Shown here: positions 1 to 64,000 of the stretch, piece by piece
Position numbering within the stretch: the stretch's first letter is position 1
How the letters are laid out: every line of letters begins with the position of its first letter
From: Gammaproteobacteria bacterium
Lineage (GTDB): Bacteria; Pseudomonadota; Gammaproteobacteria; Steroidobacterales; Steroidobacteraceae
NCBI GenBank assembly: GCA_016874235.1
Contig: VGUJ01000002.1
Location: 62,001-126,000, forward strand
Direction: 5' to 3'
Length of the DNA stretch: 64,000 nt
Notes under the pieces: generated by a model
Seen by the model: only the letters and a program-made list of their open reading frames with translations
Told to the model about the DNA's origin: nothing
Database searches by the model: none
Translations under genes and position numbers: made by a program

Positions 1-576
1 CGACTGAAACTCGTCCTGCAACCACAGACGCTCGTCGGTGTTTGAAATATGAGCGAACTCCGCTCCGACTGACCCGCAATACACATATTCGAGCGTCGCG
101 ATGATTTCGCGCAGTGTGGCGCGACCCGGAACGTTACCGACGCGACTGCCCGTGAAGAAAGGCGTATCCAGATCGCCCTCCGTCAGCCCGAAATAAGAGA
201 GCCCCAAGACCTTCGGTCGCTCTCGCTGCATGAGATTGAGTGGATCGAGTTTGGCGATCAGATGACCGCGGTTCGCGTAAATCTGTACGAGACGAGAGAC
301 CGCGCCCTGCTTCGCGCTGGCATCACCATCGAGCGCTGCGGCAACCGCGACGCCTACCTGTCGGGCGGTCTGCGCGCGCTCCGCGATCGCGTCCTGGATC
401 GCGCGGTGCGAACGCTCCGGCCCGGAGGGCTGAGGCATACGAGCAAAATAGTCACGCCAGGCGGCCGAGACCGACGCCGGGTCATTCAAGTATTGCTCGT
501 AGAGGGACTCGACGTAGTCGGCATTGCCGCCGTAAAGCGGAGAGGAAGCGAGTTGATCGCTGCGCGAAGCGCCCAT
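1..576 (-). CDS. sucA: 2-oxoglutarate dehydrogenase E1 component, N-terminal part (runs off window edge)
   Basis: Reverse-strand translation from ATG at 576: MGASRSDQLASSPLYGGNADYVESLYEQYLNDPASVSAAWRDYFARMPQ...LGLSYFGLTEGDLDTPFFTGSRVGNVPGRATLREIIATLEYVYCGSVGAEFAHI; SucA N-terminal signature. Not in the ORF track because it has no stop inside the window. Confidence 0.93.
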   Translation of the reverse strand, partial: MGASRSDQLASSPLYGGNADYVESLYEQYLNDPASVSAAWRDYFARMPQPSGPERSHRAIQDAIAERAQTARQVGVAVAAALDGDASAKQGAVSRLVQIYANRGHLIAKLDPLNLMQRERPKVLGLSYFGLTEGDLDTPFFTGSRVGNVPGRATLREIIATLEYVYCGSVGAEFAHISNTDERLWLQDEFQS

Positions 577-646
577 GTGTGACACAAACCCCCGAAACCG
601 TCGAAAGTCCGCCATTCTACCCGAAGGGTATGGCAAGGTTGGGTCA

Positions 647-678
647 TGGCGCCCCCGGCCGGAGTTGAACCGACGACC
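647..678 (-). repeat. 32-bp exact copy of the tRNA-Arg 3' end (T-arm + acceptor + CCA), partial tRNA duplication
   Basis: tggcgcccccggccggagttgaaccgacgacc at 647-678 is identical to 715-746 inside tRNA-Arg(CCT). Confidence 0.9.
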
Positions 679-714
679 ATGAAGTGCCCCGATAAGCGGA
701 GACTCAGGAGGTAG

Positions 715-790
715 TGGCGCCCCCGGCCGGAGTTGAACCGACGACCTACCGCTTAGGAGGCGGTCGCTCTATCCACTGAGCTACGGGGGC
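715..790 (-). tRNA. tRNA-Arg(CCT)
   Basis: Reverse complement GCCCCCGTAGCTCAGTGGATAGAGCGACCGCCTCCTAAGCGGTAGGTCGTCGGTTCAACTCCGGCCGGGGGCGCCA; full cloverleaf, loop CTCCTAA, anticodon CCT, encoded CCA. Confidence 0.97.
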
Positions 791-811
791 AGACCCGGCA
801 TCCGAGGGAAA

Positions 812-887
<76 letters not shown>

Positions 888-928
888 ACACGAGGGCGGC
901 GATTCTAGCACCACCCCATCAGTGATTT

Positions 929-945
929 TATATCGATCCGATATA
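929..945. promoter_or_regulatory. Perfect 7-3-7 inverted repeat, candidate PadR operator
   Basis: TATATCG-ATC-CGATATA ends 9 bp before the PadR ATG at 955. Confidence 0.6.
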
Positions 946-954
946 ATTTTGCCC

Positions 955-1470
955 ATGGATGCCAAAACACTCTGTCTCGGCCTGCTCTCTTTCGGTGAAG
1001 CGAGCGGGTATGACCTCAAACAACACGCCGAGTCGGCGGGCGATCATTTTTTCGCCTCAGGGTTCGGATCGATTTATCCCGCGCTGTCCGCTTTGATGAA
1101 AAATGGACTCATCGAGCGTGTGTCGAAACCTCGCGAAGGGCGTCGAGATCGAAAGGTTTACCGCATCACCCCTGCAGGCCGCTCGGAACTCATTCACCTG
1201 CTCTCGCTCGTGGAGCCGCGTCACGTACTTCGATCGGATCTGTTCGCGCTTCTTTACTTCTCTCATCTCGTGACGCCGGAGCGCATCACCCAAGTGATTG
1301 ATGAACGCCTCATCGCAATCCGTGCAGATCTCGGGGCGACCAAGCGCTCCGATACGACGCTCAAGCATCCAAGCCCGCCGAGCGTCCGATTCGTGAGTGG
1401 CCTCAAGAAGGCTCTCTTCGAAACGACTCTCCACTATTTTCGCGAAAATCGGGCATTGCTCGAACGCTGA
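955..1470 (+). CDS. PadR family transcriptional regulator
   Basis: MDAKTLCLGLLSFGEASGYDLKQHAESAGDHFFASGFGSIYPALSALMKNGLIERVSKPREGRRDRKVYRITPAGRSEL, classic PadR winged helix; start refined to ATG 955. Confidence 0.92.
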   Translation: MDAKTLCLGLLSFGEASGYDLKQHAESAGDHFFASGFGSIYPALSALMKNGLIERVSKPREGRRDRKVYRITPAGRSELIHLLSLVEPRHVLRSDLFALLYFSHLVTPERITQVIDERLIAIRADLGATKRSDTTLKHPSPPSVRFVSGLKKALFETTLHYFRENRALLER

Positions 1471-1495
1471 ACCTACGCCCAAGCTCAATGATCGA

Positions 1496-2035
1496 TCAGT
1501 AGCGAAGCCTCAATAGGGACGGCGGATCATGATCCCCGATTATGACGATGAACAGTGCGTCGTACTCGTCGTCACGCAAAGCGACGGACTCACGCCCTCT
1601 CGTCAGTAAAGAAATCATTTCCGGCACCGTATTCGAGTGACCGACGATCAAAATAGTCTGGCCCACATGCTCTTTGAGCGATCGCTCAAGCAGTGCGTTG
1701 ACCGCTCGACCCGGATAAATCTCTGCAGCGAGACCGAGTGAGTCCGTAATAGGTTCGGCGGTCTCCTTCGCTCGGCGCGTATCGCTCACATACACCGCCG
1801 CGACGCCGACATCGCGCAATACACGACCGAGGCGGCGCGCTCGCTCTTGCCCGATATAACTCAGCGGAGGATCTTGAGCGGCATCATTCGACTTCTCCGC
1901 ATGGCGCACCACGATCAACGTGGTGGGTTTTACAGTCGAAACAGGCTCTGCTCGCGCGGCATCCGCAAGCAGGGCCATCGTGACCCCGATGACGGTGATC
2001 AAGAAAAGCAAACTTTTGACGTACTCACGGGCCAT
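1496..2035 (-). CDS. Histidine phosphatase (phosphoglycerate mutase-like) family protein, secreted
   Basis: N-terminal signal-like segment; VVRHAEK (RHG-like) motif, ILIVGHSNT second histidine motif. Confidence 0.88.
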   Translation of the reverse strand: MAREYVKSLLFLITVIGVTMALLADAARAEPVSTVKPTTLIVVRHAEKSNDAAQDPPLSYIGQERARRLGRVLRDVGVAAVYVSDTRRAKETAEPITDSLGLAAEIYPGRAVNALLERSLKEHVGQTILIVGHSNTVPEMISLLTRGRESVALRDDEYDALFIVIIGDHDPPSLLRLRY

Positions 2036-2073
2036 GCCTGCGCAGTGTATCGACTTCCGGCTATAGTCGCGGC

Positions 2074-3189
2074 GTGAACCCCATCGTCTACGCCATTCCA
2101 GTTTTCATGGCCTCGATCCTGCTCGAGGCGTGGATCGCACATCGCCGAGGCGTCGCGACCTACGACATTCCCGATGCCATCACGAGCCTGAACTTCGGAA
2201 TTCTGAGTCAGTTATCGGGCGTCTTCGTTCGAGTGATCACGTTTGGAATCTATTTTTGGGTTTTCGATAACCTGCGCATCCACACGTTCTCCACCGACTC
2301 ACTTTGGGTCTGGGTGTTCGCGCTGATCGGGTATGACTTCATTTATTACTGGGTCCATCGTTGCGGGCATGAGATCAATCTCATGTGGTCCGCTCATCAG
2401 GTTCATCACTCGTCGGAGTATTTCAACCTCTCGACGGCCCTGCGCCAGACGTCGACGGGCGCTTTTGCCTCATTTCCGTTTTATCTGCCGATGGCGCTGC
2501 TCGGCGTCCCTCCCATCGTCTTCGGAACGGTCGCACTCATCGATTTGCTGTATCAGTATTGGGTACATACCGAACTTGTCCGCAAACTCGGCTGGGTGGA
2601 TCGGGTGTTCGTGACACCCTCGAACCACCGCGTCCATCACGGTCAAAACGACTACTGCATCGATCGCAATTACGGCGGGATCTTCATCATCTGGGACCGC
2701 CTCTTCTGCACGTTCGCAGAGGAACGGGATAACGAGCCGGTGGTCTACGGCATCCGCAAACCGCTCGCGAGTTACAACCCGGTCTGGGGCAATCTCAACG
2801 TCTACGCCGACGTCATTCAAAAATCTTTGAACGTAGGATCGCCATTCGCTGCAATCAAAATCTGGTTTGATTCACCCGGCGGCCGTGGAGCCACCCTGCC
2901 CCATCTCGATCCGAAGAGCGTCAAAAAGTTTAGTACGGATACCTCGCAAGCCGTGCAACGTTATGCCGTCGCACAGTACGCACTCCTCGCTGTCGTCGTG
3001 ACGTATTTTCTCGCCATCGCACCAACGCTCACCTTGCAAGATCGAGTCATCTGGGCGATCGCCATCACATTTTCGGCGATGAGTCTCGGCTGGCTTCTCG
3101 AAGGGCGACGCTTTGCCCGGCATGTTGAAATCGTGAGACTTTTCACCCTAGGCGCAGTGATCGCTTCGTTCGCTCTGCCGAGCCTTTGA
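2074..3189 (+). CDS. Sterol desaturase / fatty acid hydroxylase superfamily membrane protein
   Basis: His-box motifs WVHRCGHE, SAHQVHHSSE, NHRVHHGQN with several TM segments. Confidence 0.93.
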   Translation: MNPIVYAIPVFMASILLEAWIAHRRGVATYDIPDAITSLNFGILSQLSGVFVRVITFGIYFWVFDNLRIHTFSTDSLWVWVFALIGYDFIYYWVHRCGHEINLMWSAHQVHHSSEYFNLSTALRQTSTGAFASFPFYLPMALLGVPPIVFGTVALIDLLYQYWVHTELVRKLGWVDRVFVTPSNHRVHHGQNDYCIDRNYGGIFIIWDRLFCTFAEERDNEPVVYGIRKPLASYNPVWGNLNVYADVIQKSLNVGSPFAAIKIWFDSPGGRGATLPHLDPKSVKKFSTDTSQAVQRYAVAQYALLAVVVTYFLAIAPTLTLQDRVIWAIAITFSAMSLGWLLEGRRFARHVEIVRLFTLGAVIASFALPSL

Positions 3190-3528
3190 GGGCTTTATGG
3201 GGGGGGATATCGCACCCTCCCGAATCTCCGTCGGCGTCAGCCCATGACGCTCACGAAACGCCTTGGCGAAATTCGCGGGCGTCGAGTACCCGAGCGCATC
3301 ACTGATCGCCGAGATCGGTAACTGGGTGTCGCACAACATCTCGTAGGCTCGACGGAAGCGCTCTTCACGCAACCACGCGAACACGGCTTGACCGCACAAC
3401 GCCTGAAAAGCCTCACCGAGTTTTCGACGATTGCTGCCCACGCGCACCGCTAACTCATCAAGGGACGGGGGCGAATCGATCGACTCCCGCAAGATTCGCT
3501 GGGCGGAGACGACGAGCTGGTCGATCTA
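3148..3528 (-). pseudogene. AraC-family regulator remnant (C-terminal HTH domain only)
   Basis: IDQLVVSAQRILRESIDSPPSLDELAVRVGSNRRKLGEAFQ...ISAISDALGYSTPANFAKAFRERHGLTPTEIR; an in-frame TAG lies just upstream of IDQLVV, no ATG is at the start of the domain, and no sensor domain precedes it. Confidence 0.65.
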
Positions 3529-3588
3529 CACCTCGGCCGCTCCCGCCGCTGACCGACTCGGTTCGGCGGGATCGGGTAGTCTGGGGCG

Positions 3589-4671
3589 ATGACCAGACTG
3601 CCCCGGCGCCTGTGGTTCACGATCCTCGGTCTCTCCGCCACGGCCCTGCTGATCTGGGTGTTTAGCGGGGCACTCGCGGAGCGGCTCATTTTCAGGGTGA
3701 TCGAGCGCGCGGCCTCGACCGCAGACCCCGCTCAAGGACTACCCGATGGTCTTCATGTCGGGTTGTGCGGGACCGGTTCCCCGATGACCGACCCCCGGCA
3801 CAGCGGTCCCTGCACTGCTGTCCTCGCCGGTCATCGGCTCTTCATAGTCGATGCGGGCCCAGGCAGCGCCGCAACCCTCAACCGCATGCTGCTGAACCCC
3901 GGTCGGGTGGAGGCCGTGCTACTGACCCATTTTCACGGGGACCATATGGGTGGACTCGGTGACCTCGCCCTGCAACGCTGGGTCGCCGCCTCCGCGGAGT
4001 CACCTCTTGAGGTGCACGGCCCGATCGGGGTCAAAACCGTGGTCGAGGGCATCACCCTCGCCTACTCCACCGATAACGATTACCGAATCGCGCACCACGG
4101 CGAACGAATCGTTCCCTCAGGCGGTCGCGGTCTATCCGCCAAAGAATTCTTGATGGGCCAGGGCGACCGAACAGTCATCATCGATTCACCTTCTCTCAAG
4201 GTCACTGCGTTTCTCGTCGATCACGGTCCGGTCAAACCCGCCGTGGGTTATCGCTTCGACTATAAGGGTCGCAGCGTCGTCATCAGCGGCGATACTCGGG
4301 CGAGCGCTGCGGTCGAGCGCGAATCAAAGAATGTAGACCTCTTGATCCATGAGGGACTCTCACCGCGACTCGTCGCCTTGATGGAAAGCGGTTTCGCCCG
4401 GCATGCGCGAACCGCGTATGCACAAGTCATGGCCGATATTCGGAACTACCACACCTCACCGGAAGACGCCGCGGAAATCGCTCAGCGCGCAGGGGTTCGA
4501 ATGCTCGTGTTCAACCACATTGTCCCACCTCTTCCGAGCCGGATGTTGGACGTACGGTTTCTGGGCGACGCTTCTGCGCGCTTTGACGGGCCCATACGCG
4601 TCGGTGTCGACGGGGATTGGTTCTCCCTCCCGGCCGGCACAACAAGCATTGAAGTCGATTCCCGACCGTGA
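3589..4671 (+). CDS. MBL-fold metallo-hydrolase (RNase Z-like superfamily), N-terminally membrane anchored
   Basis: N-terminal TM; LTHFHGDHMGGLGDL (HxHxDH), GYRFDYKGRSVVISGDTRAS. Confidence 0.92.
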   Translation: MTRLPRRLWFTILGLSATALLIWVFSGALAERLIFRVIERAASTADPAQGLPDGLHVGLCGTGSPMTDPRHSGPCTAVLAGHRLFIVDAGPGSAATLNRMLLNPGRVEAVLLTHFHGDHMGGLGDLALQRWVAASAESPLEVHGPIGVKTVVEGITLAYSTDNDYRIAHHGERIVPSGGRGLSAKEFLMGQGDRTVIIDSPSLKVTAFLVDHGPVKPAVGYRFDYKGRSVVISGDTRASAAVERESKNVDLLIHEGLSPRLVALMESGFARHARTAYAQVMADIRNYHTSPEDAAEIAQRAGVRMLVFNHIVPPLPSRMLDVRFLGDASARFDGPIRVGVDGDWFSLPAGTTSIEVDSRP

Positions 4672-5843
4672 GCGCCGTGCGAATACAGATCGGGCGTCAC
4701 GTGGCCCGTTTTTTGACCAGCGAGACGCGGCTTGAAGCACGGCGTCATCTGAAATCTTTGGGGCGTCGTTTAGTCGGAAAAGCTCCCACGGCCCATTACT
4801 TCCATCAGTTTGACGATCCATACAGCGAGCTGGCGGCTTCACAACTCGATCGACTCCGAGACGAGTACTCGATCCACATCGAGTGCCACGCCGTGCCTCA
4901 CCCCGACCCGGCTGCTGCACCGCAGCCCGAAGCGCTTCGCGACTGGTCGCGACGAGACGTCGCCCTTCTCGCAACCCGAATGGGTCTCGCGCGACCTGGA
5001 AATGGTGTTGCGCCAAGCGATCTTCGCTCTGATGCAACGTCGCTTGAGCATGGCCGCGCGCTGCGCGAGCGTTTGGGCCATTACCTGGGCGCCACGTTTT
5101 TCTTTGAGGGTGAATGGTATTGGGGCATCGATCGACTGCACTATCTCGAATCCCGATTGGCCAAAGCCGGACTCGCGCCGCAGGCGCGGTCACAGAGTCC
5201 TCTGACCCCTCCGGAACTACGACTCGCGCCGCTCGAACACCCTTCGGACGCCAAACAATCCCCTCCGACGGTGGAGTTTTTCTGCTCGCTGCGCAGTCCG
5301 TACACCTGGCTCGCAGTCCCACGCATCCGAAGACTCGCCAGACACTACGGCGCCACCCTCCAACTCAAGTTCGTTCTGCCCATGGTGATGCGAGGTCTCC
5401 CCATCCCGCTCGCCAAACGTTTTTACATCCTCGCAGACGCCAAGCGCGAGGCGACTCGCTTAGCGCTTCCCTTCGGCGATGTAGCGGACCCAGTGGGGCG
5501 GCCTGCCGAGCGAGGTCTCGCTGTACTGAATCATGCAATCCAACGCGGTGTCGGCGAAGAGTTTCTCGAGTCGTTTTTGCGTGGGGTCTTCGCCGAAGGG
5601 ATCGATGCCGGCAGCACGCGAGGTCTTGGGCGAATTGCACAGCGCGCCGGTTTAGACCGCTCGATCGTCCGCAACGCGCTGTCAGATGAGTCCTGGCGCA
5701 CGGTTGCAGAACATCATCGCAACGAACTTTTATCGACGGGTCTCTGGGGCGTGCCGAGTTTTCGTGTGTCGGGTTTGCCGGCGTATTGGGGGCAGGATAG
5801 GCTGTGGTGCCTCGAGGATGATTTGATTCGCCATCTGACATGA
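4668..5843 (+). CDS. DsbA-family / 2-hydroxychromene-2-carboxylate isomerase-like protein with two tandem domains
   Basis: N half TAHYFHQFDDPYSELAASQL...GATFFFEGEWYWGIDRL; C half PTVEFFCSLRSPYTWLAVPRI...TGLWGVPSFRVSGLPAYWGQDRL; 4-bp overlap with upstream MBL gene. Confidence 0.85.
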   Translation: MSAVRIQIGRHVARFLTSETRLEARRHLKSLGRRLVGKAPTAHYFHQFDDPYSELAASQLDRLRDEYSIHIECHAVPHPDPAAAPQPEALRDWSRRDVALLATRMGLARPGNGVAPSDLRSDATSLEHGRALRERLGHYLGATFFFEGEWYWGIDRLHYLESRLAKAGLAPQARSQSPLTPPELRLAPLEHPSDAKQSPPTVEFFCSLRSPYTWLAVPRIRRLARHYGATLQLKFVLPMVMRGLPIPLAKRFYILADAKREATRLALPFGDVADPVGRPAERGLAVLNHAIQRGVGEEFLESFLRGVFAEGIDAGSTRGLGRIAQRAGLDRSIVRNALSDESWRTVAEHHRNELLSTGLWGVPSFRVSGLPAYWGQDRLWCLEDDLIRHLT

Positions 5844-7525
5844 CACGTCGATTTCGCCTGGGACTCATCGTCGTTGCGATCTTTGTAACGCTCTCCGCCG
5901 TCTTTTTCTGGGCGGGTGGACGAACGGGCCTTGCACTCTGGGTCACAAAGTACGTACTGCATCAAGAGGGCGCACCCTTTCGTGAGATCACGTGGCGACG
6001 CGGTCCCGACACGGCGCCTCCAGCCAACGCGTCGACAACCGGCAAAAGAAAACCCAACGTCATTCTCATCGTCGTCGATGATCTCGGCTATGACGATCTG
6101 ACCGTACTCGGCACGGGCGTCGCCGAAGGGCGAGTCGGCACCCCAAACATCGATAGCCTCGCAAAAGGCGGCGTAAGATTCGACGCCGCATACTCTGGCA
6201 ACGCCACCTGTGCCCCCTCTCGTGCGGCCATCATGACGGGTCGATACGCCACACGCTTCGGCTTCGAGTTTACGCCTGCCCCCAAGGCCTTCATGAAATT
6301 TATCTCGTCGGGAATCAATCGAAATCCTGAAGATCCCCCGCCCAGGTATTTCGCGGAGCGCGAGGCCGGTCAGCCGCCCGTCGATGAGATGGGCCTGCCC
6401 ACGAGCGAGATCACCATTGCGAAGCTCTTGCAGTCTGAGGGCTATCACACGGTGCAGATCGGCAAGTGGCACCTTGGTGACAGCCCGAAGTACCGAGCGT
6501 ACGCCCATGGATTCGATGAATCTTTGAGTCTGCAATACGGCGCTGCCATGTACCTACCGGAGGATGACCCAAGGGTGGTGACGGCCGTCGCTCAAAAAGA
6601 TCTGATCTCGAAGTTCATCGTGGCCAACGAGCCGTGGGGCATTCGGTTCAATGATGGCGAGGTCTTCAAACCCGATCGATATCTCACCGACTACCTCACC
6701 GATGAGGCGATTCGAGTCGTCGATGCGAATCGTCACCGGCCGTTTCTTCTTTACCTCGCCTACAACGCTCCACACACGCCACTGCAAGCCTCTCGCGAGG
6801 ACTACGACGCCCTGCCCTTCATAGAAAATCACACCCTTCGGGTCTATGCCGCCATGTTGCGCTCACTCGATCGGAACATCGGGCGACTGTTGGCCTCGCT
6901 CCGCGAACGCGGTCTCGACGAGAATACCTTGGTAGTTTTCACGAGTGACAACGGCGCGCCCCACTACGCCGGCGTTGGGCATCGTAATCAGCCGTATCGA
7001 GGCTGGAAAGCCACCTATTTCGAAGGCGGAATCCGGGTGCCGTTTTTCATGCGATGGCCAGCAGCTCTGCCTGAGGGACGTATCGCAACCGGTCCCGCTG
7101 CGCATTTCGATATCTTCTCGACGATCGCTGCAGCAGCAGGTGCCAATCCGCCGAGCGATCGCATCATCGACGGTGTGAATCTGCTTCCGTTCGCGCGCGG
7201 CGACCAGGAGGGACGACCTCACGAGTCGCTGTATTGGCGGACGGACGACTATCTCACGATGCGTCTCGGCGACTGGAAACTTCAGACAAGTCGACTTTCG
7301 GGACGGATCTGGCTCTTCGACCTCGCGAGCGACCCCACGGAACAATTCAATCTCGTCGATCGCGAGCCGGGTCGAGTGGCCGACATGACCGCACGACTCG
7401 AAGCGTTCAATCGACAACAGGCTGCGCCGCTCTGGCAGTCTCTCGCAGCGAATTCGGTGCCCATCGATCGAACGCTGCAAGAACCTGCACAACCGAACGA
7501 GGACTTCGTTTACTTCTCTAACTGA
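5840..7525 (+). CDS. Type I (Cys-type) sulfatase, arylsulfatase family
   Basis: NVILIVVDDLGYDDL, active-site CAPSRAAIMTGR (C-x-P-S-R), KWHLGD, TLVVFTSDNGA. Confidence 0.95.
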   Translation: MTRRFRLGLIVVAIFVTLSAVFFWAGGRTGLALWVTKYVLHQEGAPFREITWRRGPDTAPPANASTTGKRKPNVILIVVDDLGYDDLTVLGTGVAEGRVGTPNIDSLAKGGVRFDAAYSGNATCAPSRAAIMTGRYATRFGFEFTPAPKAFMKFISSGINRNPEDPPPRYFAEREAGQPPVDEMGLPTSEITIAKLLQSEGYHTVQIGKWHLGDSPKYRAYAHGFDESLSLQYGAAMYLPEDDPRVVTAVAQKDLISKFIVANEPWGIRFNDGEVFKPDRYLTDYLTDEAIRVVDANRHRPFLLYLAYNAPHTPLQASREDYDALPFIENHTLRVYAAMLRSLDRNIGRLLASLRERGLDENTLVVFTSDNGAPHYAGVGHRNQPYRGWKATYFEGGIRVPFFMRWPAALPEGRIATGPAAHFDIFSTIAAAAGANPPSDRIIDGVNLLPFARGDQEGRPHESLYWRTDDYLTMRLGDWKLQTSRLSGRIWLFDLASDPTEQFNLVDREPGRVADMTARLEAFNRQQAAPLWQSLAANSVPIDRTLQEPAQPNEDFVYFSN

Positions 7526-8286
7526 CGAACGGTTTCGAGAATCTCTCGCAAGGTTTCGATCGGTAATTGGCCGGGAGCAGAGCTTTTTTCGCTGGCGGCA
7601 AACGTCAGCGCGGAGCCGAAGAAACCGCCGAACACCCGCGTCACCACCCCTAAGGAGCCCATCGCCATCGTGATGAGCGGCACCGGCAACGTTCGAGCAG
7701 CGCGCTCCGTCGCAGACAGTAAGCGGATCACGTCGGTCATCGTATCCGGCATCACCGCCAACTTGGCTACATCCGCTCCGACTTCCACTGCACGTGCGAG
7801 TAAGCCAATGATCTCGTCCTCGGACGGAGTACCGTCGAAATGGTGTGAGGAGACGATGACCTGAACGTCATTCTGGTGAGCGGCTTCTATGACGGCCTCG
7901 ACGAGGTTCGCAGGCCACGATAACTCGACGTCGATGAACTCAAAACTCTTCGATTCGGCCACTCTTATTAGCAAGGGTCCTACTGCGGTCGGTTCAAGAT
8001 CGGTCTTTGCGCCACCCTCGACCTCAGAGCGCAGCGTGAAGATCAACGGACGCTCGCCCGCCGCAGCACGCAATCGCGAGGCGGCTGCGAACACCTCGTT
8101 TTCAGAATTGACCGCGCGAAAATGATCGACCCGCCACTCGATAACATCGGGGGCTAGAGCAACGAGCGAACCCAAATCAACATCGAGTGTCGCAAGATCA
8201 GCCGTCATCAGCGATAGACAAACAGCCGGCTCACGGCCGTTACCGAGCGTTTTCCCACGGACTGAAAGCGGTCGGAAACTCGTCAT
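7510..8286 (-). CDS. aroD: Type I 3-dehydroquinate dehydratase
   Basis: VIEWRVDHF, LIFTLRSEVEGG, VIVSSHHFDGTPSEDEI, DVAKLAVMP, LITMAMGSLGVVTRV; AroD motifs. Confidence 0.93.
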   Translation of the reverse strand: MTSFRPLSVRGKTLGNGREPAVCLSLMTADLATLDVDLGSLVALAPDVIEWRVDHFRAVNSENEVFAAASRLRAAAGERPLIFTLRSEVEGGAKTDLEPTAVGPLLIRVAESKSFEFIDVELSWPANLVEAVIEAAHQNDVQVIVSSHHFDGTPSEDEIIGLLARAVEVGADVAKLAVMPDTMTDVIRLLSATERAARTLPVPLITMAMGSLGVVTRVFGGFFGSALTFAASEKSSAPGQLPIETLREILETVRQLEK

Positions 8287-9509
8287 GACAAAAAATTGAG
8301 GAAAGTCGTGATAATGAGGGCGTTGGTGAAGTCGATGAAAAATGCCCCGACGATCGGCGCAACCAAAAATGCTCGTGGCGCGGGGCCGAAGCGCTCGACG
8401 ATCGTTCGCATCACCGCCATCGCATTCGCCGTCGTTCCGAGCATGAACCCGGTGAACCCACCGCTCATCACGGCCGCGTCATAGTCGCGACCCATCACGC
8501 GAAATACCACCCACCCACAGAAGAGTACGACAGCAATCACTTGCAGGAGGAGGTTTACGATCAACGGTAGTGCCAACGACGCCAGCTCCCAAAGCTTGAG
8601 GTTCATCAGCGCAACCACCAGGAAGAGCGTCAGACAGACCGCGCCCACTTTGGAGGCGAGATCGTGCGGGATACCGATCCAACCTGTTCGATCGTCCACG
8701 TATCGAATGAAGGCACCGACGAGCATCGCACCCACATAGCCCGGAAGCGTCAGTCCTAACTGAACAAATCCTGAACCCAAAAATCCGCCGAGAGCCATGG
8801 CCATCAAGACTACGACGAGCGCCTTGAGCGCATCTCGAACGCCTTCCTCGTCCTCCTCTTCGCCCACATCAGTGTGCTCGCGATCGAGCGACCGAACCTC
8901 GATGTGGTCGGGCGTATCACGCGTCGCACGACGACTCGATCCTGTAATGCCATGCTGGACGAGCAGCCGAGTTGCAATGGGTCCGCCGAACAACCCACCG
9001 AGTACGATGCCGGCCATCGCTGCCGCGATGGCGAGGCTCTCCGCCGCAGGAACGCCCGCCGCCGCAAACTGCGGCGCGAAGGCCAGCGCCGTCGCAGGGC
9101 CACCCGTCAACGCCGTCGAGCTCATGAGCACACCGAGTAACGGAGTCTCGCCGAATGCGACCGCCACACCAATGCCGATGAGGTTTTGAGCGATGGCGAG
9201 TACGCTCGCGAGCGCGAGAAACAGCAGCGCCTGGCCACTGCCCGCCCGCAGCAACGCGACACTCGCGCTCAACCCGATCGAAGTGAAGAACGCCGTCATG
9301 AGCGGCGCCTGAAGACTGGTGTCAAAGCTGAACGTCGCGGTGTCTGTGACACGCAAAGACGTGATGATCAACGCGATGATCAATCCGCCGACGACCGCCG
9401 CCGGAATGTTGTATCGCCCCAAAACCGGAATCGCCCTGACGAGGGCAAACCCCAAGAACAGCGCGAGGCCTCCGAGGGCGAGCGTCTGGATCAAATCGAA
9501 CTGGATCAT
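8283..9509 (-). CDS. gltS: Sodium/glutamate symporter
   Basis: Polytopic membrane protein with MSSTALTGGPATALAFAPQF and MSGGFTGFMLGTTANAMAVM motifs typical of GltS; 4-bp overlap with aroD. Confidence 0.88.
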   Translation of the reverse strand: MIQFDLIQTLALGGLALFLGFALVRAIPVLGRYNIPAAVVGGLIIALIITSLRVTDTATFSFDTSLQAPLMTAFFTSIGLSASVALLRAGSGQALLFLALASVLAIAQNLIGIGVAVAFGETPLLGVLMSSTALTGGPATALAFAPQFAAAGVPAAESLAIAAAMAGIVLGGLFGGPIATRLLVQHGITGSSRRATRDTPDHIEVRSLDREHTDVGEEEDEEGVRDALKALVVVLMAMALGGFLGSGFVQLGLTLPGYVGAMLVGAFIRYVDDRTGWIGIPHDLASKVGAVCLTLFLVVALMNLKLWELASLALPLIVNLLLQVIAVVLFCGWVVFRVMGRDYDAAVMSGGFTGFMLGTTANAMAVMRTIVERFGPAPRAFLVAPIVGAFFIDFTNALIITTFLNFLS

Positions 9510-9582
9510 GGATCGCTACCCTAGCATGCGGGCGGAAGGTGGGCTCCATCCAGGCGTTGCATGCACCATCGAGCAGGTAGAC

Positions 9583-9815
9583 TCAGCGCTGACGCTGGAC
9601 TTCGTCCGCCTCGACCGTCGAGGCCTGATGCCCCCACTCGCCCCTTATATAAGAGGCCAGAGCGGCCACCTCGTCGTCACTCAGTTTATCTTGGAACCCC
9701 TTCATCGACTCCCAGGCTCCAAACGGCGCGGGCAAACGGCTATCGGGATGTGCTCCGTAAAGAATGATATTGATGAGCGAGGACGAATCGGCAGACTGGA
9801 CGATCGCGCCAACGC
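9583..9815 (-). pseudogene. C-terminal fragment of a class I cytochrome c (alcohol-dehydrogenase-type c-type cytochrome)
   Basis: Reverse frame ...DSSSLINIILYGAHPDSRLPAPFGAWESMKGFQDKLSDDEVAALASYIRGEWGHQAS; distal-Met region and C-terminal helix present, heme CxxCH N-part missing. Confidence 0.72.
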
Positions 9816-9824
9816 TTCCCGCCT

Positions 9825-10600
9825 CATCGAGGCGCACCTCCCCGCTGCTCGCGAGTTTGGTCTCGTCGACCAGCTGGTCACGGCCTATACCATCCAAGCC
9901 AAACTGCATGTCGCCGAAGGGGATGTCGTCCGAGCTGTTGCAACACTGCAGGATGGAATCCGATTTTCGGAGGAGCGACAACTCGATCGTCTACGCAGAG
10001 GCTTGCAAGGCGAGAAGGTTCGCTTGTTCAGTGCGCTGGGCACCCCGACCACCCTCGAAGAAATCGCAAGTCCGCCTTCAAGTCGGACACATGCAAAGGA
10101 CAGCGATACCGAAATTCACGATGCTGCCAAAGCGCGGGCGATACTCTCCAACTCACGTCACACCGAAGTTCTGCGACTCGCCAACTCATGGATCTCCTTC
10201 TGCACACGCAATCTTGCGGTTCGCACCCTCACTCGCTGGCAACTGATTCGCACTCACGCACTCTTGTTGTCTGGCGACACGCAAAATGCCCGTCGATCGC
10301 TGCGTGAGGCGCTGATGGGTGCGGCCTGCGGTGGTTTCCTGAGGAAGATCGTCGACTCGGCCCCGCCCGTCAGGACGTTGTTGCTCGAGAGCTATCAAGC
10401 ACAGTCTGCACAAAACAACGAGATCGACGTGTTCGTAAAAAAAGCGATCGATATCATTTCTAAAAATCGAGGTACATCCTCGAGTGTGACGGCACAGCGC
10501 CTCGATGACGCTGACACGCTCGGCGCGGCGCTAACGAGCAAAGAGCGTGAGATACTGACTCTCGTCGCCGGAGGACTGCGGACTCGCGAAATCGGCCTGC
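9825..10600 (+). pseudogene. MalT-like LuxR-family regulator fragment (TPR-like domain and truncated HTH)
   Basis: ASRLIEAHLPAAREFGLVDQLVTAYTIQAKLHVAEGDVVRAVATLQDGIRFSEERQLDRLRRGL...ALTSKEREILTLVAGGLRTREIG, then homology stops inside the HTH. Confidence 0.75.
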
Positions 10601-10866
10601 CGAAAAACGACGAGCTCTCGGCGCTGCTGATGTTCAATATCGGTGTCGAGGCAGGTCAGATCGCCTTTGTCCTCGCCATCGTGGCAGTCGGTGTGATGAT
10701 GCGTAAAGCGAGCTCGTCGCCTGCCAGCGGTAACCATACGTGGACGACCGCTCTATCCAAAGAAAAAACCCGCATCCTTGCCGCCTATGCAGGCGGCGCC
10801 CTTGCCGCTTTCTGGTTCGTGGAACGGGCGTGGGAAGGGTTGTCGCCCCTCACGACCGTCGGATGA
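10601..10866 (+). pseudogene. HupE/UreJ family C-terminal fragment, in frame with the LuxR fragment
   Basis: ELSALLMFNIGVEAGQIAFVLAIVAVGVMMRK...RILAAYAGGALAAFWFVERAW, HupE/UreJ C-terminal pattern. Confidence 0.72.
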
Positions 10867-10946
10867 GCTTCGTCAGTATTCGCGCAAGCTTCGATCGTCC
10901 GTGCATCCGGGTCTTGCCGCAGCGCACGGACTTTTGACGACGACGC

Positions 10947-11060
10947 TCAGCCCGCACTACCCGTCGAGATCATCGCGACGACCGATCCGAGCGCGGCGAG
11001 CCCCATGTCTTTTTGGGCATCCCACTCATCTCCTTGAGCGCCGATATAGGCCGCGCCCTG
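10947..11060 (-). pseudogene. DUF2238 (YjdF-like) C-terminal fragment
   Basis: Reverse frame [38 protein letters not shown]; GAQGDxWDAQKDM is the DUF2238 C-terminal motif. Below the ORF-track length cutoff. Confidence 0.68.
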
Positions 11061-11241
11061 CGCGATGATCGGTACCTCAAACTTTTTTGAACTCGCCGTA
11101 GCCGTGGCGATCAGTCTGTTTGGCCTCTCAAGTGGCGCGGCCTTGGCGACCGTGGTCGGGGTGCTGGTCGAGGTGCCGGTAATGCTCTCGCTCGTGGCGT
11201 TTGCTCATCGTACACGCGGGAGATTTTCAAGTTCGACGTAA
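11050..11241 (+). pseudogene. ACR3-family arsenite transporter C-terminal fragment
   Basis: [62 protein letters not shown], the conserved ACR3 C-terminus (SNFFELAVA...[19 protein letters not shown]). Confidence 0.8.
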
Positions 11242-11255
11242 CCGGCACGCTCAAA

Positions 11256-11345
11256 TGGCGGAGAGGGTGAGATTCGAACTCACGGTTCCCGTGAAGGAAC
11301 GTCGGTTTTCAAGACCGATGCATTAAACCGCTCTGCCACCTCTCC
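11256..11345 (-). tRNA. tRNA-Ser(TGA)
   Basis: Reverse complement GGAGAGGTGGCAGAGCGGTTTAATGCATCGGTCTTGAAAACCGACGTTCCTTCACGGGAACCGTGAGTTCGAATCTCACCCTCTCCGCCA; long variable arm, anticodon TGA. Confidence 0.97.
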
Positions 11346-11372
11346 GGCTCGTCGAGCGAATAACGGAACGAA

Positions 11373-12662
<1,290 letters not shown>

Positions 12663-12695
12663 TTATTCCAGCAATTTCAAAAATCAAAAAGACGA

Positions 12696-13085
12696 TCAAG
12701 ACGCCACGAGCGCTCTGCCCGCCCACGCGGCGGCCAAGCAAAGCACCAAGGTCGCCACGACATACACCGCGGCGCGCCACGGCGCCTCGCCTGAGACGAG
12801 ATTCACGGTTTCGAGCGCGAACGCCGAATAGGTGGTGAATCCGCCGAGGACGCCTGTCATCCAGAACACCCGCATGGCCTCGGCTGACGAGGCGGCCTCC
12901 CCGCTCGATCCGCGCAGGGCGAGCAAGACAGAGAGCGCGCCGATCGCGAAACTACCGAGGACATTGACCGCTATTGTAGCGATGGGCCATCCGCCCGGCA
13001 CGGCTGGCCAGATTTTGGCGACCGCGTATCGCCCCACACCGCCCAAGGCACTGCCGAGCGCCACCCAAATCCAGAGGGCCATCAT
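12696..13085 (-). CDS. crcB: Fluoride ion transporter CrcB
   Basis: GSALGGVGRYAVAKIW...GTIAVNVLGSFAIG-type and GVLGGFTTYSAFALE motifs. Confidence 0.93.
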   Translation of the reverse strand: MMALWIWVALGSALGGVGRYAVAKIWPAVPGGWPIATIAVNVLGSFAIGALSVLLALRGSSGEAASSAEAMRVFWMTGVLGGFTTYSAFALETVNLVSGEAPWRAAVYVVATLVLCLAAAWAGRALVAS

Positions 13086-14374
13086 TTTGCTCCCGACTTG
13101 CCGCGTAAACGCTCGAGGGCTTCGCGGATGCGCAGTTCGAGCCCGCGGTCGACGGGGCGATAATAACGACGCTCCGCCAGCTCGTCCGGCAAATAGCGTT
13201 CGCCAGCGGCGTAGCCCTCGGGCTCATCATGCGCGTAGCGATAGCCAGCGCCGTAACCGAGATCTTTCATGAGCCGAGTGGGCGCATTTCGCAAATGCAT
13301 GGGCACTTCGAGCGTGCCGTGCTTTTCGACATCCGCACGCGCCTCGCCATACCCGACGTACGCGGCATTACTCTTCGGGGCACAGGCGAGATATACCACG
13401 GCATTGGCGAGGGCGAGTTCGCCTTCGGGAGTGCCGAGTCGGTTGTACGCTTGCCAAGCATCGATCGCCAACTGCAAGGCACGCGGATCGGCGAGCCCGA
13501 TATCTTCGACGGCCATGCGGGTGATGCGGCGCGCGAGATACGAGGGATCACAGCCTCCATCGACGATACGCGCGAACCAGTAGAGCGCGGCATCAGGGTC
13601 GGTACCCCGAACGCTTTTGTGCAGCGCCGAGATCTGGTCGTAGAACTGCTCGCCACCTTTGTCGAAGCGACGGCGCGTACCGCCTGCAACCTCGGCGCAA
13701 TGCGCGACATCGATGCGACCGCCCTCGGCGAGATCCGCCGCAATCTCGAGCATGTTGAGGGCACGACGCGCATCGCCATCGGCTGCTGCGGCCAAGAGCG
13801 CCAGCGCGTCATCTTCGATTTGAAGCTGCATCGACCCGAGTCCTCGCTCGACATCGGCGAGCGTACGACGCAACAACGAGTCGAGACTCTTTATTTCTAG
13901 AGGCTTCAGGACATACACGCGCGCTCTCGAGAGCAAAGCGCTCACTACTTCGAAACTCGGATTTTCCGTGGTCGCACCGATGAAGATCAGCGTCCCATCT
14001 TCGAGATACGGCAGGAAAGTGTCCTGCTGAGACTTGCTGAACCGATGCACCTCGTCGAGGAAAAGCACCGTACGTCGACCAGAAGATGCGCGTTCCGCCT
14101 GGGCGCGCTCGACCGCGGCACGTACATCCTTGACCCCGGCCATCACGGCCGAGAGCCCAATGAAATGCGCACCCGAGGCCTGCGCAATGAGGCGCGCGAG
14201 CGTGGTTTTCCCTGTGCCCGGAGGACCCCAAAGAATGAGCGAATGCGTTTGACCCGACTCGATGGCTGCGCGCAAGGGCTTTCCTGGCCCGATGGCCTGC
14301 ACCTGCCCGACGAACTCCTCGAGACTACGCGGTCGCATGCGATCTGCGAGCGGACGCGTCAGATCGACAGCCAT
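13082..14374 (-). CDS. rarA: Replication-associated recombination protein A (AAA+ ATPase)
   Basis: [73 protein letters not shown]. Confidence 0.96.
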
Positions 14375-14739
14375 CGCTCCACCCGTTGCAGCCACGACTC
14401 ACGAATCGACAACGACATGACGAGCCCGAGTGCTACGCCCATGGCATCGGCATAGACGTCCGCGACCTCCGCGGTTCGACCGAGCGCCATCCACCCCTGC
14501 AATAACTCGATGGCGATGCCGAGCGCCAACATGAGGATTGCAACGAGACCGTAATATCGTCGCTCGACCAAGGCCGCAAACCACGCCGTCAGGCCGAAGA
14601 ACGCTAGCGCGTGAGACAGCTTGTCTGGGATAAGAAAGACTCTCTCACCGGGCGGCTCGAGGCAGAAGTGGAGCACGATGAGCACTAGTGCGAGACCGAC
14701 TCCGCTCCACCACGCCCCGAAGCGCAGCGACCGCATCAC
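14359..14739 (-). CDS. VanZ family protein
   Basis: Small membrane protein with PDKLSHALAFFGLTAWFAAL and ELLQGWMALGRTAEVADVYADAMGVALG. Confidence 0.87.
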   Translation of the reverse strand: MMRSLRFGAWWSGVGLALVLIVLHFCLEPPGERVFLIPDKLSHALAFFGLTAWFAALVERRYYGLVAILMLALGIAIELLQGWMALGRTAEVADVYADAMGVALGLVMSLSIRESWLQRVERWLSI

Positions 14740-15407
14740 TCGAGGGGTTTGCCGATCACATCGGCCCCGGGCGGCGGGACGAAACGAAACTCCGAAGGAT
14801 CGATCCGACCATTGCGGACACTGGTGTTGAACACCATCAATGCGCGCTGGCCCAGCTTGTCGTCGACTTCGAGTCGGCGAAGCTCAAGCCCCGAGAATCC
14901 GAACCGCATTTCTTTGAATTCGCCTTCGGCGCTTTTCGGTGACACCCGCACCCAGTCAAAGCCTTCTTTGCGACCGACCGACACCACATTGAACTTGGAG
15001 CGCAGCGGTGTGGAGCCGGCGAGCAGCATGGCGGGCGTCGCGGTCTCTCCGCTGCCTGCCGGGCGGACAGTCACCTGCTCGAGATCCGCATCGAGAAACC
15101 AGAGGTTACGGCCATCGGACACCATGACCTGCATCGCAGACTCGCCCTTCGGACCGATCTCCCAGCGAAACTTGCCGGGACGCTGCACCAGCAATCGACC
15201 GATCTGAGGGCTACGCATCCGACCACGGGAATCGGTGATCGACTGCGAAAACTCCGTCCGCCAGGACTCGAGACCCGAGAGGTATCGATCGAGCGCAGTC
15301 AAAGATTCGGCGTGCGCAGCACTGATGATCCACCACACGCCGACGATCGACGCGCACCAAGCAGAACGCCTGCGAAATGCCAACCGTTCGCTCATGCGTC
15401 GACTCAC
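14736..15407 (-). CDS. lolA: Outer-membrane lipoprotein carrier protein
   Basis: [29 protein letters not shown]...[16 protein letters not shown], between ftsK and rarA in canonical order. Confidence 0.94.
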
Positions 15408-17737
15408 TCGCCGGACGGCGCAGGCACGAGAATCTCGCGTCCGCCATTGGCTTGCAGCGGACCGACGAGCCCGGCCGCCTCCATGGCCTCGATGAGACGC
15501 GCCGCGCGGTTGTAACCGATTTTGAGTCGACGCTGAACGTAGGAGATCGACGGCTTTCGTTCGGTGACGACGATTTTGACGGCTTCGTCATACAGCGCGT
15601 CTTTCTCGGAATCGCCGCCTTCGCCTTCAGCGCCGCCCTCGGCGCCCTCACCGGGAAGACCCGGGATCGGCCCCTTTGGCCCGGAGAGCACTTCTTCGAT
15701 GTAGTTGGGCGCGCCCGTCTTGCGCAGGGCCTCGACCACGCGATGTACCTCGGCATCGGCCACATACGCGCCGTGAACACGATTCGGCATCGACGTGCCC
15801 GGCGGCAAATAAAGCATGTCGCCGTGACCCAGCAGCGACTCAGCCCCGCCTTGATCGAGGATCGTGCGCGAATCGACTTTGGCCGACACTTGAAACGCGA
15901 TACGCGTCGGAATGTTCGCCTTGATGAGACCCGTGATGACGTCGACCGACGGACGCTGGGTGGCGAGGATGAGGTGGATGCCCGATGCGCGCGCCTTCTG
16001 TGCCAAGCGCGCGATCAACTCTTCGACTTTCTTGCCGACGATCATCATGAGATCGGCAAGCTCGTCGATGATGACCACGACGAACGGCAGCGGCTCGAGA
16101 TCAGGAATCTTTGACTGGTCGAGGGTCGGGTCGTTGGCCGCCCGGGCCATCATGACTGGATCTTTGATGGGCTTCTTGGCTTCGTTGGCATCACGCACTT
16201 TGCGATTGAAACCCGCGATGTTGCGCACACCGAGCGCGGCCATCAGTTGATAGCGTCGCTCCATTTCGGCGACACACCAGCGCAGCGCATTCGCGGCCTC
16301 TTTCATGTCAGTCACAACCGGCGCGAGCAGATGCGGAATACCCTCGTACACCGAGAGCTCCAGCATCTTCGGGTCGATCATGATGAGTCGCACATCCTCG
16401 GCGGTGCTCTTGTAGAGCATGGAGAGGACCATGGCGTTGATCGCAACCGATTTACCCGAGCCCGTAGTACCAGCGACAAGCAAGTGAGGCATGCGCTGCA
16501 GGTCGGCCACGACCGGCGCACCGCCGATGTCCTTACCGAGCGCAAGCGCGAGCGGCGAGCCGATTTCGTCGTAAGCCTTCGATTTGACGATTTCGCCGAG
16601 GGTAACGACCTCGCGCTTTTCGTTCGGGATTTCGAGGCCCATGACCGACTTGCCGGGAATCACCTCGACCACGCGAACACTGATCGCCGACAGCGCGCGA
16701 GCCAAATCTTTGGAGAGCGAGCTGATCTGGCTTGCCTTCACGCCTGGAGCAGGACGCATCTCGAAACGTGTGACCACGGGCCCGGGCAACACGGCCACGA
16801 CCTCGACCTCGACGCCGAAATCTTTGAGCTTGAGCTCGACGAGCCGAGACATCGCCTCGAGCGCCTCGGCTGAATAAGTGGCCTCGCGAGGCGGCGGATC
16901 ATCGAGCAGCTGCAGTGGTGGCAACTCGCCGGCCTTCGCCGTGAAGAGTGGCACTTGCCGCTCCTTGTTGACGCGTTCGCTCTTCTCTGGCTGCGGCGCC
17001 GGGGCCTCGATACGTGGTTTGGGGCGCGCGGCCGCTTTTTTGGTCTCGACCTCGAGGGTTTCCTTCCGAGCGGCTTTGCGCTCTTCCCCCTCGGCGGCAT
17101 CGCGCTGCTGAATGCGACGCGCACGTAACCAATCGATGGCGCCCCAGAAACCGGAACCGAGACGATCGATCAAGACGAGCCAAGAAAGACCGAAAGCCAA
17201 GGAGACGCCCGCCATCGCCACGGCGAGCGCGAGCAGCGTGCCGCCGACGAAGTTGAAGTTACCCTGCATCCACTCGCCGACGAGGCTACCGACTACACCG
17301 CCTGCACTCTGGCGGAGTTCGCCTGGTGAGAAATGCAGCGTCGCCAGTCCGCAGGTGGCAGCGAGCAGCAGGACGAACCCGCCGAGACGGACGAAGGTGT
17401 TGAGACGCGACGTCGGCTCGACCTTGCCGCGATCGCGGAACATCAGCCAGCACGACGCCCCGAGCATGATGGGGAAAAGATAGGCCGGTCCGCCGAACAG
17501 GAAGAACAACGTGTCAGCGAGCCAAGCCCCCTGACGTCCGATGAGGTTGCCGATCTCGCCCTCAGATCCCTCGCCAGTGAAGGAAAACCCAGGATCTGAA
17601 GGTTGATAGGTCACGAGCGATGCGGAAAGCATCAGTGCCAGAACGCCCGTGAGGATGACCGCCCCCTCGCGCAAAGCGCGCTTGACGGTTTCGGTGAAGC
17701 GGTCCGACACGCTCGAGTCAGCGGCGTTTTCGGGCAA
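15404..17737 (-). CDS. ftsK: DNA translocase FtsK
   Basis: N-terminal TM segments, [51 protein letters not shown]-terminal gamma winged-helix [24 protein letters not shown]. Confidence 0.97.
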
Positions 17738-17846
17738 GGTGTGACCTGCGCAGTATTCTCTAGTGGCTTGATTCTACGGGAATCGCCGCAATCGCGACAG
17801 TTGCTCATCGAGGATACGGCGTGCATCCCGGAACGCTTGCCCCTAA

Positions 17847-19992
<2,146 letters not shown>

Positions 19993-19996
<4 letters not shown>

Positions 19997-20700
19997 CGCG
20001 CCGACCTCAACGCGGTCTCGTGTGGCTCGAACCCGGTGGCGATCCGCAGGCCTTTCCGGCTGCGGAGTACGCACTCGATGAGCCGGCGGGTCTGCTCGCC
20101 GCAGGGGGCGACCTACGCCCCGAGCGATTGCTCGCCGCGTATCCGCGCGGCATCTTCCCGTGGTACTCACCGGGACAACCCATTCTTTGGTGGTGCCCCG
20201 ACCCACGTGAAGTACTTTTTCCAGCGGAGTTTCGTCGCAGTCGCAGTCTCGCCAAACGCGAGCGCAATGCAGGGTTCGAGGTGCGCTATGACAGCGCGTT
20301 CGAGCAAGTCATCGACGCCTGTGCAGCACCTCGGGAAATCGATGGAGGCGGCACCTGGATTACCACCGAAATGCGTGAGGCGTATGGGTTCTTACACACT
20401 CTGGGCTACGCACACAGCGTCGAAACCTGGCACGAAGACCAGTTGGTCGGCGGGTTCTACGGGCTTTGGCTCGGCGACGTCTTCTTCGGCGAATCGATGT
20501 TCAGTCGCGAGCCGGATGCCTCCAAGGTCGCGCTCTCTACGCTGGTGCGCCGCAGCACCGAACTCAATCTGCAGCTGATCGACTGCCAAATGCCCTCGAG
20601 GCACCTCTCCTCGCTCGGCAGCCGGCCGATCCCGAGAAGCGAATTTCTGGGTTTGATTGCTTCGGCGGGGGCATTTCGGCAGAATCCCCGCTCCTTTTAG
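19993..20700 (+). CDS. aat: Leucyl/phenylalanyl-tRNA-protein transferase
   Basis: [85 protein letters not shown]. Confidence 0.97.
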
Positions 20701-20719
20701 CCACGATGCGCAGGACCTG

Positions 20720-20938
20720 ATGTCGAAAGAAGACGCGATTCAGATGGACGGAGAAGTCGTCGACACGCTCCCCAACACCACGTTTCGCGTGAAATTGAGC
20801 AACGGTCACATCGTGACCGCTCATATTTCCGGAAAGATGCGCAAGAACTACATCCGCATCCTCACCGGCGACACCGTCACCGTCGAGCTCACCCCTTACG
20901 ACCTCACCAAAGGCCGCATCGTCTACCGCGGTCGTTAA
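20720..20938 (+). CDS. infA: Translation initiation factor IF-1
   Basis: [72 protein letters not shown]. Confidence 0.98.
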
Positions 20939-23208
20939 TCGACGAGCGCCGGCTCCTCGTTCGGAATGCACTCGAGATCGAGCCCCGAACTATCTTTCTT
21001 CACGCTTGCCCGCACCGTCCCGCCCCCGACGAGTTTGCCGAACAGCAACTCTTCGGCGAGCGGACGCTTGATGTGCTCCTGAATCACTCGCGCCATCGGG
21101 CGCGCGCCCATCTTCGGGTCATAGCCGGTTTTGGCAATCCAGCGTCGCGACTCGTCGTCGAGCTGTAGCGATACGCGCTTGCCTTCGAGTTGCGTTTCGA
21201 TTTCGACGAGCAGCTTCTCGACCACGCGCTCGATGGTCGCCTCGTCCAAGCCACCGAACTGGATGACGGCATCGAGACGGTTGCGGAACTCGGGCGAGAA
21301 CATTTTTTTGATCGCCTCCATACCGTCGCTCGCGTTGTCGGAGGGCATGAAGCCGATCGACGCACGAGCCATATCTGCTGCGCCGGCGTTGGTCGTCATG
21401 ACGATGATGACGTGACGGAAATCGGCCTTGCGACCGTTGTTGTCGGTCAAGGTGCCGTGATCCATCACCTGCAACAGCAAGTTGAAGACGTCCGGATGGG
21501 CCTTCTCGATTTCATCGAGTAACAACACGGCATGCGGATGCTTCGAGACGGCCTCGGTCAAGAGTCCGCCCTGATCGAAGCCGACATAGCCCGGCGGCGC
21601 GCCGATGAGACGCGAGACGGTGTGACGTTCCATGTACTCCGACATGTCGAATCGAATGAACTCGATACCGAGCGCGATGGCGAGTTGGCGCGTGACTTCG
21701 GTCTTACCGACGCCCGTAGGCCCGGCAAAGAGGAAACTCCCGACGGGTTTGCGCGAGTCACCGAGTCCGGACCGCGCCATCTTGATGGCCGAGGACAGCG
21801 TCTCGACGGCTTTGTCCTGGCCGAAAATGACGAGCTTGAGATTACGCTCGAGATTGCGGAGGACTTCTTTGTCGTTACTCGAGACCGTCTTTGGCGGAAT
21901 GCGTGCGATTCGCGCCACCACTTCTTCGATGTGATGCACATCGACGTCGGTCTCGCGCTCCGCCTCGGGCTTCAAGCGCAGACGCGCTCCCGCTTCGTCG
22001 ATGACGTCAATCGCCTTGTCAGGCAGGTGACGCTCGTTGATGTGTCGCGCCGAGAGTTCGGCGGCCGCCTTGAGTGCCGCGTCGGTGTACTTGACCTTGT
22101 GATGTTCCTCGAAGCGACTGCGCAAACCTTTGAGGATATCGATAGTCTCGGGCACCGTCGGCTCGACCACGTCGATTTTCTGAAAGCGACGCGCGAGCGC
22201 GTGGTCCTTTTCGAAGATGCCGCGATACTCGGAATAGGTCGTCGAGCCGATGCAGCGCAACTCGCCGTTGGTGAGCACGGGCTTGATGAGGTTTGACGCA
22301 TCCATGACGCCGCCCGAGGCTGCGCCGGCGCCGATGACCGTGTGAATCTCGTCGATGAAGAGCACAGCACCCGGCTGCTTGCGCAGATCCGCGAGCACCG
22401 CCTTGAGTCGCTTTTCAAAGTCGCCACGATATTTGGTGCCCGCGATCAGCGAACCCATATCGAGAGAATAAATGACGCAGTCGGCGAGCACCTCGGGCAC
22501 CTGACCCTCGACGATGCGACGAGCCAAACCTTCGGCGATGGCCGTCTTACCGACACCCGCCTCGCCCACGTAGAGCGGATTATTCTTGCGTCGGCGGCAA
22601 AGAATTTCGATCGTGCGTTCGACTTCCATCTGCCGGCCAATGAGCGGATCGATGCGACCTTCCTCGGCGAGCTTGTTGAGATTGGAGGCGTACTTCTCGA
22701 GCGCCCCGCCGCCCTCGGCTTCGGTGGTCGACGGCGCCGCAGCCGCTTCGTCTTTGGTCTCGCCGCGTTCGTCCGCGATCTTGGACATGCCGTGCGAGAT
22801 GTAATTGACGACATCGAGTCGCGCGACGTCCTGCCGATTGAGCAAGAACACGGCGTGGCTTTGCTTTTCACTGAAGATGGCGACGAGCACGTTGGCCACG
22901 CCCACTTCTTTTCGGCCACTCGACTGCACGTGGAACACGGCCCGCTGCAGCACTCGCTGGAATCCGAGGGTCGGCTGCACCTCGCGCTCGTCGCCGTCCG
23001 GTAAACGCGGCGTGCTCTGCTCGATGTGCTCACGAAGCTCAGCCGCGAGGCGCGGGACGTCCCCTCCACACGCCTTCAACACTTCTTTGACTCGCGGCGT
23101 GTCGAGGATGGCGAGCAGCAAGTGCTCGACGGTCAAAAATTCGTGCTTGCCTTCGCGCGCGACCTGGAAGGCGCTATTGAGACACGTTTCAAGTTCATTG
23201 GATAACAC
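20935..23208 (-). CDS. clpA: ATP-dependent Clp protease ATP-binding subunit ClpA
   Basis: [36 protein letters not shown], two AAA+ modules, partner clpS immediately upstream. Confidence 0.98.
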
Positions 23209-23242
23209 GATCAGGCACTCCGTTGCGGCTCTCGCCTTGGTC

Positions 23243-23560
23243 TCACGTCTCTTCGAGCGTACACATGAGCGGATGCTGGTGATCCCGCGAATAACGGGTC
23301 ACGAGCGCCACCTTGGTCTCGGCGATCTCATGGGTGAAGACCCCACAAACGCCTTTGCCGTGCATGTGCACCTCAAGCATCACTTGCGTCGCCTTCGTGC
23401 GACCCATGCCGAAGAATCGCTCGAGCACATCGACCACGAACTCCATGGGCGTGTAATCGTCGTTGAGCAGGAGGACCTGGAACAACGGCGGTTGTTTGAC
23501 CTCGGGTGTGGCCTCGGCGACCGAGGTATCCGAAATCGGGCGGCTCTCTTCAGCAGACAT
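23243..23560 (-). CDS. clpS: Clp protease adaptor ClpS
   Basis: [62 protein letters not shown]. Confidence 0.97.
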
Positions 23561-23619
23561 GTCACGGTTATAGGGGTGGACAGAAGCGAACTCAAGTGTG
23601 GCCCGGCAGGCGGCTAGGT

Positions 23620-24450
23620 ATGATTCGGTCCATGCGTCGCCTTCCGCTCGATCCCGCCCACTTAATCACCGCCCTGCTGGCGGTCGCCATCGGTTTACAG
23701 CTGGCCTGGATGATCACCGGTGCCTTCGGCGCCCGTCACGAGGGCAGCCGCGCCTCCGAGGCCCTTCCTCAAGCCATCAGCCCCTTCGAAATCATCCAAT
23801 CCGCAAGACTCTTCGGCACGCTTGAAGGGGGTTCGACCCCGTCATCGGCCGTTGCGCCCGTCAGCACCCAAGGTCTCGTCTTGGTCGGCGTCCTCGCCTC
23901 CACCGACCCGCAAGGCGGTCGCGCCATTATCGGCGAGTCCGCGGGGCTCGCGCGGGTGTACGCCATCGGCGCCACACTGCCCGGTGGTTCGAGGCTCGCC
24001 GAGGTCTACCCCGATCGGGTAATGCTCGATCGGGGCGGGAGCCTCGAGACCCTGCCGCTGCCGCGACAGGGCGGCACTCCGGGCGCTGTCAGCGCCGGGG
24101 CCATGACGCCTGACACGTTGCCGTCCGCAGAGGGCGCCTCCTCGGGCGACGATCTTGCCAATACCATCCGTTGGCAGGCTGTCATGCGATCCGACAAACC
24201 GTCGGGTGTACGGGTCTACCCGGGCAGTGACGCGCAGCGATTCACGAGTCTCGGTCTGCAGTCTGGCGACCTGATCCTCGCAATCAACGACGCACCCCTC
24301 GCCGACCAAGCCAATGGCGAACAGTTTCTGAAAACCTTGGCCGGTGCCCCGCAAGCCCGACTCACGATCGAGCGTAACGGCCGGACCGAGACGCTGACGG
24401 TCGATCTGACCGCTCTCGCACCCGCATCGGGTGAGCGTTCACGCCCATGA
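23620..24450 (+). CDS. gspC: Type II secretion system protein C
   Basis: N-terminal TM, HR-like domain [64 protein letters not shown]-terminal PDZ-like; followed by gspD. Confidence 0.93.
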
Positions 24451-26495
24451 CACGCCGATCCGATATATTCGGGCCCTCGATGCTGTCGCCCTCCCGCCCA
24501 TTGCCGATCAACAACCCCGTTCTGGCCTTCGTGCTGGCAGCGTGGGTCACCGTCGCCGCAGCGCCGCTCGCCGCCCAGGGATCCGGATCGGGGACCGCTC
24601 GCATCACACCTAATTTCAAGGATGCCGAAATCACCCAGGTGATCGAAGCGGTCGCCGCCTCGACCGGGCGCAGCATCATCGTCGACCCCCGCGTTCGCGC
24701 GCAGGTCACGATGCTCTCGTCGACGCCGATGACGCCTTCCGCCTTCTACGAGGCGTTCCTCGCCTTGTTGCAAGTTCATGGCTTCGTGGCCGTGCCCTCA
24801 GGGAACGTGATCAAGATCATCCCTGACGCCAACTCGCGCACCATGCCGGGCAACGATCTGCCCGAACGGGTGAGCGACACGTCGGATGAGCTCGTGACGC
24901 AGGTGGTCGCGGTCAATAACGTCAGCGCTGCACAGCTCGTCGCAATCTTGCGACCCCTCATGCCGCAGAACGCGCATCTGGCCGCGTATCCGTCGTCGAA
25001 TACTTTGATTCTCGCCGACCGGGCGAGCAACGTGAACCGCATGGTGCGCATCATCAAGCGCATCGATCAGGCGAGCGACGCCGACGTCGAAGTCGTCGCC
25101 ATGCAGAACGCCTCGGCAGCAGAGGTCGTCCGTACGATGACCGCACTCAACCCCGCTCAAGCCCAGGCCGAGGGCGGGATGGCACCGCTGCGCGTCGTGG
25201 CCGACGAACGTTCGAACAGTATTTTGCTTGCCGGCGATAAAACCCAGCGACTCCGTGCGCGGACGCTGATCGCCTATCTCGACACCCCGCTCACCTCGGG
25301 TGGCGACACGCGCGTGCGATATCTGCGTTACGCCGACGCCGAGAAAATCGCTGAGAAATTGAAGGAACAAGTGACGGGCACCTCAGGGGCCACGGCCGCC
25401 ACAACCGGCGCGGCCTCAGCCGTGGGAGGCGCGACCACGATCTGGGCGGAACCCGAGACCAATGCGCTCGTGATCACCGCGCCCGCCAAAACCATGAATT
25501 CTTTGATGGCCGTGATCGACAAGCTCGATATTCGTCGGGCGCAAGTCATCGTCGAAGCCATCATCGTCGAGGTGTCGGCCGACAAGTCAGCCGAGCTGGG
25601 TGTCAACTGGCTACTCGACGGATCGAACTCCGATCAGGCCGTGGGCGGGTTCATCGAGCCCGTGGGCGGAACGAGCATTTTTGATCTCGTTCGAGCCGCA
25701 CGCGACCCGTCGACCATCACGGGCGCTCCTCGCGGCACCACGGTGGGCGTGGGTCGACTCGCGGACACGGGCATCAACTTTGCGGCCGTGCTGCGCGCAC
25801 TGCGCGGCGACTCGACGACGAACATCATCGCGACGCCTTCGATCGTGACCATGGACAACCAGTCGGCCGAGATCAAGGTGGCGCAAGAGGTACCCTTCGT
25901 GACGGGGCAGTTCACGAACGCGGGCGGTAACGCTGGCAACACCTTGAACCCCTTCCAGACGATCCAGCGTCAGGAAGTCGGCACCATCTTGAAGATCACG
26001 CCGCAGATCAACGAAGGCAATGCCGTGATGCTCAAGATTGAGCAAGAGAGCTCGAGCATTGCCGCCAGCAGCAGCGGTGCCGTCGATCTCATCACTAACA
26101 AACGTACGATCAGCACCAACGTGCTCATCGAGGACGGGGGCACCGTCGTACTCGGCGGACTCATCCAAGATTCACAAACCGGCGGCGAACAGCGCGTGCC
26201 CTTTCTCGGGCGCATCCCGGTGATCGGCGAAGCCTTCCGCACCCGCAGCGCCAAGAAAACGAAGACCAACCTGATGGTATTCATCCAGCCACGCATTCTT
26301 CGCGACGGAACGGACACCACGTTCGAGACGAATCAAAAATACAACTACATGCGTGACCAGCAGCGCGCCCTCGGGCCTCAACGTGAGGCCCTGCCGTTGT
26401 TGCCGGGCGAACCGCGCGCGATCTTGCCCGAGATTCCGGCTGTGCCGACCCAAGAGTCGACCTCCGCCGAACCCGCGGCGGAGTCCCCCAAATGA
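24447..26495 (+). CDS. gspD: Type II secretion system secretin GspD
   Basis: N0/N1-N3 domains and secretin core [14 protein letters not shown]...[40 protein letters not shown]. Confidence 0.97.
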
Positions 26496-27979
26496 ATGCG
26501 CAGTCGGGCGCGATCACTGCCCCGACGCCCCTGCTTCCGCTCGCGTTCTGCCGTCGACACGGTGTGCTGTTGCGTCGCCTCGAGGACGGTCGACTTCAGC
26601 TCGCGCTGCATCCGGACGCGACGCCGCTCGCGATCGCTGAAGCACGACGGCATGTCGGTCACCCCTTGGCGCTCGAGCGCGTCGCTTCAGAGCATTTCGA
26701 AGAATTGCTGCGCGAGGCCTACGAAGCGGGCAGCGATGCCCAGGCCGCCGCAGGTGGACTCGAAGACACGACGGACCTGAGTTTTCTGGCTCAGGATCTT
26801 CCAGAGCAGGCCGATCTGCTCGAGAGTGAGGACGACGCGCCGATCATTCGGCTCATCAATGCTCTGCTCACCCAAGCCGTCAAAGATAACGCGTCGGACA
26901 TCCACATCGAGCCCTACGAAAATCGTCTCGTCGTTCGCTTGCGTGTCGACGGCGTCTTGCGCGAAGTGCTGCAAACCCGTCGCGCGGTCGCAGGTGCCGT
27001 CGTCTCGCGTATCAAGGTGATGTCCAAACTCGACATCGCCGAAAAAAGACTCCCGCAAGATGGGCGTATCAGCCTGAGGGTGGGTGGTCGCGCGGTCGAT
27101 GTGCGTGTGTCGACGATTCCGTCGGGCCATGGCGAGCGGGTGGTCTTGCGACTGCTCGATAAACAGGCGGGCCGGCTCGATCTTGGCGAACTGGGGATGG
27201 AGCCCCCAATCGAAGCCTTGCTCGATCGCCTCATTCACAAACCAAACGGTATCTTGCTCGTGACGGGGCCCACAGGCTCGGGAAAGACGACGACCCTCTA
27301 CGCCGGGCTCTCGCGACTCAACGACGCGACGCGCAACATCATGACGGTCGAGGATCCGATCGAGTACTACCTCGATGGCATCGGCCAAACGCAGGTGAAC
27401 ACCAAGGTCGACATGAGCTTCGCCCGCGGACTGCGCGCGATCCTGCGTCAAGATCCGGACATCGTCATGGTCGGTGAAATCCGTGATCTCGAAACGGCGC
27501 AGATCGCCGTGCAGGCCTCGCTCACCGGACACCTCGTGCTCTCGACGCTGCACACCAATACGGCCGTGGGGGCCGTTACCCGATTGCGCGATATGGGAAT
27601 CGAACCCTTCCTGCTCGCCTCAAGCCTGATCGGCATCGTGGCGCAGCGCCTTGTACGTACACTTGATCCCAACTCACGCGAATCCTTCGTGGCAGGCGAA
27701 CTCGAACGTCGGCAACTCGGCTTGCCGATGGGCGTGCCCGCTCCGACCTTGTATCGACCTGCGACGAGTGGCGCGGGATATCGTGGACGCACGGGTATCT
27801 ATGAACTCGTGCAAGTCGATGATGAGATGCGCACTCTCATCCACGACGGCGCCTCGGAGGCCGACCTTGAGCGACATGCGAGGCAATCCACACCGTCCAT
27901 TCGCGACGATGGTATGGCCAAAGTATTGCGTGGCGTGACGTCGCTCGAAGAAGTGTTGCGCGTCACGCGCGAGGACTGA
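26492..27979 (+). CDS. gspE: Type II secretion system ATPase GspE
   Basis: [85 protein letters not shown]. Confidence 0.97.
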
Positions 27980-27983
27980 GCCC

Positions 27984-29192
27984 GTGGCCGCCTGGGATTA
28001 CGTCGCTCTCGATGCCTCGGGTCGCGAACAACGTGGCGTGCTCGAGGGCGACAGCGCAAGACAGGTTCGACAAACGCTACGTGAACGGGCTTTGCTCCCG
28101 GTCAGTGTCGACCCGGTTCGCGAGTCAAACAGGCGCTCATTCGAGCGGTTCAGGGGGCGCATTGGTTCGTCTGATGTCGCCTTACTCACGCGTCAACTCG
28201 CGACTCTCGTACGCGCCGCCCTACCGCTTGAAGAAGCGTTGCTCGCCGTCTCTCAGCAAAGCGAAAAACCTGCGGTGCAGCGCGTCGTGGCGGCTGTTCG
28301 CGCGCGAGTGGTCGAGGGTGAGGCGCTCGCCGAAGCCTTGCGCGGATTTCCGCGTGTGTTCCCCGAGATCTTTCGGGCAACGATCGCTGCGGGAGAGCAA
28401 TCGGGCAAGCTCGATACCGTACTCGAGCGGCTCGCCGACTACACCGAGAGCCGCGACCAACTTCGCCAGCGCGTGCTCGGCGCCCTGCTCTATCCCATCG
28501 TGCTCACGGTCATATGCATCGCCGTGATCGCCGGCTTACTGAGTTTCGTCGTCCCCAAAGTGGTGACGGTATTCGAGTCAGGCAACGCCGAGTTGCCCAT
28601 GCTGACCCAGATACTGATCGTGACTAGCGACGCCTTGCGGGTTGCGGGTCCTTGGATCCTGCTGGCGCTCGCCTTGGGCACGGTGATGTTTCTGCGCTGG
28701 GTACGCGCCCCCGCGGCTCGACATCGAGTTGACGGATGGCTGCTTCGTCTGCCGCTCGCCGGACGACTCATCCGGGGATTCAATGCCGCCCGGTTCACAC
28801 GCACCTTGAGCATTTTGACCGGCAGCGCCGTCCCGGTCCTCGAAGCCCTGCGGATCGCGTCAGGGGTCATCTCGAACCTCCCCATGCGAGAGGCGGTGGC
28901 GGCGGCGGCCGAGCGGGTACGAGAGGGTGCGCCGATCGGTCGGTCGCTCGCAGCCAGCCGGCTCTTCCCGCCGATGACGGTACATCTCATCTCGAGCGGA
29001 GAGTCCAGCGGCCGTCTCGAAGACATGTTGTCACGTGCCGCAGACAATCAGGAACGGGAACTCGACGGCATGCTGACCGGGCTCGTCGGCCTGCTCGGCC
29101 CCCTGCTGATCGTCGGCATGGGGCTCATCGTCCTTGTCATCGTGTTCGCCATGCTCATGCCGATCTTTGAGATGAACACCCTCGTACGCTGA
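27984..29192 (+). CDS. gspF: Type II secretion system inner-membrane protein GspF
   Basis: DVALLTRQLATLVRAALPLEEALLAVSQQ, FPEIFRATIAAGEQSGKLDTVLERLADYTE, duplicated T2SSF domain. Confidence 0.96.
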   Translation: MAAWDYVALDASGREQRGVLEGDSARQVRQTLRERALLPVSVDPVRESNRRSFERFRGRIGSSDVALLTRQLATLVRAALPLEEALLAVSQQSEKPAVQRVVAAVRARVVEGEALAEALRGFPRVFPEIFRATIAAGEQSGKLDTVLERLADYTESRDQLRQRVLGALLYPIVLTVICIAVIAGLLSFVVPKVVTVFESGNAELPMLTQILIVTSDALRVAGPWILLALALGTVMFLRWVRAPAARHRVDGWLLRLPLAGRLIRGFNAARFTRTLSILTGSAVPVLEALRIASGVISNLPMREAVAAAAERVREGAPIGRSLAASRLFPPMTVHLISSGESSGRLEDMLSRAADNQERELDGMLTGLVGLLGPLLIVGMGLIVLVIVFAMLMPIFEMNTLVR

Positions 29193-29271
29193 CGCACCGC
29201 TCAACCCTCTCCCCCCGTTGCAAGATGGACGAACACGAAATAAATTTCGCGCGTCGAGGGGGTTCACGATC

Positions 29272-29532
29272 ATGAGCGAAAGACCAGCGCAAGACGACTT
29301 CGACGAAGAACTCGATCTCGATTCGGGCGAAGACGTGGATCAGGTCATCCGAGACTTCGACCAGACGCGTCGGCGTAGCCCTCCGAAGGGTAGCGGCGAT
29401 CCGGCTTGGCGACGCCTCGAGCAGATGCGCGAAGAAAAGCGTACGGCCGATCTCATCAGCGACTTTGACGACTACGACATCGGCGACAGCGAGAGCACGC
29501 CCGCGCGCGGCAAGCGTAGCGGTCGGCACTGA
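29272..29532 (+). CDS. Small acidic protein of unknown function
   Basis: 86-aa ORF MSERPAQDDFDEELDLDSGEDVDQVIRDFDQTRRR...DFDDYDIGDSE; ATG 29272. Confidence 0.6.
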   Translation: MSERPAQDDFDEELDLDSGEDVDQVIRDFDQTRRRSPPKGSGDPAWRRLEQMREEKRTADLISDFDDYDIGDSESTPARGKRSGRH

Positions 29533-29567
29533 CCGTCGCGCTGAATCGTCGCGCGTCCTCGTCACGC

Positions 29568-32500
29568 CTAGCGGAAGTCCCGCGAACGCGTCACCAACCG
29601 CCCGAGTAAACGGCTGCGGTCGTAGAGTTGCTCCACGATGACGTGGGTTACGAGTCCCTCGCGCTGCAACCGACCCTCGACCTCCATCAGACGCGACTCG
29701 AACAACTCGCGTTTGTGTCTCGCACCGACCGCCTTCCAGACGATCAGATTGACGTGACCGGTATCGTCCTCGAGCGTGACGAAGGTGACACCGCTCGCCG
29801 TCGACGGCTTTTGTCGCGTCGTGACGAGACCCGCCACGCTGACTCGCGCGCCATCGTCGAGTTGCGAGAGCTCCGCCGCGCGGACCACGCCTCGTCGCTC
29901 GAACGGCGCACGCAGCAAGGCAAGCGGGTGTCTTCCTAAAGTAAGCCCGAGATGCCGATAGTCGGCGACGAGGTTCTCGCCCTCGGTGGGCGTCGTGAGC
30001 ATGGGCAAGGCCTCCTCGCGAGCAGGCGGCGCCAGAGGCAACTCCACTTCAGTTCCTGCCACCGCCCAAAATGCGCGATGACGATTGCCAGTGAGTGTCG
30101 TACACGCACCGGCTGCCGCGAGCGCTTCGAGATCACCGCGATCGAGCGCTGCCGCAGCCGCGAGATCTTGTAAATCAAAGAATATGGACTCACGGCCCTC
30201 GGACCCTCGTCGCGCTTCGGTGCGTAGGCCTCGAACCTCGACGATGCGTACCGCCACGACCTGCGCTAAACCGCGCACGAGTCTGAGCCCGAGACGGATC
30301 GCAGGTCGCGCACTCGTCGATCGATCGTCGACAGCTTCGAGCGTGCAATCCCAGTCGCTCACGCAGACATCGACGGGCCTCACCTCGACACCATGCTCGC
30401 GCGCATCGCGGACGAGTTGCGAGACGGAGTAGAACCCCATCGGTTGGCTGTTGATGAGCGCTGCGGTGAAAGCTGCAGGCTCGTGATGCTTGAGCCAGGC
30501 CGACACGTAAACGAGTAACGCGAAACTCGCGGCATGCGACTCGGGGAATCCGTATTCGCCGAAACCTTTTATCTGTTCGAAGATGCGCGCCGCAAACTCC
30601 TCGCTATAGCCCCGCTCGCGCATGCCGGAGATGAGGCGCTCACCGAAGTGGCCGAGCCCTCCGTATCGTTTCCAGGCCGCCATTGCACGACGCAACTGAT
30701 CAGCCTCCCCCGGCGTGAAACCTGCCGCAACGATCGCCACCTGCATCACCTGCTCCTGGAAGATCGGCACCCCGAGCGTACGCTGCAATACGCCTTTGAC
30801 CGCTTCGCTGGGATAACTCACCTGCTCTTCGCCGCGACGACGACGTAGATAGGGGTGAACCATGTCGCCCTGAATCGGCCCCGGGCGCACGATGGCCACC
30901 TCGATGACGAGATCATAGAAATTGCGTGGACGCAGACGCGGCAGCATCGCCATCTGCGCACGCGACTCGACCTGGAACACCCCGACCGAATCCGCGCGGC
31001 ACAGCATGTCATAGACACGCGGATCTTCAGGCGGTACCGATGCCAGGGTGATCGGTGACTCACCCCGTGCGAGTCGCCATTGCGAGGCGAGATCGAGTGC
31101 GCGGCGGATCGCCGTCAACATACCGAGCGCGAGCAGGTCGACCTTGAGCAACCCGAGCGCATCGAGGTCGTCTTTGTCCCATTGAATGACCGTGCGATCG
31201 GCCATGCTCGCGTTCTCGACCGGCACGAGTTCCTCGAGCAGATCGCGAGCGATCACGAATCCACCGACATGCTGCGAAAGATGCCGTGGAAATCCGAGCA
31301 ATTGCGGCGCGAGCTCGAGCAACAAAGAAAGCCGACGTCGCAATACCGGATCGTGGATGTCGAAGCCTGCTTCATCGAGCCTCTCGAGGAACGGCGTGAG
31401 CGCGCGCTCGTGCACCGCTCCATCGTGCTCGCGAGGCGGGTGGTGACCGAGACTGCGGTCCCAGCGACTCACTGCCGAAGCAATTCTTTCGACGGCGGGC
31501 AACGGAAACCCCAAGGCCTTGGCCAGATCGCGCAACACGCTGCGCGGTCGGTAGCAAATGACCGTCGCAGCGAGCGCGGCACGATGCCGACCGTATTTTT
31601 GATAAACGTACTGGATGACCTCTTCGCGACGCTCATGCTCGAAATCGACGTCGATATCGGGTGGCTCGTTACGTTCTCGCGAAATGAAACGCTCGAATAG
31701 CATCGACATGCGTGAGGGGTCGACCTCGGTGATACCGAGGCAATAACAGACCGCAGAGTTGGCGGCCGAGCCACGGCCCTGGCAAAGAATTCCGCGGCTG
31801 CGCGCAAACTCGACGATGTCGTGCACGGTCAGAAAATACGGTTCGTAGGCAAGTTCGCTGATCAACGCGAGCTCGTGCTCGACGAGCGTTCGTACGTAGG
31901 CCGGCATGACATCACGCGTTGCGCTACCGCCCCAGCGACGCTCTGCTCCGCGCTCGACCAGCGTGCGCAACCAAGACGCCGGCGTATGTGTTTCGGGGAC
32001 GATTTCGCGCGGATACTCGTAACGCAGTTCATCGAGCGAGAAGCGACAACGCGCCGCGATGACGAGCGTTTCGGCGAGCAGCGCAGGCGGATAGAGCCGC
32101 GCGAGACGATGGCGCTCACGCAGGTGTCGCTCGCCGCAGGGCAACAACTCGAGTCCTGCCGCATCGACCGTGGTGTTGAGGCGAATCGCCGTCAGCGCAT
32201 CGTGCAGTCGACGTCGTGCGCGCGAATGCATGCAGACACCACCGGCGGCCACGAGCGGCAACCCCACCTCGTTCGAGAGGCGCGTGAGCGTGGCGAGATG
32301 GGCGCGCTCGGTGCCGTCACGCAGCAACTCCACAGCGATCCAGGCGGCGCCATCAAAATGCTCGCGCAACCAGGTGGCGGCATCGCAGTTGTTCAAGTCG
32401 GCGGGTCGCGGCGCCCACAGCACGAGACAGTGCATCGGCGAGAGGAGCTCGACCACATCGCTTCGGGTCAGGCGATAACTACCCTTCGGCGCGGCACGAC

Positions 32501-32819
32501 GACCCCGCGTGATCAGGCGGCACAACTGACCATAACCCCGACGATCCGTCGCTAATACGATGAGCGGTAGCCCGTCATCCAGTCGAAACTCGGTGCCGAC
32601 GATGAGTCGGGTGGACCGACCCTTGAGCGCTGCATGAGCCCGTACGACGCCGGCGACCGAACATTCATCGGTGATGGCGAGCGCCTCGTAACCGAGCGCA
32701 TCGGCCTGGGCGGCGAGCTCTTCCGGCTGCGACGCGGCCCGCAGGAAGCTGAAACTGCTCAGGCAGTGCAGCTCGGCATAACCGGGTGGATTCGGGGGTT
32801 TTGGGGCTTGCCCTGACAT
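29568..32819 (-). CDS. dnaE2: Error-prone DNA polymerase III alpha subunit
   Basis: YAELHCLSSFSFLRAASQPEELAAQADALGYEALAITDECSVAGVVRAH; CQGRGSAANSAVCYCLGITEVDP; DIDVDFEHERREEVIQYVYQKYGR; FQVESRAQMAMLPRLRPRNFYDLVIEVAIVRPGPIQG. Confidence 0.97.
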   Translation of the reverse strand: MSGQAPKPPNPPGYAELHCLSSFSFLRAASQPEELAAQADALGYEALAITDECSVAGVVRAHAALKGRSTRLIVGTEFRLDDGLPLIVLATDRRGYGQLCRLITRGRRAAPKGSYRLTRSDVVELLSPMHCLVLWAPRPADLNNCDAATWLREHFDGAAWIAVELLRDGTERAHLATLTRLSNEVGLPLVAAGGVCMHSRARRRLHDALTAIRLNTTVDAAGLELLPCGERHLRERHRLARLYPPALLAETLVIAARCRFSLDELRYEYPREIVPETHTPASWLRTLVERGAERRWGGSATRDVMPAYVRTLVEHELALISELAYEPYFLTVHDIVEFARSRGILCQGRGSAANSAVCYCLGITEVDPSRMSMLFERFISRERNEPPDIDVDFEHERREEVIQYVYQKYGRHRAALAATVICYRPRSVLRDLAKALGFPLPAVERIASAVSRWDRSLGHHPPREHDGAVHERALTPFLERLDEAGFDIHDPVLRRRLSLLLELAPQLLGFPRHLSQHVGGFVIARDLLEELVPVENASMADRTVIQWDKDDLDALGLLKVDLLALGMLTAIRRALDLASQWRLARGESPITLASVPPEDPRVYDMLCRADSVGVFQVESRAQMAMLPRLRPRNFYDLVIEVAIVRPGPIQGDMVHPYLRRRRGEEQVSYPSEAVKGVLQRTLGVPIFQEQVMQVAIVAAGFTPGEADQLRRAMAAWKRYGGLGHFGERLISGMRERGYSEEFAARIFEQIKGFGEYGFPESHAASFALLVYVSAWLKHHEPAAFTAALINSQPMGFYSVSQLVRDAREHGVEVRPVDVCVSDWDCTLEAVDDRSTSARPAIRLGLRLVRGLAQVVAVRIVEVRGLRTEARRGSEGRESIFFDLQDLAAAAALDRGDLEALAAAGACTTLTGNRHRAFWAVAGTEVELPLAPPAREEALPMLTTPTEGENLVADYRHLGLTLGRHPLALLRAPFERRGVVRAAELSQLDDGARVSVAGLVTTRQKPSTASGVTFVTLEDDTGHVNLIVWKAVGARHKRELFESRLMEVEGRLQREGLVTHVIVEQLYDRSRLLGRLVTRSRDFR

Positions 32820-32838
32820 ACTGTTTATTTATACAGTA
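32819..32838. promoter_or_regulatory. LexA box (SOS operator) at the start of dnaE2
   Basis: TACTGTTTATTTATACAGTA; CTGT-N8-ACAG core at 32821-32836 with extended TA flanks. Confidence 0.9.
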
Positions 32839-32873
32839 TCTACAAGCCGACGTAACCTGAAAACTAATGCCCC

Positions 32874-33662
32874 ATGACCTTCATCGACCATGCAGGCACG
32901 CCCCACCCTCGGGCCACGGGCTCTCGACGCATCGTCTCCCTGGTGCCGAGCCTCACCGAGCTCGTGTGCGCACTCGGTCTTGCTGACGAGCTCGTCGGTC
33001 GCACGGGCTTCTGCATCCACCCGCGCGAGCTCGTGCGCCGCATACCCAAAGTCGGCGGCACCAAAACCGTCGACCTCGACGCCATCCGCGCGCTCACGCC
33101 CACGCACCTCATCGTCAACGTCGATGAAAATCGTCTCGAGACCGTCGAAGCCCTGCGTCCCGTCGTGCCGTCCATCATCGTGACGCACCCGCTCGGGCCT
33201 CTCGACAACCTTCCGCTCTACCGTCTGCTCGGCGGCATCTTCGATCGCGAAGCCCGTGCCGAGGCGCTGTGTCGCGAGTTCATGGCCGCCTATGCCGGTA
33301 ACACCTCCGACTCCCTACGCGCTCGAGTGCTTTATCTCATCTGGCGCGAACCCTGGATGACCCTCTCGCGCGACACCTACATCTCGCGCACGCTCGCCGC
33401 ATTCGGCTGGCACACCTGGGCGTCCCCGCGCCCACAGCGTTACCCCGAGCTCGCCTTGGAGGAATGTCGCGGCGCCATCGATCGAGTGCTACTGAGTAGC
33501 GAGCCTTACGCGTTCCGCGAACGCCATATCGCCGAGGTTGAGCGCGCGCTCCCCGGCGTGCCCGTCGATCTCATCGATGGCGAAATGGTCTCCTGGTACG
33601 GTTCCCGCGCGATCGAGGGTCTGCACTACCTCGCGCAGTTCACGCGCGAGCGTCAACACTAA
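32874..33662 (+). CDS. BtuF-like cobalamin/metal-binding periplasmic-fold protein (helical backbone metal receptor family)
   Basis: RRIVSLVPSLTELVCALGLADELVGRTGFCIHP...RIPKVGGTKTVDLDAIRALTPTHLIVNVDENR; no evident signal peptide. Confidence 0.85.
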   Translation: MTFIDHAGTPHPRATGSRRIVSLVPSLTELVCALGLADELVGRTGFCIHPRELVRRIPKVGGTKTVDLDAIRALTPTHLIVNVDENRLETVEALRPVVPSIIVTHPLGPLDNLPLYRLLGGIFDREARAEALCREFMAAYAGNTSDSLRARVLYLIWREPWMTLSRDTYISRTLAAFGWHTWASPRPQRYPELALEECRGAIDRVLLSSEPYAFRERHIAEVERALPGVPVDLIDGEMVSWYGSRAIEGLHYLAQFTRERQH

Positions 33663-33684
33663 CCCTTGCAACGAGACGTTACGA

Positions 33685-36600
33685 CTAAACGTTACGTCGG
33701 AACTGTCCGCCCACCGCATAGAGCGCGCGCGAAATTTGGCCGAGAGACGCCACGCGTACGGCATCCATCAACGACTCGAACACGTTGCCGCCGCGCGCCG
33801 CCGCCGACTGCAGCGATGACAACGCGACCGTCGATTTCTCGGCGTTTCGCTGCTGGAAGTTGCGGACCGCATCCACCTGACCCTGCTTCTCTTCCTCGGT
33901 CGAACGGATGAGTTCGACCGAGGCATGCTCGGCCGAGGCGTCATGCTCGGAAAGGAAGGTGTTCACGCCGATGAGCGGCAAGCGCCCATCGTGCTTGAGG
34001 GTCTCGTAATACAGACTCTCTTCCTGGATCTTGCCGCGCTGATACATCGTCTCCATCGCGCCGAGCACACCGCCCCGCTCACTGATCGACTCGAATTCTT
34101 TGTACACCGCCTCTTCGACCATGTCGGTGAGGTAGTCGATGAGCAGCGACCCCGCCCACGGATTGTGGTTCTTGTTGAGACCTAACTCGCGATTGATGAT
34201 CAACTGGATCGCGACCGCGCGCCTCACACTCTCCTCGGTCGGCGTCGTCAGCGCCTCGTCATACGCGTTGGTATGCAAGGAGTTGCAGTTGTCGAAAAGC
34301 GCATAGAGCGCCTGCAGCGTCGTACGCGTATCGTTGAACTGAATCTCGCGGGCGTGCAGCGAACGTCCCGACGTCTGGATGTGATACTTCATCATCTGGC
34401 TGCGCGCATCCGCGCCGTATCGCTCGCGCATCGCACGCGCCCAGATACGCCGCGCCACGCGACCGATGACGGCGTACTCGGCATCCATGCCGTTCGAGAA
34501 GAAGAAGGAAAGGTTCGGCGCGAAGTCGTCGATCTTCATGCCGCGCGCAAGGTAATACTCGACGATGGTGAAGCCGTTCGAGAGCGTGAAGGCGAGCTGA
34601 CTGATCGGGTTCGCTCCAGCCTCGGCGATATGATAACCCGAGATCGACACCGAGTAGAAATTGCGCACGGCATGGTCGATGAAATAGGCCTGCACGTCGC
34701 CCATCATGCGCATCGCGAACTCGGTCGAGAAAATGCAGGTGTTCTGCGCCTGATCTTCCTTGAGGATGTCTGCCTGCACCGTGCCGCGCACTTGCGCGAG
34801 CGTCGAGGCGCGAATCTTCGAGTACTCCTCGGCGGTGAGTCCGCGACCGACGAGGTCCTCTCCGCAAAGGCCGAGCAGCGCGAGCCCGAAGCCGTCATGA
34901 CCCTCGGGCAAATCGCCGCGATACTCAGGCGGCGCAGTGCCTTGGCTGCGAAGCATGGTCCGACGCGCATCGATGAACTTCGATGCGTCATCCCAACGAC
35001 CATTCGCCTTCAGAAAACGCTCGACCTGCTGATCGATCGCCGTGTTCATGAACATCGCGAGCAACATCGGCGCCGGACCGTTGATGGTCATTGACACGGA
35101 AGTGGTAGGCGCACAGAGATCGAAGCCCGAGTAGAGCTTCTTCATGTCATCGAGCGTAGCGATCGACACACCCGAGTTGCCGGTACGCCCGTAAATGTCG
35201 GGACGCGTATCCGGATCCTCACCATAGAGTGTGGTCGAATCGAAGGCTGTCGACAGACGGGTCGACGCCTGACCACGCGCGAGGTAATGGAAGCGACGGT
35301 TCGTGCGCTCGGGGCTGCCCTCACCCGCGAACATGCGGATCGGGTCTTCCTGCTCTCGACGATAGGGATAGACACCCGCTGTGTAGGGGTAAGCCCCTGG
35401 CAAGTTCTCGCGCATCACGAAACGCAGGATGTCGCCCCAATCGCGCGTCTTCGGTGCGAGCAGCTTCGGAATACGATTGTGGCTTAACGTCTCCGAGTAG
35501 TTCTCGCCGCGTACTTCGCGACCGCGCACCTTGTAGACGTACTCGGGATCGGTGATGGAGGTCACACGCGCCGGCCAGGCTCGCAACTCCCCAAGGCCCT
35601 CGGCGCCCACGGCGGCGAGTGCGGAGTCGTACTCCTCTCGCAAGCGCGTGAGCGCGGCATCGCCACCGGTCGGCGCCGAGCCGTAAGGCTGCGCCGGCGC
35701 GGGCAGCGCCGGGTCGCGAAGCGCCTTCAAAGATTCGTAGAGGGCATAAGCACGACTCGCCGAGGACGCGACTCGCTCGATGTCGGTGTCGGCCTTGCGA
35801 CCACCGGCTGCGATTTCCGCGAGATAACGCGAACGCGAGCCGGGGATGAGCGGGTCACGGGAGGTGAACTCGGTCGGGCCCGGATCCTGCACGTTCCAGG
35901 AGCGGGCATTGACGGCCTTCGATTGCAGACGCGAGCAGATGGCAGCAAACAATCGATTGACGCCCGGATCGTTAAAACGCGAAGCGATGGTTGGATAGAC
36001 CGGAATGTCGACGTCCGGCGCGGCGAGCTGATCGGGATGATTGCGTCGCCACTGTTTCTTGACATCGCGCAGCGCATCTTCGGCGCCGCGACGCTCGAAT
36101 TTATTGAGCACCACCATCTCGGCGAAGTCGAGCATGTCGATCTTCTCGAGCTGACTCGCCGCACCGTACTCGCTCGTCATGACGTAGATCGGCAGATCGA
36201 CGAGGTCGATGACTTCGGTGTCGCTCTGACCGATGCCGGCCGTCTCGACGATCACGAGGTCGAAGCCCGCAAGCTGATAGAGCGAGATGACATCTTTGAG
36301 TACGGCAGAGGTCGCAAGATTGCGCCGCCGCGTGGCGAGCGAGCGCATGTACACGTTCGGCGCCGAGAGACTGTTCATGCGGATGCGATCACCGAGGAGC
36401 GCTCCGCCCGATCGGCGACGGGTCGGGTCGACCGCCACGACGGCGATCTGCGCATCGGGGAAGTGACGCACGAAACGCTGGATCAACTCATCGTTGAGCG
36501 AACTTTTGCCAGCTCCGCCCGTGCCCGTGAGGCCGATGACCGGAGCCTTGCGCGTATTGCGCGCGATGGCGCGCAGGATGTGCTCGCGCGTGGCGGCGAC

Positions 36601-37182
36601 CGCGCTCGCCTCGTCTTCGCGCACAGAACCTTCGAGAACGGAGATCGTCCGACCGAGGTGCCGATGATCGCGGGCGTTGAGCGGACCGAATTCATAGGCG
36701 GCGCGACGGCTCGCCCCGACACGACGGATCACGTCGCTGATCATGCCGACGAGGCCTAGCGTTCTCCCATCCTCGGGCGTGTAGATTTTTTCGATACCGT
36801 GGCGCTCAAGCGCTTCGATTTCGTGTGGAGCGATGGTGCCACCACCGCCCACCACCACCCGAATATGCTCGCAGCCACGCTCGCGCAGCATGTCGACCAT
36901 GTAGGCAAAGTATTCGTTGTGGCCACCCTGATAGGAGCTGACAGCGATACCGTCGGCATCTTCCTCGATGGCGGCGCGAACGATGTCCGCGACCGATCTG
37001 TTGTGCCCAAGGTGGACGACCTCGGCGCCCTGCGACTGCAGCAGGCGACGGATCATGTTGATGGCGGCGTCGTGGCCATCGAAGAGCGAAGCTGCCGTCA
37101 CGAAACGCAGAGGCGGCGCGGTAACGCCCTCACCCGCATCGGCCCCTGGATGTTGAATCGATTTCCGGTTCGCCTGGCTCAC
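33685..37182 (-). CDS. icmF: Fused isobutyryl-CoA mutase (B12-binding domain, G-protein chaperone, mutase)
   Basis: LFDGHDAAINMIRRLLQSQGAEVVHLGHNRS (B12 domain); GLTGTGGAGKSSLNDELIQRF (GTPase); YGEDPDTRPDIYGRTGNSGVSIATLDDMKKLYSGFDLCAPTTSVSMTINGPAP (mutase); GTG start with SD. Confidence 0.94.
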   Translation of the reverse strand: MSQANRKSIQHPGADAGEGVTAPPLRFVTAASLFDGHDAAINMIRRLLQSQGAEVVHLGHNRSVADIVRAAIEEDADGIAVSSYQGGHNEYFAYMVDMLRERGCEHIRVVVGGGGTIAPHEIEALERHGIEKIYTPEDGRTLGLVGMISDVIRRVGASRRAAYEFGPLNARDHRHLGRTISVLEGSVREDEASAVAATREHILRAIARNTRKAPVIGLTGTGGAGKSSLNDELIQRFVRHFPDAQIAVVAVDPTRRRSGGALLGDRIRMNSLSAPNVYMRSLATRRRNLATSAVLKDVISLYQLAGFDLVIVETAGIGQSDTEVIDLVDLPIYVMTSEYGAASQLEKIDMLDFAEMVVLNKFERRGAEDALRDVKKQWRRNHPDQLAAPDVDIPVYPTIASRFNDPGVNRLFAAICSRLQSKAVNARSWNVQDPGPTEFTSRDPLIPGSRSRYLAEIAAGGRKADTDIERVASSASRAYALYESLKALRDPALPAPAQPYGSAPTGGDAALTRLREEYDSALAAVGAEGLGELRAWPARVTSITDPEYVYKVRGREVRGENYSETLSHNRIPKLLAPKTRDWGDILRFVMRENLPGAYPYTAGVYPYRREQEDPIRMFAGEGSPERTNRRFHYLARGQASTRLSTAFDSTTLYGEDPDTRPDIYGRTGNSGVSIATLDDMKKLYSGFDLCAPTTSVSMTINGPAPMLLAMFMNTAIDQQVERFLKANGRWDDASKFIDARRTMLRSQGTAPPEYRGDLPEGHDGFGLALLGLCGEDLVGRGLTAEEYSKIRASTLAQVRGTVQADILKEDQAQNTCIFSTEFAMRMMGDVQAYFIDHAVRNFYSVSISGYHIAEAGANPISQLAFTLSNGFTIVEYYLARGMKIDDFAPNLSFFFSNGMDAEYAVIGRVARRIWARAMRERYGADARSQMMKYHIQTSGRSLHAREIQFNDTRTTLQALYALFDNCNSLHTNAYDEALTTPTEESVRRAVAIQLIINRELGLNKNHNPWAGSLLIDYLTDMVEEAVYKEFESISERGGVLGAMETMYQRGKIQEESLYYETLKHDGRLPLIGVNTFLSEHDASAEHASVELIRSTEEEKQGQVDAVRNFQQRNAEKSTVALSSLQSAAARGGNVFESLMDAVRVASLGQISRALYAVGGQFRRNV

Positions 37183-37188
37183 GGTTCG

Positions 37189-37202
37189 CTCCTTCTAAGG
37201 AG
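37189..37202 (-). promoter_or_regulatory. Inverted repeat overlapping the icmF Shine-Dalgarno
   Basis: Sense-strand CTCCTTAGAAGGAG; AAGGAG arm lies 6 nt before the GTG start. Confidence 0.6.
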
Positions 37203-37227
37203 TGGACGGCCCGCTGGGGCCAAACTT

Positions 37228-37239
37228 TACTCATGAGTA
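37228..37239. promoter_or_regulatory. 12-bp perfect palindrome between divergent icmF and tetR, candidate TetR operator core
   Basis: TACTCATGAGTA in the AT-rich 37182-37279 intergenic region. Confidence 0.45.
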
Positions 37240-37278
37240 TATTACGCTTTACCCGAGAATAAACTACACTCCGTTTCT

Positions 37279-37908
37279 ATGAAAGCCACGTCGCGGTCCA
37301 CCCCCCTACCCTGGAGCGGAGCCGATCTGCGCTCACGGGAGCGCGATTGGAAGCGTAACGCGGTCATTCTCGCCGCCGCGCGGGCCTTTGCGACCCGCGG
37401 CTACCACAACACCAGCCTGGATGATTTGGCGGCTGCCCTGAACGTCACCAAGCCCACCATCTACAGTTACGTCGACAGCAAAGAAGAACTGCTCTTCGAG
37501 TGCTTCAAACACGGTGTCGATCAGATCCTCGCCGGCTTCAGCGAAGCCGAGACCCGCGGCGGTAACGCGCGCGAACGCTTGATGACCGTCGCCCGGCACT
37601 ACGCGATCGCCGTCACGGGCGATTTCGGTTGGTGCATGGTTCGCCTCGAGGAAGAAAATCTCGACAAAGCGATGAGCGCCAAGATCAAGACGTTGAAGTC
37701 AGACGTCGATCAGGGGCTTCGCAAGCTCATTCGTCAGGGCGTCGCGGACGGATCGATCCGTAGCTGCGACCCCAAGATGGCCGCCTTCGCGCTCGCCGGC
37801 GCCCTCAACTGGATCGCCCACTGGCACCGCGCCAACGACGCCCTGTCTCCCGAAGAGATCGCCATCCGCGTGCTCGAAATATTTGAACTCGGCCTCGCGC
37901 CTCGCTGA
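37279..37908 (+). CDS. TetR/AcrR family transcriptional regulator
   Basis: RDWKRNAVILAAARAFATRGYHNTSLDDLAAALNVTKPTIYSYVDSKEELLFECF. Confidence 0.95.
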   Translation: MKATSRSTPLPWSGADLRSRERDWKRNAVILAAARAFATRGYHNTSLDDLAAALNVTKPTIYSYVDSKEELLFECFKHGVDQILAGFSEAETRGGNARERLMTVARHYAIAVTGDFGWCMVRLEEENLDKAMSAKIKTLKSDVDQGLRKLIRQGVADGSIRSCDPKMAAFALAGALNWIAHWHRANDALSPEEIAIRVLEIFELGLAPR

Positions 37909-37936
37909 ACATCCGCCCATCTGACCGGAGTCCACC

Positions 37937-38728
37937 ATGAACTTCTCCACTCTCGAGTTCTCGATCGATCATGGCATCGCCCTGATCACGCTCAATCGCC
38001 CTGAAGCGGCGAATACCATCAGCGTCGAGCTCGCCGAAGAATTGCTTCAGGCCGCCATCCGTTGCGAGAGCAATCCTGCCGTGCGCGCCGTCGTATTGAC
38101 CGGCAAGGGGCGTTTCTTCAGCGGCGGCGGCGACGTTCAATCCTTCGCCAACGCCGGTGAGGGCGCCGGTGAACTGCTGCGTCGCATCACCGCACCCCTG
38201 CACGCCGCCGTATCGAGATTTGCGCGAATGGACGCGCCGCTCGTCACGGCCGTCAACGGCACAGCAGCGGGCGCAGGCTTCAGTCTCGCGATCGCCGGCG
38301 ATGTGATCGTGGCTGCCGAGTCGGCCAAATTCACCATGGCCTACACCAAGATCGCCATGTCCGCCGATGGCGGCGGCTCGTTCAATCTGCCGCGAATTGT
38401 CGGAATGGCCCGCGCCAAAGAATTGATGTTGCTCAACCCGGTACTCAGCGCCGCCGAAGCCCAGCAACGAGGGCTCGTGACGATCGTCGCGCCCGACGCC
38501 GAGGTGCTCGCCAAAGCCAAAGATATTGCGACCTCGCTCGCCTCCGGGCCGACCCGGGCGTTCGGCGAAGTCAAACGGCTGCTCGCGGACAGCCATACCA
38601 ACTCGCTCGAGGAGCAACTCGCCCTCGAGTCGCGCTCGATGGCCCATCTTGCCGAGCGTACCGAGGACGCTCGCGAAGGCTATACCGCGTTCGCCCAGAA
38701 ACGCGTCCCGAAGTACCACGGACGATAA
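37937..38728 (+). CDS. Enoyl-CoA hydratase/isomerase family protein
   Basis: IALITLNRPEAANTISVELAEEL, AVVLTGKGRFFSGGGDV, GTAAGAGFSLAIAGDVIVAAESAKF. Confidence 0.94.
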   Translation: MNFSTLEFSIDHGIALITLNRPEAANTISVELAEELLQAAIRCESNPAVRAVVLTGKGRFFSGGGDVQSFANAGEGAGELLRRITAPLHAAVSRFARMDAPLVTAVNGTAAGAGFSLAIAGDVIVAAESAKFTMAYTKIAMSADGGGSFNLPRIVGMARAKELMLLNPVLSAAEAQQRGLVTIVAPDAEVLAKAKDIATSLASGPTRAFGEVKRLLADSHTNSLEEQLALESRSMAHLAERTEDAREGYTAFAQKRVPKYHGR

Positions 38729-38733
38729 CTCGA

Positions 38734-39057
38734 ATGAGCGAAGTGACATGGCACGTCGCCGGTCATCTCTCTCAGCTTGCCGAGGGAAAGATGATGGGCG
38801 TCGAACTGAACGGACGAGCAGTCGTGGTGTGTCGCACCAAAGACGGCGTCAATGCGCTGGATAACGTGTGCTCCCACGCCTACGCGCTGATGCACGAGGG
38901 TCGACTTCGCGGCAATCGACTCATCTGCCCGCTTCACGGAGCCTCGTTCGACTGCCGCACCGGGGCCGTACTCGGCGCTCCGGCAACCTCCCCGCTCGCC
39001 ACATTCGCCGTACGCGTCGGTGACGACGGTACGATCGAGGTCGGTCTACCGGCTTGA
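38734..39057 (+). CDS. Rieske 2Fe-2S ferredoxin
   Basis: 107 aa; CSHAYALMHEGRLRGNRLICPLHGASFD, CxH...CxxH Rieske ligands. Confidence 0.93.
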   Translation: MSEVTWHVAGHLSQLAEGKMMGVELNGRAVVVCRTKDGVNALDNVCSHAYALMHEGRLRGNRLICPLHGASFDCRTGAVLGAPATSPLATFAVRVGDDGTIEVGLPA

Positions 39058-39078
39058 GCTCATCAAGACGCTCGTCAT

Positions 39079-39537
39079 TCAGCGACGTCGCTCGATGAGA
39101 TTGACGCTGAGACACGAGAACACCGTCTCGCCATCCTGATTGGTCAGGCGGTACTCCATTTCGATCACGCCTCGACGCGGATCGCTCGAAGACTCGCGCT
39201 TCGAAACGCACTCCCACCTCGCGCGCAGACGATCACCGGCTCGCACCGCCTTCGGCCAACGGGTCTCTTTCCATGCCACGCCGCAAATCCAGGCGATATC
39301 ACCGCTGATCTGATGATCGAGCCGACGCCATACCACCGTGGTGAACAATCCAGACGCCACCACGTCACCGAACACAGACGCTTTCGCCGCCTCAGGATCA
39401 GTGTGAAAATATTGGGGGTCGTAACGACGGGCGAAATCCAGCATCTCTTCCCGATCGACGACCTGCTCGCCGGATTCGGCGTAATCGCCAACGGAGATAT
39501 CTTCGAAGTATTTTCTACTGGACTGAAGCATCATCAA
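39079..39537 (-). CDS. MaoC-family (R)-hydratase/dehydratase
   Basis: KYFEDISVGDYAESGEQVVDREEMLDFARRYDPQYFHTDPEAAKASVFGDVVASG, hot-dog fold MaoC motif. Confidence 0.92.
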   Translation of the reverse strand: MMMLQSSRKYFEDISVGDYAESGEQVVDREEMLDFARRYDPQYFHTDPEAAKASVFGDVVASGLFTTVVWRRLDHQISGDIAWICGVAWKETRWPKAVRAGDRLRARWECVSKRESSSDPRRGVIEMEYRLTNQDGETVFSCLSVNLIERRR

Positions 39538-39547
39538 ACCCTACGCC

Positions 39548-40102
39548 ATGGATCTTGAACAAAGAATTCGTCGTCTTGAGGACCGGGATGCCATTCGCAC
39601 CCTGATCGCCCGCTACGGTCGTCTCGTGGACGAGCGCGACATCGAAGCGGTCGGAATGCTGTTCACGCAGAACGGCTCTTTTCGATCGGTTGACGGCAAG
39701 ATCGCCTCGACCGGTCGCCATGCCGTCATCGATCAATTTCACAAACGTTATGCGGTTCTCGGTCCGAGCAACCACTTCACCCACGATATCGTCATCGAGC
39801 TCGATGAGTCCGACCCCGACCTCGCCTCCGGCTGGGTCAACTCCCACGCCGAGGTGGTACGCAACGGTGTCACGCTGTGGACAGCCTTGCGCTATCACGA
39901 TCAATATCGACGAGAAGACGGCGTGTGGCGATTCCAGGTTCGCGAGCTGCATTTCTTCTACTACCTGTCGCCCAAAGAGTATCCGGACATGCTCGGTCAG
40001 ATCATGAGAAACCGCGCGTATGCCGAGCCTCTGCCCGCGGATTACCCCGAAAGTTCGGCGACCTGGAAGGACTACTACTCGAAAAACCCTCAGCGAGGCT
40101 GA
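39548..40102 (+). CDS. NTF2-like / SnoaL-like family protein
   Basis: RIRRLEDRDAIRTLIARYGRLVDERDIEAVGMLFTQNGSFRSVDG...HFTHDIVIELDE. Confidence 0.88.
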   Translation: MDLEQRIRRLEDRDAIRTLIARYGRLVDERDIEAVGMLFTQNGSFRSVDGKIASTGRHAVIDQFHKRYAVLGPSNHFTHDIVIELDESDPDLASGWVNSHAEVVRNGVTLWTALRYHDQYRREDGVWRFQVRELHFFYYLSPKEYPDMLGQIMRNRAYAEPLPADYPESSATWKDYYSKNPQRG

Positions 40103-40734
40103 CGTCCGTCGCGCAGTTCGCGCAACTTACGCTCGAGGTAATCGACGACGCGCCGATCGCGCTCGGTCTCTTTGTGGACGAGGAAGCTGATCGCCATTCC
40201 CTCGAGCACGTAACGCGTCAAATCGAGCGCCACATCAAAGGTTTCATCGTCGGTGTGCCACTCGGTAAACACCTCCCGAGCCGTACGATGCCATTCATTT
40301 TCGAAGGCTTCTTGGGCGGGACGCAGAATTTGCGCGAGTTCCGGATCCGTACGAGCGGCGACGACGAGTTCAAAGAAAGCCACAAACATCGGGTGCCGAA
40401 CGTGTTGCCAATACGCCTCGAGATTGGCGCGCAACCGATCCCCCTCCCCGTTGCTTGGGCCGCGCTGCGCGGCACGACGAAACGCCTTGAGGCGCTTCGC
40501 ATGCAGGTATTCGACGGCGGCGCGGACAATATCCACTTTGGAGGGGAAGTGATGAAGCATGGCCCCGCGAGACAAACCCGCGCGAGCGGCAATCACCGTG
40601 GTTGTGGTTCGCGCATAGCCGAGGTCGACGAAGCACTTGATCGCCGCCTCGATGATGAGCGTCCGCGTGGCGGCGCTTTTCTGGGCCTGCCATCCTGTGA
40701 TCTCGGGCTCTACCGGGTCGATTTGCTTAGGCAT
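40090..40734 (-). CDS. TetR/AcrR family transcriptional regulator
   Basis: KSAATRTLIIEAAIKCFVDLGYARTTTTVIAARAGLSRGAMLHHFPSKVDIVRAAVEYL; ATG start at 40734 preferred over upstream TTG at 40770. Confidence 0.94.
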   Translation of the reverse strand: MPKQIDPVEPEITGWQAQKSAATRTLIIEAAIKCFVDLGYARTTTTVIAARAGLSRGAMLHHFPSKVDIVRAAVEYLHAKRLKAFRRAAQRGPSNGEGDRLRANLEAYWQHVRHPMFVAFFELVVAARTDPELAQILRPAQEAFENEWHRTAREVFTEWHTDDETFDVALDLTRYVLEGMAISFLVHKETERDRRVVDYLERKLRELRDGRQPR

Positions 40735-40756
40735 GACCGAGACCTTGCCGGTAGGC

Positions 40757-40806
40757 GAAAAAAAAGTCAAAGGTGATTGAAACCGACAGCCGTGCTTGAT
40801 ACCGTT
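40757..40806 (+). promoter_or_regulatory. Shared cluster motif, copy A
   Basis: AAAAAAAAGTCAAAGGTGATTGAAACCGACAGCCGTGCTTGATACC between the divergent tetR and SDR operon. Confidence 0.55.
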
Positions 40807-40886
40807 TTCGGGCGTCGACTTCGGCCGGTTCGGCCGTGCACGCTTATTCTGTCACAACCCACTTAACTAACCCGGAGGACAGGGAC

Positions 40887-41645
40887 ATGGGACGCGTCGA
40901 AGGCAAAGTGGCAATCGTCACCGGGGGAGCCCAGGGGCTTGGCAAGGCGGACTGCGAAGCGCTCGTCCGCGAAGGCGCCAACGTCATGATCACCGATATC
41001 AAGGCCTCAGAGGGCAAGGCCCTGGCCGCGGCGCTCAATGCTCAGCGCGCCGGAAGCGCGGCGTTCATGGAACTCGACGTCCGCGACGAAACGCGCTGGC
41101 AAGAGGTCATCGCCGCCACGGTCAAACAATTCGGCAAACTCAATGTCCTCGTCAACAATGCGGGTCTCGTCGTGCCCGCGACCCCCGAGTCCACCACGCT
41201 CGAGCAGTTCAAACTGCATAACGCCGTGATGAGCGAAGGTACCTTCCTCGGCTGCAAGCACGCGATTCCTGCCATGAACGCGAGCGGCGGCGGTTCGATC
41301 GTCAACATGGCCTCGGTCGCCACCCACCTCGGCTACCCGATTTTCTTCGCCTACTCGGCCGCCAAGGGCGCCGTGCGTGGGATGACGAAGTCGATCGCCA
41401 TCTGGTGTCAGATGCAGAAGTACAACATCCGCTGTAACTCGCTTCACCCGGGCGCGACCGATACGCCGATGATCGAGGAAGCCAACCGCCTGCTCGGGCT
41501 CACGCGCGAGTTCTACACTCAGAGCGGACCGGGACTGGGTCAGCCTGAGGACGTGGCGAACGTGGTGGTGTTCCTGGCCTCGGACGAATCGCGATACATC
41601 AATGGTGCTGAGTTGTTGCTCGACAACGGCCTCACCATTCAGTAA
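40887..41645 (+). CDS. SDR family oxidoreductase
   Basis: GKVAIVTGGAQGLGKADCEALVREGA; YSAAKGAVRGMTKS; SD ggagg 14 nt before ATG 40887. Confidence 0.95.
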   Translation: MGRVEGKVAIVTGGAQGLGKADCEALVREGANVMITDIKASEGKALAAALNAQRAGSAAFMELDVRDETRWQEVIAATVKQFGKLNVLVNNAGLVVPATPESTTLEQFKLHNAVMSEGTFLGCKHAIPAMNASGGGSIVNMASVATHLGYPIFFAYSAAKGAVRGMTKSIAIWCQMQKYNIRCNSLHPGATDTPMIEEANRLLGLTREFYTQSGPGLGQPEDVANVVVFLASDESRYINGAELLLDNGLTIQ

Positions 41646-41664
41646 CTGACAGGAGACACGCAGA

Positions 41665-42426
41665 ATGGATCTCGGATTGCGCGGCAAGCGAGCACTCGTC
41701 ACGGGTGCCACCAAGGGTATTGGCAGAGCGATCGTCGACCTCCTCGCCGCAGAGGGTTGCGACATCGCGCTCTGCGCGCGCAGTGAGGACGAAGTCGAAT
41801 CTGCGGTACGTGAAGTTAAAACCAAGGGCGTAAACGTCTCCGGTGGCGCAGTGAACGTGCGCGATGCCGACGCATATAAAGCCTGGCTCGAGCGCAGCGT
41901 GAGCGAGCTCGGCGGATGCGACATCTTCATCCCGAACGTCAGCGCGGGCGGCGGGATGGACTCCGAGAAGAATTGGTGGAAGTGCTTTGAAGTGGACGTG
42001 CTGCACACGGTGCGTGGCTGCGAATTCTTAGTGCCGCATCTCGAAAAGTCGGGTCACGGCAGCATCGTCATCATCAGTTCGACCAATGCGCTCGAGACCT
42101 TCTATGCGCCTATGGCGTACAACGCCATGAAAGCCGCACTCATCACCTACTCCAAACAGCTCTCGCAGTTCATCGGTCGCAAGAATATCCGTGTAAACAC
42201 TGTCTCTCCGGGGCCGATCTACTTTGAGGGCGGCGCCTGGGAAATGATCAAGAGCACCAATCAGAAAATGTACGACGCCACGTTACGCGCGATGCCAAAT
42301 GGTCGATTTGGCGGACCCGATGAAATCGCCAAAGTGGTGGCCTTCCTTGCGAGTCCTTCTGCCTCGGTCATCACGGGCAGCAACGTGGTCGCCGATAACG
42401 GATATACCAAGCGCGTCCAGTATTGA
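41665..42426 (+). CDS. SDR family oxidoreductase
   Basis: GKRALVTGATKGIGRAIVDLLAAEGCDIALCARSE; YNAMKAALITYSKQL. Confidence 0.95.
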   Translation: MDLGLRGKRALVTGATKGIGRAIVDLLAAEGCDIALCARSEDEVESAVREVKTKGVNVSGGAVNVRDADAYKAWLERSVSELGGCDIFIPNVSAGGGMDSEKNWWKCFEVDVLHTVRGCEFLVPHLEKSGHGSIVIISSTNALETFYAPMAYNAMKAALITYSKQLSQFIGRKNIRVNTVSPGPIYFEGGAWEMIKSTNQKMYDATLRAMPNGRFGGPDEIAKVVAFLASPSASVITGSNVVADNGYTKRVQY

Positions 42427-42428
42427 TC

Positions 42429-43196
42429 ATGGCTAGCCTGCCGCGCCGTATCGATGCCTGTCTCGTTGCCGGGGGCAAGTATCACGACATCGACCACGCG
42501 CGGCTGCAGTTGCTGAGTCTGATCAGCGAGCATCCGAACATCCGCTGTCGGGTGCTCGAGGACTATCGCGACATCGACGCCATCGTGACCGCCGATGTTC
42601 TCATTACGTACACCGTCGACGTGGTGCCCGATGAAGCCGGCGCAGCGCGTCTGCGCGACTGGGTGTCGGCGGGACATCGTTGGCTCGCCCTGCACGGTAC
42701 GAACTCGATCCTGCGTTGGTCCAAACCGCACAAAGCCTGGGAAGCGCCCCGCACCGTACCGACCCTCATGCAAACGCTGGGGAGCCAGTTTTTAGCGCAC
42801 CCGCCCATCGCGCCCTATCGGGTCGAGGTCTCTGCGCCGGATCATCCACTCGTTCGCGGCATCGAGCCGTTCGACGCCGATGATGAGTTGTACCTCAGTG
42901 AGTTACATGGCCCGATCGAGGTCCTACTGCACACCCGCTGGTCGGGGCGAACCTCCCTGTTCGTCGAGAGTGATTGGACGCAAGACGAGCCACGCCCCGT
43001 GATGTATCTCAAACGCACCGGAGCGGGCGAAGTACTGTATTTCACGCTCGGTCACTCGCGCGGGCACTACGATATGCGTCCTATCATGGACGAGTACCCC
43101 ACGATCGAACGCGGTAGCTGGAACACACCCGCGTTCGTCGAGATTTTGAGGCGCAGCCTATGCTGGGCCGCGTCAGCCGAACGGATTTCATCATGA
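42429..43196 (+). CDS. ThuA-like domain protein
   Basis: ACLVAGGKYHDIDHARLQLLSLISEHPNIRCRVLEDYRDI; LRDWVSAGHRWLALHGTNS; GEVLYFTLGHSRGHYDM. Confidence 0.82.
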   Translation: MASLPRRIDACLVAGGKYHDIDHARLQLLSLISEHPNIRCRVLEDYRDIDAIVTADVLITYTVDVVPDEAGAARLRDWVSAGHRWLALHGTNSILRWSKPHKAWEAPRTVPTLMQTLGSQFLAHPPIAPYRVEVSAPDHPLVRGIEPFDADDELYLSELHGPIEVLLHTRWSGRTSLFVESDWTQDEPRPVMYLKRTGAGEVLYFTLGHSRGHYDMRPIMDEYPTIERGSWNTPAFVEILRRSLCWAASAERISS

Positions 43197-44590
43197 GCAA
43201 GAAGCCGACCGATACCCGCACCGAAGCTGAGGACGCCGCGCTGCGCGAACGCTCACGCGCCCCAACCTATCGCAATGTTCGGCGTGTCGAACCCACGGAA
43301 GGCCCGGGGACGCCGAGTGCGAAAGCGCCCGACCCCAATCTCGGCGAGGCCATGATTCCGAAAGAGCGCTACACCTCGCGAGGCTTCCTGCAACTCGAGT
43401 GGGAGCGGATGTGGAGGAAGGTATGGCTGCTGGGTGGGCTGGAGTCCGATGTGCCGGAGCCTGGCGATTACATCTGTACCGAAATCGGTCGTGAGTCGAT
43501 CTTGCTCGTGCGACAGTCCGACGGTCGCATGCGCGCGTTCTTTAACGTATGTCTGCATCGAGGAAATCGTCTTCGCCCGACGGGGATTTCAAGCGCAGAG
43601 ACGTTCAAGTGCCAATACCACCACTGGGAGTACGGCATCGACGGACGTTTCGTTCGTATCCCAGATCTCGATACCTTCCCTCAAGGTGCACCACCCTGCC
43701 GTGGTCTCAAAGAATTACCCTGCGATACCTGGGGTGGGTTTGTATGGTTCAGTCTGAACAGAGAGGTGAGTCCGCTCGCTGAGTATCTCGCACCCATTCC
43801 GCAGCATCTCGACCCCTACCATTTTCCGCGCATGGCCCTCACCCGCGACATCACGGTCGAATGGAACTGTAACTGGAAGGCCTCGGTCGACGCCTTCAAC
43901 GAGAGTTATCACGTGCAGGGCATTCACCCGCAACTGCTCTACTACCTGCACGATCTCGACATCCAAATCGATTGCTACGGTCGACACAACCGCTATCTCA
44001 TCCCCTTCGGCACGGTGAGCCCGCGTGTACGCAAGCCGCCGTCCATTCCTGATCCGATCAAGAGCATCATGAAAACCGCAGGGATGGACCCAGCCGACTA
44101 TGATGAGCCGCTCGAGAACCTTCGCCGCGACGTCCAACTTCACAAACGCCGGACCGGCGCCTCGATGGGTCGCGATTACTCACAGCTCAACGACGATCAG
44201 CTAACCGACGACTATCACTACCTGATCTTCCCGAACGTCACACTCAACGTTCACGCGGACGACCTGATGCTGTTCCGGCAGCGCCCGCATCCGACCGATC
44301 CGGACCGGATGCTGTACGACGTGTGGACCTTCGAACTCGTCCCCGAGGGCGCCGAGCGGCCGGCTCGACCCAAGCATCAGTACTTCCGGCACGGCGATAA
44401 ATCGATCGGTCTCGTTCTGGATCAGGACGCGCAGAATCTGCCCGGCGTCCAAGACGGGATGCATTCGGCCGGGCTTGACGGTCTGTGGATCGGCTCCCAG
44501 GAACTGCGAATCAGGCACTTTCATAAGGTGCTGATGGATTACCTCGGCAGCGATGCCGATGAGGCGGCGGCCAAACTCGACGGTCGCTGA
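43193..44590 (+). CDS. Rieske-type aromatic ring-hydroxylating oxygenase alpha subunit
   Basis: CLHRGNRLRPTGISSAETFKCQYHHWEYGIDGRF (CxH...CxxH); NCNWKASVDAFNESYHVQGIHPQ (mononuclear Fe site). Confidence 0.95.
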   Translation: MSKKPTDTRTEAEDAALRERSRAPTYRNVRRVEPTEGPGTPSAKAPDPNLGEAMIPKERYTSRGFLQLEWERMWRKVWLLGGLESDVPEPGDYICTEIGRESILLVRQSDGRMRAFFNVCLHRGNRLRPTGISSAETFKCQYHHWEYGIDGRFVRIPDLDTFPQGAPPCRGLKELPCDTWGGFVWFSLNREVSPLAEYLAPIPQHLDPYHFPRMALTRDITVEWNCNWKASVDAFNESYHVQGIHPQLLYYLHDLDIQIDCYGRHNRYLIPFGTVSPRVRKPPSIPDPIKSIMKTAGMDPADYDEPLENLRRDVQLHKRRTGASMGRDYSQLNDDQLTDDYHYLIFPNVTLNVHADDLMLFRQRPHPTDPDRMLYDVWTFELVPEGAERPARPKHQYFRHGDKSIGLVLDQDAQNLPGVQDGMHSAGLDGLWIGSQELRIRHFHKVLMDYLGSDADEAAAKLDGR

Positions 44591-44600
44591 GGAATCGGCC

Positions 44601-44650
44601 GAAAAAAAGAGCAGAGCTGATTGTTTCCGTCAGCGTTGCCCGTTTTCTAT
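44601..44650 (+). promoter_or_regulatory. Shared cluster motif, copy B
   Basis: AAAAAAAGAGCAGAGCTGATTGTTTCCGTCAGCGTTGCCCGTTTTCTA; contains perfect IR GCTGA-TTGTTTCCG-TCAGC. Confidence 0.55.
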
Positions 44651-44701
44651 CGTTGACTTACCATCGAGGACGCGCGCCGGGCGCGCCCCTCAGGAGATCC
44701 C

Positions 44702-45670
44702 GTGAGCCTTCCTAGAGACCTACTGCTGCGCGCCTATCGGCAGATGAAGACGATCCGCGAATTCGAGGAACGTCTGCACGTCGAAATTCAAACCGGCGAG
44801 ATACCCGGATTCACCCACCTCTACTCGGGCCAGGAAGCCGTCGCCGTCGGCGTCTGCGAACACCTCTCGGACCAAGATTGGATCGCCAGCACCCACCGCG
44901 GTCACGGGCACTGCATCGCGAAGGGTTGTGATGTTCAAGGAATGATGCTCGAGATCTACGGGCGTCGCGATGGCCTCTGCAAGGGCAAAGGCGGCTCCAT
45001 GCACATCGCCGATATGACGAAGGGCATGCTCGGCGCAAATGCCATCGTCGGCGGTGGACCGCCGATCGCTGTCGGTGCGGGTATCGCCTGCAAGATTGCC
45101 AAGTGCGGCAACGTCGCCGTGGCCTTTGGAGGCGACGGCAGCGCCAACCAAGGCACCGTCTTCGAAGCGATGAACCTTGCGGTAGTACTCCGTGCGCCAG
45201 TCATATTCGTATTCGAGAACAATGGTTACTCCGAGCACACCGGCGCTTCGTACGCGGTGGGATCGGGCGACATCGCAGGTCGCGCGCGCGGCTTCGGCAT
45301 GCCCGCCGAAACCTGCGATGGCTCGGATTTCTTTGCCGTCTATGACGCCATGGCGAAATTGTTGAAGACCGCCAGAGCCGGCGGCGGTCCGGCCACGCTC
45401 GAAGCCAAAACCACCCGCTTCTTCGGTCATTTTGAAGGCGATCCGATGCTCTATCGAGCCAAGGACGAGGTCGCCCGTCACCGCGAGCAAATGGACTGCC
45501 TGCAAATTTTCCGCGATCGCGTCGGCAAGGAAGGCTGGCTGCAGAGCGCAGAGCTCGACGCGATCGATACCGACGTGATGGCGCTCATCGATTCGTCGGT
45601 TGCCAAGTCTCGCGCGGCCGTTCCGCCGTCTGCGTCGGACTTGCTCACCGACGTGTACGTCTCCTACTGA
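44702..45670 (+). CDS. Thiamine-dependent 2-oxoacid/acetoin dehydrogenase E1 alpha subunit
   Basis: MKTIREFEERLHVEIQTGEIPGFTHLYSGQEAVAVGVC; FGGDGSANQGTVFEAMNLAVVLRAPVIFVFENNGYSEHT (TPP motif). Confidence 0.94.
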   Translation: MSLPRDLLLRAYRQMKTIREFEERLHVEIQTGEIPGFTHLYSGQEAVAVGVCEHLSDQDWIASTHRGHGHCIAKGCDVQGMMLEIYGRRDGLCKGKGGSMHIADMTKGMLGANAIVGGGPPIAVGAGIACKIAKCGNVAVAFGGDGSANQGTVFEAMNLAVVLRAPVIFVFENNGYSEHTGASYAVGSGDIAGRARGFGMPAETCDGSDFFAVYDAMAKLLKTARAGGGPATLEAKTTRFFGHFEGDPMLYRAKDEVARHREQMDCLQIFRDRVGKEGWLQSAELDAIDTDVMALIDSSVAKSRAAVPPSASDLLTDVYVSY

Positions 45671-45693
45671 CCCGCCCTGCAGAGAAACGATTC

Positions 45694-46719
45694 ATGCGAC
45701 AAATTTCCATGAGAGATGCCATCAACGAGGCTTTACACCTCGAGATGGCGCGTGATCCGCGGGTCATCGTGCTCGGCGAAGACGTCTCGGGTGGCGCAGG
45801 AGGCACCTCCGGTCAACGCGATGCGGCAGGCGGCGTCTTCGGTGTCACCAAGGGCTTGCTGCCGAAGTTCGGCGAAGATCGGGTGATCGATACGCCTATT
45901 TCGGAGTCGGCGATCATCGGCGCGGCTAATGGTGCTGCGCTCGCCGGTCTGCGTCCCGTCGCTGAACTCATGTTCGCCGATTTCCTCGGTGTGTGCTTCG
46001 ATCAGGTATTCAATCAAGCGGCGAAGTTCCGTTATATGTTCGGTGGCAAGACGTCTTGCCCCATCGTCATTCGAGCGGCAACAGGCGCCGGCATGAACAT
46101 GGGCGCCCAGCACAGCCAGTCGATGTACGCCATGGTCACCGGCGTACCCGGCCTCAAAGTAGTCGTACCTTCGAATGCCTACGACGCCAAGGGCCTCATG
46201 CTCACGGCTATCCGCGATGACGACCCCGTGATCTTCTTTGAACATAAGGCGCTCTACCCTCGAAAGTCCGACGTGCCGGAGGGCGACTACACCCTTCCGT
46301 TCGGCGAGGCGAATCTCGTTCGTGAAGGCGAGCACGTCACGGTGGTCGCCATCGGACGCATGGTGTCGTTCGCCGAAAAGGCGCTCGATGCGCTGGCTGC
46401 CGATGGCATCACCGCAGACCTGCTCGATCCGCGCACGCTCTCGCCGCTTGATGATGAAACCATCTACGAAAGCCTCGACAACACAGGCCACCTCGTCATC
46501 ATCGACGAATCGCCACCTCGCTGCTCCGTGGCTGCCGATATCGCAGGACTCGTCGCGAGCAATGCGTTCCATTCGCTGAAGGCTCCCATCGTCCAGCTGA
46601 CGCCGCCGCATACCCCGGTGCCCTTCGCCCGGGAACTCGAGCGCGCCTACGTACCGGGACCGCAGGCCATCGAGGCGGCGATCCGGAAGATGCTCAAAGA
46701 ATCCCGGGCCGCGAGCTGA
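45694..46719 (+). CDS. 2-oxoacid/acetoin dehydrogenase E1 beta subunit
   Basis: MRDAINEALHLEMARDPRVIVLGEDVSGGAGG; DTPISESAIIGAANGAALAGLRPVAELMFADFLGVCFDQ. Confidence 0.95.
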   Translation: MRQISMRDAINEALHLEMARDPRVIVLGEDVSGGAGGTSGQRDAAGGVFGVTKGLLPKFGEDRVIDTPISESAIIGAANGAALAGLRPVAELMFADFLGVCFDQVFNQAAKFRYMFGGKTSCPIVIRAATGAGMNMGAQHSQSMYAMVTGVPGLKVVVPSNAYDAKGLMLTAIRDDDPVIFFEHKALYPRKSDVPEGDYTLPFGEANLVREGEHVTVVAIGRMVSFAEKALDALAADGITADLLDPRTLSPLDDETIYESLDNTGHLVIIDESPPRCSVAADIAGLVASNAFHSLKAPIVQLTPPHTPVPFARELERAYVPGPQAIEAAIRKMLKESRAAS

Positions 46720-46721
46720 CC

Positions 46722-47900
46722 ATGTCACGAATCCACGCGATTACGATGCCCAAGTGGGGTATCGAGATGCAGGAAGGTGCGATCACTTCTTGGCATGTCG
46801 ATATCGGCGGTACGGTCACTCGAGGAGCACAACTTCTCGATGTCGAGACGGAGAAAATCGTCAATACGGTGGAGGCGAGCGTCGAAGGAACACTGAGCCG
46901 AATCATCGGCTCGGTCGGCGACACGCTACCGGTGGGTGCTCTCGTCGGCATCGTCTGCGAAGGCGAGGTCTCCGAGGCTGACATCGATCGTTTCGTACGC
47001 GAATTCAAGGCCGCAGACGCCTCGTTCGAGCCCGAGACAAGCGCCGGTGCATCCGAGGAGGCGACGTCAGCAGCTCCCGCGGCGGAGCGTGACGATGAAG
47101 CTCGAGTGAGCCCGATCGCGAGACGCCTTGCAGAGAAGCTCGGTGTCGACCTCTCAAAGATTACGGGCACGGGTCGCAACGGTCGCATCTCGAAAGAAGA
47201 CGTTGAGTCTTACCACGCGAAACAGTCGACGGCGGTCGAGGCGGTACCGATGAGCGCCATGCGATTGGCGATCGCGCGACGACTCACCGAATCCAAGCAA
47301 ACCATTCCGCACTATCGGCTGCACGCCGATGTCGATTGCGCAGCGCTCGACGCCTCACGCAGCCAGCACGCCGCGGCAGGCCGCAAGATCTCGGTCAACG
47401 ATCTGCTGATCTTCGCGCTCGCGCGCACGCTCGCCGAGTTTCCGGACGTCAATGCCTGCCTCGAGAACGACACGATCTTGCGTCGACGCAGTGCCGACAT
47501 TGCCCTCGCGGTGTCGACCCCCGGCGGTCTCATCACGCCGGTTATCCGAAATGCCGACACCAAAGATGTCTTGCAACTCGCCGAGGAATCGCGTGAGCTC
47601 GCGGGCAAGGCCCGTGACAACAAACTGACGAGGGAAGAGATCACGGGCGGCAGTTTCACGCTGTCTAACCTCGGCATGTTTGGCATCGACGCGTTCGATG
47701 CCGTCATCAATCCGCCTCAGGCGGCCATCTTGGCTGTCGGCAGTATTCGTGACGTCGTCGTACTGCGTAACGGATCGCCTGCGGCGGGCCGACTCATGAC
47801 GCTCACGCTGTCTTGTGATCATCGCGTCGTCGATGGTGCGCTCGGCGCCCGGTTTCTTTCTGCACTCAAGCAACGTATCGAAGGGGGTATCTTCGTATGA
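46722..47900 (+). CDS. Dihydrolipoamide acyltransferase E2 (single lipoyl domain)
   Basis: TMPKWGIEMQEGAITSWHVDIGGTVTRGAQLLDVETEKIVNTVEA; VSPIARRLAEKLGVDLSKITGTGRNGRISKEDV; LSCDHRVVDGALGARFL. Confidence 0.95.
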   Translation: MSRIHAITMPKWGIEMQEGAITSWHVDIGGTVTRGAQLLDVETEKIVNTVEASVEGTLSRIIGSVGDTLPVGALVGIVCEGEVSEADIDRFVREFKAADASFEPETSAGASEEATSAAPAAERDDEARVSPIARRLAEKLGVDLSKITGTGRNGRISKEDVESYHAKQSTAVEAVPMSAMRLAIARRLTESKQTIPHYRLHADVDCAALDASRSQHAAAGRKISVNDLLIFALARTLAEFPDVNACLENDTILRRRSADIALAVSTPGGLITPVIRNADTKDVLQLAEESRELAGKARDNKLTREEITGGSFTLSNLGMFGIDAFDAVINPPQAAILAVGSIRDVVVLRNGSPAAGRLMTLTLSCDHRVVDGALGARFLSALKQRIEGGIFV

Positions 47901-49738
47901 CGAAGCCAACGATTGCCATTCTGCTGCTCGCTTTACTCGCGCTGCCAGCCGGCGCGTCCACGCCTGCAGGCGAGGAGATCTACCAGCGCGCCTGCGCCGC
48001 CTGCCACGAGGGTGGCGTCAAAAAAGCGCCGCACAAAATGTTCCTGCAGATGATGCCTGCAGACGGCATCCTCAATTCGATGAATCAAGGCATCATGCAG
48101 ATGCAGTCGGCTTCGCTCAGTGCGGCAGACCGTCGCACGGTGGCGGAGTATCTCGCCGGACACACGGTCGAAGACGCTCTCGCTCGCGCCCAACCGCAAC
48201 TTTGCGCAGGCCCGGCCAAAGATTTCGATCTCGGCAAAGGCGTCAAGAAAGTCGGCTGGGGTGTGAACCGTGAGAACCATCGACTCATTCCAGCAGACGT
48301 CGCGGGCCTGGCAGCCGCCGACCTGCCCAAGCTCGAATTGAAATGGGCGTTCGCCTTCCCCAATGCTCAACGTGCACGCTCGCAACCCACCGTCGCGTTG
48401 GGCGCCGTGTTCATCGGCAGCCAGAACGGGACGGTGTACGCTCTCGATAAGAAAACCGGTTGTGTGCGATGGAGTTTCCGCGCGAGTGCGGAGGTGCGTA
48501 CCCCCGTCATCATCGAAGCGGACGAAGGACCGTCCAAATCACGACCGATCGCTTACTTCGCAGACTTGATCGCCCGCGTGTACGCGGTCGAGGCTACGAC
48601 CGGCAAACTGCTCTGGGTGGCCAAGGTGGATGAGCATCCGAACGCGACCGTAACCGGCGCGCCTGTGCTCTACAAGGGTCGTCTGTACGTTCCGGTGTCT
48701 TCACTCGAAGTGACGTCGGCCGCAGACCCGGCTTACCCATGCTGCAGTTTCCGCGGTTCAGTCGTCTCGCTCGATCCGACGAACGGCAAAGAAATTTGGC
48801 GCACCTACACGATTGATGAGGCGCCGGTCGAAGTCGCCAAAACCAAAGTGGGTACTCCGATCCTCGCGCCCTCAGGCGCGCCGATCTGGAATAGTCCGTC
48901 CATCGACACGGCGACGGAAACGCTGTACGTCGGCACGGGCGAGAACTATTCGTCACCGGCCAACGATCGAAGCGATGCGCTGCTCGCGCTGGAACTCAAG
49001 ACAGGAAAGCTGCTCTGGCACCGACAGAAGACGGCAAACGACGCCTGGAACGTCGCCTGCATGATGCAGGACAACCCAAACTGCCCGGCTGAGAACGGCC
49101 CGGACTTCGACTTCGGCGCCGGCACCATCGTCGCGCGCACGAGCGCCGGAAAACCCATCCTGCTCGCCGGTCAAAAGTCTGGTGATGTGTATGCGCTCGA
49201 TCTGACCGATCAAGGTCGTCCGATCTGGCGCAACAAGGTGGGTCGTGGCGGCATTCAAGGCGGCGTGCACTTCGGCATGGCGCTCGAAGGCAAGACCTTG
49301 TTCGTGCCGATCTCCGACATGTCGAACCCGGAAGCTGAGACCAATCTGCACGCAGTCCCCTCGAAGGCGGGTCTCTACGCCGTCGACATCGACACCGGCC
49401 GCATGCTCTGGTCACAACCGGCTAACAACATTTGCAACGGCCGCACGTATTGCGAGCCGGGTATCTCTGCGGCGATCACGGCCATGCCAGGTGCGGTGCT
49501 TGCAGGCCACATGGACGGACGCCTGCGCGCCTATGACAGCGCAACGGGTCGCGTGATTTGGGAGTACGACACGACGCGCGAAGTCGTCACGGTCGATGGT
49601 TCCAAAGCGAGCGGAGGATCTTTCGGGGGTGGCGCGGGTCCCGTCGTGCAGGACGGCATGCTGTTTGCGGCATCCGGTTACGGCACGTATTTCCACATGC
49701 CGGGCAACGTCCTGTTGGTATTCGGATTGCCGGAATAG
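47897..49738 (+). CDS. PQQ-type beta-propeller quinoprotein dehydrogenase with N-terminal cytochrome c domain
   Basis: Signal peptide, RACAACHEGG heme motif near N-terminus, then repeated GTVYALDKKTGCVRWSFRASAEVRTPVI-type propeller blades; similar in layout to polyvinyl-alcohol-dehydrogenase-like enzymes. Confidence 0.9.
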   Translation: MTKPTIAILLLALLALPAGASTPAGEEIYQRACAACHEGGVKKAPHKMFLQMMPADGILNSMNQGIMQMQSASLSAADRRTVAEYLAGHTVEDALARAQPQLCAGPAKDFDLGKGVKKVGWGVNRENHRLIPADVAGLAAADLPKLELKWAFAFPNAQRARSQPTVALGAVFIGSQNGTVYALDKKTGCVRWSFRASAEVRTPVIIEADEGPSKSRPIAYFADLIARVYAVEATTGKLLWVAKVDEHPNATVTGAPVLYKGRLYVPVSSLEVTSAADPAYPCCSFRGSVVSLDPTNGKEIWRTYTIDEAPVEVAKTKVGTPILAPSGAPIWNSPSIDTATETLYVGTGENYSSPANDRSDALLALELKTGKLLWHRQKTANDAWNVACMMQDNPNCPAENGPDFDFGAGTIVARTSAGKPILLAGQKSGDVYALDLTDQGRPIWRNKVGRGGIQGGVHFGMALEGKTLFVPISDMSNPEAETNLHAVPSKAGLYAVDIDTGRMLWSQPANNICNGRTYCEPGISAAITAMPGAVLAGHMDGRLRAYDSATGRVIWEYDTTREVVTVDGSKASGGSFGGGAGPVVQDGMLFAASGYGTYFHMPGNVLLVFGLPE

Positions 49739-49743
49739 TCACG

Positions 49744-51435
49744 ATGAGCAAAAAAACACCTACCATGGAATGGGAAGGTGGCGAGGATCTCGCCACGCTT
49801 CGAATCGCCGTCACGACGATGGGCGATTTGCTGCTCACGGCAGCAGATCGAGATCCCAACAAGACCGCACTCGTCTTTCCTGAGAAGAGCTACACGTATT
49901 CGGAGCTCGCGGCTCGTGCGATCCGTCGTGCGCGCAGCTTGCAGGCGCTGGGTGTCAGACCCCGTGATCACGTGGGCATCCTTATGCCCACCTGCCCTGA
50001 GTTCGTCGAACTTTATTTCGCAATCGCCTTGTGTGGCGCCGTCATCGTGCCGATCAATGCGAGGTATCGCTCGGGAGAGATCGGCTACGTCGTGGAAAAC
50101 GCCGATCTTGTGACGCTGATCACCACGGACGCCGTGGCCGATCAGGTCAACTTCGTCGAACGACTCGAGGGCGCCTTGACCGACCTGCCCTTGCAGAAAG
50201 ACCCGATGTCCTTGCGACTTTCCGCTGCGCCGAAGTTGCGAAACGTCGTGCTCTACGGTCGCGGGGGACGTCCTGGCTTCGTGTCCGAAGCCGACTTTGA
50301 CGCTGCCGCAGATCGAATCGCTGAGATCGAAGTGCACAAGACTCGGCTTCGTACGCGCGTTCGCGATACCGCGCTCATGCTCTACACCTCGGGTACGACG
50401 GCGAACCCGAAGGGCTGCCTCATCACTCACGAGGCGCAGGTCCGTAACTCCATCGCGCTCGGCCGTCATCGTTATCGCCTGACGCGCGAGGACTCCCTCT
50501 GGTCGCCGCTGCCGATGTTCCACATCGCCGCTGTGCTACCCATGCTCGCAATCTTCGATGTCGGCGGTACGTATCTCACGATGGGATACTTCGACGCCGG
50601 CGTCGCACTCAAGATGCTTGAGGATCACAAGGTCACGGCGACCTATCCGAGCTTCGTCACCATCATGCAGGGGCTCATCTACCACCCCGATTTTCCGACG
50701 CGCGACCTCTCGAGCATCCGCCTCATGAACTCCAACTTCGCCGTTCAGCCGCCCGGCGTCGCAGAGCCCATCATGAAAGCGATGCCCGTCGCCATACAGG
50801 TGGGCAGCTTCGGGATGACCGAAGCCTCGGGCACGGTCTCGACGGGATCCCCCGGAGAACCGGAGTCTCAAAGAATTTCCCGCTTGGGTCGTCCGTTGCC
50901 AGGACTCGAAGTCCGCGTGATCGATCCGACCACCGGTCGTGACGTCTCAACCGGCGAACGCGGTGAGGTCCTGGTCCGCGGATACAGTCTTTTCGAGGGC
51001 TACTATCGAGATCCGGTCAAGAGCGCCGAGGCACTCGACACGGACGGCTGGTTCCACACCGGTGATATCGGCTCGGTCGATGCGCAAGGCACGATCATGT
51101 TCCACGGCCGCTTCAAAGATATGCTCAAAGTAGGCGGTGAAAACGTCGCGGCAGCCGAGATTGAAGCGCAACTACAAAAGCACCCATCGGTGAAACTTGC
51201 GCAGGTGGTCGGAATTCCGGATGCCAAATACGCCGAGGTGCCCGCCGCCTTCGTCGAACTTCAACCGAACGCCGCCGCTACCGAGCCTGAGCTCATCGAG
51301 TTCTGCAAAAAAGATGTCGCGGGCTTCAAGGTTCCTCGACATATCCGGTTCGTGACCGAGTGGCCGATGTCTTCTAGCAAGATTCAAAAGTTCAAGCTGC
51401 GTACCGCGCTCGTCGAAGAACTCAAACTCGGTTGA
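49744..51435 (+). CDS. AMP-dependent acyl-CoA synthetase/ligase
   Basis: MLYTSGTTANPKGCLITHEAQ; GSFGMTEASGTVS; GWFHTGDIGSVDAQGTIMFHGRFKDMLKVGGENVAAAEIE. Confidence 0.95.
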   Translation: MSKKTPTMEWEGGEDLATLRIAVTTMGDLLLTAADRDPNKTALVFPEKSYTYSELAARAIRRARSLQALGVRPRDHVGILMPTCPEFVELYFAIALCGAVIVPINARYRSGEIGYVVENADLVTLITTDAVADQVNFVERLEGALTDLPLQKDPMSLRLSAAPKLRNVVLYGRGGRPGFVSEADFDAAADRIAEIEVHKTRLRTRVRDTALMLYTSGTTANPKGCLITHEAQVRNSIALGRHRYRLTREDSLWSPLPMFHIAAVLPMLAIFDVGGTYLTMGYFDAGVALKMLEDHKVTATYPSFVTIMQGLIYHPDFPTRDLSSIRLMNSNFAVQPPGVAEPIMKAMPVAIQVGSFGMTEASGTVSTGSPGEPESQRISRLGRPLPGLEVRVIDPTTGRDVSTGERGEVLVRGYSLFEGYYRDPVKSAEALDTDGWFHTGDIGSVDAQGTIMFHGRFKDMLKVGGENVAAAEIEAQLQKHPSVKLAQVVGIPDAKYAEVPAAFVELQPNAAATEPELIEFCKKDVAGFKVPRHIRFVTEWPMSSSKIQKFKLRTALVEELKLG

Positions 51436-51474
51436 TCACGATCGTCATCCACTAGCCCCTTAGGAGTACTCAAC

Positions 51475-51774
51475 ATGGCCGTCTTCTTCGCCCTGCTCAA
51501 AGTCAAAGCTGGAAAGGAAAAGGACTTCGAGCGCTTGCAGCGCGAGCTCTCAAAGCTCACCCACGACAACGAACCAGACACCATCGTGTATGACGTGGTC
51601 CGTCATCGCGAAAAGAAGGGCGTCTATGCCGTATACGCGCGCTTCAAAGATGAGGCGGCCTTCGAGTACCACCAGAAGACACCGTTCCACGATCGACTCG
51701 TCCCGCCGATCTTCGAGTGTCTCGATGGCGGCGCTGACGGTATGACGCTCGATTTCTACGATCACGTCGGTTGA
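51475..51774 (+). CDS. Antibiotic biosynthesis monooxygenase (ABM)-fold protein, putative quinol monooxygenase
   Basis: MAVFFALLKVKAGKEKDFERLQRELSKLTHDNEPDTIVYDVVRHREKKGVYAVYARFKDEAAFEYHQKTPFH. Confidence 0.85.
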   Translation: MAVFFALLKVKAGKEKDFERLQRELSKLTHDNEPDTIVYDVVRHREKKGVYAVYARFKDEAAFEYHQKTPFHDRLVPPIFECLDGGADGMTLDFYDHVG

Positions 51775-51787
51775 GGGGCGACCGACT

Positions 51788-52324
51788 ATGACGCCGCCCA
51801 TGCTCGGCCCAGTGATTCAACTGGGTTTTGTGGTGCCCAACATCGAAGCGGCGGTCGCCCATTGGGCCTCGATCGGCGTCGGACCCTTCTTCCTACTCGA
51901 TCACATTCAGTTCGGACGCTGTCATTTTCGTGGCCAGCCGCTCTCCATCGATATGTCGGTCGCGGTCGGCCAATGGGGCACGGTCCAGGTCGAACTCATT
52001 CACCAGCATTGCCAGACGCCGAGCATCTACACCACCTTTGACGGATCGTCGCGTGGTGGGCTGCAGCACATGGGCGTGATGACGGACTCGGTCGCCGACT
52101 CGCTCGCGCACCTTGCCGAACGCGGGGTCACCCCTGTTCAGGCCGGTGAGACCGCCAACGGCATTCGCTTTGCCTATGTGGACACGGATGAGCGTCCCGG
52201 TGCGCACCCGGGCGGCATGATCGAACTCATCGAGCGAGGTCCCGCGATCGACGGGTTTTTCGCCCTCGTGCGTCAGGCCGCCGTCGATTGGGACGGACGC
52301 GAGCCGTTGCGCAAACTCGGGTGA
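51788..52324 (+). CDS. VOC-family (glyoxalase/methylmalonyl-CoA epimerase-like) protein
   Basis: VIQLGFVVPNIEAAVAHWASIGVGPFFLLDHI; LQHMGVMTDSVADSLAHLAERGVTP. Confidence 0.88.
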   Translation: MTPPMLGPVIQLGFVVPNIEAAVAHWASIGVGPFFLLDHIQFGRCHFRGQPLSIDMSVAVGQWGTVQVELIHQHCQTPSIYTTFDGSSRGGLQHMGVMTDSVADSLAHLAERGVTPVQAGETANGIRFAYVDTDERPGAHPGGMIELIERGPAIDGFFALVRQAAVDWDGREPLRKLG

Positions 52325-52863
52325 CCGGGAGCGTCTCAACGCCTCACCTGCCGCTGCGCCCCGTGCAGCTGGCCTATCACGTACCCGACTCGCGAGAGGC
52401 AGCCATGGAGTGCGCACTCACGCGCGGGTGGGGGCCGTTCTATCTCATGGAGCGTATCCCGCTCGAGTTCGCGAGGTATCGCGGACACGAAACCACTTGG
52501 GTGCACACCTCGGCCTACGGACAAGCCGGTGACATCATGGTCGAATTGATTTCTCAGCCGGACGACGTACCGTCGGTACTCCGCGAACGATTCACGCGCG
52601 ATCAACGCGGTCTACATCATGTGGCCTCATTCGTGGACGACCTTCCGGCGGCGATTGAGCTCGAACGACAACGAGGACATCAGATCGCCCTCGAGGCGCG
52701 CACCACGACAGGTGTCGATTTCGCAATGATCGACACTGTGCCCACACTCGGTCATCTGCTCGAGCTCTACAAGCCCGACAACGCTCTCAAAGATTTTTAC
52801 ACATTCGTACGACGCAAGGCCGAGAACTGGGATGGCAGTCATCCCGTTCGCCTCCTACGTTGA
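52321..52863 (+). CDS. VOC-family protein, paralogue of the upstream gene (GTG start)
   Basis: RPVQLAYHVPDSREAAMECALTRGWGPFYLMERIPLEF; RGLHHVASFVDDLPAAIELERQRGHQIALEA; 4-bp overlap with upstream VOC gene. Confidence 0.86.
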   Translation: MTGSVSTPHLPLRPVQLAYHVPDSREAAMECALTRGWGPFYLMERIPLEFARYRGHETTWVHTSAYGQAGDIMVELISQPDDVPSVLRERFTRDQRGLHHVASFVDDLPAAIELERQRGHQIALEARTTTGVDFAMIDTVPTLGHLLELYKPDNALKDFYTFVRRKAENWDGSHPVRLLR

Positions 52864-52885
52864 CCGTTCGATTTCGGAGACCCTC

Positions 52886-53686
52886 ATGCACTCATTTAAA
52901 GAAAAAGTCGTGGTTATTCTCGGAGCGGCTGGACGTGACAACATGGGCCAGGTCATGGCGCGACGCTTCGCAGCCGAAGGTGCCAAGGTCGTGGTGGCCG
53001 GGCGTCATGAGAGCCCTCTCGCCGACCTCGCAACGGAGATCGGCGGCGAGTCCCAGGTCTGCGATATCACGCGGAAAGCGGACGTCGAGGCGCTCGCCGA
53101 GGCCGTCTGGCAACGACACGGCCGAGCGCATGTCGCCATCAATTGCACAGGCTGGGGGCTGCTCGCAAAACTCCTCGATACAACCGAAGAGCAACTCGAC
53201 CGACTGTCGGCTCTACACTTCAAAGGCACGTTCTTTTTCATGCAGGCTTTCGTGGGTCGGATGTCGCGCAGCGGAGGCGGTTCGGTGATCACGGTGTCCT
53301 CCGCCTCGGTCCGGGCCGTGCTCTACCACCACGCAGCGTACATCGCGACTAAAGCCGCCTCGGAAGCACTCGTCCGATGCTTCGCCAATGAATTCGGAGG
53401 TAAGGGTGTCAAAGTGAATGCCCTCGCGCCCGGATTCACCGAAACACCGATGACAGCGACGGAGTCGAAACTCCCGGGTCTCCTCGACCTCTTCCGCAAG
53501 GAGTATCCGCTTGGGCGGATCGGGACCGCTCAGGATGTAGCAGAAGCCGCGCTTTGGCTCGCCTCCGAGGCGAGCTTCGTCACCGGCGAGACGCTGCAGA
53601 TCAATGGCGGTCTCACGCTGCGTCGCAACCCCTCGCCGGCGGAGATCAATGCGGCGCTGAAGGCGGCCGCGCCGCCTCGTAGCTGA
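52886..53686 (+). CDS. SDR family oxidoreductase
   Basis: KVVVILGAAGRDNMGQVMARRFAAEGAKVVVAGRHE; YIATKAASEALVRCFANEFGGKGVKVNALAPGF. Confidence 0.94.
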   Translation: MHSFKEKVVVILGAAGRDNMGQVMARRFAAEGAKVVVAGRHESPLADLATEIGGESQVCDITRKADVEALAEAVWQRHGRAHVAINCTGWGLLAKLLDTTEEQLDRLSALHFKGTFFFMQAFVGRMSRSGGGSVITVSSASVRAVLYHHAAYIATKAASEALVRCFANEFGGKGVKVNALAPGFTETPMTATESKLPGLLDLFRKEYPLGRIGTAQDVAEAALWLASEASFVTGETLQINGGLTLRRNPSPAEINAALKAAAPPRS

Positions 53687-53716
53687 GCTACGGGCAGCGT
53701 CGACTCACCGCAACGC

Positions 53717-54022
53717 TCAGCCCTTCGGGGCCTCGAACGGATCGAGATACTCACGCACGTAAGGCTCGGCAAGACAATCGACGATCCCGGGTGCGTGCTC
53801 GGCGAGCGCCGGCGAGGTCATGTGAGCTTCTTCAGCGGCAGCACTCGCGAACGACTCGATGACCGCATAACGACGCGGTTCGCGCAGCTTGAAGAATTCG
53901 TAGTAGAGCGTATCGGGCTCGGTCTTGCGAACGACTTCCGTCAGCGCCTTACAACGCTGCACGAACTCCGCCTCACGACCTTCCTTGATGAGCATCCTCG
54001 AAACGAACGTGACTTTGGACAT
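53717..54022 (-). CDS. ABM-fold protein, putative quinol monooxygenase
   Basis: MSKVTFVSRMLIKEGREAEFVQRCKALTEVVRKTEPDTLYYEFFKLREPRRYAVIESFASAAAEEAHMTSPALAEH. Confidence 0.87.
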   Translation of the reverse strand: MSKVTFVSRMLIKEGREAEFVQRCKALTEVVRKTEPDTLYYEFFKLREPRRYAVIESFASAAAEEAHMTSPALAEHAPGIVDCLAEPYVREYLDPFEAPKG

Positions 54023-54060
54023 AGTAGTTCTCCCCAAAAATACTGATACGAGACGCAATC

Positions 54061-55221
54061 TCAGCGTCGTTGGTCGAACCGACGCCCGACCATCGCCGCC
54101 GCAATATTGACCTTCTGGATATCAACCGCGCCACCGGCAATGCCCCACCCCCAGGCATCGCGCAGGCGACGCTCCATGGGATATTCCCGCGAGTAACCGT
54201 AGCCGCCCATCAACTGCACAGCATGTCCGCACACTTCACGAGCGATTTCATTGGCAAAGCACTTGGCCATCGAAGACTCGAGCACGGAAGGCATACCGTG
54301 TTGCGCATTCACGGCCGCGCGCCAAATGAGCAACCTCGCCGCGTCGACTCGCATGCGCATCTCAGCGAGACGCAGCTGTACGGCTTGAAACTCGACGATG
54401 GGCTTACCAAACTGCTTGCGCTCCTGCACATAGGCGATCACGTCATCGAGCGCACCCGAGGCCTGCGCGAGCGCCATCGTGGCGTTGCCGCAGCGCTCGA
54501 GGTCGAAGGCCTCCATGAGCTTTTTGAATCCACCGGCAGGGACGACGATGTTCTCGAGCGGGATCGCGCAGTCCTCGAATACGAGATCAGAGGACGGCAC
54601 ACCACGAAAACCCATGAGATTTTCTCGAGCGCCGAAGGTCATTCCGGGCGTACCGCTCTCGACGTAGACCGCACCGATGCCCTTCGGGCCCGGATCATCC
54701 GACAAGCGGCAGTACACGACGTAGCCGTCGGCATGGCCGCCGCCCGAGCACCAGCGCTTGGTGCCGTTGACGACCACGCGATCTTTTTCGATGCGCGCTC
54801 GAGTCGTGAGGTCGGTCAGCGCCGAGCCCGCGTTCGGCTCGGACATCGACACCGCGACGATCTTTTCGCCACGACACACAGCCGGCACGACTTTGCGGCG
54901 TAGTGATTCGCCCGCAAAGTGTTCGATGGCTCGAACGGGGCCGACACAGGACTCGAAGACCGGGAAGGCTACGGCGCCCGAGATCTTGGCCAACTCCTCG
55001 ATGACGATCAGCGCTTCGAGATTGCCGAGCCCCAACCCACCGTACTCCGACGACACGTTGATGCCGAGGAAACCCATCTCGGCAAACTCTCGTACGAGCT
55101 CGTGGGAGGGCGGTTCGTCGTGCTCTTCGCAATGCTTGGCATGTGCAGGAAGCCGCTCTTGGGCATACTTGCGTGCAGTCTCCTGCAGCGCTTGTTGTTC
55201 CTCGGTCAAAGAGAAGTTCAT
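54061..55221 (-). CDS. Acyl-CoA dehydrogenase
   Basis: MNFSLTEEQQALQETARKYAQERLP; VAVSMSEPNAGSALTDL; QLMGGYGYSREYPMERRLRDAWGWGIAGGAVDIQK. Confidence 0.95.
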   Translation of the reverse strand: MNFSLTEEQQALQETARKYAQERLPAHAKHCEEHDEPPSHELVREFAEMGFLGINVSSEYGGLGLGNLEALIVIEELAKISGAVAFPVFESCVGPVRAIEHFAGESLRRKVVPAVCRGEKIVAVSMSEPNAGSALTDLTTRARIEKDRVVVNGTKRWCSGGGHADGYVVYCRLSDDPGPKGIGAVYVESGTPGMTFGARENLMGFRGVPSSDLVFEDCAIPLENIVVPAGGFKKLMEAFDLERCGNATMALAQASGALDDVIAYVQERKQFGKPIVEFQAVQLRLAEMRMRVDAARLLIWRAAVNAQHGMPSVLESSMAKCFANEIAREVCGHAVQLMGGYGYSREYPMERRLRDAWGWGIAGGAVDIQKVNIAAAMVGRRFDQRR

Positions 55222-55235
55222 TACAAGGTCTCCCG

Positions 55236-56450
55236 ATGTCTAAATCCGAATCCATCCTGAGCGGCATCCGCGTACTCGACTTTGGTCGATACGTCGCCGG
55301 CCCCTACTGCGCCACCCTCCTCGGCTATCTCGGCGCGGACGTGATCCGCATCGAAAAGCCCGACGGCGGCGAAGACCGCTACATCGCCCCCGTCACTTCG
55401 CAAGGCGAAGGCGGTGTGTGGCTGCAGACGGCCTGCAACAAAAAATCGCTCACGCTCGACTTCAACAAACCCGAATCGCGCGAGATCGTCCGTCGACTCG
55501 TCCAAAGCGCCGATGTGGTCGTGGTCAATCTGCCGCCCGCGACCCGAGAGTCGCTCGGTCTTGATTACGCGACCTTGTCGGCAATCAACCCGAGGGTCAT
55601 TCTCGCCTCTCAGACGGCATTCGGCGAGCACGGGCCCTATGCGAGCCGAGGAGGCTTCGACGGCGTCGGTCAGGCGATGTCCGGCGCCATGTTCATTACG
55701 GGCACGCCCGGCGCACCCGCGAAAGCGGCCGGTCCATACGTCGATTTCTCGACGGCTGTGCTCTCGGCCTTCGGAGTGCTTGCGGCGCTCATCGAGCGCG
55801 ATCGATCGGGATGCGGCCAACATGTACAGGCAGCCCTGCAAGCCACGGCCCTCGCCGTCTTCGGCTCTCATCTCATCGAACAGGGCGTCACCGGTATCAA
55901 CCGCGTTGGCACCGGCAATCGCGTACAGACGTCTGCGCCTTCCGACGTCTTCGCTACCCTTGATGGTCACGTCCTCACGCACGTCGTCGGCAACGGACTT
56001 TTCCGGCGTTGGGTAAAACTCATGTGTGGGCAGGATACCGCCGCGCAGAAACACTGGCTCGACGATCCGCGGCTGCAGGATGATGCGGGACGGGGCGAGC
56101 ATTCGACGGAGATCCTCTCCACCATGCGGAGCTGGTGTGCGACTCGAACGACCGAGCAAGCAATCGCCCAACTCGAGGCCGCCGGCCTGCCGGCCGGACC
56201 CGTCTACACACCTCAACAAGCGCTCGACGACCCGCAGGCCAAAGCCATGCAGTGGTTCGCCCACGTCGCCGATTATCCTGGTCTGCCACGCCCCGCGTCG
56301 GTACCGAACCTGCCGCTGCGCTTCTCGCGATCGCCGGGCGGCATCGAACGCGCGCCTCCGACGCTCGGCGAACATACCGACGTCTTGCTCGCCGAACTCG
56401 GCTACGACGACGCCGCACGCGCCACGTTGCGAAGCAACGGAGTCGTCTGA
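55236..56450 (+). CDS. CaiB/BaiF family CoA-transferase
   Basis: LSGIRVLDFGRYVAGPYCATLLGYLGADVIRIEKPDGGEDRYIAPV; NKKSLTLDFNKPESREIVRRLVQSADVVVVNLPP. Confidence 0.95.
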   Translation: MSKSESILSGIRVLDFGRYVAGPYCATLLGYLGADVIRIEKPDGGEDRYIAPVTSQGEGGVWLQTACNKKSLTLDFNKPESREIVRRLVQSADVVVVNLPPATRESLGLDYATLSAINPRVILASQTAFGEHGPYASRGGFDGVGQAMSGAMFITGTPGAPAKAAGPYVDFSTAVLSAFGVLAALIERDRSGCGQHVQAALQATALAVFGSHLIEQGVTGINRVGTGNRVQTSAPSDVFATLDGHVLTHVVGNGLFRRWVKLMCGQDTAAQKHWLDDPRLQDDAGRGEHSTEILSTMRSWCATRTTEQAIAQLEAAGLPAGPVYTPQQALDDPQAKAMQWFAHVADYPGLPRPASVPNLPLRFSRSPGGIERAPPTLGEHTDVLLAELGYDDAARATLRSNGVV

Positions 56451-56472
56451 AGCGCAATCGCGGGACAAGACG

Positions 56473-57402
56473 TTACGCAACGGGCGTTACCCGATACCCG
56501 AGACGCGGAACATGGACGAGTCGTCCGCGTGCGCGCTCAGCGCTTGGACGGATGACTACGCGATCCGCCGCCACGACATGAATCGTCCCTCGCATGACGC
56601 CACGTCGCGTGTCATCGGGGGTGATGTCGACGAGCTGGCCCGCACGCAATCTCTGGGCATCTGTCGCATCAATGGAGGCTGGCGTGACGGTTCGTGCGGC
56701 GTCCGCCTCCGCGAGCGCTGAGGCTGCCGTGATCGACTGGCGCTCAACGACCCAGAGCGCCTGCATTCGCGTCTCCCACGCCGCGAGTGACGGGAAGCCC
56801 GATAGCAACTCGGACGCCACATCGGCAAATGCACCCCGCGCCATCCAGACAAAAGGATAAGCCTGAACATCCGCGAGGCCGGGCGCCGCACCTGAGAGGA
56901 ACTGACGGCCATCGTCGAGCTGAGCGTCCAGCAACGCGGCGTGCGCGCGGAACTGCGATCGCGAGTGCGCAGCCTCGCCTCCGACTGATTCGAAGTCGAT
57001 ATCCGGAAAGAGATACTGTCGATCGTCGCGAAACTCTTTTGGCCATTGCGCCAACCCGATCGACAGCACGATCTTGAGCGCCGAGCGAAAGAACGCATCG
57101 CTCCAGCGAACGAGCGCAAGCTCGAGTCCACCGCCAAGCGGGAACAGCGTCGGCGATGGCTGAATACGCTCGAGTTCACGTGCGATCAGCTGAGAGTCGA
57201 TGAAGACCTCGGCACCCACCTGCAGCACGGGCGTCCCTCGATAGCCGCCCGTCAGAGCGAGCAGATCATCTTTGGGAGGCATCATCGGTGTCTCGACCCA
57301 ACAAAAGGGCAGCCGCTTGATCGCAAACATACCGAGCGCCTTCTGCGTGAACGGCGAGGCGTCATAACTCCACAAGATCACTGAATCTTTGACTGTCGTC
57401 AT
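56473..57402 (-). CDS. Glutathione S-transferase family protein with C-terminal extension
   Basis: VILWSYDASPFTQKALGMFAIKRLPF...GGYRGTPVLQVGAEVFIDSQLIARELERIQPSPTLFPLGG; C-term DATDAQRLRAGQLVDITPDDTRRGVMRG...GRLVHVPRLGYRVTPVA. Confidence 0.88.
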   Translation of the reverse strand: MTTVKDSVILWSYDASPFTQKALGMFAIKRLPFCWVETPMMPPKDDLLALTGGYRGTPVLQVGAEVFIDSQLIARELERIQPSPTLFPLGGGLELALVRWSDAFFRSALKIVLSIGLAQWPKEFRDDRQYLFPDIDFESVGGEAAHSRSQFRAHAALLDAQLDDGRQFLSGAAPGLADVQAYPFVWMARGAFADVASELLSGFPSLAAWETRMQALWVVERQSITAASALAEADAARTVTPASIDATDAQRLRAGQLVDITPDDTRRGVMRGTIHVVAADRVVIRPSAERARGRLVHVPRLGYRVTPVA

Positions 57403-58109
57403 AATTTCTTTGCTCCTGCCTTGAAAGAGGCCGAGACGACAGAAGCCGCAGTCTGACCATAGAGGTAACGATGGCCTTCCTCATCGGCGTGGCGCTCATG
57501 ACCTAGCTCGAGTGCCCGCTTGACGGCCGGACGCCCCTCGATCTCGGCAAACCAGCGTCGGATCGCCGGGAATGTATTCAAATCCTGACCCTGCCGCTCG
57601 TGAGGTTTGATCCAAGGCCAGATGGCCATATCGGCGATGGAGTACTCGCCAGCGACGAATTCTTTGACGGTCAACTGACGCTCGAGGACACCATAGAGGC
57701 GATTTACTTCGTTGGTATAGCGCGTGATGCCGTAGGGCACGTGCTCGGAGGCGAAAGCGCGGAAGTGGTGCGCCTGCCCCGCCATGGGGCCGAGCCCTCC
57801 GACCTGCCAGAAGAGCCACTGCATCGCCTCGTGTCTCGCGCGAGCTTCCGATGGCAGGAAAAGCCCTGTTTCCTCAGCCAAATACGTCAAAATTGCACCG
57901 GATTCGAAAAGCGAGAGTGCGCCACCCTCCGCCTCGTGATCGACGATGGCAGGAATCTTGTTGTTGGGTGAGATCGCAAGGAACGCCGGATCAAACTGCG
58001 CACCACGCGTGATGTCCACGGTCATCAAGCGATAGGGCAACTGGCACTCCTCGAGCATGAACGCCACCTTGAGGCCGTTCGGTGACGGGTACCAGTAGAG
58101 ATCGATCAT
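57399..58109 (-). CDS. Glutathione S-transferase family protein (YfcG/YghU-like)
   Basis: IDLYWYPSPNGLKVAFMLEECQLPYRLMTVDITRGAQFDPAFLAISPNNKIPAIVDHEA...SLFESGAILTYLAEETG. Confidence 0.93.
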   Translation of the reverse strand: MIDLYWYPSPNGLKVAFMLEECQLPYRLMTVDITRGAQFDPAFLAISPNNKIPAIVDHEAEGGALSLFESGAILTYLAEETGLFLPSEARARHEAMQWLFWQVGGLGPMAGQAHHFRAFASEHVPYGITRYTNEVNRLYGVLERQLTVKEFVAGEYSIADMAIWPWIKPHERQGQDLNTFPAIRRWFAEIEGRPAVKRALELGHERHADEEGHRYLYGQTAASVVSASFKAGAKKL

Positions 58110-59023
58110 GCGCGAGTGATGCGATAACCGAGCCGCGGAAAATGAGTGACGATCTCGCCTGCCTCGACGGTATGCCGCCGAACAGCGACCTCGTTGATCG
58201 TCAGTGTGACGAGATCTCCTTCAACCGGAATTTTGCCGTAGTCGTCCGGCGCGACGCAGACCCGATCACCGGCGGTGAAACCAAGCGGGTCGCTTGCATC
58301 GACGCCGACCGGTACGTGGGGCGTCGAGGCCTTGGCCAAGGCGAGCGCGTCGTCAGCGCTGATCTCGCTGCGAGTGCCGCGCGAACACGCAACCATTCGG
58401 CTCTCCCACTCGCGAAGTTTTTTGAAGGGCTCGAGTAAATCCGCTGCAGTACCGATGTTTCCGCGCGCCATCCACACCGGGAAATACGCGTCGATGTCGG
58501 CATACGACACCTGCGAACCGAGCACGAAGGGGCGTCCATCCGCGAGCATCAATTCGACGAGTTCAAGACCCGCGCGGAACTGCGTATAGAGATGGGGGAT
58601 GTCACTCTCGAGCGCGTCGAAGTCCATGAAGTTGAAAAACGACTTGCGATCGTCGATGACCGCCTTCGGGATAAAGGCTTTGTTGAGCCCCATCGAGAGC
58701 CCCGCACCCGGATCGAAGAAGCTGCGATCGCTCCACGGCGTCAACGCGAGCGACAGCCCAAGCGAACCTTGCGGAAAAAGTGTGGGCTGCGGATAGCGCC
58801 GTTCGAGCTCGCGAACGATGAGCCGGGTATCGCAATAAACGTCGGCGCCCACCTGCAGCACGGGGATTTTCCGGTAGCCACCGGTGAGGACACCCAGCTC
58901 AGGGCGCGGCATCACCATCGAGACCTGAACCGACCGCCACGCCAGGCCCTTGAGGCCGAGCGCGAGGCGGATTTTCTCGCCGAAGGGGGACGGATCGTGG
59001 TGATGCAGGATGGGGTCGTTCAT
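58106..59023 (-). CDS. Glutathione S-transferase family protein with C-terminal extension, paralogue of 56473-57402
   Basis: ILHHHDPSPFGEKIRLALGLKGLAWRSVQVSMVMPRPELGVLTGGYRKIPVLQVGADVYCDTRLIVRELERRYPQPTLFP; C-term DASDPLGFTAGDRVCVAPDDYGKIPVEGDLV...GEIVTHFPRLGYRITRA. Confidence 0.88.
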   Translation of the reverse strand: MNDPILHHHDPSPFGEKIRLALGLKGLAWRSVQVSMVMPRPELGVLTGGYRKIPVLQVGADVYCDTRLIVRELERRYPQPTLFPQGSLGLSLALTPWSDRSFFDPGAGLSMGLNKAFIPKAVIDDRKSFFNFMDFDALESDIPHLYTQFRAGLELVELMLADGRPFVLGSQVSYADIDAYFPVWMARGNIGTAADLLEPFKKLREWESRMVACSRGTRSEISADDALALAKASTPHVPVGVDASDPLGFTAGDRVCVAPDDYGKIPVEGDLVTLTINEVAVRRHTVEAGEIVTHFPRLGYRITRA

Positions 59024-59051
59024 GGCCCGAAACTGTACACCGGAGCCGCCT

Positions 59052-59098
59052 AAAAAAACAGTCAAGCCTGTTTATTTCCGACTGGCTCGGTCGTATAC
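59052..59098 (+). promoter_or_regulatory. Shared cluster motif, copy C
   Basis: AAAAAAACAGTCAAGCCTGTTTATTTCCGACTGGCTCGGTCGTATAC between the divergent GST and Rieske operons. Confidence 0.55.
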
Positions 59099-59148
59099 TT
59101 CCTCTGCCAATCCATTGTCATTTTCCGACGATTTTCGATGGTGCCTGA

Positions 59149-60360
59149 ATGGATGCCGTAACAGTCGATTACCTGAAATCCGGAATGAAGGCCGAGGCGG
59201 AGCGGACGGCCCCGCCCCCAGGCTTCCCCCCACTGCCGCTCGTCCCAGGCGCTCGGTACACCGACCCCGCCTTCCTGGAACTCGAGCAGCGCTACCTGTG
59301 GCAGCGCTCTTGGCTCTTCGCCTGCCATGCCGATGAGATCCCCGAGCCGGGCAGTTTCTACCTCTTCAAGCGAACCGGGTCACCCATCATTGTGGTCCGC
59401 GGCAAAGACGGGCAGATCCGGGCCTTCTACAACTCGTGCCGACACCGCGGCGCCCCGCTCGTGCGCGAATGCCAAGGCAAGGTCGACGGTCTGGTCTGCG
59501 GCTATCACGGCTGGACCTACGGACTCGACGGTCGCTTGATGAACCTGCGCGACAAGCGCGACTTCGTCGATCTCGACCTCAGTAAATACCCACTGCACTC
59601 AGTGCGCTGCGAATCGCTTGGGAACTGGATCTTCGTCAACGAAGATCCACAAGCCGAGCCCTTGCTCACACATCTCGGTCCGTTTCCCGAGCAGCTCGAG
59701 GAGATTCAACCTGGGCAGGTGCGGTTCGTACACCGTAAATCGTATCCGGTGAAGTGCAACGTCAAAGTATTGCTCGATGCCTTTCTCGAGGTCTATCACC
59801 TCAAATCGATCCACCAAAATACGGTCGATCGCTTCCTCGATCACCGTGGCACGTTCATCACGCTCTACAAAAACGGGCACTCGCTGATGTGCACGCCGAA
59901 CCGGCGTCCGGATTGGCAAGACCCCGGTACTCGCGGCATGCGTCGGATAGAAACCGCCTCGGAAATCACCTCGAAGAATAATCCGTCATTCAATTTCTAT
60001 CCAAACCTGGTCACGCCAGTCGATGCAACGGGCAATCCGTTCATCTTGTTCTGGCCGACGGGTCCGCGCTCGATGGAAATCGAGATCGTCTGGTTTGCCC
60101 CCGACTGGGGTAGCGGTGAGATCGATCCGCTGTGGCAAACCCGCCTTTCCAACTTCGAACGTATTCTCGAGGAAGACACCCAGTTCGCCGAGCAGATTCA
60201 GGAGTCTGTCGAGTCGGGCGCATTCAAAGGCATCACGCTCAATTATCAAGAGCGACGCATCTATCACTGGCACGAGGAACTCGATCGGCGTATCGGTGCG
60301 GAGCGTATTCCCGAAGCACTGCGTGTCAAACAAGTCCTCAAAGATTGGGTTGCGAGCTGA
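59149..60360 (+). CDS. Rieske-type aromatic ring-hydroxylating oxygenase alpha subunit
   Basis: CRHRGAPLVRECQGKVDGLVCGYHGWTYGLDGRL (CxH...CxxH); LLDAFLEVYHLKSIHQNTVD. Confidence 0.95.
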   Translation: MDAVTVDYLKSGMKAEAERTAPPPGFPPLPLVPGARYTDPAFLELEQRYLWQRSWLFACHADEIPEPGSFYLFKRTGSPIIVVRGKDGQIRAFYNSCRHRGAPLVRECQGKVDGLVCGYHGWTYGLDGRLMNLRDKRDFVDLDLSKYPLHSVRCESLGNWIFVNEDPQAEPLLTHLGPFPEQLEEIQPGQVRFVHRKSYPVKCNVKVLLDAFLEVYHLKSIHQNTVDRFLDHRGTFITLYKNGHSLMCTPNRRPDWQDPGTRGMRRIETASEITSKNNPSFNFYPNLVTPVDATGNPFILFWPTGPRSMEIEIVWFAPDWGSGEIDPLWQTRLSNFERILEEDTQFAEQIQESVESGAFKGITLNYQERRIYHWHEELDRRIGAERIPEALRVKQVLKDWVAS

Positions 60361-60362
60361 CG

Positions 60363-61817
60363 ATGAGCGGCATCCAGTCATGGGGCGTCTGCATCCCTCG
60401 TCTGCGCATCTCGCGCAAGACGATCGGTGCCGCCATGGGCTGGTTGAATCCTTCGTTGAAGAGCGCCCGCGGCGAGCGTTCGATCTGCAACTGGGACGAA
60501 GACTCGCTGACGATGGCCGTCGAAGCCTCTCGAAGCGCACTGCCCGATCTCTCATCGCGGGAACAGGTACGCACCGTGATGCTCGCGTCGACCACCCTGC
60601 CCTTCGCCGATCGCAGCAACTCGACGGTACTCGCAAGCGCCTTGGGTCTCGCGGACTCGGCCTTGACCTTTGATGTCACCGGCTCCCAGCGCTCGGCCAC
60701 GGCTGCGCTCGCGCAGGCGCTGGGCTCCTCTGGCGTCGGCCATACTCTGGTCGCCGCCGCCGATCGGCGTCTGGCGCGGCCGGGCAGCGACCAGGAATCC
60801 TCCTTCGGTCACGGCGGGGCCGCGATCGTCGTCGGCTCAGACCCGGGCGTTGCGGAGCTCGTCGCGCATCATCATCGGGCCGCTGATTTCGTGGACCATC
60901 ATCGATTGACCGACTCGTCTTTCGACTACTCGCTCGAGGAACGTTGGGTTCGTGAAGCCGGCTGGCAGACGCTGGTTCCCGAGACCTTGCAGGCGCTGCT
61001 GACCGACGCTCAGATCGCAGCCAACGACATCGCTCATCTTGTCATCGAGGCGCCCCCGGCGGTGAGTCGCAAGATCGCCTCGCTCGCAGGAATCCGCGAG
61101 AACGCCCTCATCGACAATCTCGCCGCTCAATGCGGTCAAACCGGCGTGGGTCACCCGCTCATCCTGCTCGCCAGTGCGCTCGAGAACGCCAAAGCCGGCG
61201 AGCTCGTGCTCCTCGTGGGTTTTGGCCAGGGCGTCGATGCCCTACTCTTTTGCACGACTTCAAAGATCAGCTCGTACAAGCCTTCACGCCGCGTCGCCGA
61301 GGCGCTTGCCGAGCGTCGCGAAGAAACCGAGTACACCCGATTTCTGTCCCATTGCGGCGTTCTGCCCGTGGAGTTCGGCATGCGCGCCGAGCGCGATAGC
61401 CGCACTGCTCAAACGGTTGCCTGGCGGCGTCATAACGATGTTTACGCGTTCATGGGCGGCCGCTGTACCCATTGCGGGACCGTCCAGTTTCCGCGTGCTC
61501 GCGTCTGCGTCGCGCCCACCTGCCGAAAACCGGGTGATCAGCAGCCGATACCCCTCGCTGAACAGACCGCTCGCATCAAGACGTTCACCGAAGACTGGCT
61601 GGCATTTAGCCCTCGACCCCCGCTCGTCTACGGCAACGTCGCGTTTGCGGCAGGCGGCAACGCCTTCGTCGAGTTCGCGGATTACTCGCCAGGCGAAGCG
61701 AAGGTGGGCGACGACGTGCGATTTGTATTCCGTCTCAAAGATGTCGATCGTACTCGAGGGTTCCGCCGCTACTTTTGGAAGGCTGCGCCGATGAACTCGG
61801 CAGCGGTGGGGAGCTGA
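60363..61817 (+). CDS. HMG-CoA synthase-like (thiolase-fold) protein fused to DUF35 zinc-ribbon/OB-fold domain
   Basis: GVCIPRLRISRKTIGAAMGWLN...GERSICNWDEDSLTMAVEA (HMGCS-like N-term); CTHCGTVQFPRARVCVAPTCRKPGD Cys4 ribbon followed by OB-fold; start ATG 60363. Confidence 0.88.
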   Translation: MSGIQSWGVCIPRLRISRKTIGAAMGWLNPSLKSARGERSICNWDEDSLTMAVEASRSALPDLSSREQVRTVMLASTTLPFADRSNSTVLASALGLADSALTFDVTGSQRSATAALAQALGSSGVGHTLVAAADRRLARPGSDQESSFGHGGAAIVVGSDPGVAELVAHHHRAADFVDHHRLTDSSFDYSLEERWVREAGWQTLVPETLQALLTDAQIAANDIAHLVIEAPPAVSRKIASLAGIRENALIDNLAAQCGQTGVGHPLILLASALENAKAGELVLLVGFGQGVDALLFCTTSKISSYKPSRRVAEALAERREETEYTRFLSHCGVLPVEFGMRAERDSRTAQTVAWRRHNDVYAFMGGRCTHCGTVQFPRARVCVAPTCRKPGDQQPIPLAEQTARIKTFTEDWLAFSPRPPLVYGNVAFAAGGNAFVEFADYSPGEAKVGDDVRFVFRLKDVDRTRGFRRYFWKAAPMNSAAVGS

Positions 61818-61820
61818 TCG

Positions 61821-63023
61821 ATGGCGAGCGGCATCCGCGACAAAGTCGTCATCCTTGGCATGGGTTGCGCCCGCTTTGGCGAGCGCTGGGACTGTGGCGC
61901 CGACGATCTAATGCTCGAAGCGTTCGAGGAGGCCACTCGGGATGCGGGCATCGAGCGAGATCAGCTCGAGGCCGCCTGGCTCGGGGTGTTCTACGATGAG
62001 CAGAGCGTGTCGAAATCGGCACTCTCGCTCTCAATGACCCTGCGCTTGCCGCAGATTCCCGTCTCTCGCGTCGAAAATCTATGCGCGACAGGCACTGAGG
62101 CGCTGCGTGGCGCGGCGTATGCCGTCGCCTCAGGCGCCTGCGACGTCGCGCTCGCGATGGGTGTCGAGAAGCTCAAAGATACGGGCTTCGGAGGTCTCCC
62201 CGAGCGTACGAAGGGTACCTTCGAAGATCTTTGGCAGCCCGGGTTCACACCGCCCGGAGCGTTTGCCCAACTCGGCGCCGCGTACGCCGCCAAGCACAAT
62301 ATCCCGATCGACGAGCTGCGCCGTGCGATGGCACACGTCTCGGTGAAGAGCCATGCCAACGCGCTCCATGCGCCGAAGGCGCACCTGCGCAAAGCGATCA
62401 CAACCGAGCAAGTGCTATCGGCGCCGATGATCGCCTGGCCGCTCGGCGTGTTCGACTGCTGCGGCGTATCCGATGGCGCAGCCTGCGCGATTGTCACCAC
62501 ACCCGAGATCGCCAAATCTTTGGGGCGACGGGATGCCGTGGCCATCAAGGCCTTGCAGCTCGTCGCCTCGAACGGATACGAGCTCTCGCACGCGGATTGG
62601 GACGGCGCGCATACGCCCACCACCCGCCGCGCCGCGGCGCGCGCGTATTCCGAGGCGGGCGTGAAAGATCCGAGCCGCGAGGTCTCGATGATGGAAGTGC
62701 ACGACTGCTTCTCCATCACCGAACTCGTGCTCATGGAGGATCTCGGCTTCTCGGCGGAAGGCCACGCCCCCACCGATATTCTCGACGGTCGCTACGATCG
62801 CGACGGTCGCAATCCCTGTCAGACCGATGGCGGCCTGAAGTGCTTCGGACATCCCGTCGGCGCTTCGGGACTGCGGATGGTCTACGAGGTCTATAACCAG
62901 TTACTCGGTCGTGCAGGCGAACGACAACTCCCTTCACCCAGTCTCGGTCTCACCCACAACTTGGGTGGCATCCCCAACCGCAACATCGCCAGCGTCTCGC
63001 TGTTCGGTCTGAAGACGCTCTGA
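61821..63023 (+). CDS. Thiolase-family acetyl-CoA acetyltransferase (SCP2-type)
   Basis: VENLCATGTEALRGAAYAVASGACDVALAMGVEKLKDTG; MEVHDCFSITELVLMEDLGF; GGLKCFGHPVGASGLRM. Confidence 0.94.
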   Translation: MASGIRDKVVILGMGCARFGERWDCGADDLMLEAFEEATRDAGIERDQLEAAWLGVFYDEQSVSKSALSLSMTLRLPQIPVSRVENLCATGTEALRGAAYAVASGACDVALAMGVEKLKDTGFGGLPERTKGTFEDLWQPGFTPPGAFAQLGAAYAAKHNIPIDELRRAMAHVSVKSHANALHAPKAHLRKAITTEQVLSAPMIAWPLGVFDCCGVSDGAACAIVTTPEIAKSLGRRDAVAIKALQLVASNGYELSHADWDGAHTPTTRRAAARAYSEAGVKDPSREVSMMEVHDCFSITELVLMEDLGFSAEGHAPTDILDGRYDRDGRNPCQTDGGLKCFGHPVGASGLRMVYEVYNQLLGRAGERQLPSPSLGLTHNLGGIPNRNIASVSLFGLKTL

Positions 63024-63042
63024 CGCCACCCGCGAGGACCCC

Positions 63043-63945
63043 ATGTCAGCCACAACCCCTTTGATCAACTCCAAAGAAACGTCTCCCGTGCGTTGGGGCT
63101 TCACCGATGAGGAGCTTGCCAAACGTCCTCACGCCTACCGCGATGACCTGCTTGCGGGAAAAGTCTGTCTCGTCTCCGGAGGAGGCAGCGGCCTCGGTCG
63201 CGCCATGGCCTTCCTGTTCGCCAGGCTGGGCGCTGAAGTGATGATTTGCGGACGTCGGGAGGATCGCCTGCTCGATGCCGCAGACAGTATTCGCCGGCTG
63301 CTCGGTCGCGAGGTCGGCACTCGGGCCATGACTATTCGGGATCCGGATCAGGTGGAGTCGTTGATTGATCACACCTGGTCTCGATATGGCGGTCTCGATC
63401 TGGTCGTCAACAACGGAGGCGGTCAGTTCCCGCAGGCTGCGCTCGATTACTCGGTAAAAGGCTGGAACGCCGTCATCGACACCAACTTGAATGGCACCTG
63501 GTGGATGATGCAGTCGGCGGCGCGCGCCTGGCGCGATCGCAACCACCCGGGCTCGATCGTGAACATCGTCGCCAATGTTTGGCGAGGGATGCCGCAAGTG
63601 GCCCATACCTGTGCCGCCCGTGCGGGCGTCATTTATCTCAGCAAGTCGGTCGCCGTCGAATGGGCGCCTCTGGGCATCCGAGTCAATTGTGTATCCCCCG
63701 GCTCCATCGCCACCGAAGGTCTCAATGTCTACAAGCCCGAGGCCGCGTCAAAGTTTGGCAATGCCAATCCGCTGCGGCAGTTTGGCGATGCCTTCGATAT
63801 CGCCCAGGCGGTGATACACGTCGGCTCGCCCGTGACGGGCAAGTTCATCACCGGCGAAACGCTGGTCGTCGACGGGGGCAACCAGATGTGGGGCGATGTG
63901 TGGCCAGGAACCATCCCGGAGTGGTTTAAGGTTCCCGATCGCTAA
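63043..63945 (+). CDS. SDR family oxidoreductase (2,4-dienoyl-CoA reductase-like)
   Basis: GKVCLVSGGGSGLGRAMAFLFARLGAEVMICGRRED; GLDLVVNNGGGQFPQAALDYSVKGWNAVIDTNLNGTWWMMQ. Confidence 0.94.
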   Translation: MSATTPLINSKETSPVRWGFTDEELAKRPHAYRDDLLAGKVCLVSGGGSGLGRAMAFLFARLGAEVMICGRREDRLLDAADSIRRLLGREVGTRAMTIRDPDQVESLIDHTWSRYGGLDLVVNNGGGQFPQAALDYSVKGWNAVIDTNLNGTWWMMQSAARAWRDRNHPGSIVNIVANVWRGMPQVAHTCAARAGVIYLSKSVAVEWAPLGIRVNCVSPGSIATEGLNVYKPEAASKFGNANPLRQFGDAFDIAQAVIHVGSPVTGKFITGETLVVDGGNQMWGDVWPGTIPEWFKVPDR

Positions 63946-63989
63946 ACGTCCGTTCGCTAATCGCTCGTTCGCTTAAGAGAGGATCCGCC

Positions 63990-64000
63990 ATGACGCAGAC
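63990..64000 (+). CDS. Start of next gene in the cluster (truncated by window end)
   Basis: ATGACGCAGAC preceded by purine-rich AGAGAGGA at SD distance; too short to identify. Confidence 0.35.

Follow-up and report, generated by a model that had tools for sequence, protein, structure and literature searches.

Gene units and conserved blocks of the island

The window, that is, the whole stretch of 64,000 nucleotides that was analysed (G000:C2:62001-126000), belongs to the genome, 1.8 Mb in 27 contigs, of an uncultivated bacterium whose nearest named relatives are Steroidobacteraceae / Gammaproteobacteria MAGs. It carries a catabolic island in which three short intergenic blocks, named A, B and C, had been noticed in front of separate operons. 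Pfam and NCBIfam assignments match the operons given downstream of these blocks in the preliminary description, together with a TetR gene divergent from the first of them. The units are the following.

40090-40734, minus strand: TetR-family regulator divergent from sdr1, candidate binder of A, B and C (and of D, see below)
40887-44590, plus strand: unit A, two SDRs (40887-41645 and 41665-42426), a ThuA-like protein (42423-43196) and a Rieske oxygenase (43160-44590), from Pfam
44702-51435, plus strand: unit B, 2-oxoacid dehydrogenase E1-alpha, E1-beta and E2, a cytochrome c-PQQ dehydrogenase-like protein and an acyl-CoA synthetase, from Pfam and NCBIfam
56473-59023, minus strand: unit C leftward, three GST-fold proteins, gst1 (58106-59023), gst2 (57399-58109) and gst3 (56473-57402), from Pfam
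59149-63945, plus strand: unit C rightward, a Rieske oxygenase, an HMG-CoA synthase-DUF35 fusion, a thiolase and an SDR, from Pfam and NCBIfam

The HMG-CoA synthase-DUF35 fusion starts at about 60342 and its PDB match is to the HMGCS and DUF35 of 6esq. Synteny of the island is found in 7 other genomes of the genus and partially in G025, G052 and G037, these comparisons being drawn from related MAGs, some of them with short contigs.

The strings reported for the three blocks match the sequence exactly at 40758, 44602 and 59052. The candidate operators and promoter elements assigned around them are listed here.

40758-40798, plus strand: operator A, an A-tract plus AAAAAAGTCAAAGGTGATTGAAACCGACAG..., with its core at 40760-40782 and a second, half-conserved element up to 40798
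40777-40805, plus strand: promoter A, -35 TTGAAA (40777-40782), 17-bp spacer, -10 TACCGT (40800-40805), extended TG
44602-44642, plus strand: operator B, with its core at 44604-44626 (AAAAAGAGCAGAGCTGATTGTTT) and a second element up to 44642
59032-59037, minus strand: leftward -10-like TACAGT of the GST operon, TANAGT in orthologs
59052-59077, plus strand: operator C, AAAAAAACAGTCAAGCCTGTTTATTT, with the inverted repeat AAACAG (59056-59061) / CTGTTT (59068-59073)
59071-59099, plus strand: rightward promoter C, -35 TTTATT (59071-59076), 17-bp spacer, -10 TATACT (59094-59099), overlapping operator C

The blocks had been presented as one ungapped motif following a tract of seven or eight adenines. 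Anchored on their common TG (40774 in A, 44618 in B and 59069 in C) they do align free of gaps, but in C an additional base separates the A-tract from the block. The A-tract itself is there in each case, but its length varies and only about four of its adenines are nearly invariant.

The first search of the genome, with a loose IUPAC pattern, gave near-chance counts apart from A, B and C. A sequence-only profile of 32 positions (R1), built from the three copies and their orthologs, yields exactly three sites in the 1.8 Mb: A with 27.6 bits, C with 27.1 and B with 24.7, the next-best score of 8.3 bits being copy B read on the opposite strand. Since A, B and C are training sites that score high in R1 by construction, leave-one-out models were made from two copies and their orthologs. 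The first two of 383,766 ranked positions are then taken by the training copies, the missing B and the missing A rank third, and the missing C ranks fifth. A model from C alone places neither A nor B near the top of the ranked genome positions, so the membership of C rests on comparative data. The three blocks carry one conserved site, more than expected by chance.

An A-tract followed by -35/-10-like hexamers in all three copies could also be read as a general feature of the promoters of highly expressed genes, an UP element plus -35 that needs no dedicated regulator. The motif scan proposed in the preliminary description found no copies at unrelated promoters, where a general sigma70 feature would be expected. 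Three copies in 1.8 Mb, the absence from 48 related genomes (see below), the conserved palindromic symmetry and the linkage to a TetR gene all speak against such a feature; the genome-wide scan refutes this reading and we grant it hardly any chance.

Conservation and symmetry of the sites

At block A, the sequence GTCAAAGRTGATTGAAACC is identical in 11 genomes of the order, and mean pairwise identity reaches 0.93 in the core versus 0.29-0.38 in the flanks. The TetR gene (40090-40734, minus strand) begins 24 bp from this block. Promoter A overlaps the operator, which covers its -35, and the -10 pattern TANNNT is kept in orthologs as TACCGT, TAACGT, TACCTT or TAGCGT. The TGACTG of A overlaps the extended -10, which leaves two possible causes for its conservation.

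Block B is kept ahead of the orthologous E1-alpha gene in 6 genomes and is also found in G004 and G008. Mean pairwise identity here amounts to 0.69 for the core and 0.82 for the 16 bases behind it, versus 0.56 downstream, a footprint whose contrast with the neighbouring DNA is weaker than at A and C.

Block C keeps AAAAAAACAGTCA.G..TGTTT.TTT in the alignment of 9 genomes, and the profile locates it further upstream in G052 and G037 as well, for a total of 11 genomes; mean pairwise identity is 0.90 in the core versus 0.24-0.56 in the flanks. Orthologs of the rightward promoter have a -10 of TATAAT or TATCAT at the same offset. The leftward GST operon starts at 59023 and the rightward Rieske operon at 59149, with the block in the interval and conserved -10-like elements on either side of it; the block therefore probably serves both. 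Assignment of TACAGT as the -10 of the GST operon is tentative because no more than about 9 bp separate this hexamer from the annotated ATG.

Sites gathered from other genomes reveal the symmetry of the motif. The 92 distinct C-type sites have the consensus AAAAACAGTCANGNCTGTTTGTTT, with a common dyad centre and the inverted repeat AAACAG-N6-CTGTTT, whose perfect form is the 18-bp palindrome AAACAGTCATGACTGTTT. Their mean pairing is 0.74 at the best centre, 0.60 at the second-best and about 0.2-0.4 elsewhere. In A-type sites the left half (AAAAAGTCA) and TG.TT persist, and behind them comes another conserved element, which ends in TGACTG; A-type sites of Woeseiaceae have a perfect CAATCACGCGTGATTG as their first element. 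A and B show variants of the half-site seen in the C-type sites, and in both the element is probably doubled, with 19 bp from centre to centre.

Other dyads had been put forward from the three copies. B does contain GCTGA-N9-TCAGC, and G001 shows a compensatory change in it; this dyad is missing from A and C, and the weaker dyads drawn there (GG..CC in A, AGCC..GGCT in C) have not been kept in orthologs. One 16-bp box for all sites, CARTCA-N4-TGAYTG, was considered and rejected, the centre at -4.5 being better for the C-type; the box fits the Woeseiaceae sites (0.95) and elsewhere ranks among the better centres. Dyad centres differ among the A, B and C sites, which would be unusual if one dimer bound all three alike.

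It is possible, though rather unlikely, that one TetR reads two operator architectures for different outputs, in a dual-mode or graded control of the pathway. Sites C and D would be the single 18-bp palindrome, while A and B would be the longer, doubled and less symmetric form with a nearly invariant 23-bp core. A, for instance, could be tightly repressed and autoregulated, and C simply repressed. Such a control mode, if true, would have been kept across Steroidobacteraceae and Woeseiaceae.

The TetR regulator and its putative regulon

Domain and fold predictions place the product of 40090-40734 in the TetR family. It matches PF00440 (TetR_N) with 51.8 bits for a cut-off of 24, its predicted model (pLDDT 82.8) has ten helices, and its Foldseek matches are TetR proteins with probability 1.00. 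No C-terminal domain scores above cut-off, TetR_C_31 (PF17940) reaching 21.8 bits under a threshold of 27.4. The protein falls in no NCBIfam equivalog (PsrA, FadR, FasR, BetI, AcrR, RutR and others; best score 49.6 bits, cut-off 150). Solved structures include no close relative, the matches, e.g. TtgR, being mostly at the level of the HTH.

An ortholog of this TetR is encoded in 12 of 60 genomes, its own included. All 12 tetR-positive genomes have strong sites (best E 4e-6 to 1.1e-3), and none of the 48 tetR-negative genomes reaches E < 0.02 in a profile scan that scored part of the first-look candidate places per genome and could miss weak sites. Fisher's test for 12/12 versus 0/48 gives p of about 7e-13, not corrected for relatedness. 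The joint presence or absence of tetR and motif contrasts within the genus (8 of 24 genomes), within family f1 (G025) and within family f4 (G039 with, G053 without), so the co-occurrence does not oppose one clade to another; the counts come from related genomes and are not independent. The weak match in the tetR-negative genome G002 was set aside as a self-complementary, A/T-flanked hairpin, probably a terminator.

The comparison was extended to 80 named loci gathered by TetR similarity, in a search that gave 335 homologs; 68 of the loci are orthologs (at least 58% identity) and 12 distant homologs (44-47%). An A-type site lies about 35-160 bp upstream of the tetR start, and divergent from it, in about 59 of the 68 orthologs; A-type sites are degenerate or absent at L125, L126, L156 and L157. 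The distant homologs, from Halieaceae and Microbulbifer, have C-type or related sites in their neighbourhood in all 12 cases; the Microbulbifer strains of L172 and L174, with a TetR of 45-46% identity, are cultivable carriers of the pair. Among 37 negative-control loci around unrelated TetR or Rieske genes there is 1 site of at least 18 bits, versus 127 in the 68 ortholog loci.

The divergent TetR had been singled out as the best candidate regulator, and a motif restricted, among the 60 genomes, to the 12 that encode it and found upstream of most of its orthologs upholds that choice: by these distributions the 40090 TetR is the best-supported candidate binder, and the sites almost certainly belong to it. 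The second TetR of the island, 37279, was rejected for this role. G009, G027, G032, G033 and G036 have this TetR but lack the motif, whereas G037, G039 and G052 have the motif but lack this TetR. That the sites are bound by 37279, or by a regulator encoded elsewhere whose gene travels with the island, appears very improbable. TetR 37279 does belong to the island in the genus and several regulators could travel together, but its distribution mismatches that of the motif, which adjoins the 40090 TetR even in different neighbourhoods, e.g. in G039 and Halieaceae.

In other species, C-type sites precede sdr2, Rieske genes, acyl-CoA dehydrogenases, E1-alpha (L161) and tetR itself. Where the island is split, the gst2-gst3 pair on separate contigs (G020, G004) and E2 on a separate contig (G020) keep a site of their own. 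Genes for TonB receptors are preceded by a site in 17 loci, including the one in the own genome:

G000:C2:129349-129371: site D, 3.3 kb beyond the window and 45 bp ahead of the gene for an 874-aa TonB receptor

Site D is weaker, with 16 bits in the own genome, and stronger in G001, G007 and G020.

These occurrences bear on the possibility that copy C stands outside the regulon of A and B and answers to a related regulator of its own, whose operator would be AAACAG-N6-CTGTTT. The failure of the C-only model to recover A and B and the different dyad centre would agree with a separate C, as would a TetR paralog (53-54%) that adjoins AAAAAACAGGTTGATTTGTTT in G037 and G052. The same type of site, however, precedes sdr2, E1-alpha and tetR itself in the relatives, an A-type and a C-type site are about 1 kb apart on one contig of G039, and only one protein of the own genome matches the 40090 TetR at all. 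We regard a separate regulator for C as improbable.

The preliminary description had joined the operons of the island in one regulon. Exclusivity of the motif, the footprints, the co-occurrence with tetR and the sites kept on other contigs support this proposal, and they suggest that the gene cluster is probably switched as one unit by the 40090 TetR. The set of genes preceded by sites is wider than first described, extending to the divergent GST operon at C and to the TonB receptor outside the window.

Proposed control and comparison with known systems

We favour the hypothesis that A, B and C are operators of an autoregulated TetR repressor, the product of 40090-40734, released by an intermediate of the pathway, and we consider it very probable. 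From the motif, its conservation, its genome-wide exclusivity, the co-occurrence with the TetR gene and the overlap with promoter-like elements, all obtained by sequence comparison, we infer direct binding and a repressing role of the protein. Without inducer, a TetR dimer would bind the AGTCA/TGACT-type half-sites. These lie over the -35 hexamers at the promoters of sdr1, E1 and the Rieske gene and ahead of divergent genes, tetR at A and GST at C, so that RNA polymerase would be excluded. The neighbouring divergent position of tetR suggests autoregulation. A pathway intermediate would bind the C-terminal domain and the repressor would release the DNA, leading to the joint expression of all units, including the TonB receptor gene just past the window. 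A CoA thioester or an acid of terpenoid or aromatic type is a plausible inducer.

The same TetR might bind and activate instead, or activate at A/B-type and repress at C-type sites. Sites that straddle roughly -60 to -35 beside a weak -35 (TTTATT, TTGTTT), with the A-tract upstream, would suit an activator, and so would the difference in symmetry between A/B and C/D. They overlap the -35, however, and in A and B also the spacer, where repressors usually bind; C has a divergent gene on either side, and most TetR proteins repress (PMC4424350). The operator lying over the -35 in A and C occupies the classical position for a TetR repressor. We attach low probability to activation and retain the repressor model.

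The proposed control ties about 20 genes, coding for Rieske oxygenases, GSTs, a 2-oxoacid dehydrogenase, a thiolase, HMGCS-type enzymes and a TonB receptor, to one candidate switch, which opens them to study as one pathway. An inducer found by a reporter assay of the operator and repressor pair would point to the substrate of this pathway. The same repressor-operator pair appears across several gammaproteobacterial families, mostly known from metagenomes.

QacR-type pairs of TetR dimers on one long operator (cited in PMC4424350) are a possible analogue of the probably doubled element in A and B. Their spacing and half-sites differ from those found here.

Several TetR repressors of catabolic clusters offer closer parallels. 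KstR controls a regulon of mycobacterial sterol and lipid catabolism, with 74-83 genes in actinobacteria and the operator TnnAACnnGTTnnA (PMC1995591). It is likewise an autoregulated TetR beside a divergent target, with a palindrome recognised from aligned orthologous intergenic regions, several catabolic operons, and sites between divergent genes and over promoter elements (PMC1995591). The present system differs by its palindrome AAACAGTCATGACTGTTT, its about 20 genes and a TetR without a KstR match in NCBIfam. MbdR of Azoarcus sp. CIB acts on the 3-methylbenzoate pathway through the operator ATAC-N10-GTAT, with 3-methylbenzoyl-CoA as inducer (PMC4424350). One TetR repressor, several catabolic promoters, operators over -35/-10, autoregulation and an 18-bp operator are common traits, whereas the operator and the genes differ and the inducer of MbdR is known (PMC4424350). 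EdcR of Caenibius tardaugens, a TetR protein of estradiol degradation, likewise represses catabolic operons from a palindromic operator over their promoters, but this operator, TnnCnnTACnAnTnGTAnnGnnA, overlaps the -10 and the pathway genes are different (PMC8700777).

The operator consensus sequences of KstR, MbdR and EdcR all differ from AAACAGTCANGNCTGTTT, and a literature search, with thin coverage of subscription journals, found no published description of the operator sequence or of TetR/Rieske/GST clusters. Given also that no named equivalog fits the protein, the TetR and its operator are apparently undescribed and of a familiar type. The type of control is ordinary, this TetR and operator being without an earlier description that we could find, and KstR, MbdR and EdcR are tested precedents of such TetR control on catabolic clusters (PMC1995591, PMC4424350, PMC8700777).

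A putative fourth operator at a TonB receptor gene

A further, weak copy of the motif was identified in the source genome beyond the window.
G000:C2:129349-129371 (L075 3349-3371), minus strand: weak putative fourth operator, CAAAAAAACAGGACAGATTGATT
The gene of an 874-aa TonB receptor lies 45 bp downstream of it, and a further Rieske oxygenase gene is divergent from the receptor gene. The versions of this candidate operator in compared genomes G001, G007 and G020 are stronger than that of the source genome. G002, which has no ortholog of the 40090 TetR, carries a single weak match (L225, about 1618). Its sequence, AAAAAGCAGCTTTGATTTTT, is self-complementary and more probably represents a hairpin terminator.

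TetR regulators and their candidate sites

Genomes G037 and G052 encode a TetR paralog 53-54% identical to the 40090 TetR. Between the paralog and a divergent SDR gene is a site akin to the motif yet distinct.
L213 2742-2768 and L214 1968-1996: candidate site of the TetR paralog, AAAAAACAGGTTGATTTGTTT
The two regulators with their respective sites form a natural pair for studying operator specificity. The 40090 TetR is also found, at 59-85% identity, in public MAG records (L104, L109, L124, L129, L164, L165, L167) titled Klebsiella pneumoniae, Candidatus Planktophila, Janthinobacterium, Rhizobium or Kuenenia, titles that look mislabelled.
37279-37908: the island's other TetR, with a TetR_C_24 match and weak similarity to FadR/KstR
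Its distribution is unlike that of the motif, and it possibly controls the adjoining enoyl-CoA hydratase gene.

Fused enzymes of the island

60342-61817: fusion of an HMG-CoA synthase-like protein with a DUF35/OB-fold domain, adjoining the thiolase
33685-37182, minus strand: 1165-aa protein with B12-binding, MeaB GTPase and methylmalonyl-CoA mutase domains
The latter has the domain layout of an IcmF-type fused isobutyryl-CoA mutase. HMGCS and DUF35 are separate chains in the solved complex 6esq, whereas here they form one fused protein.
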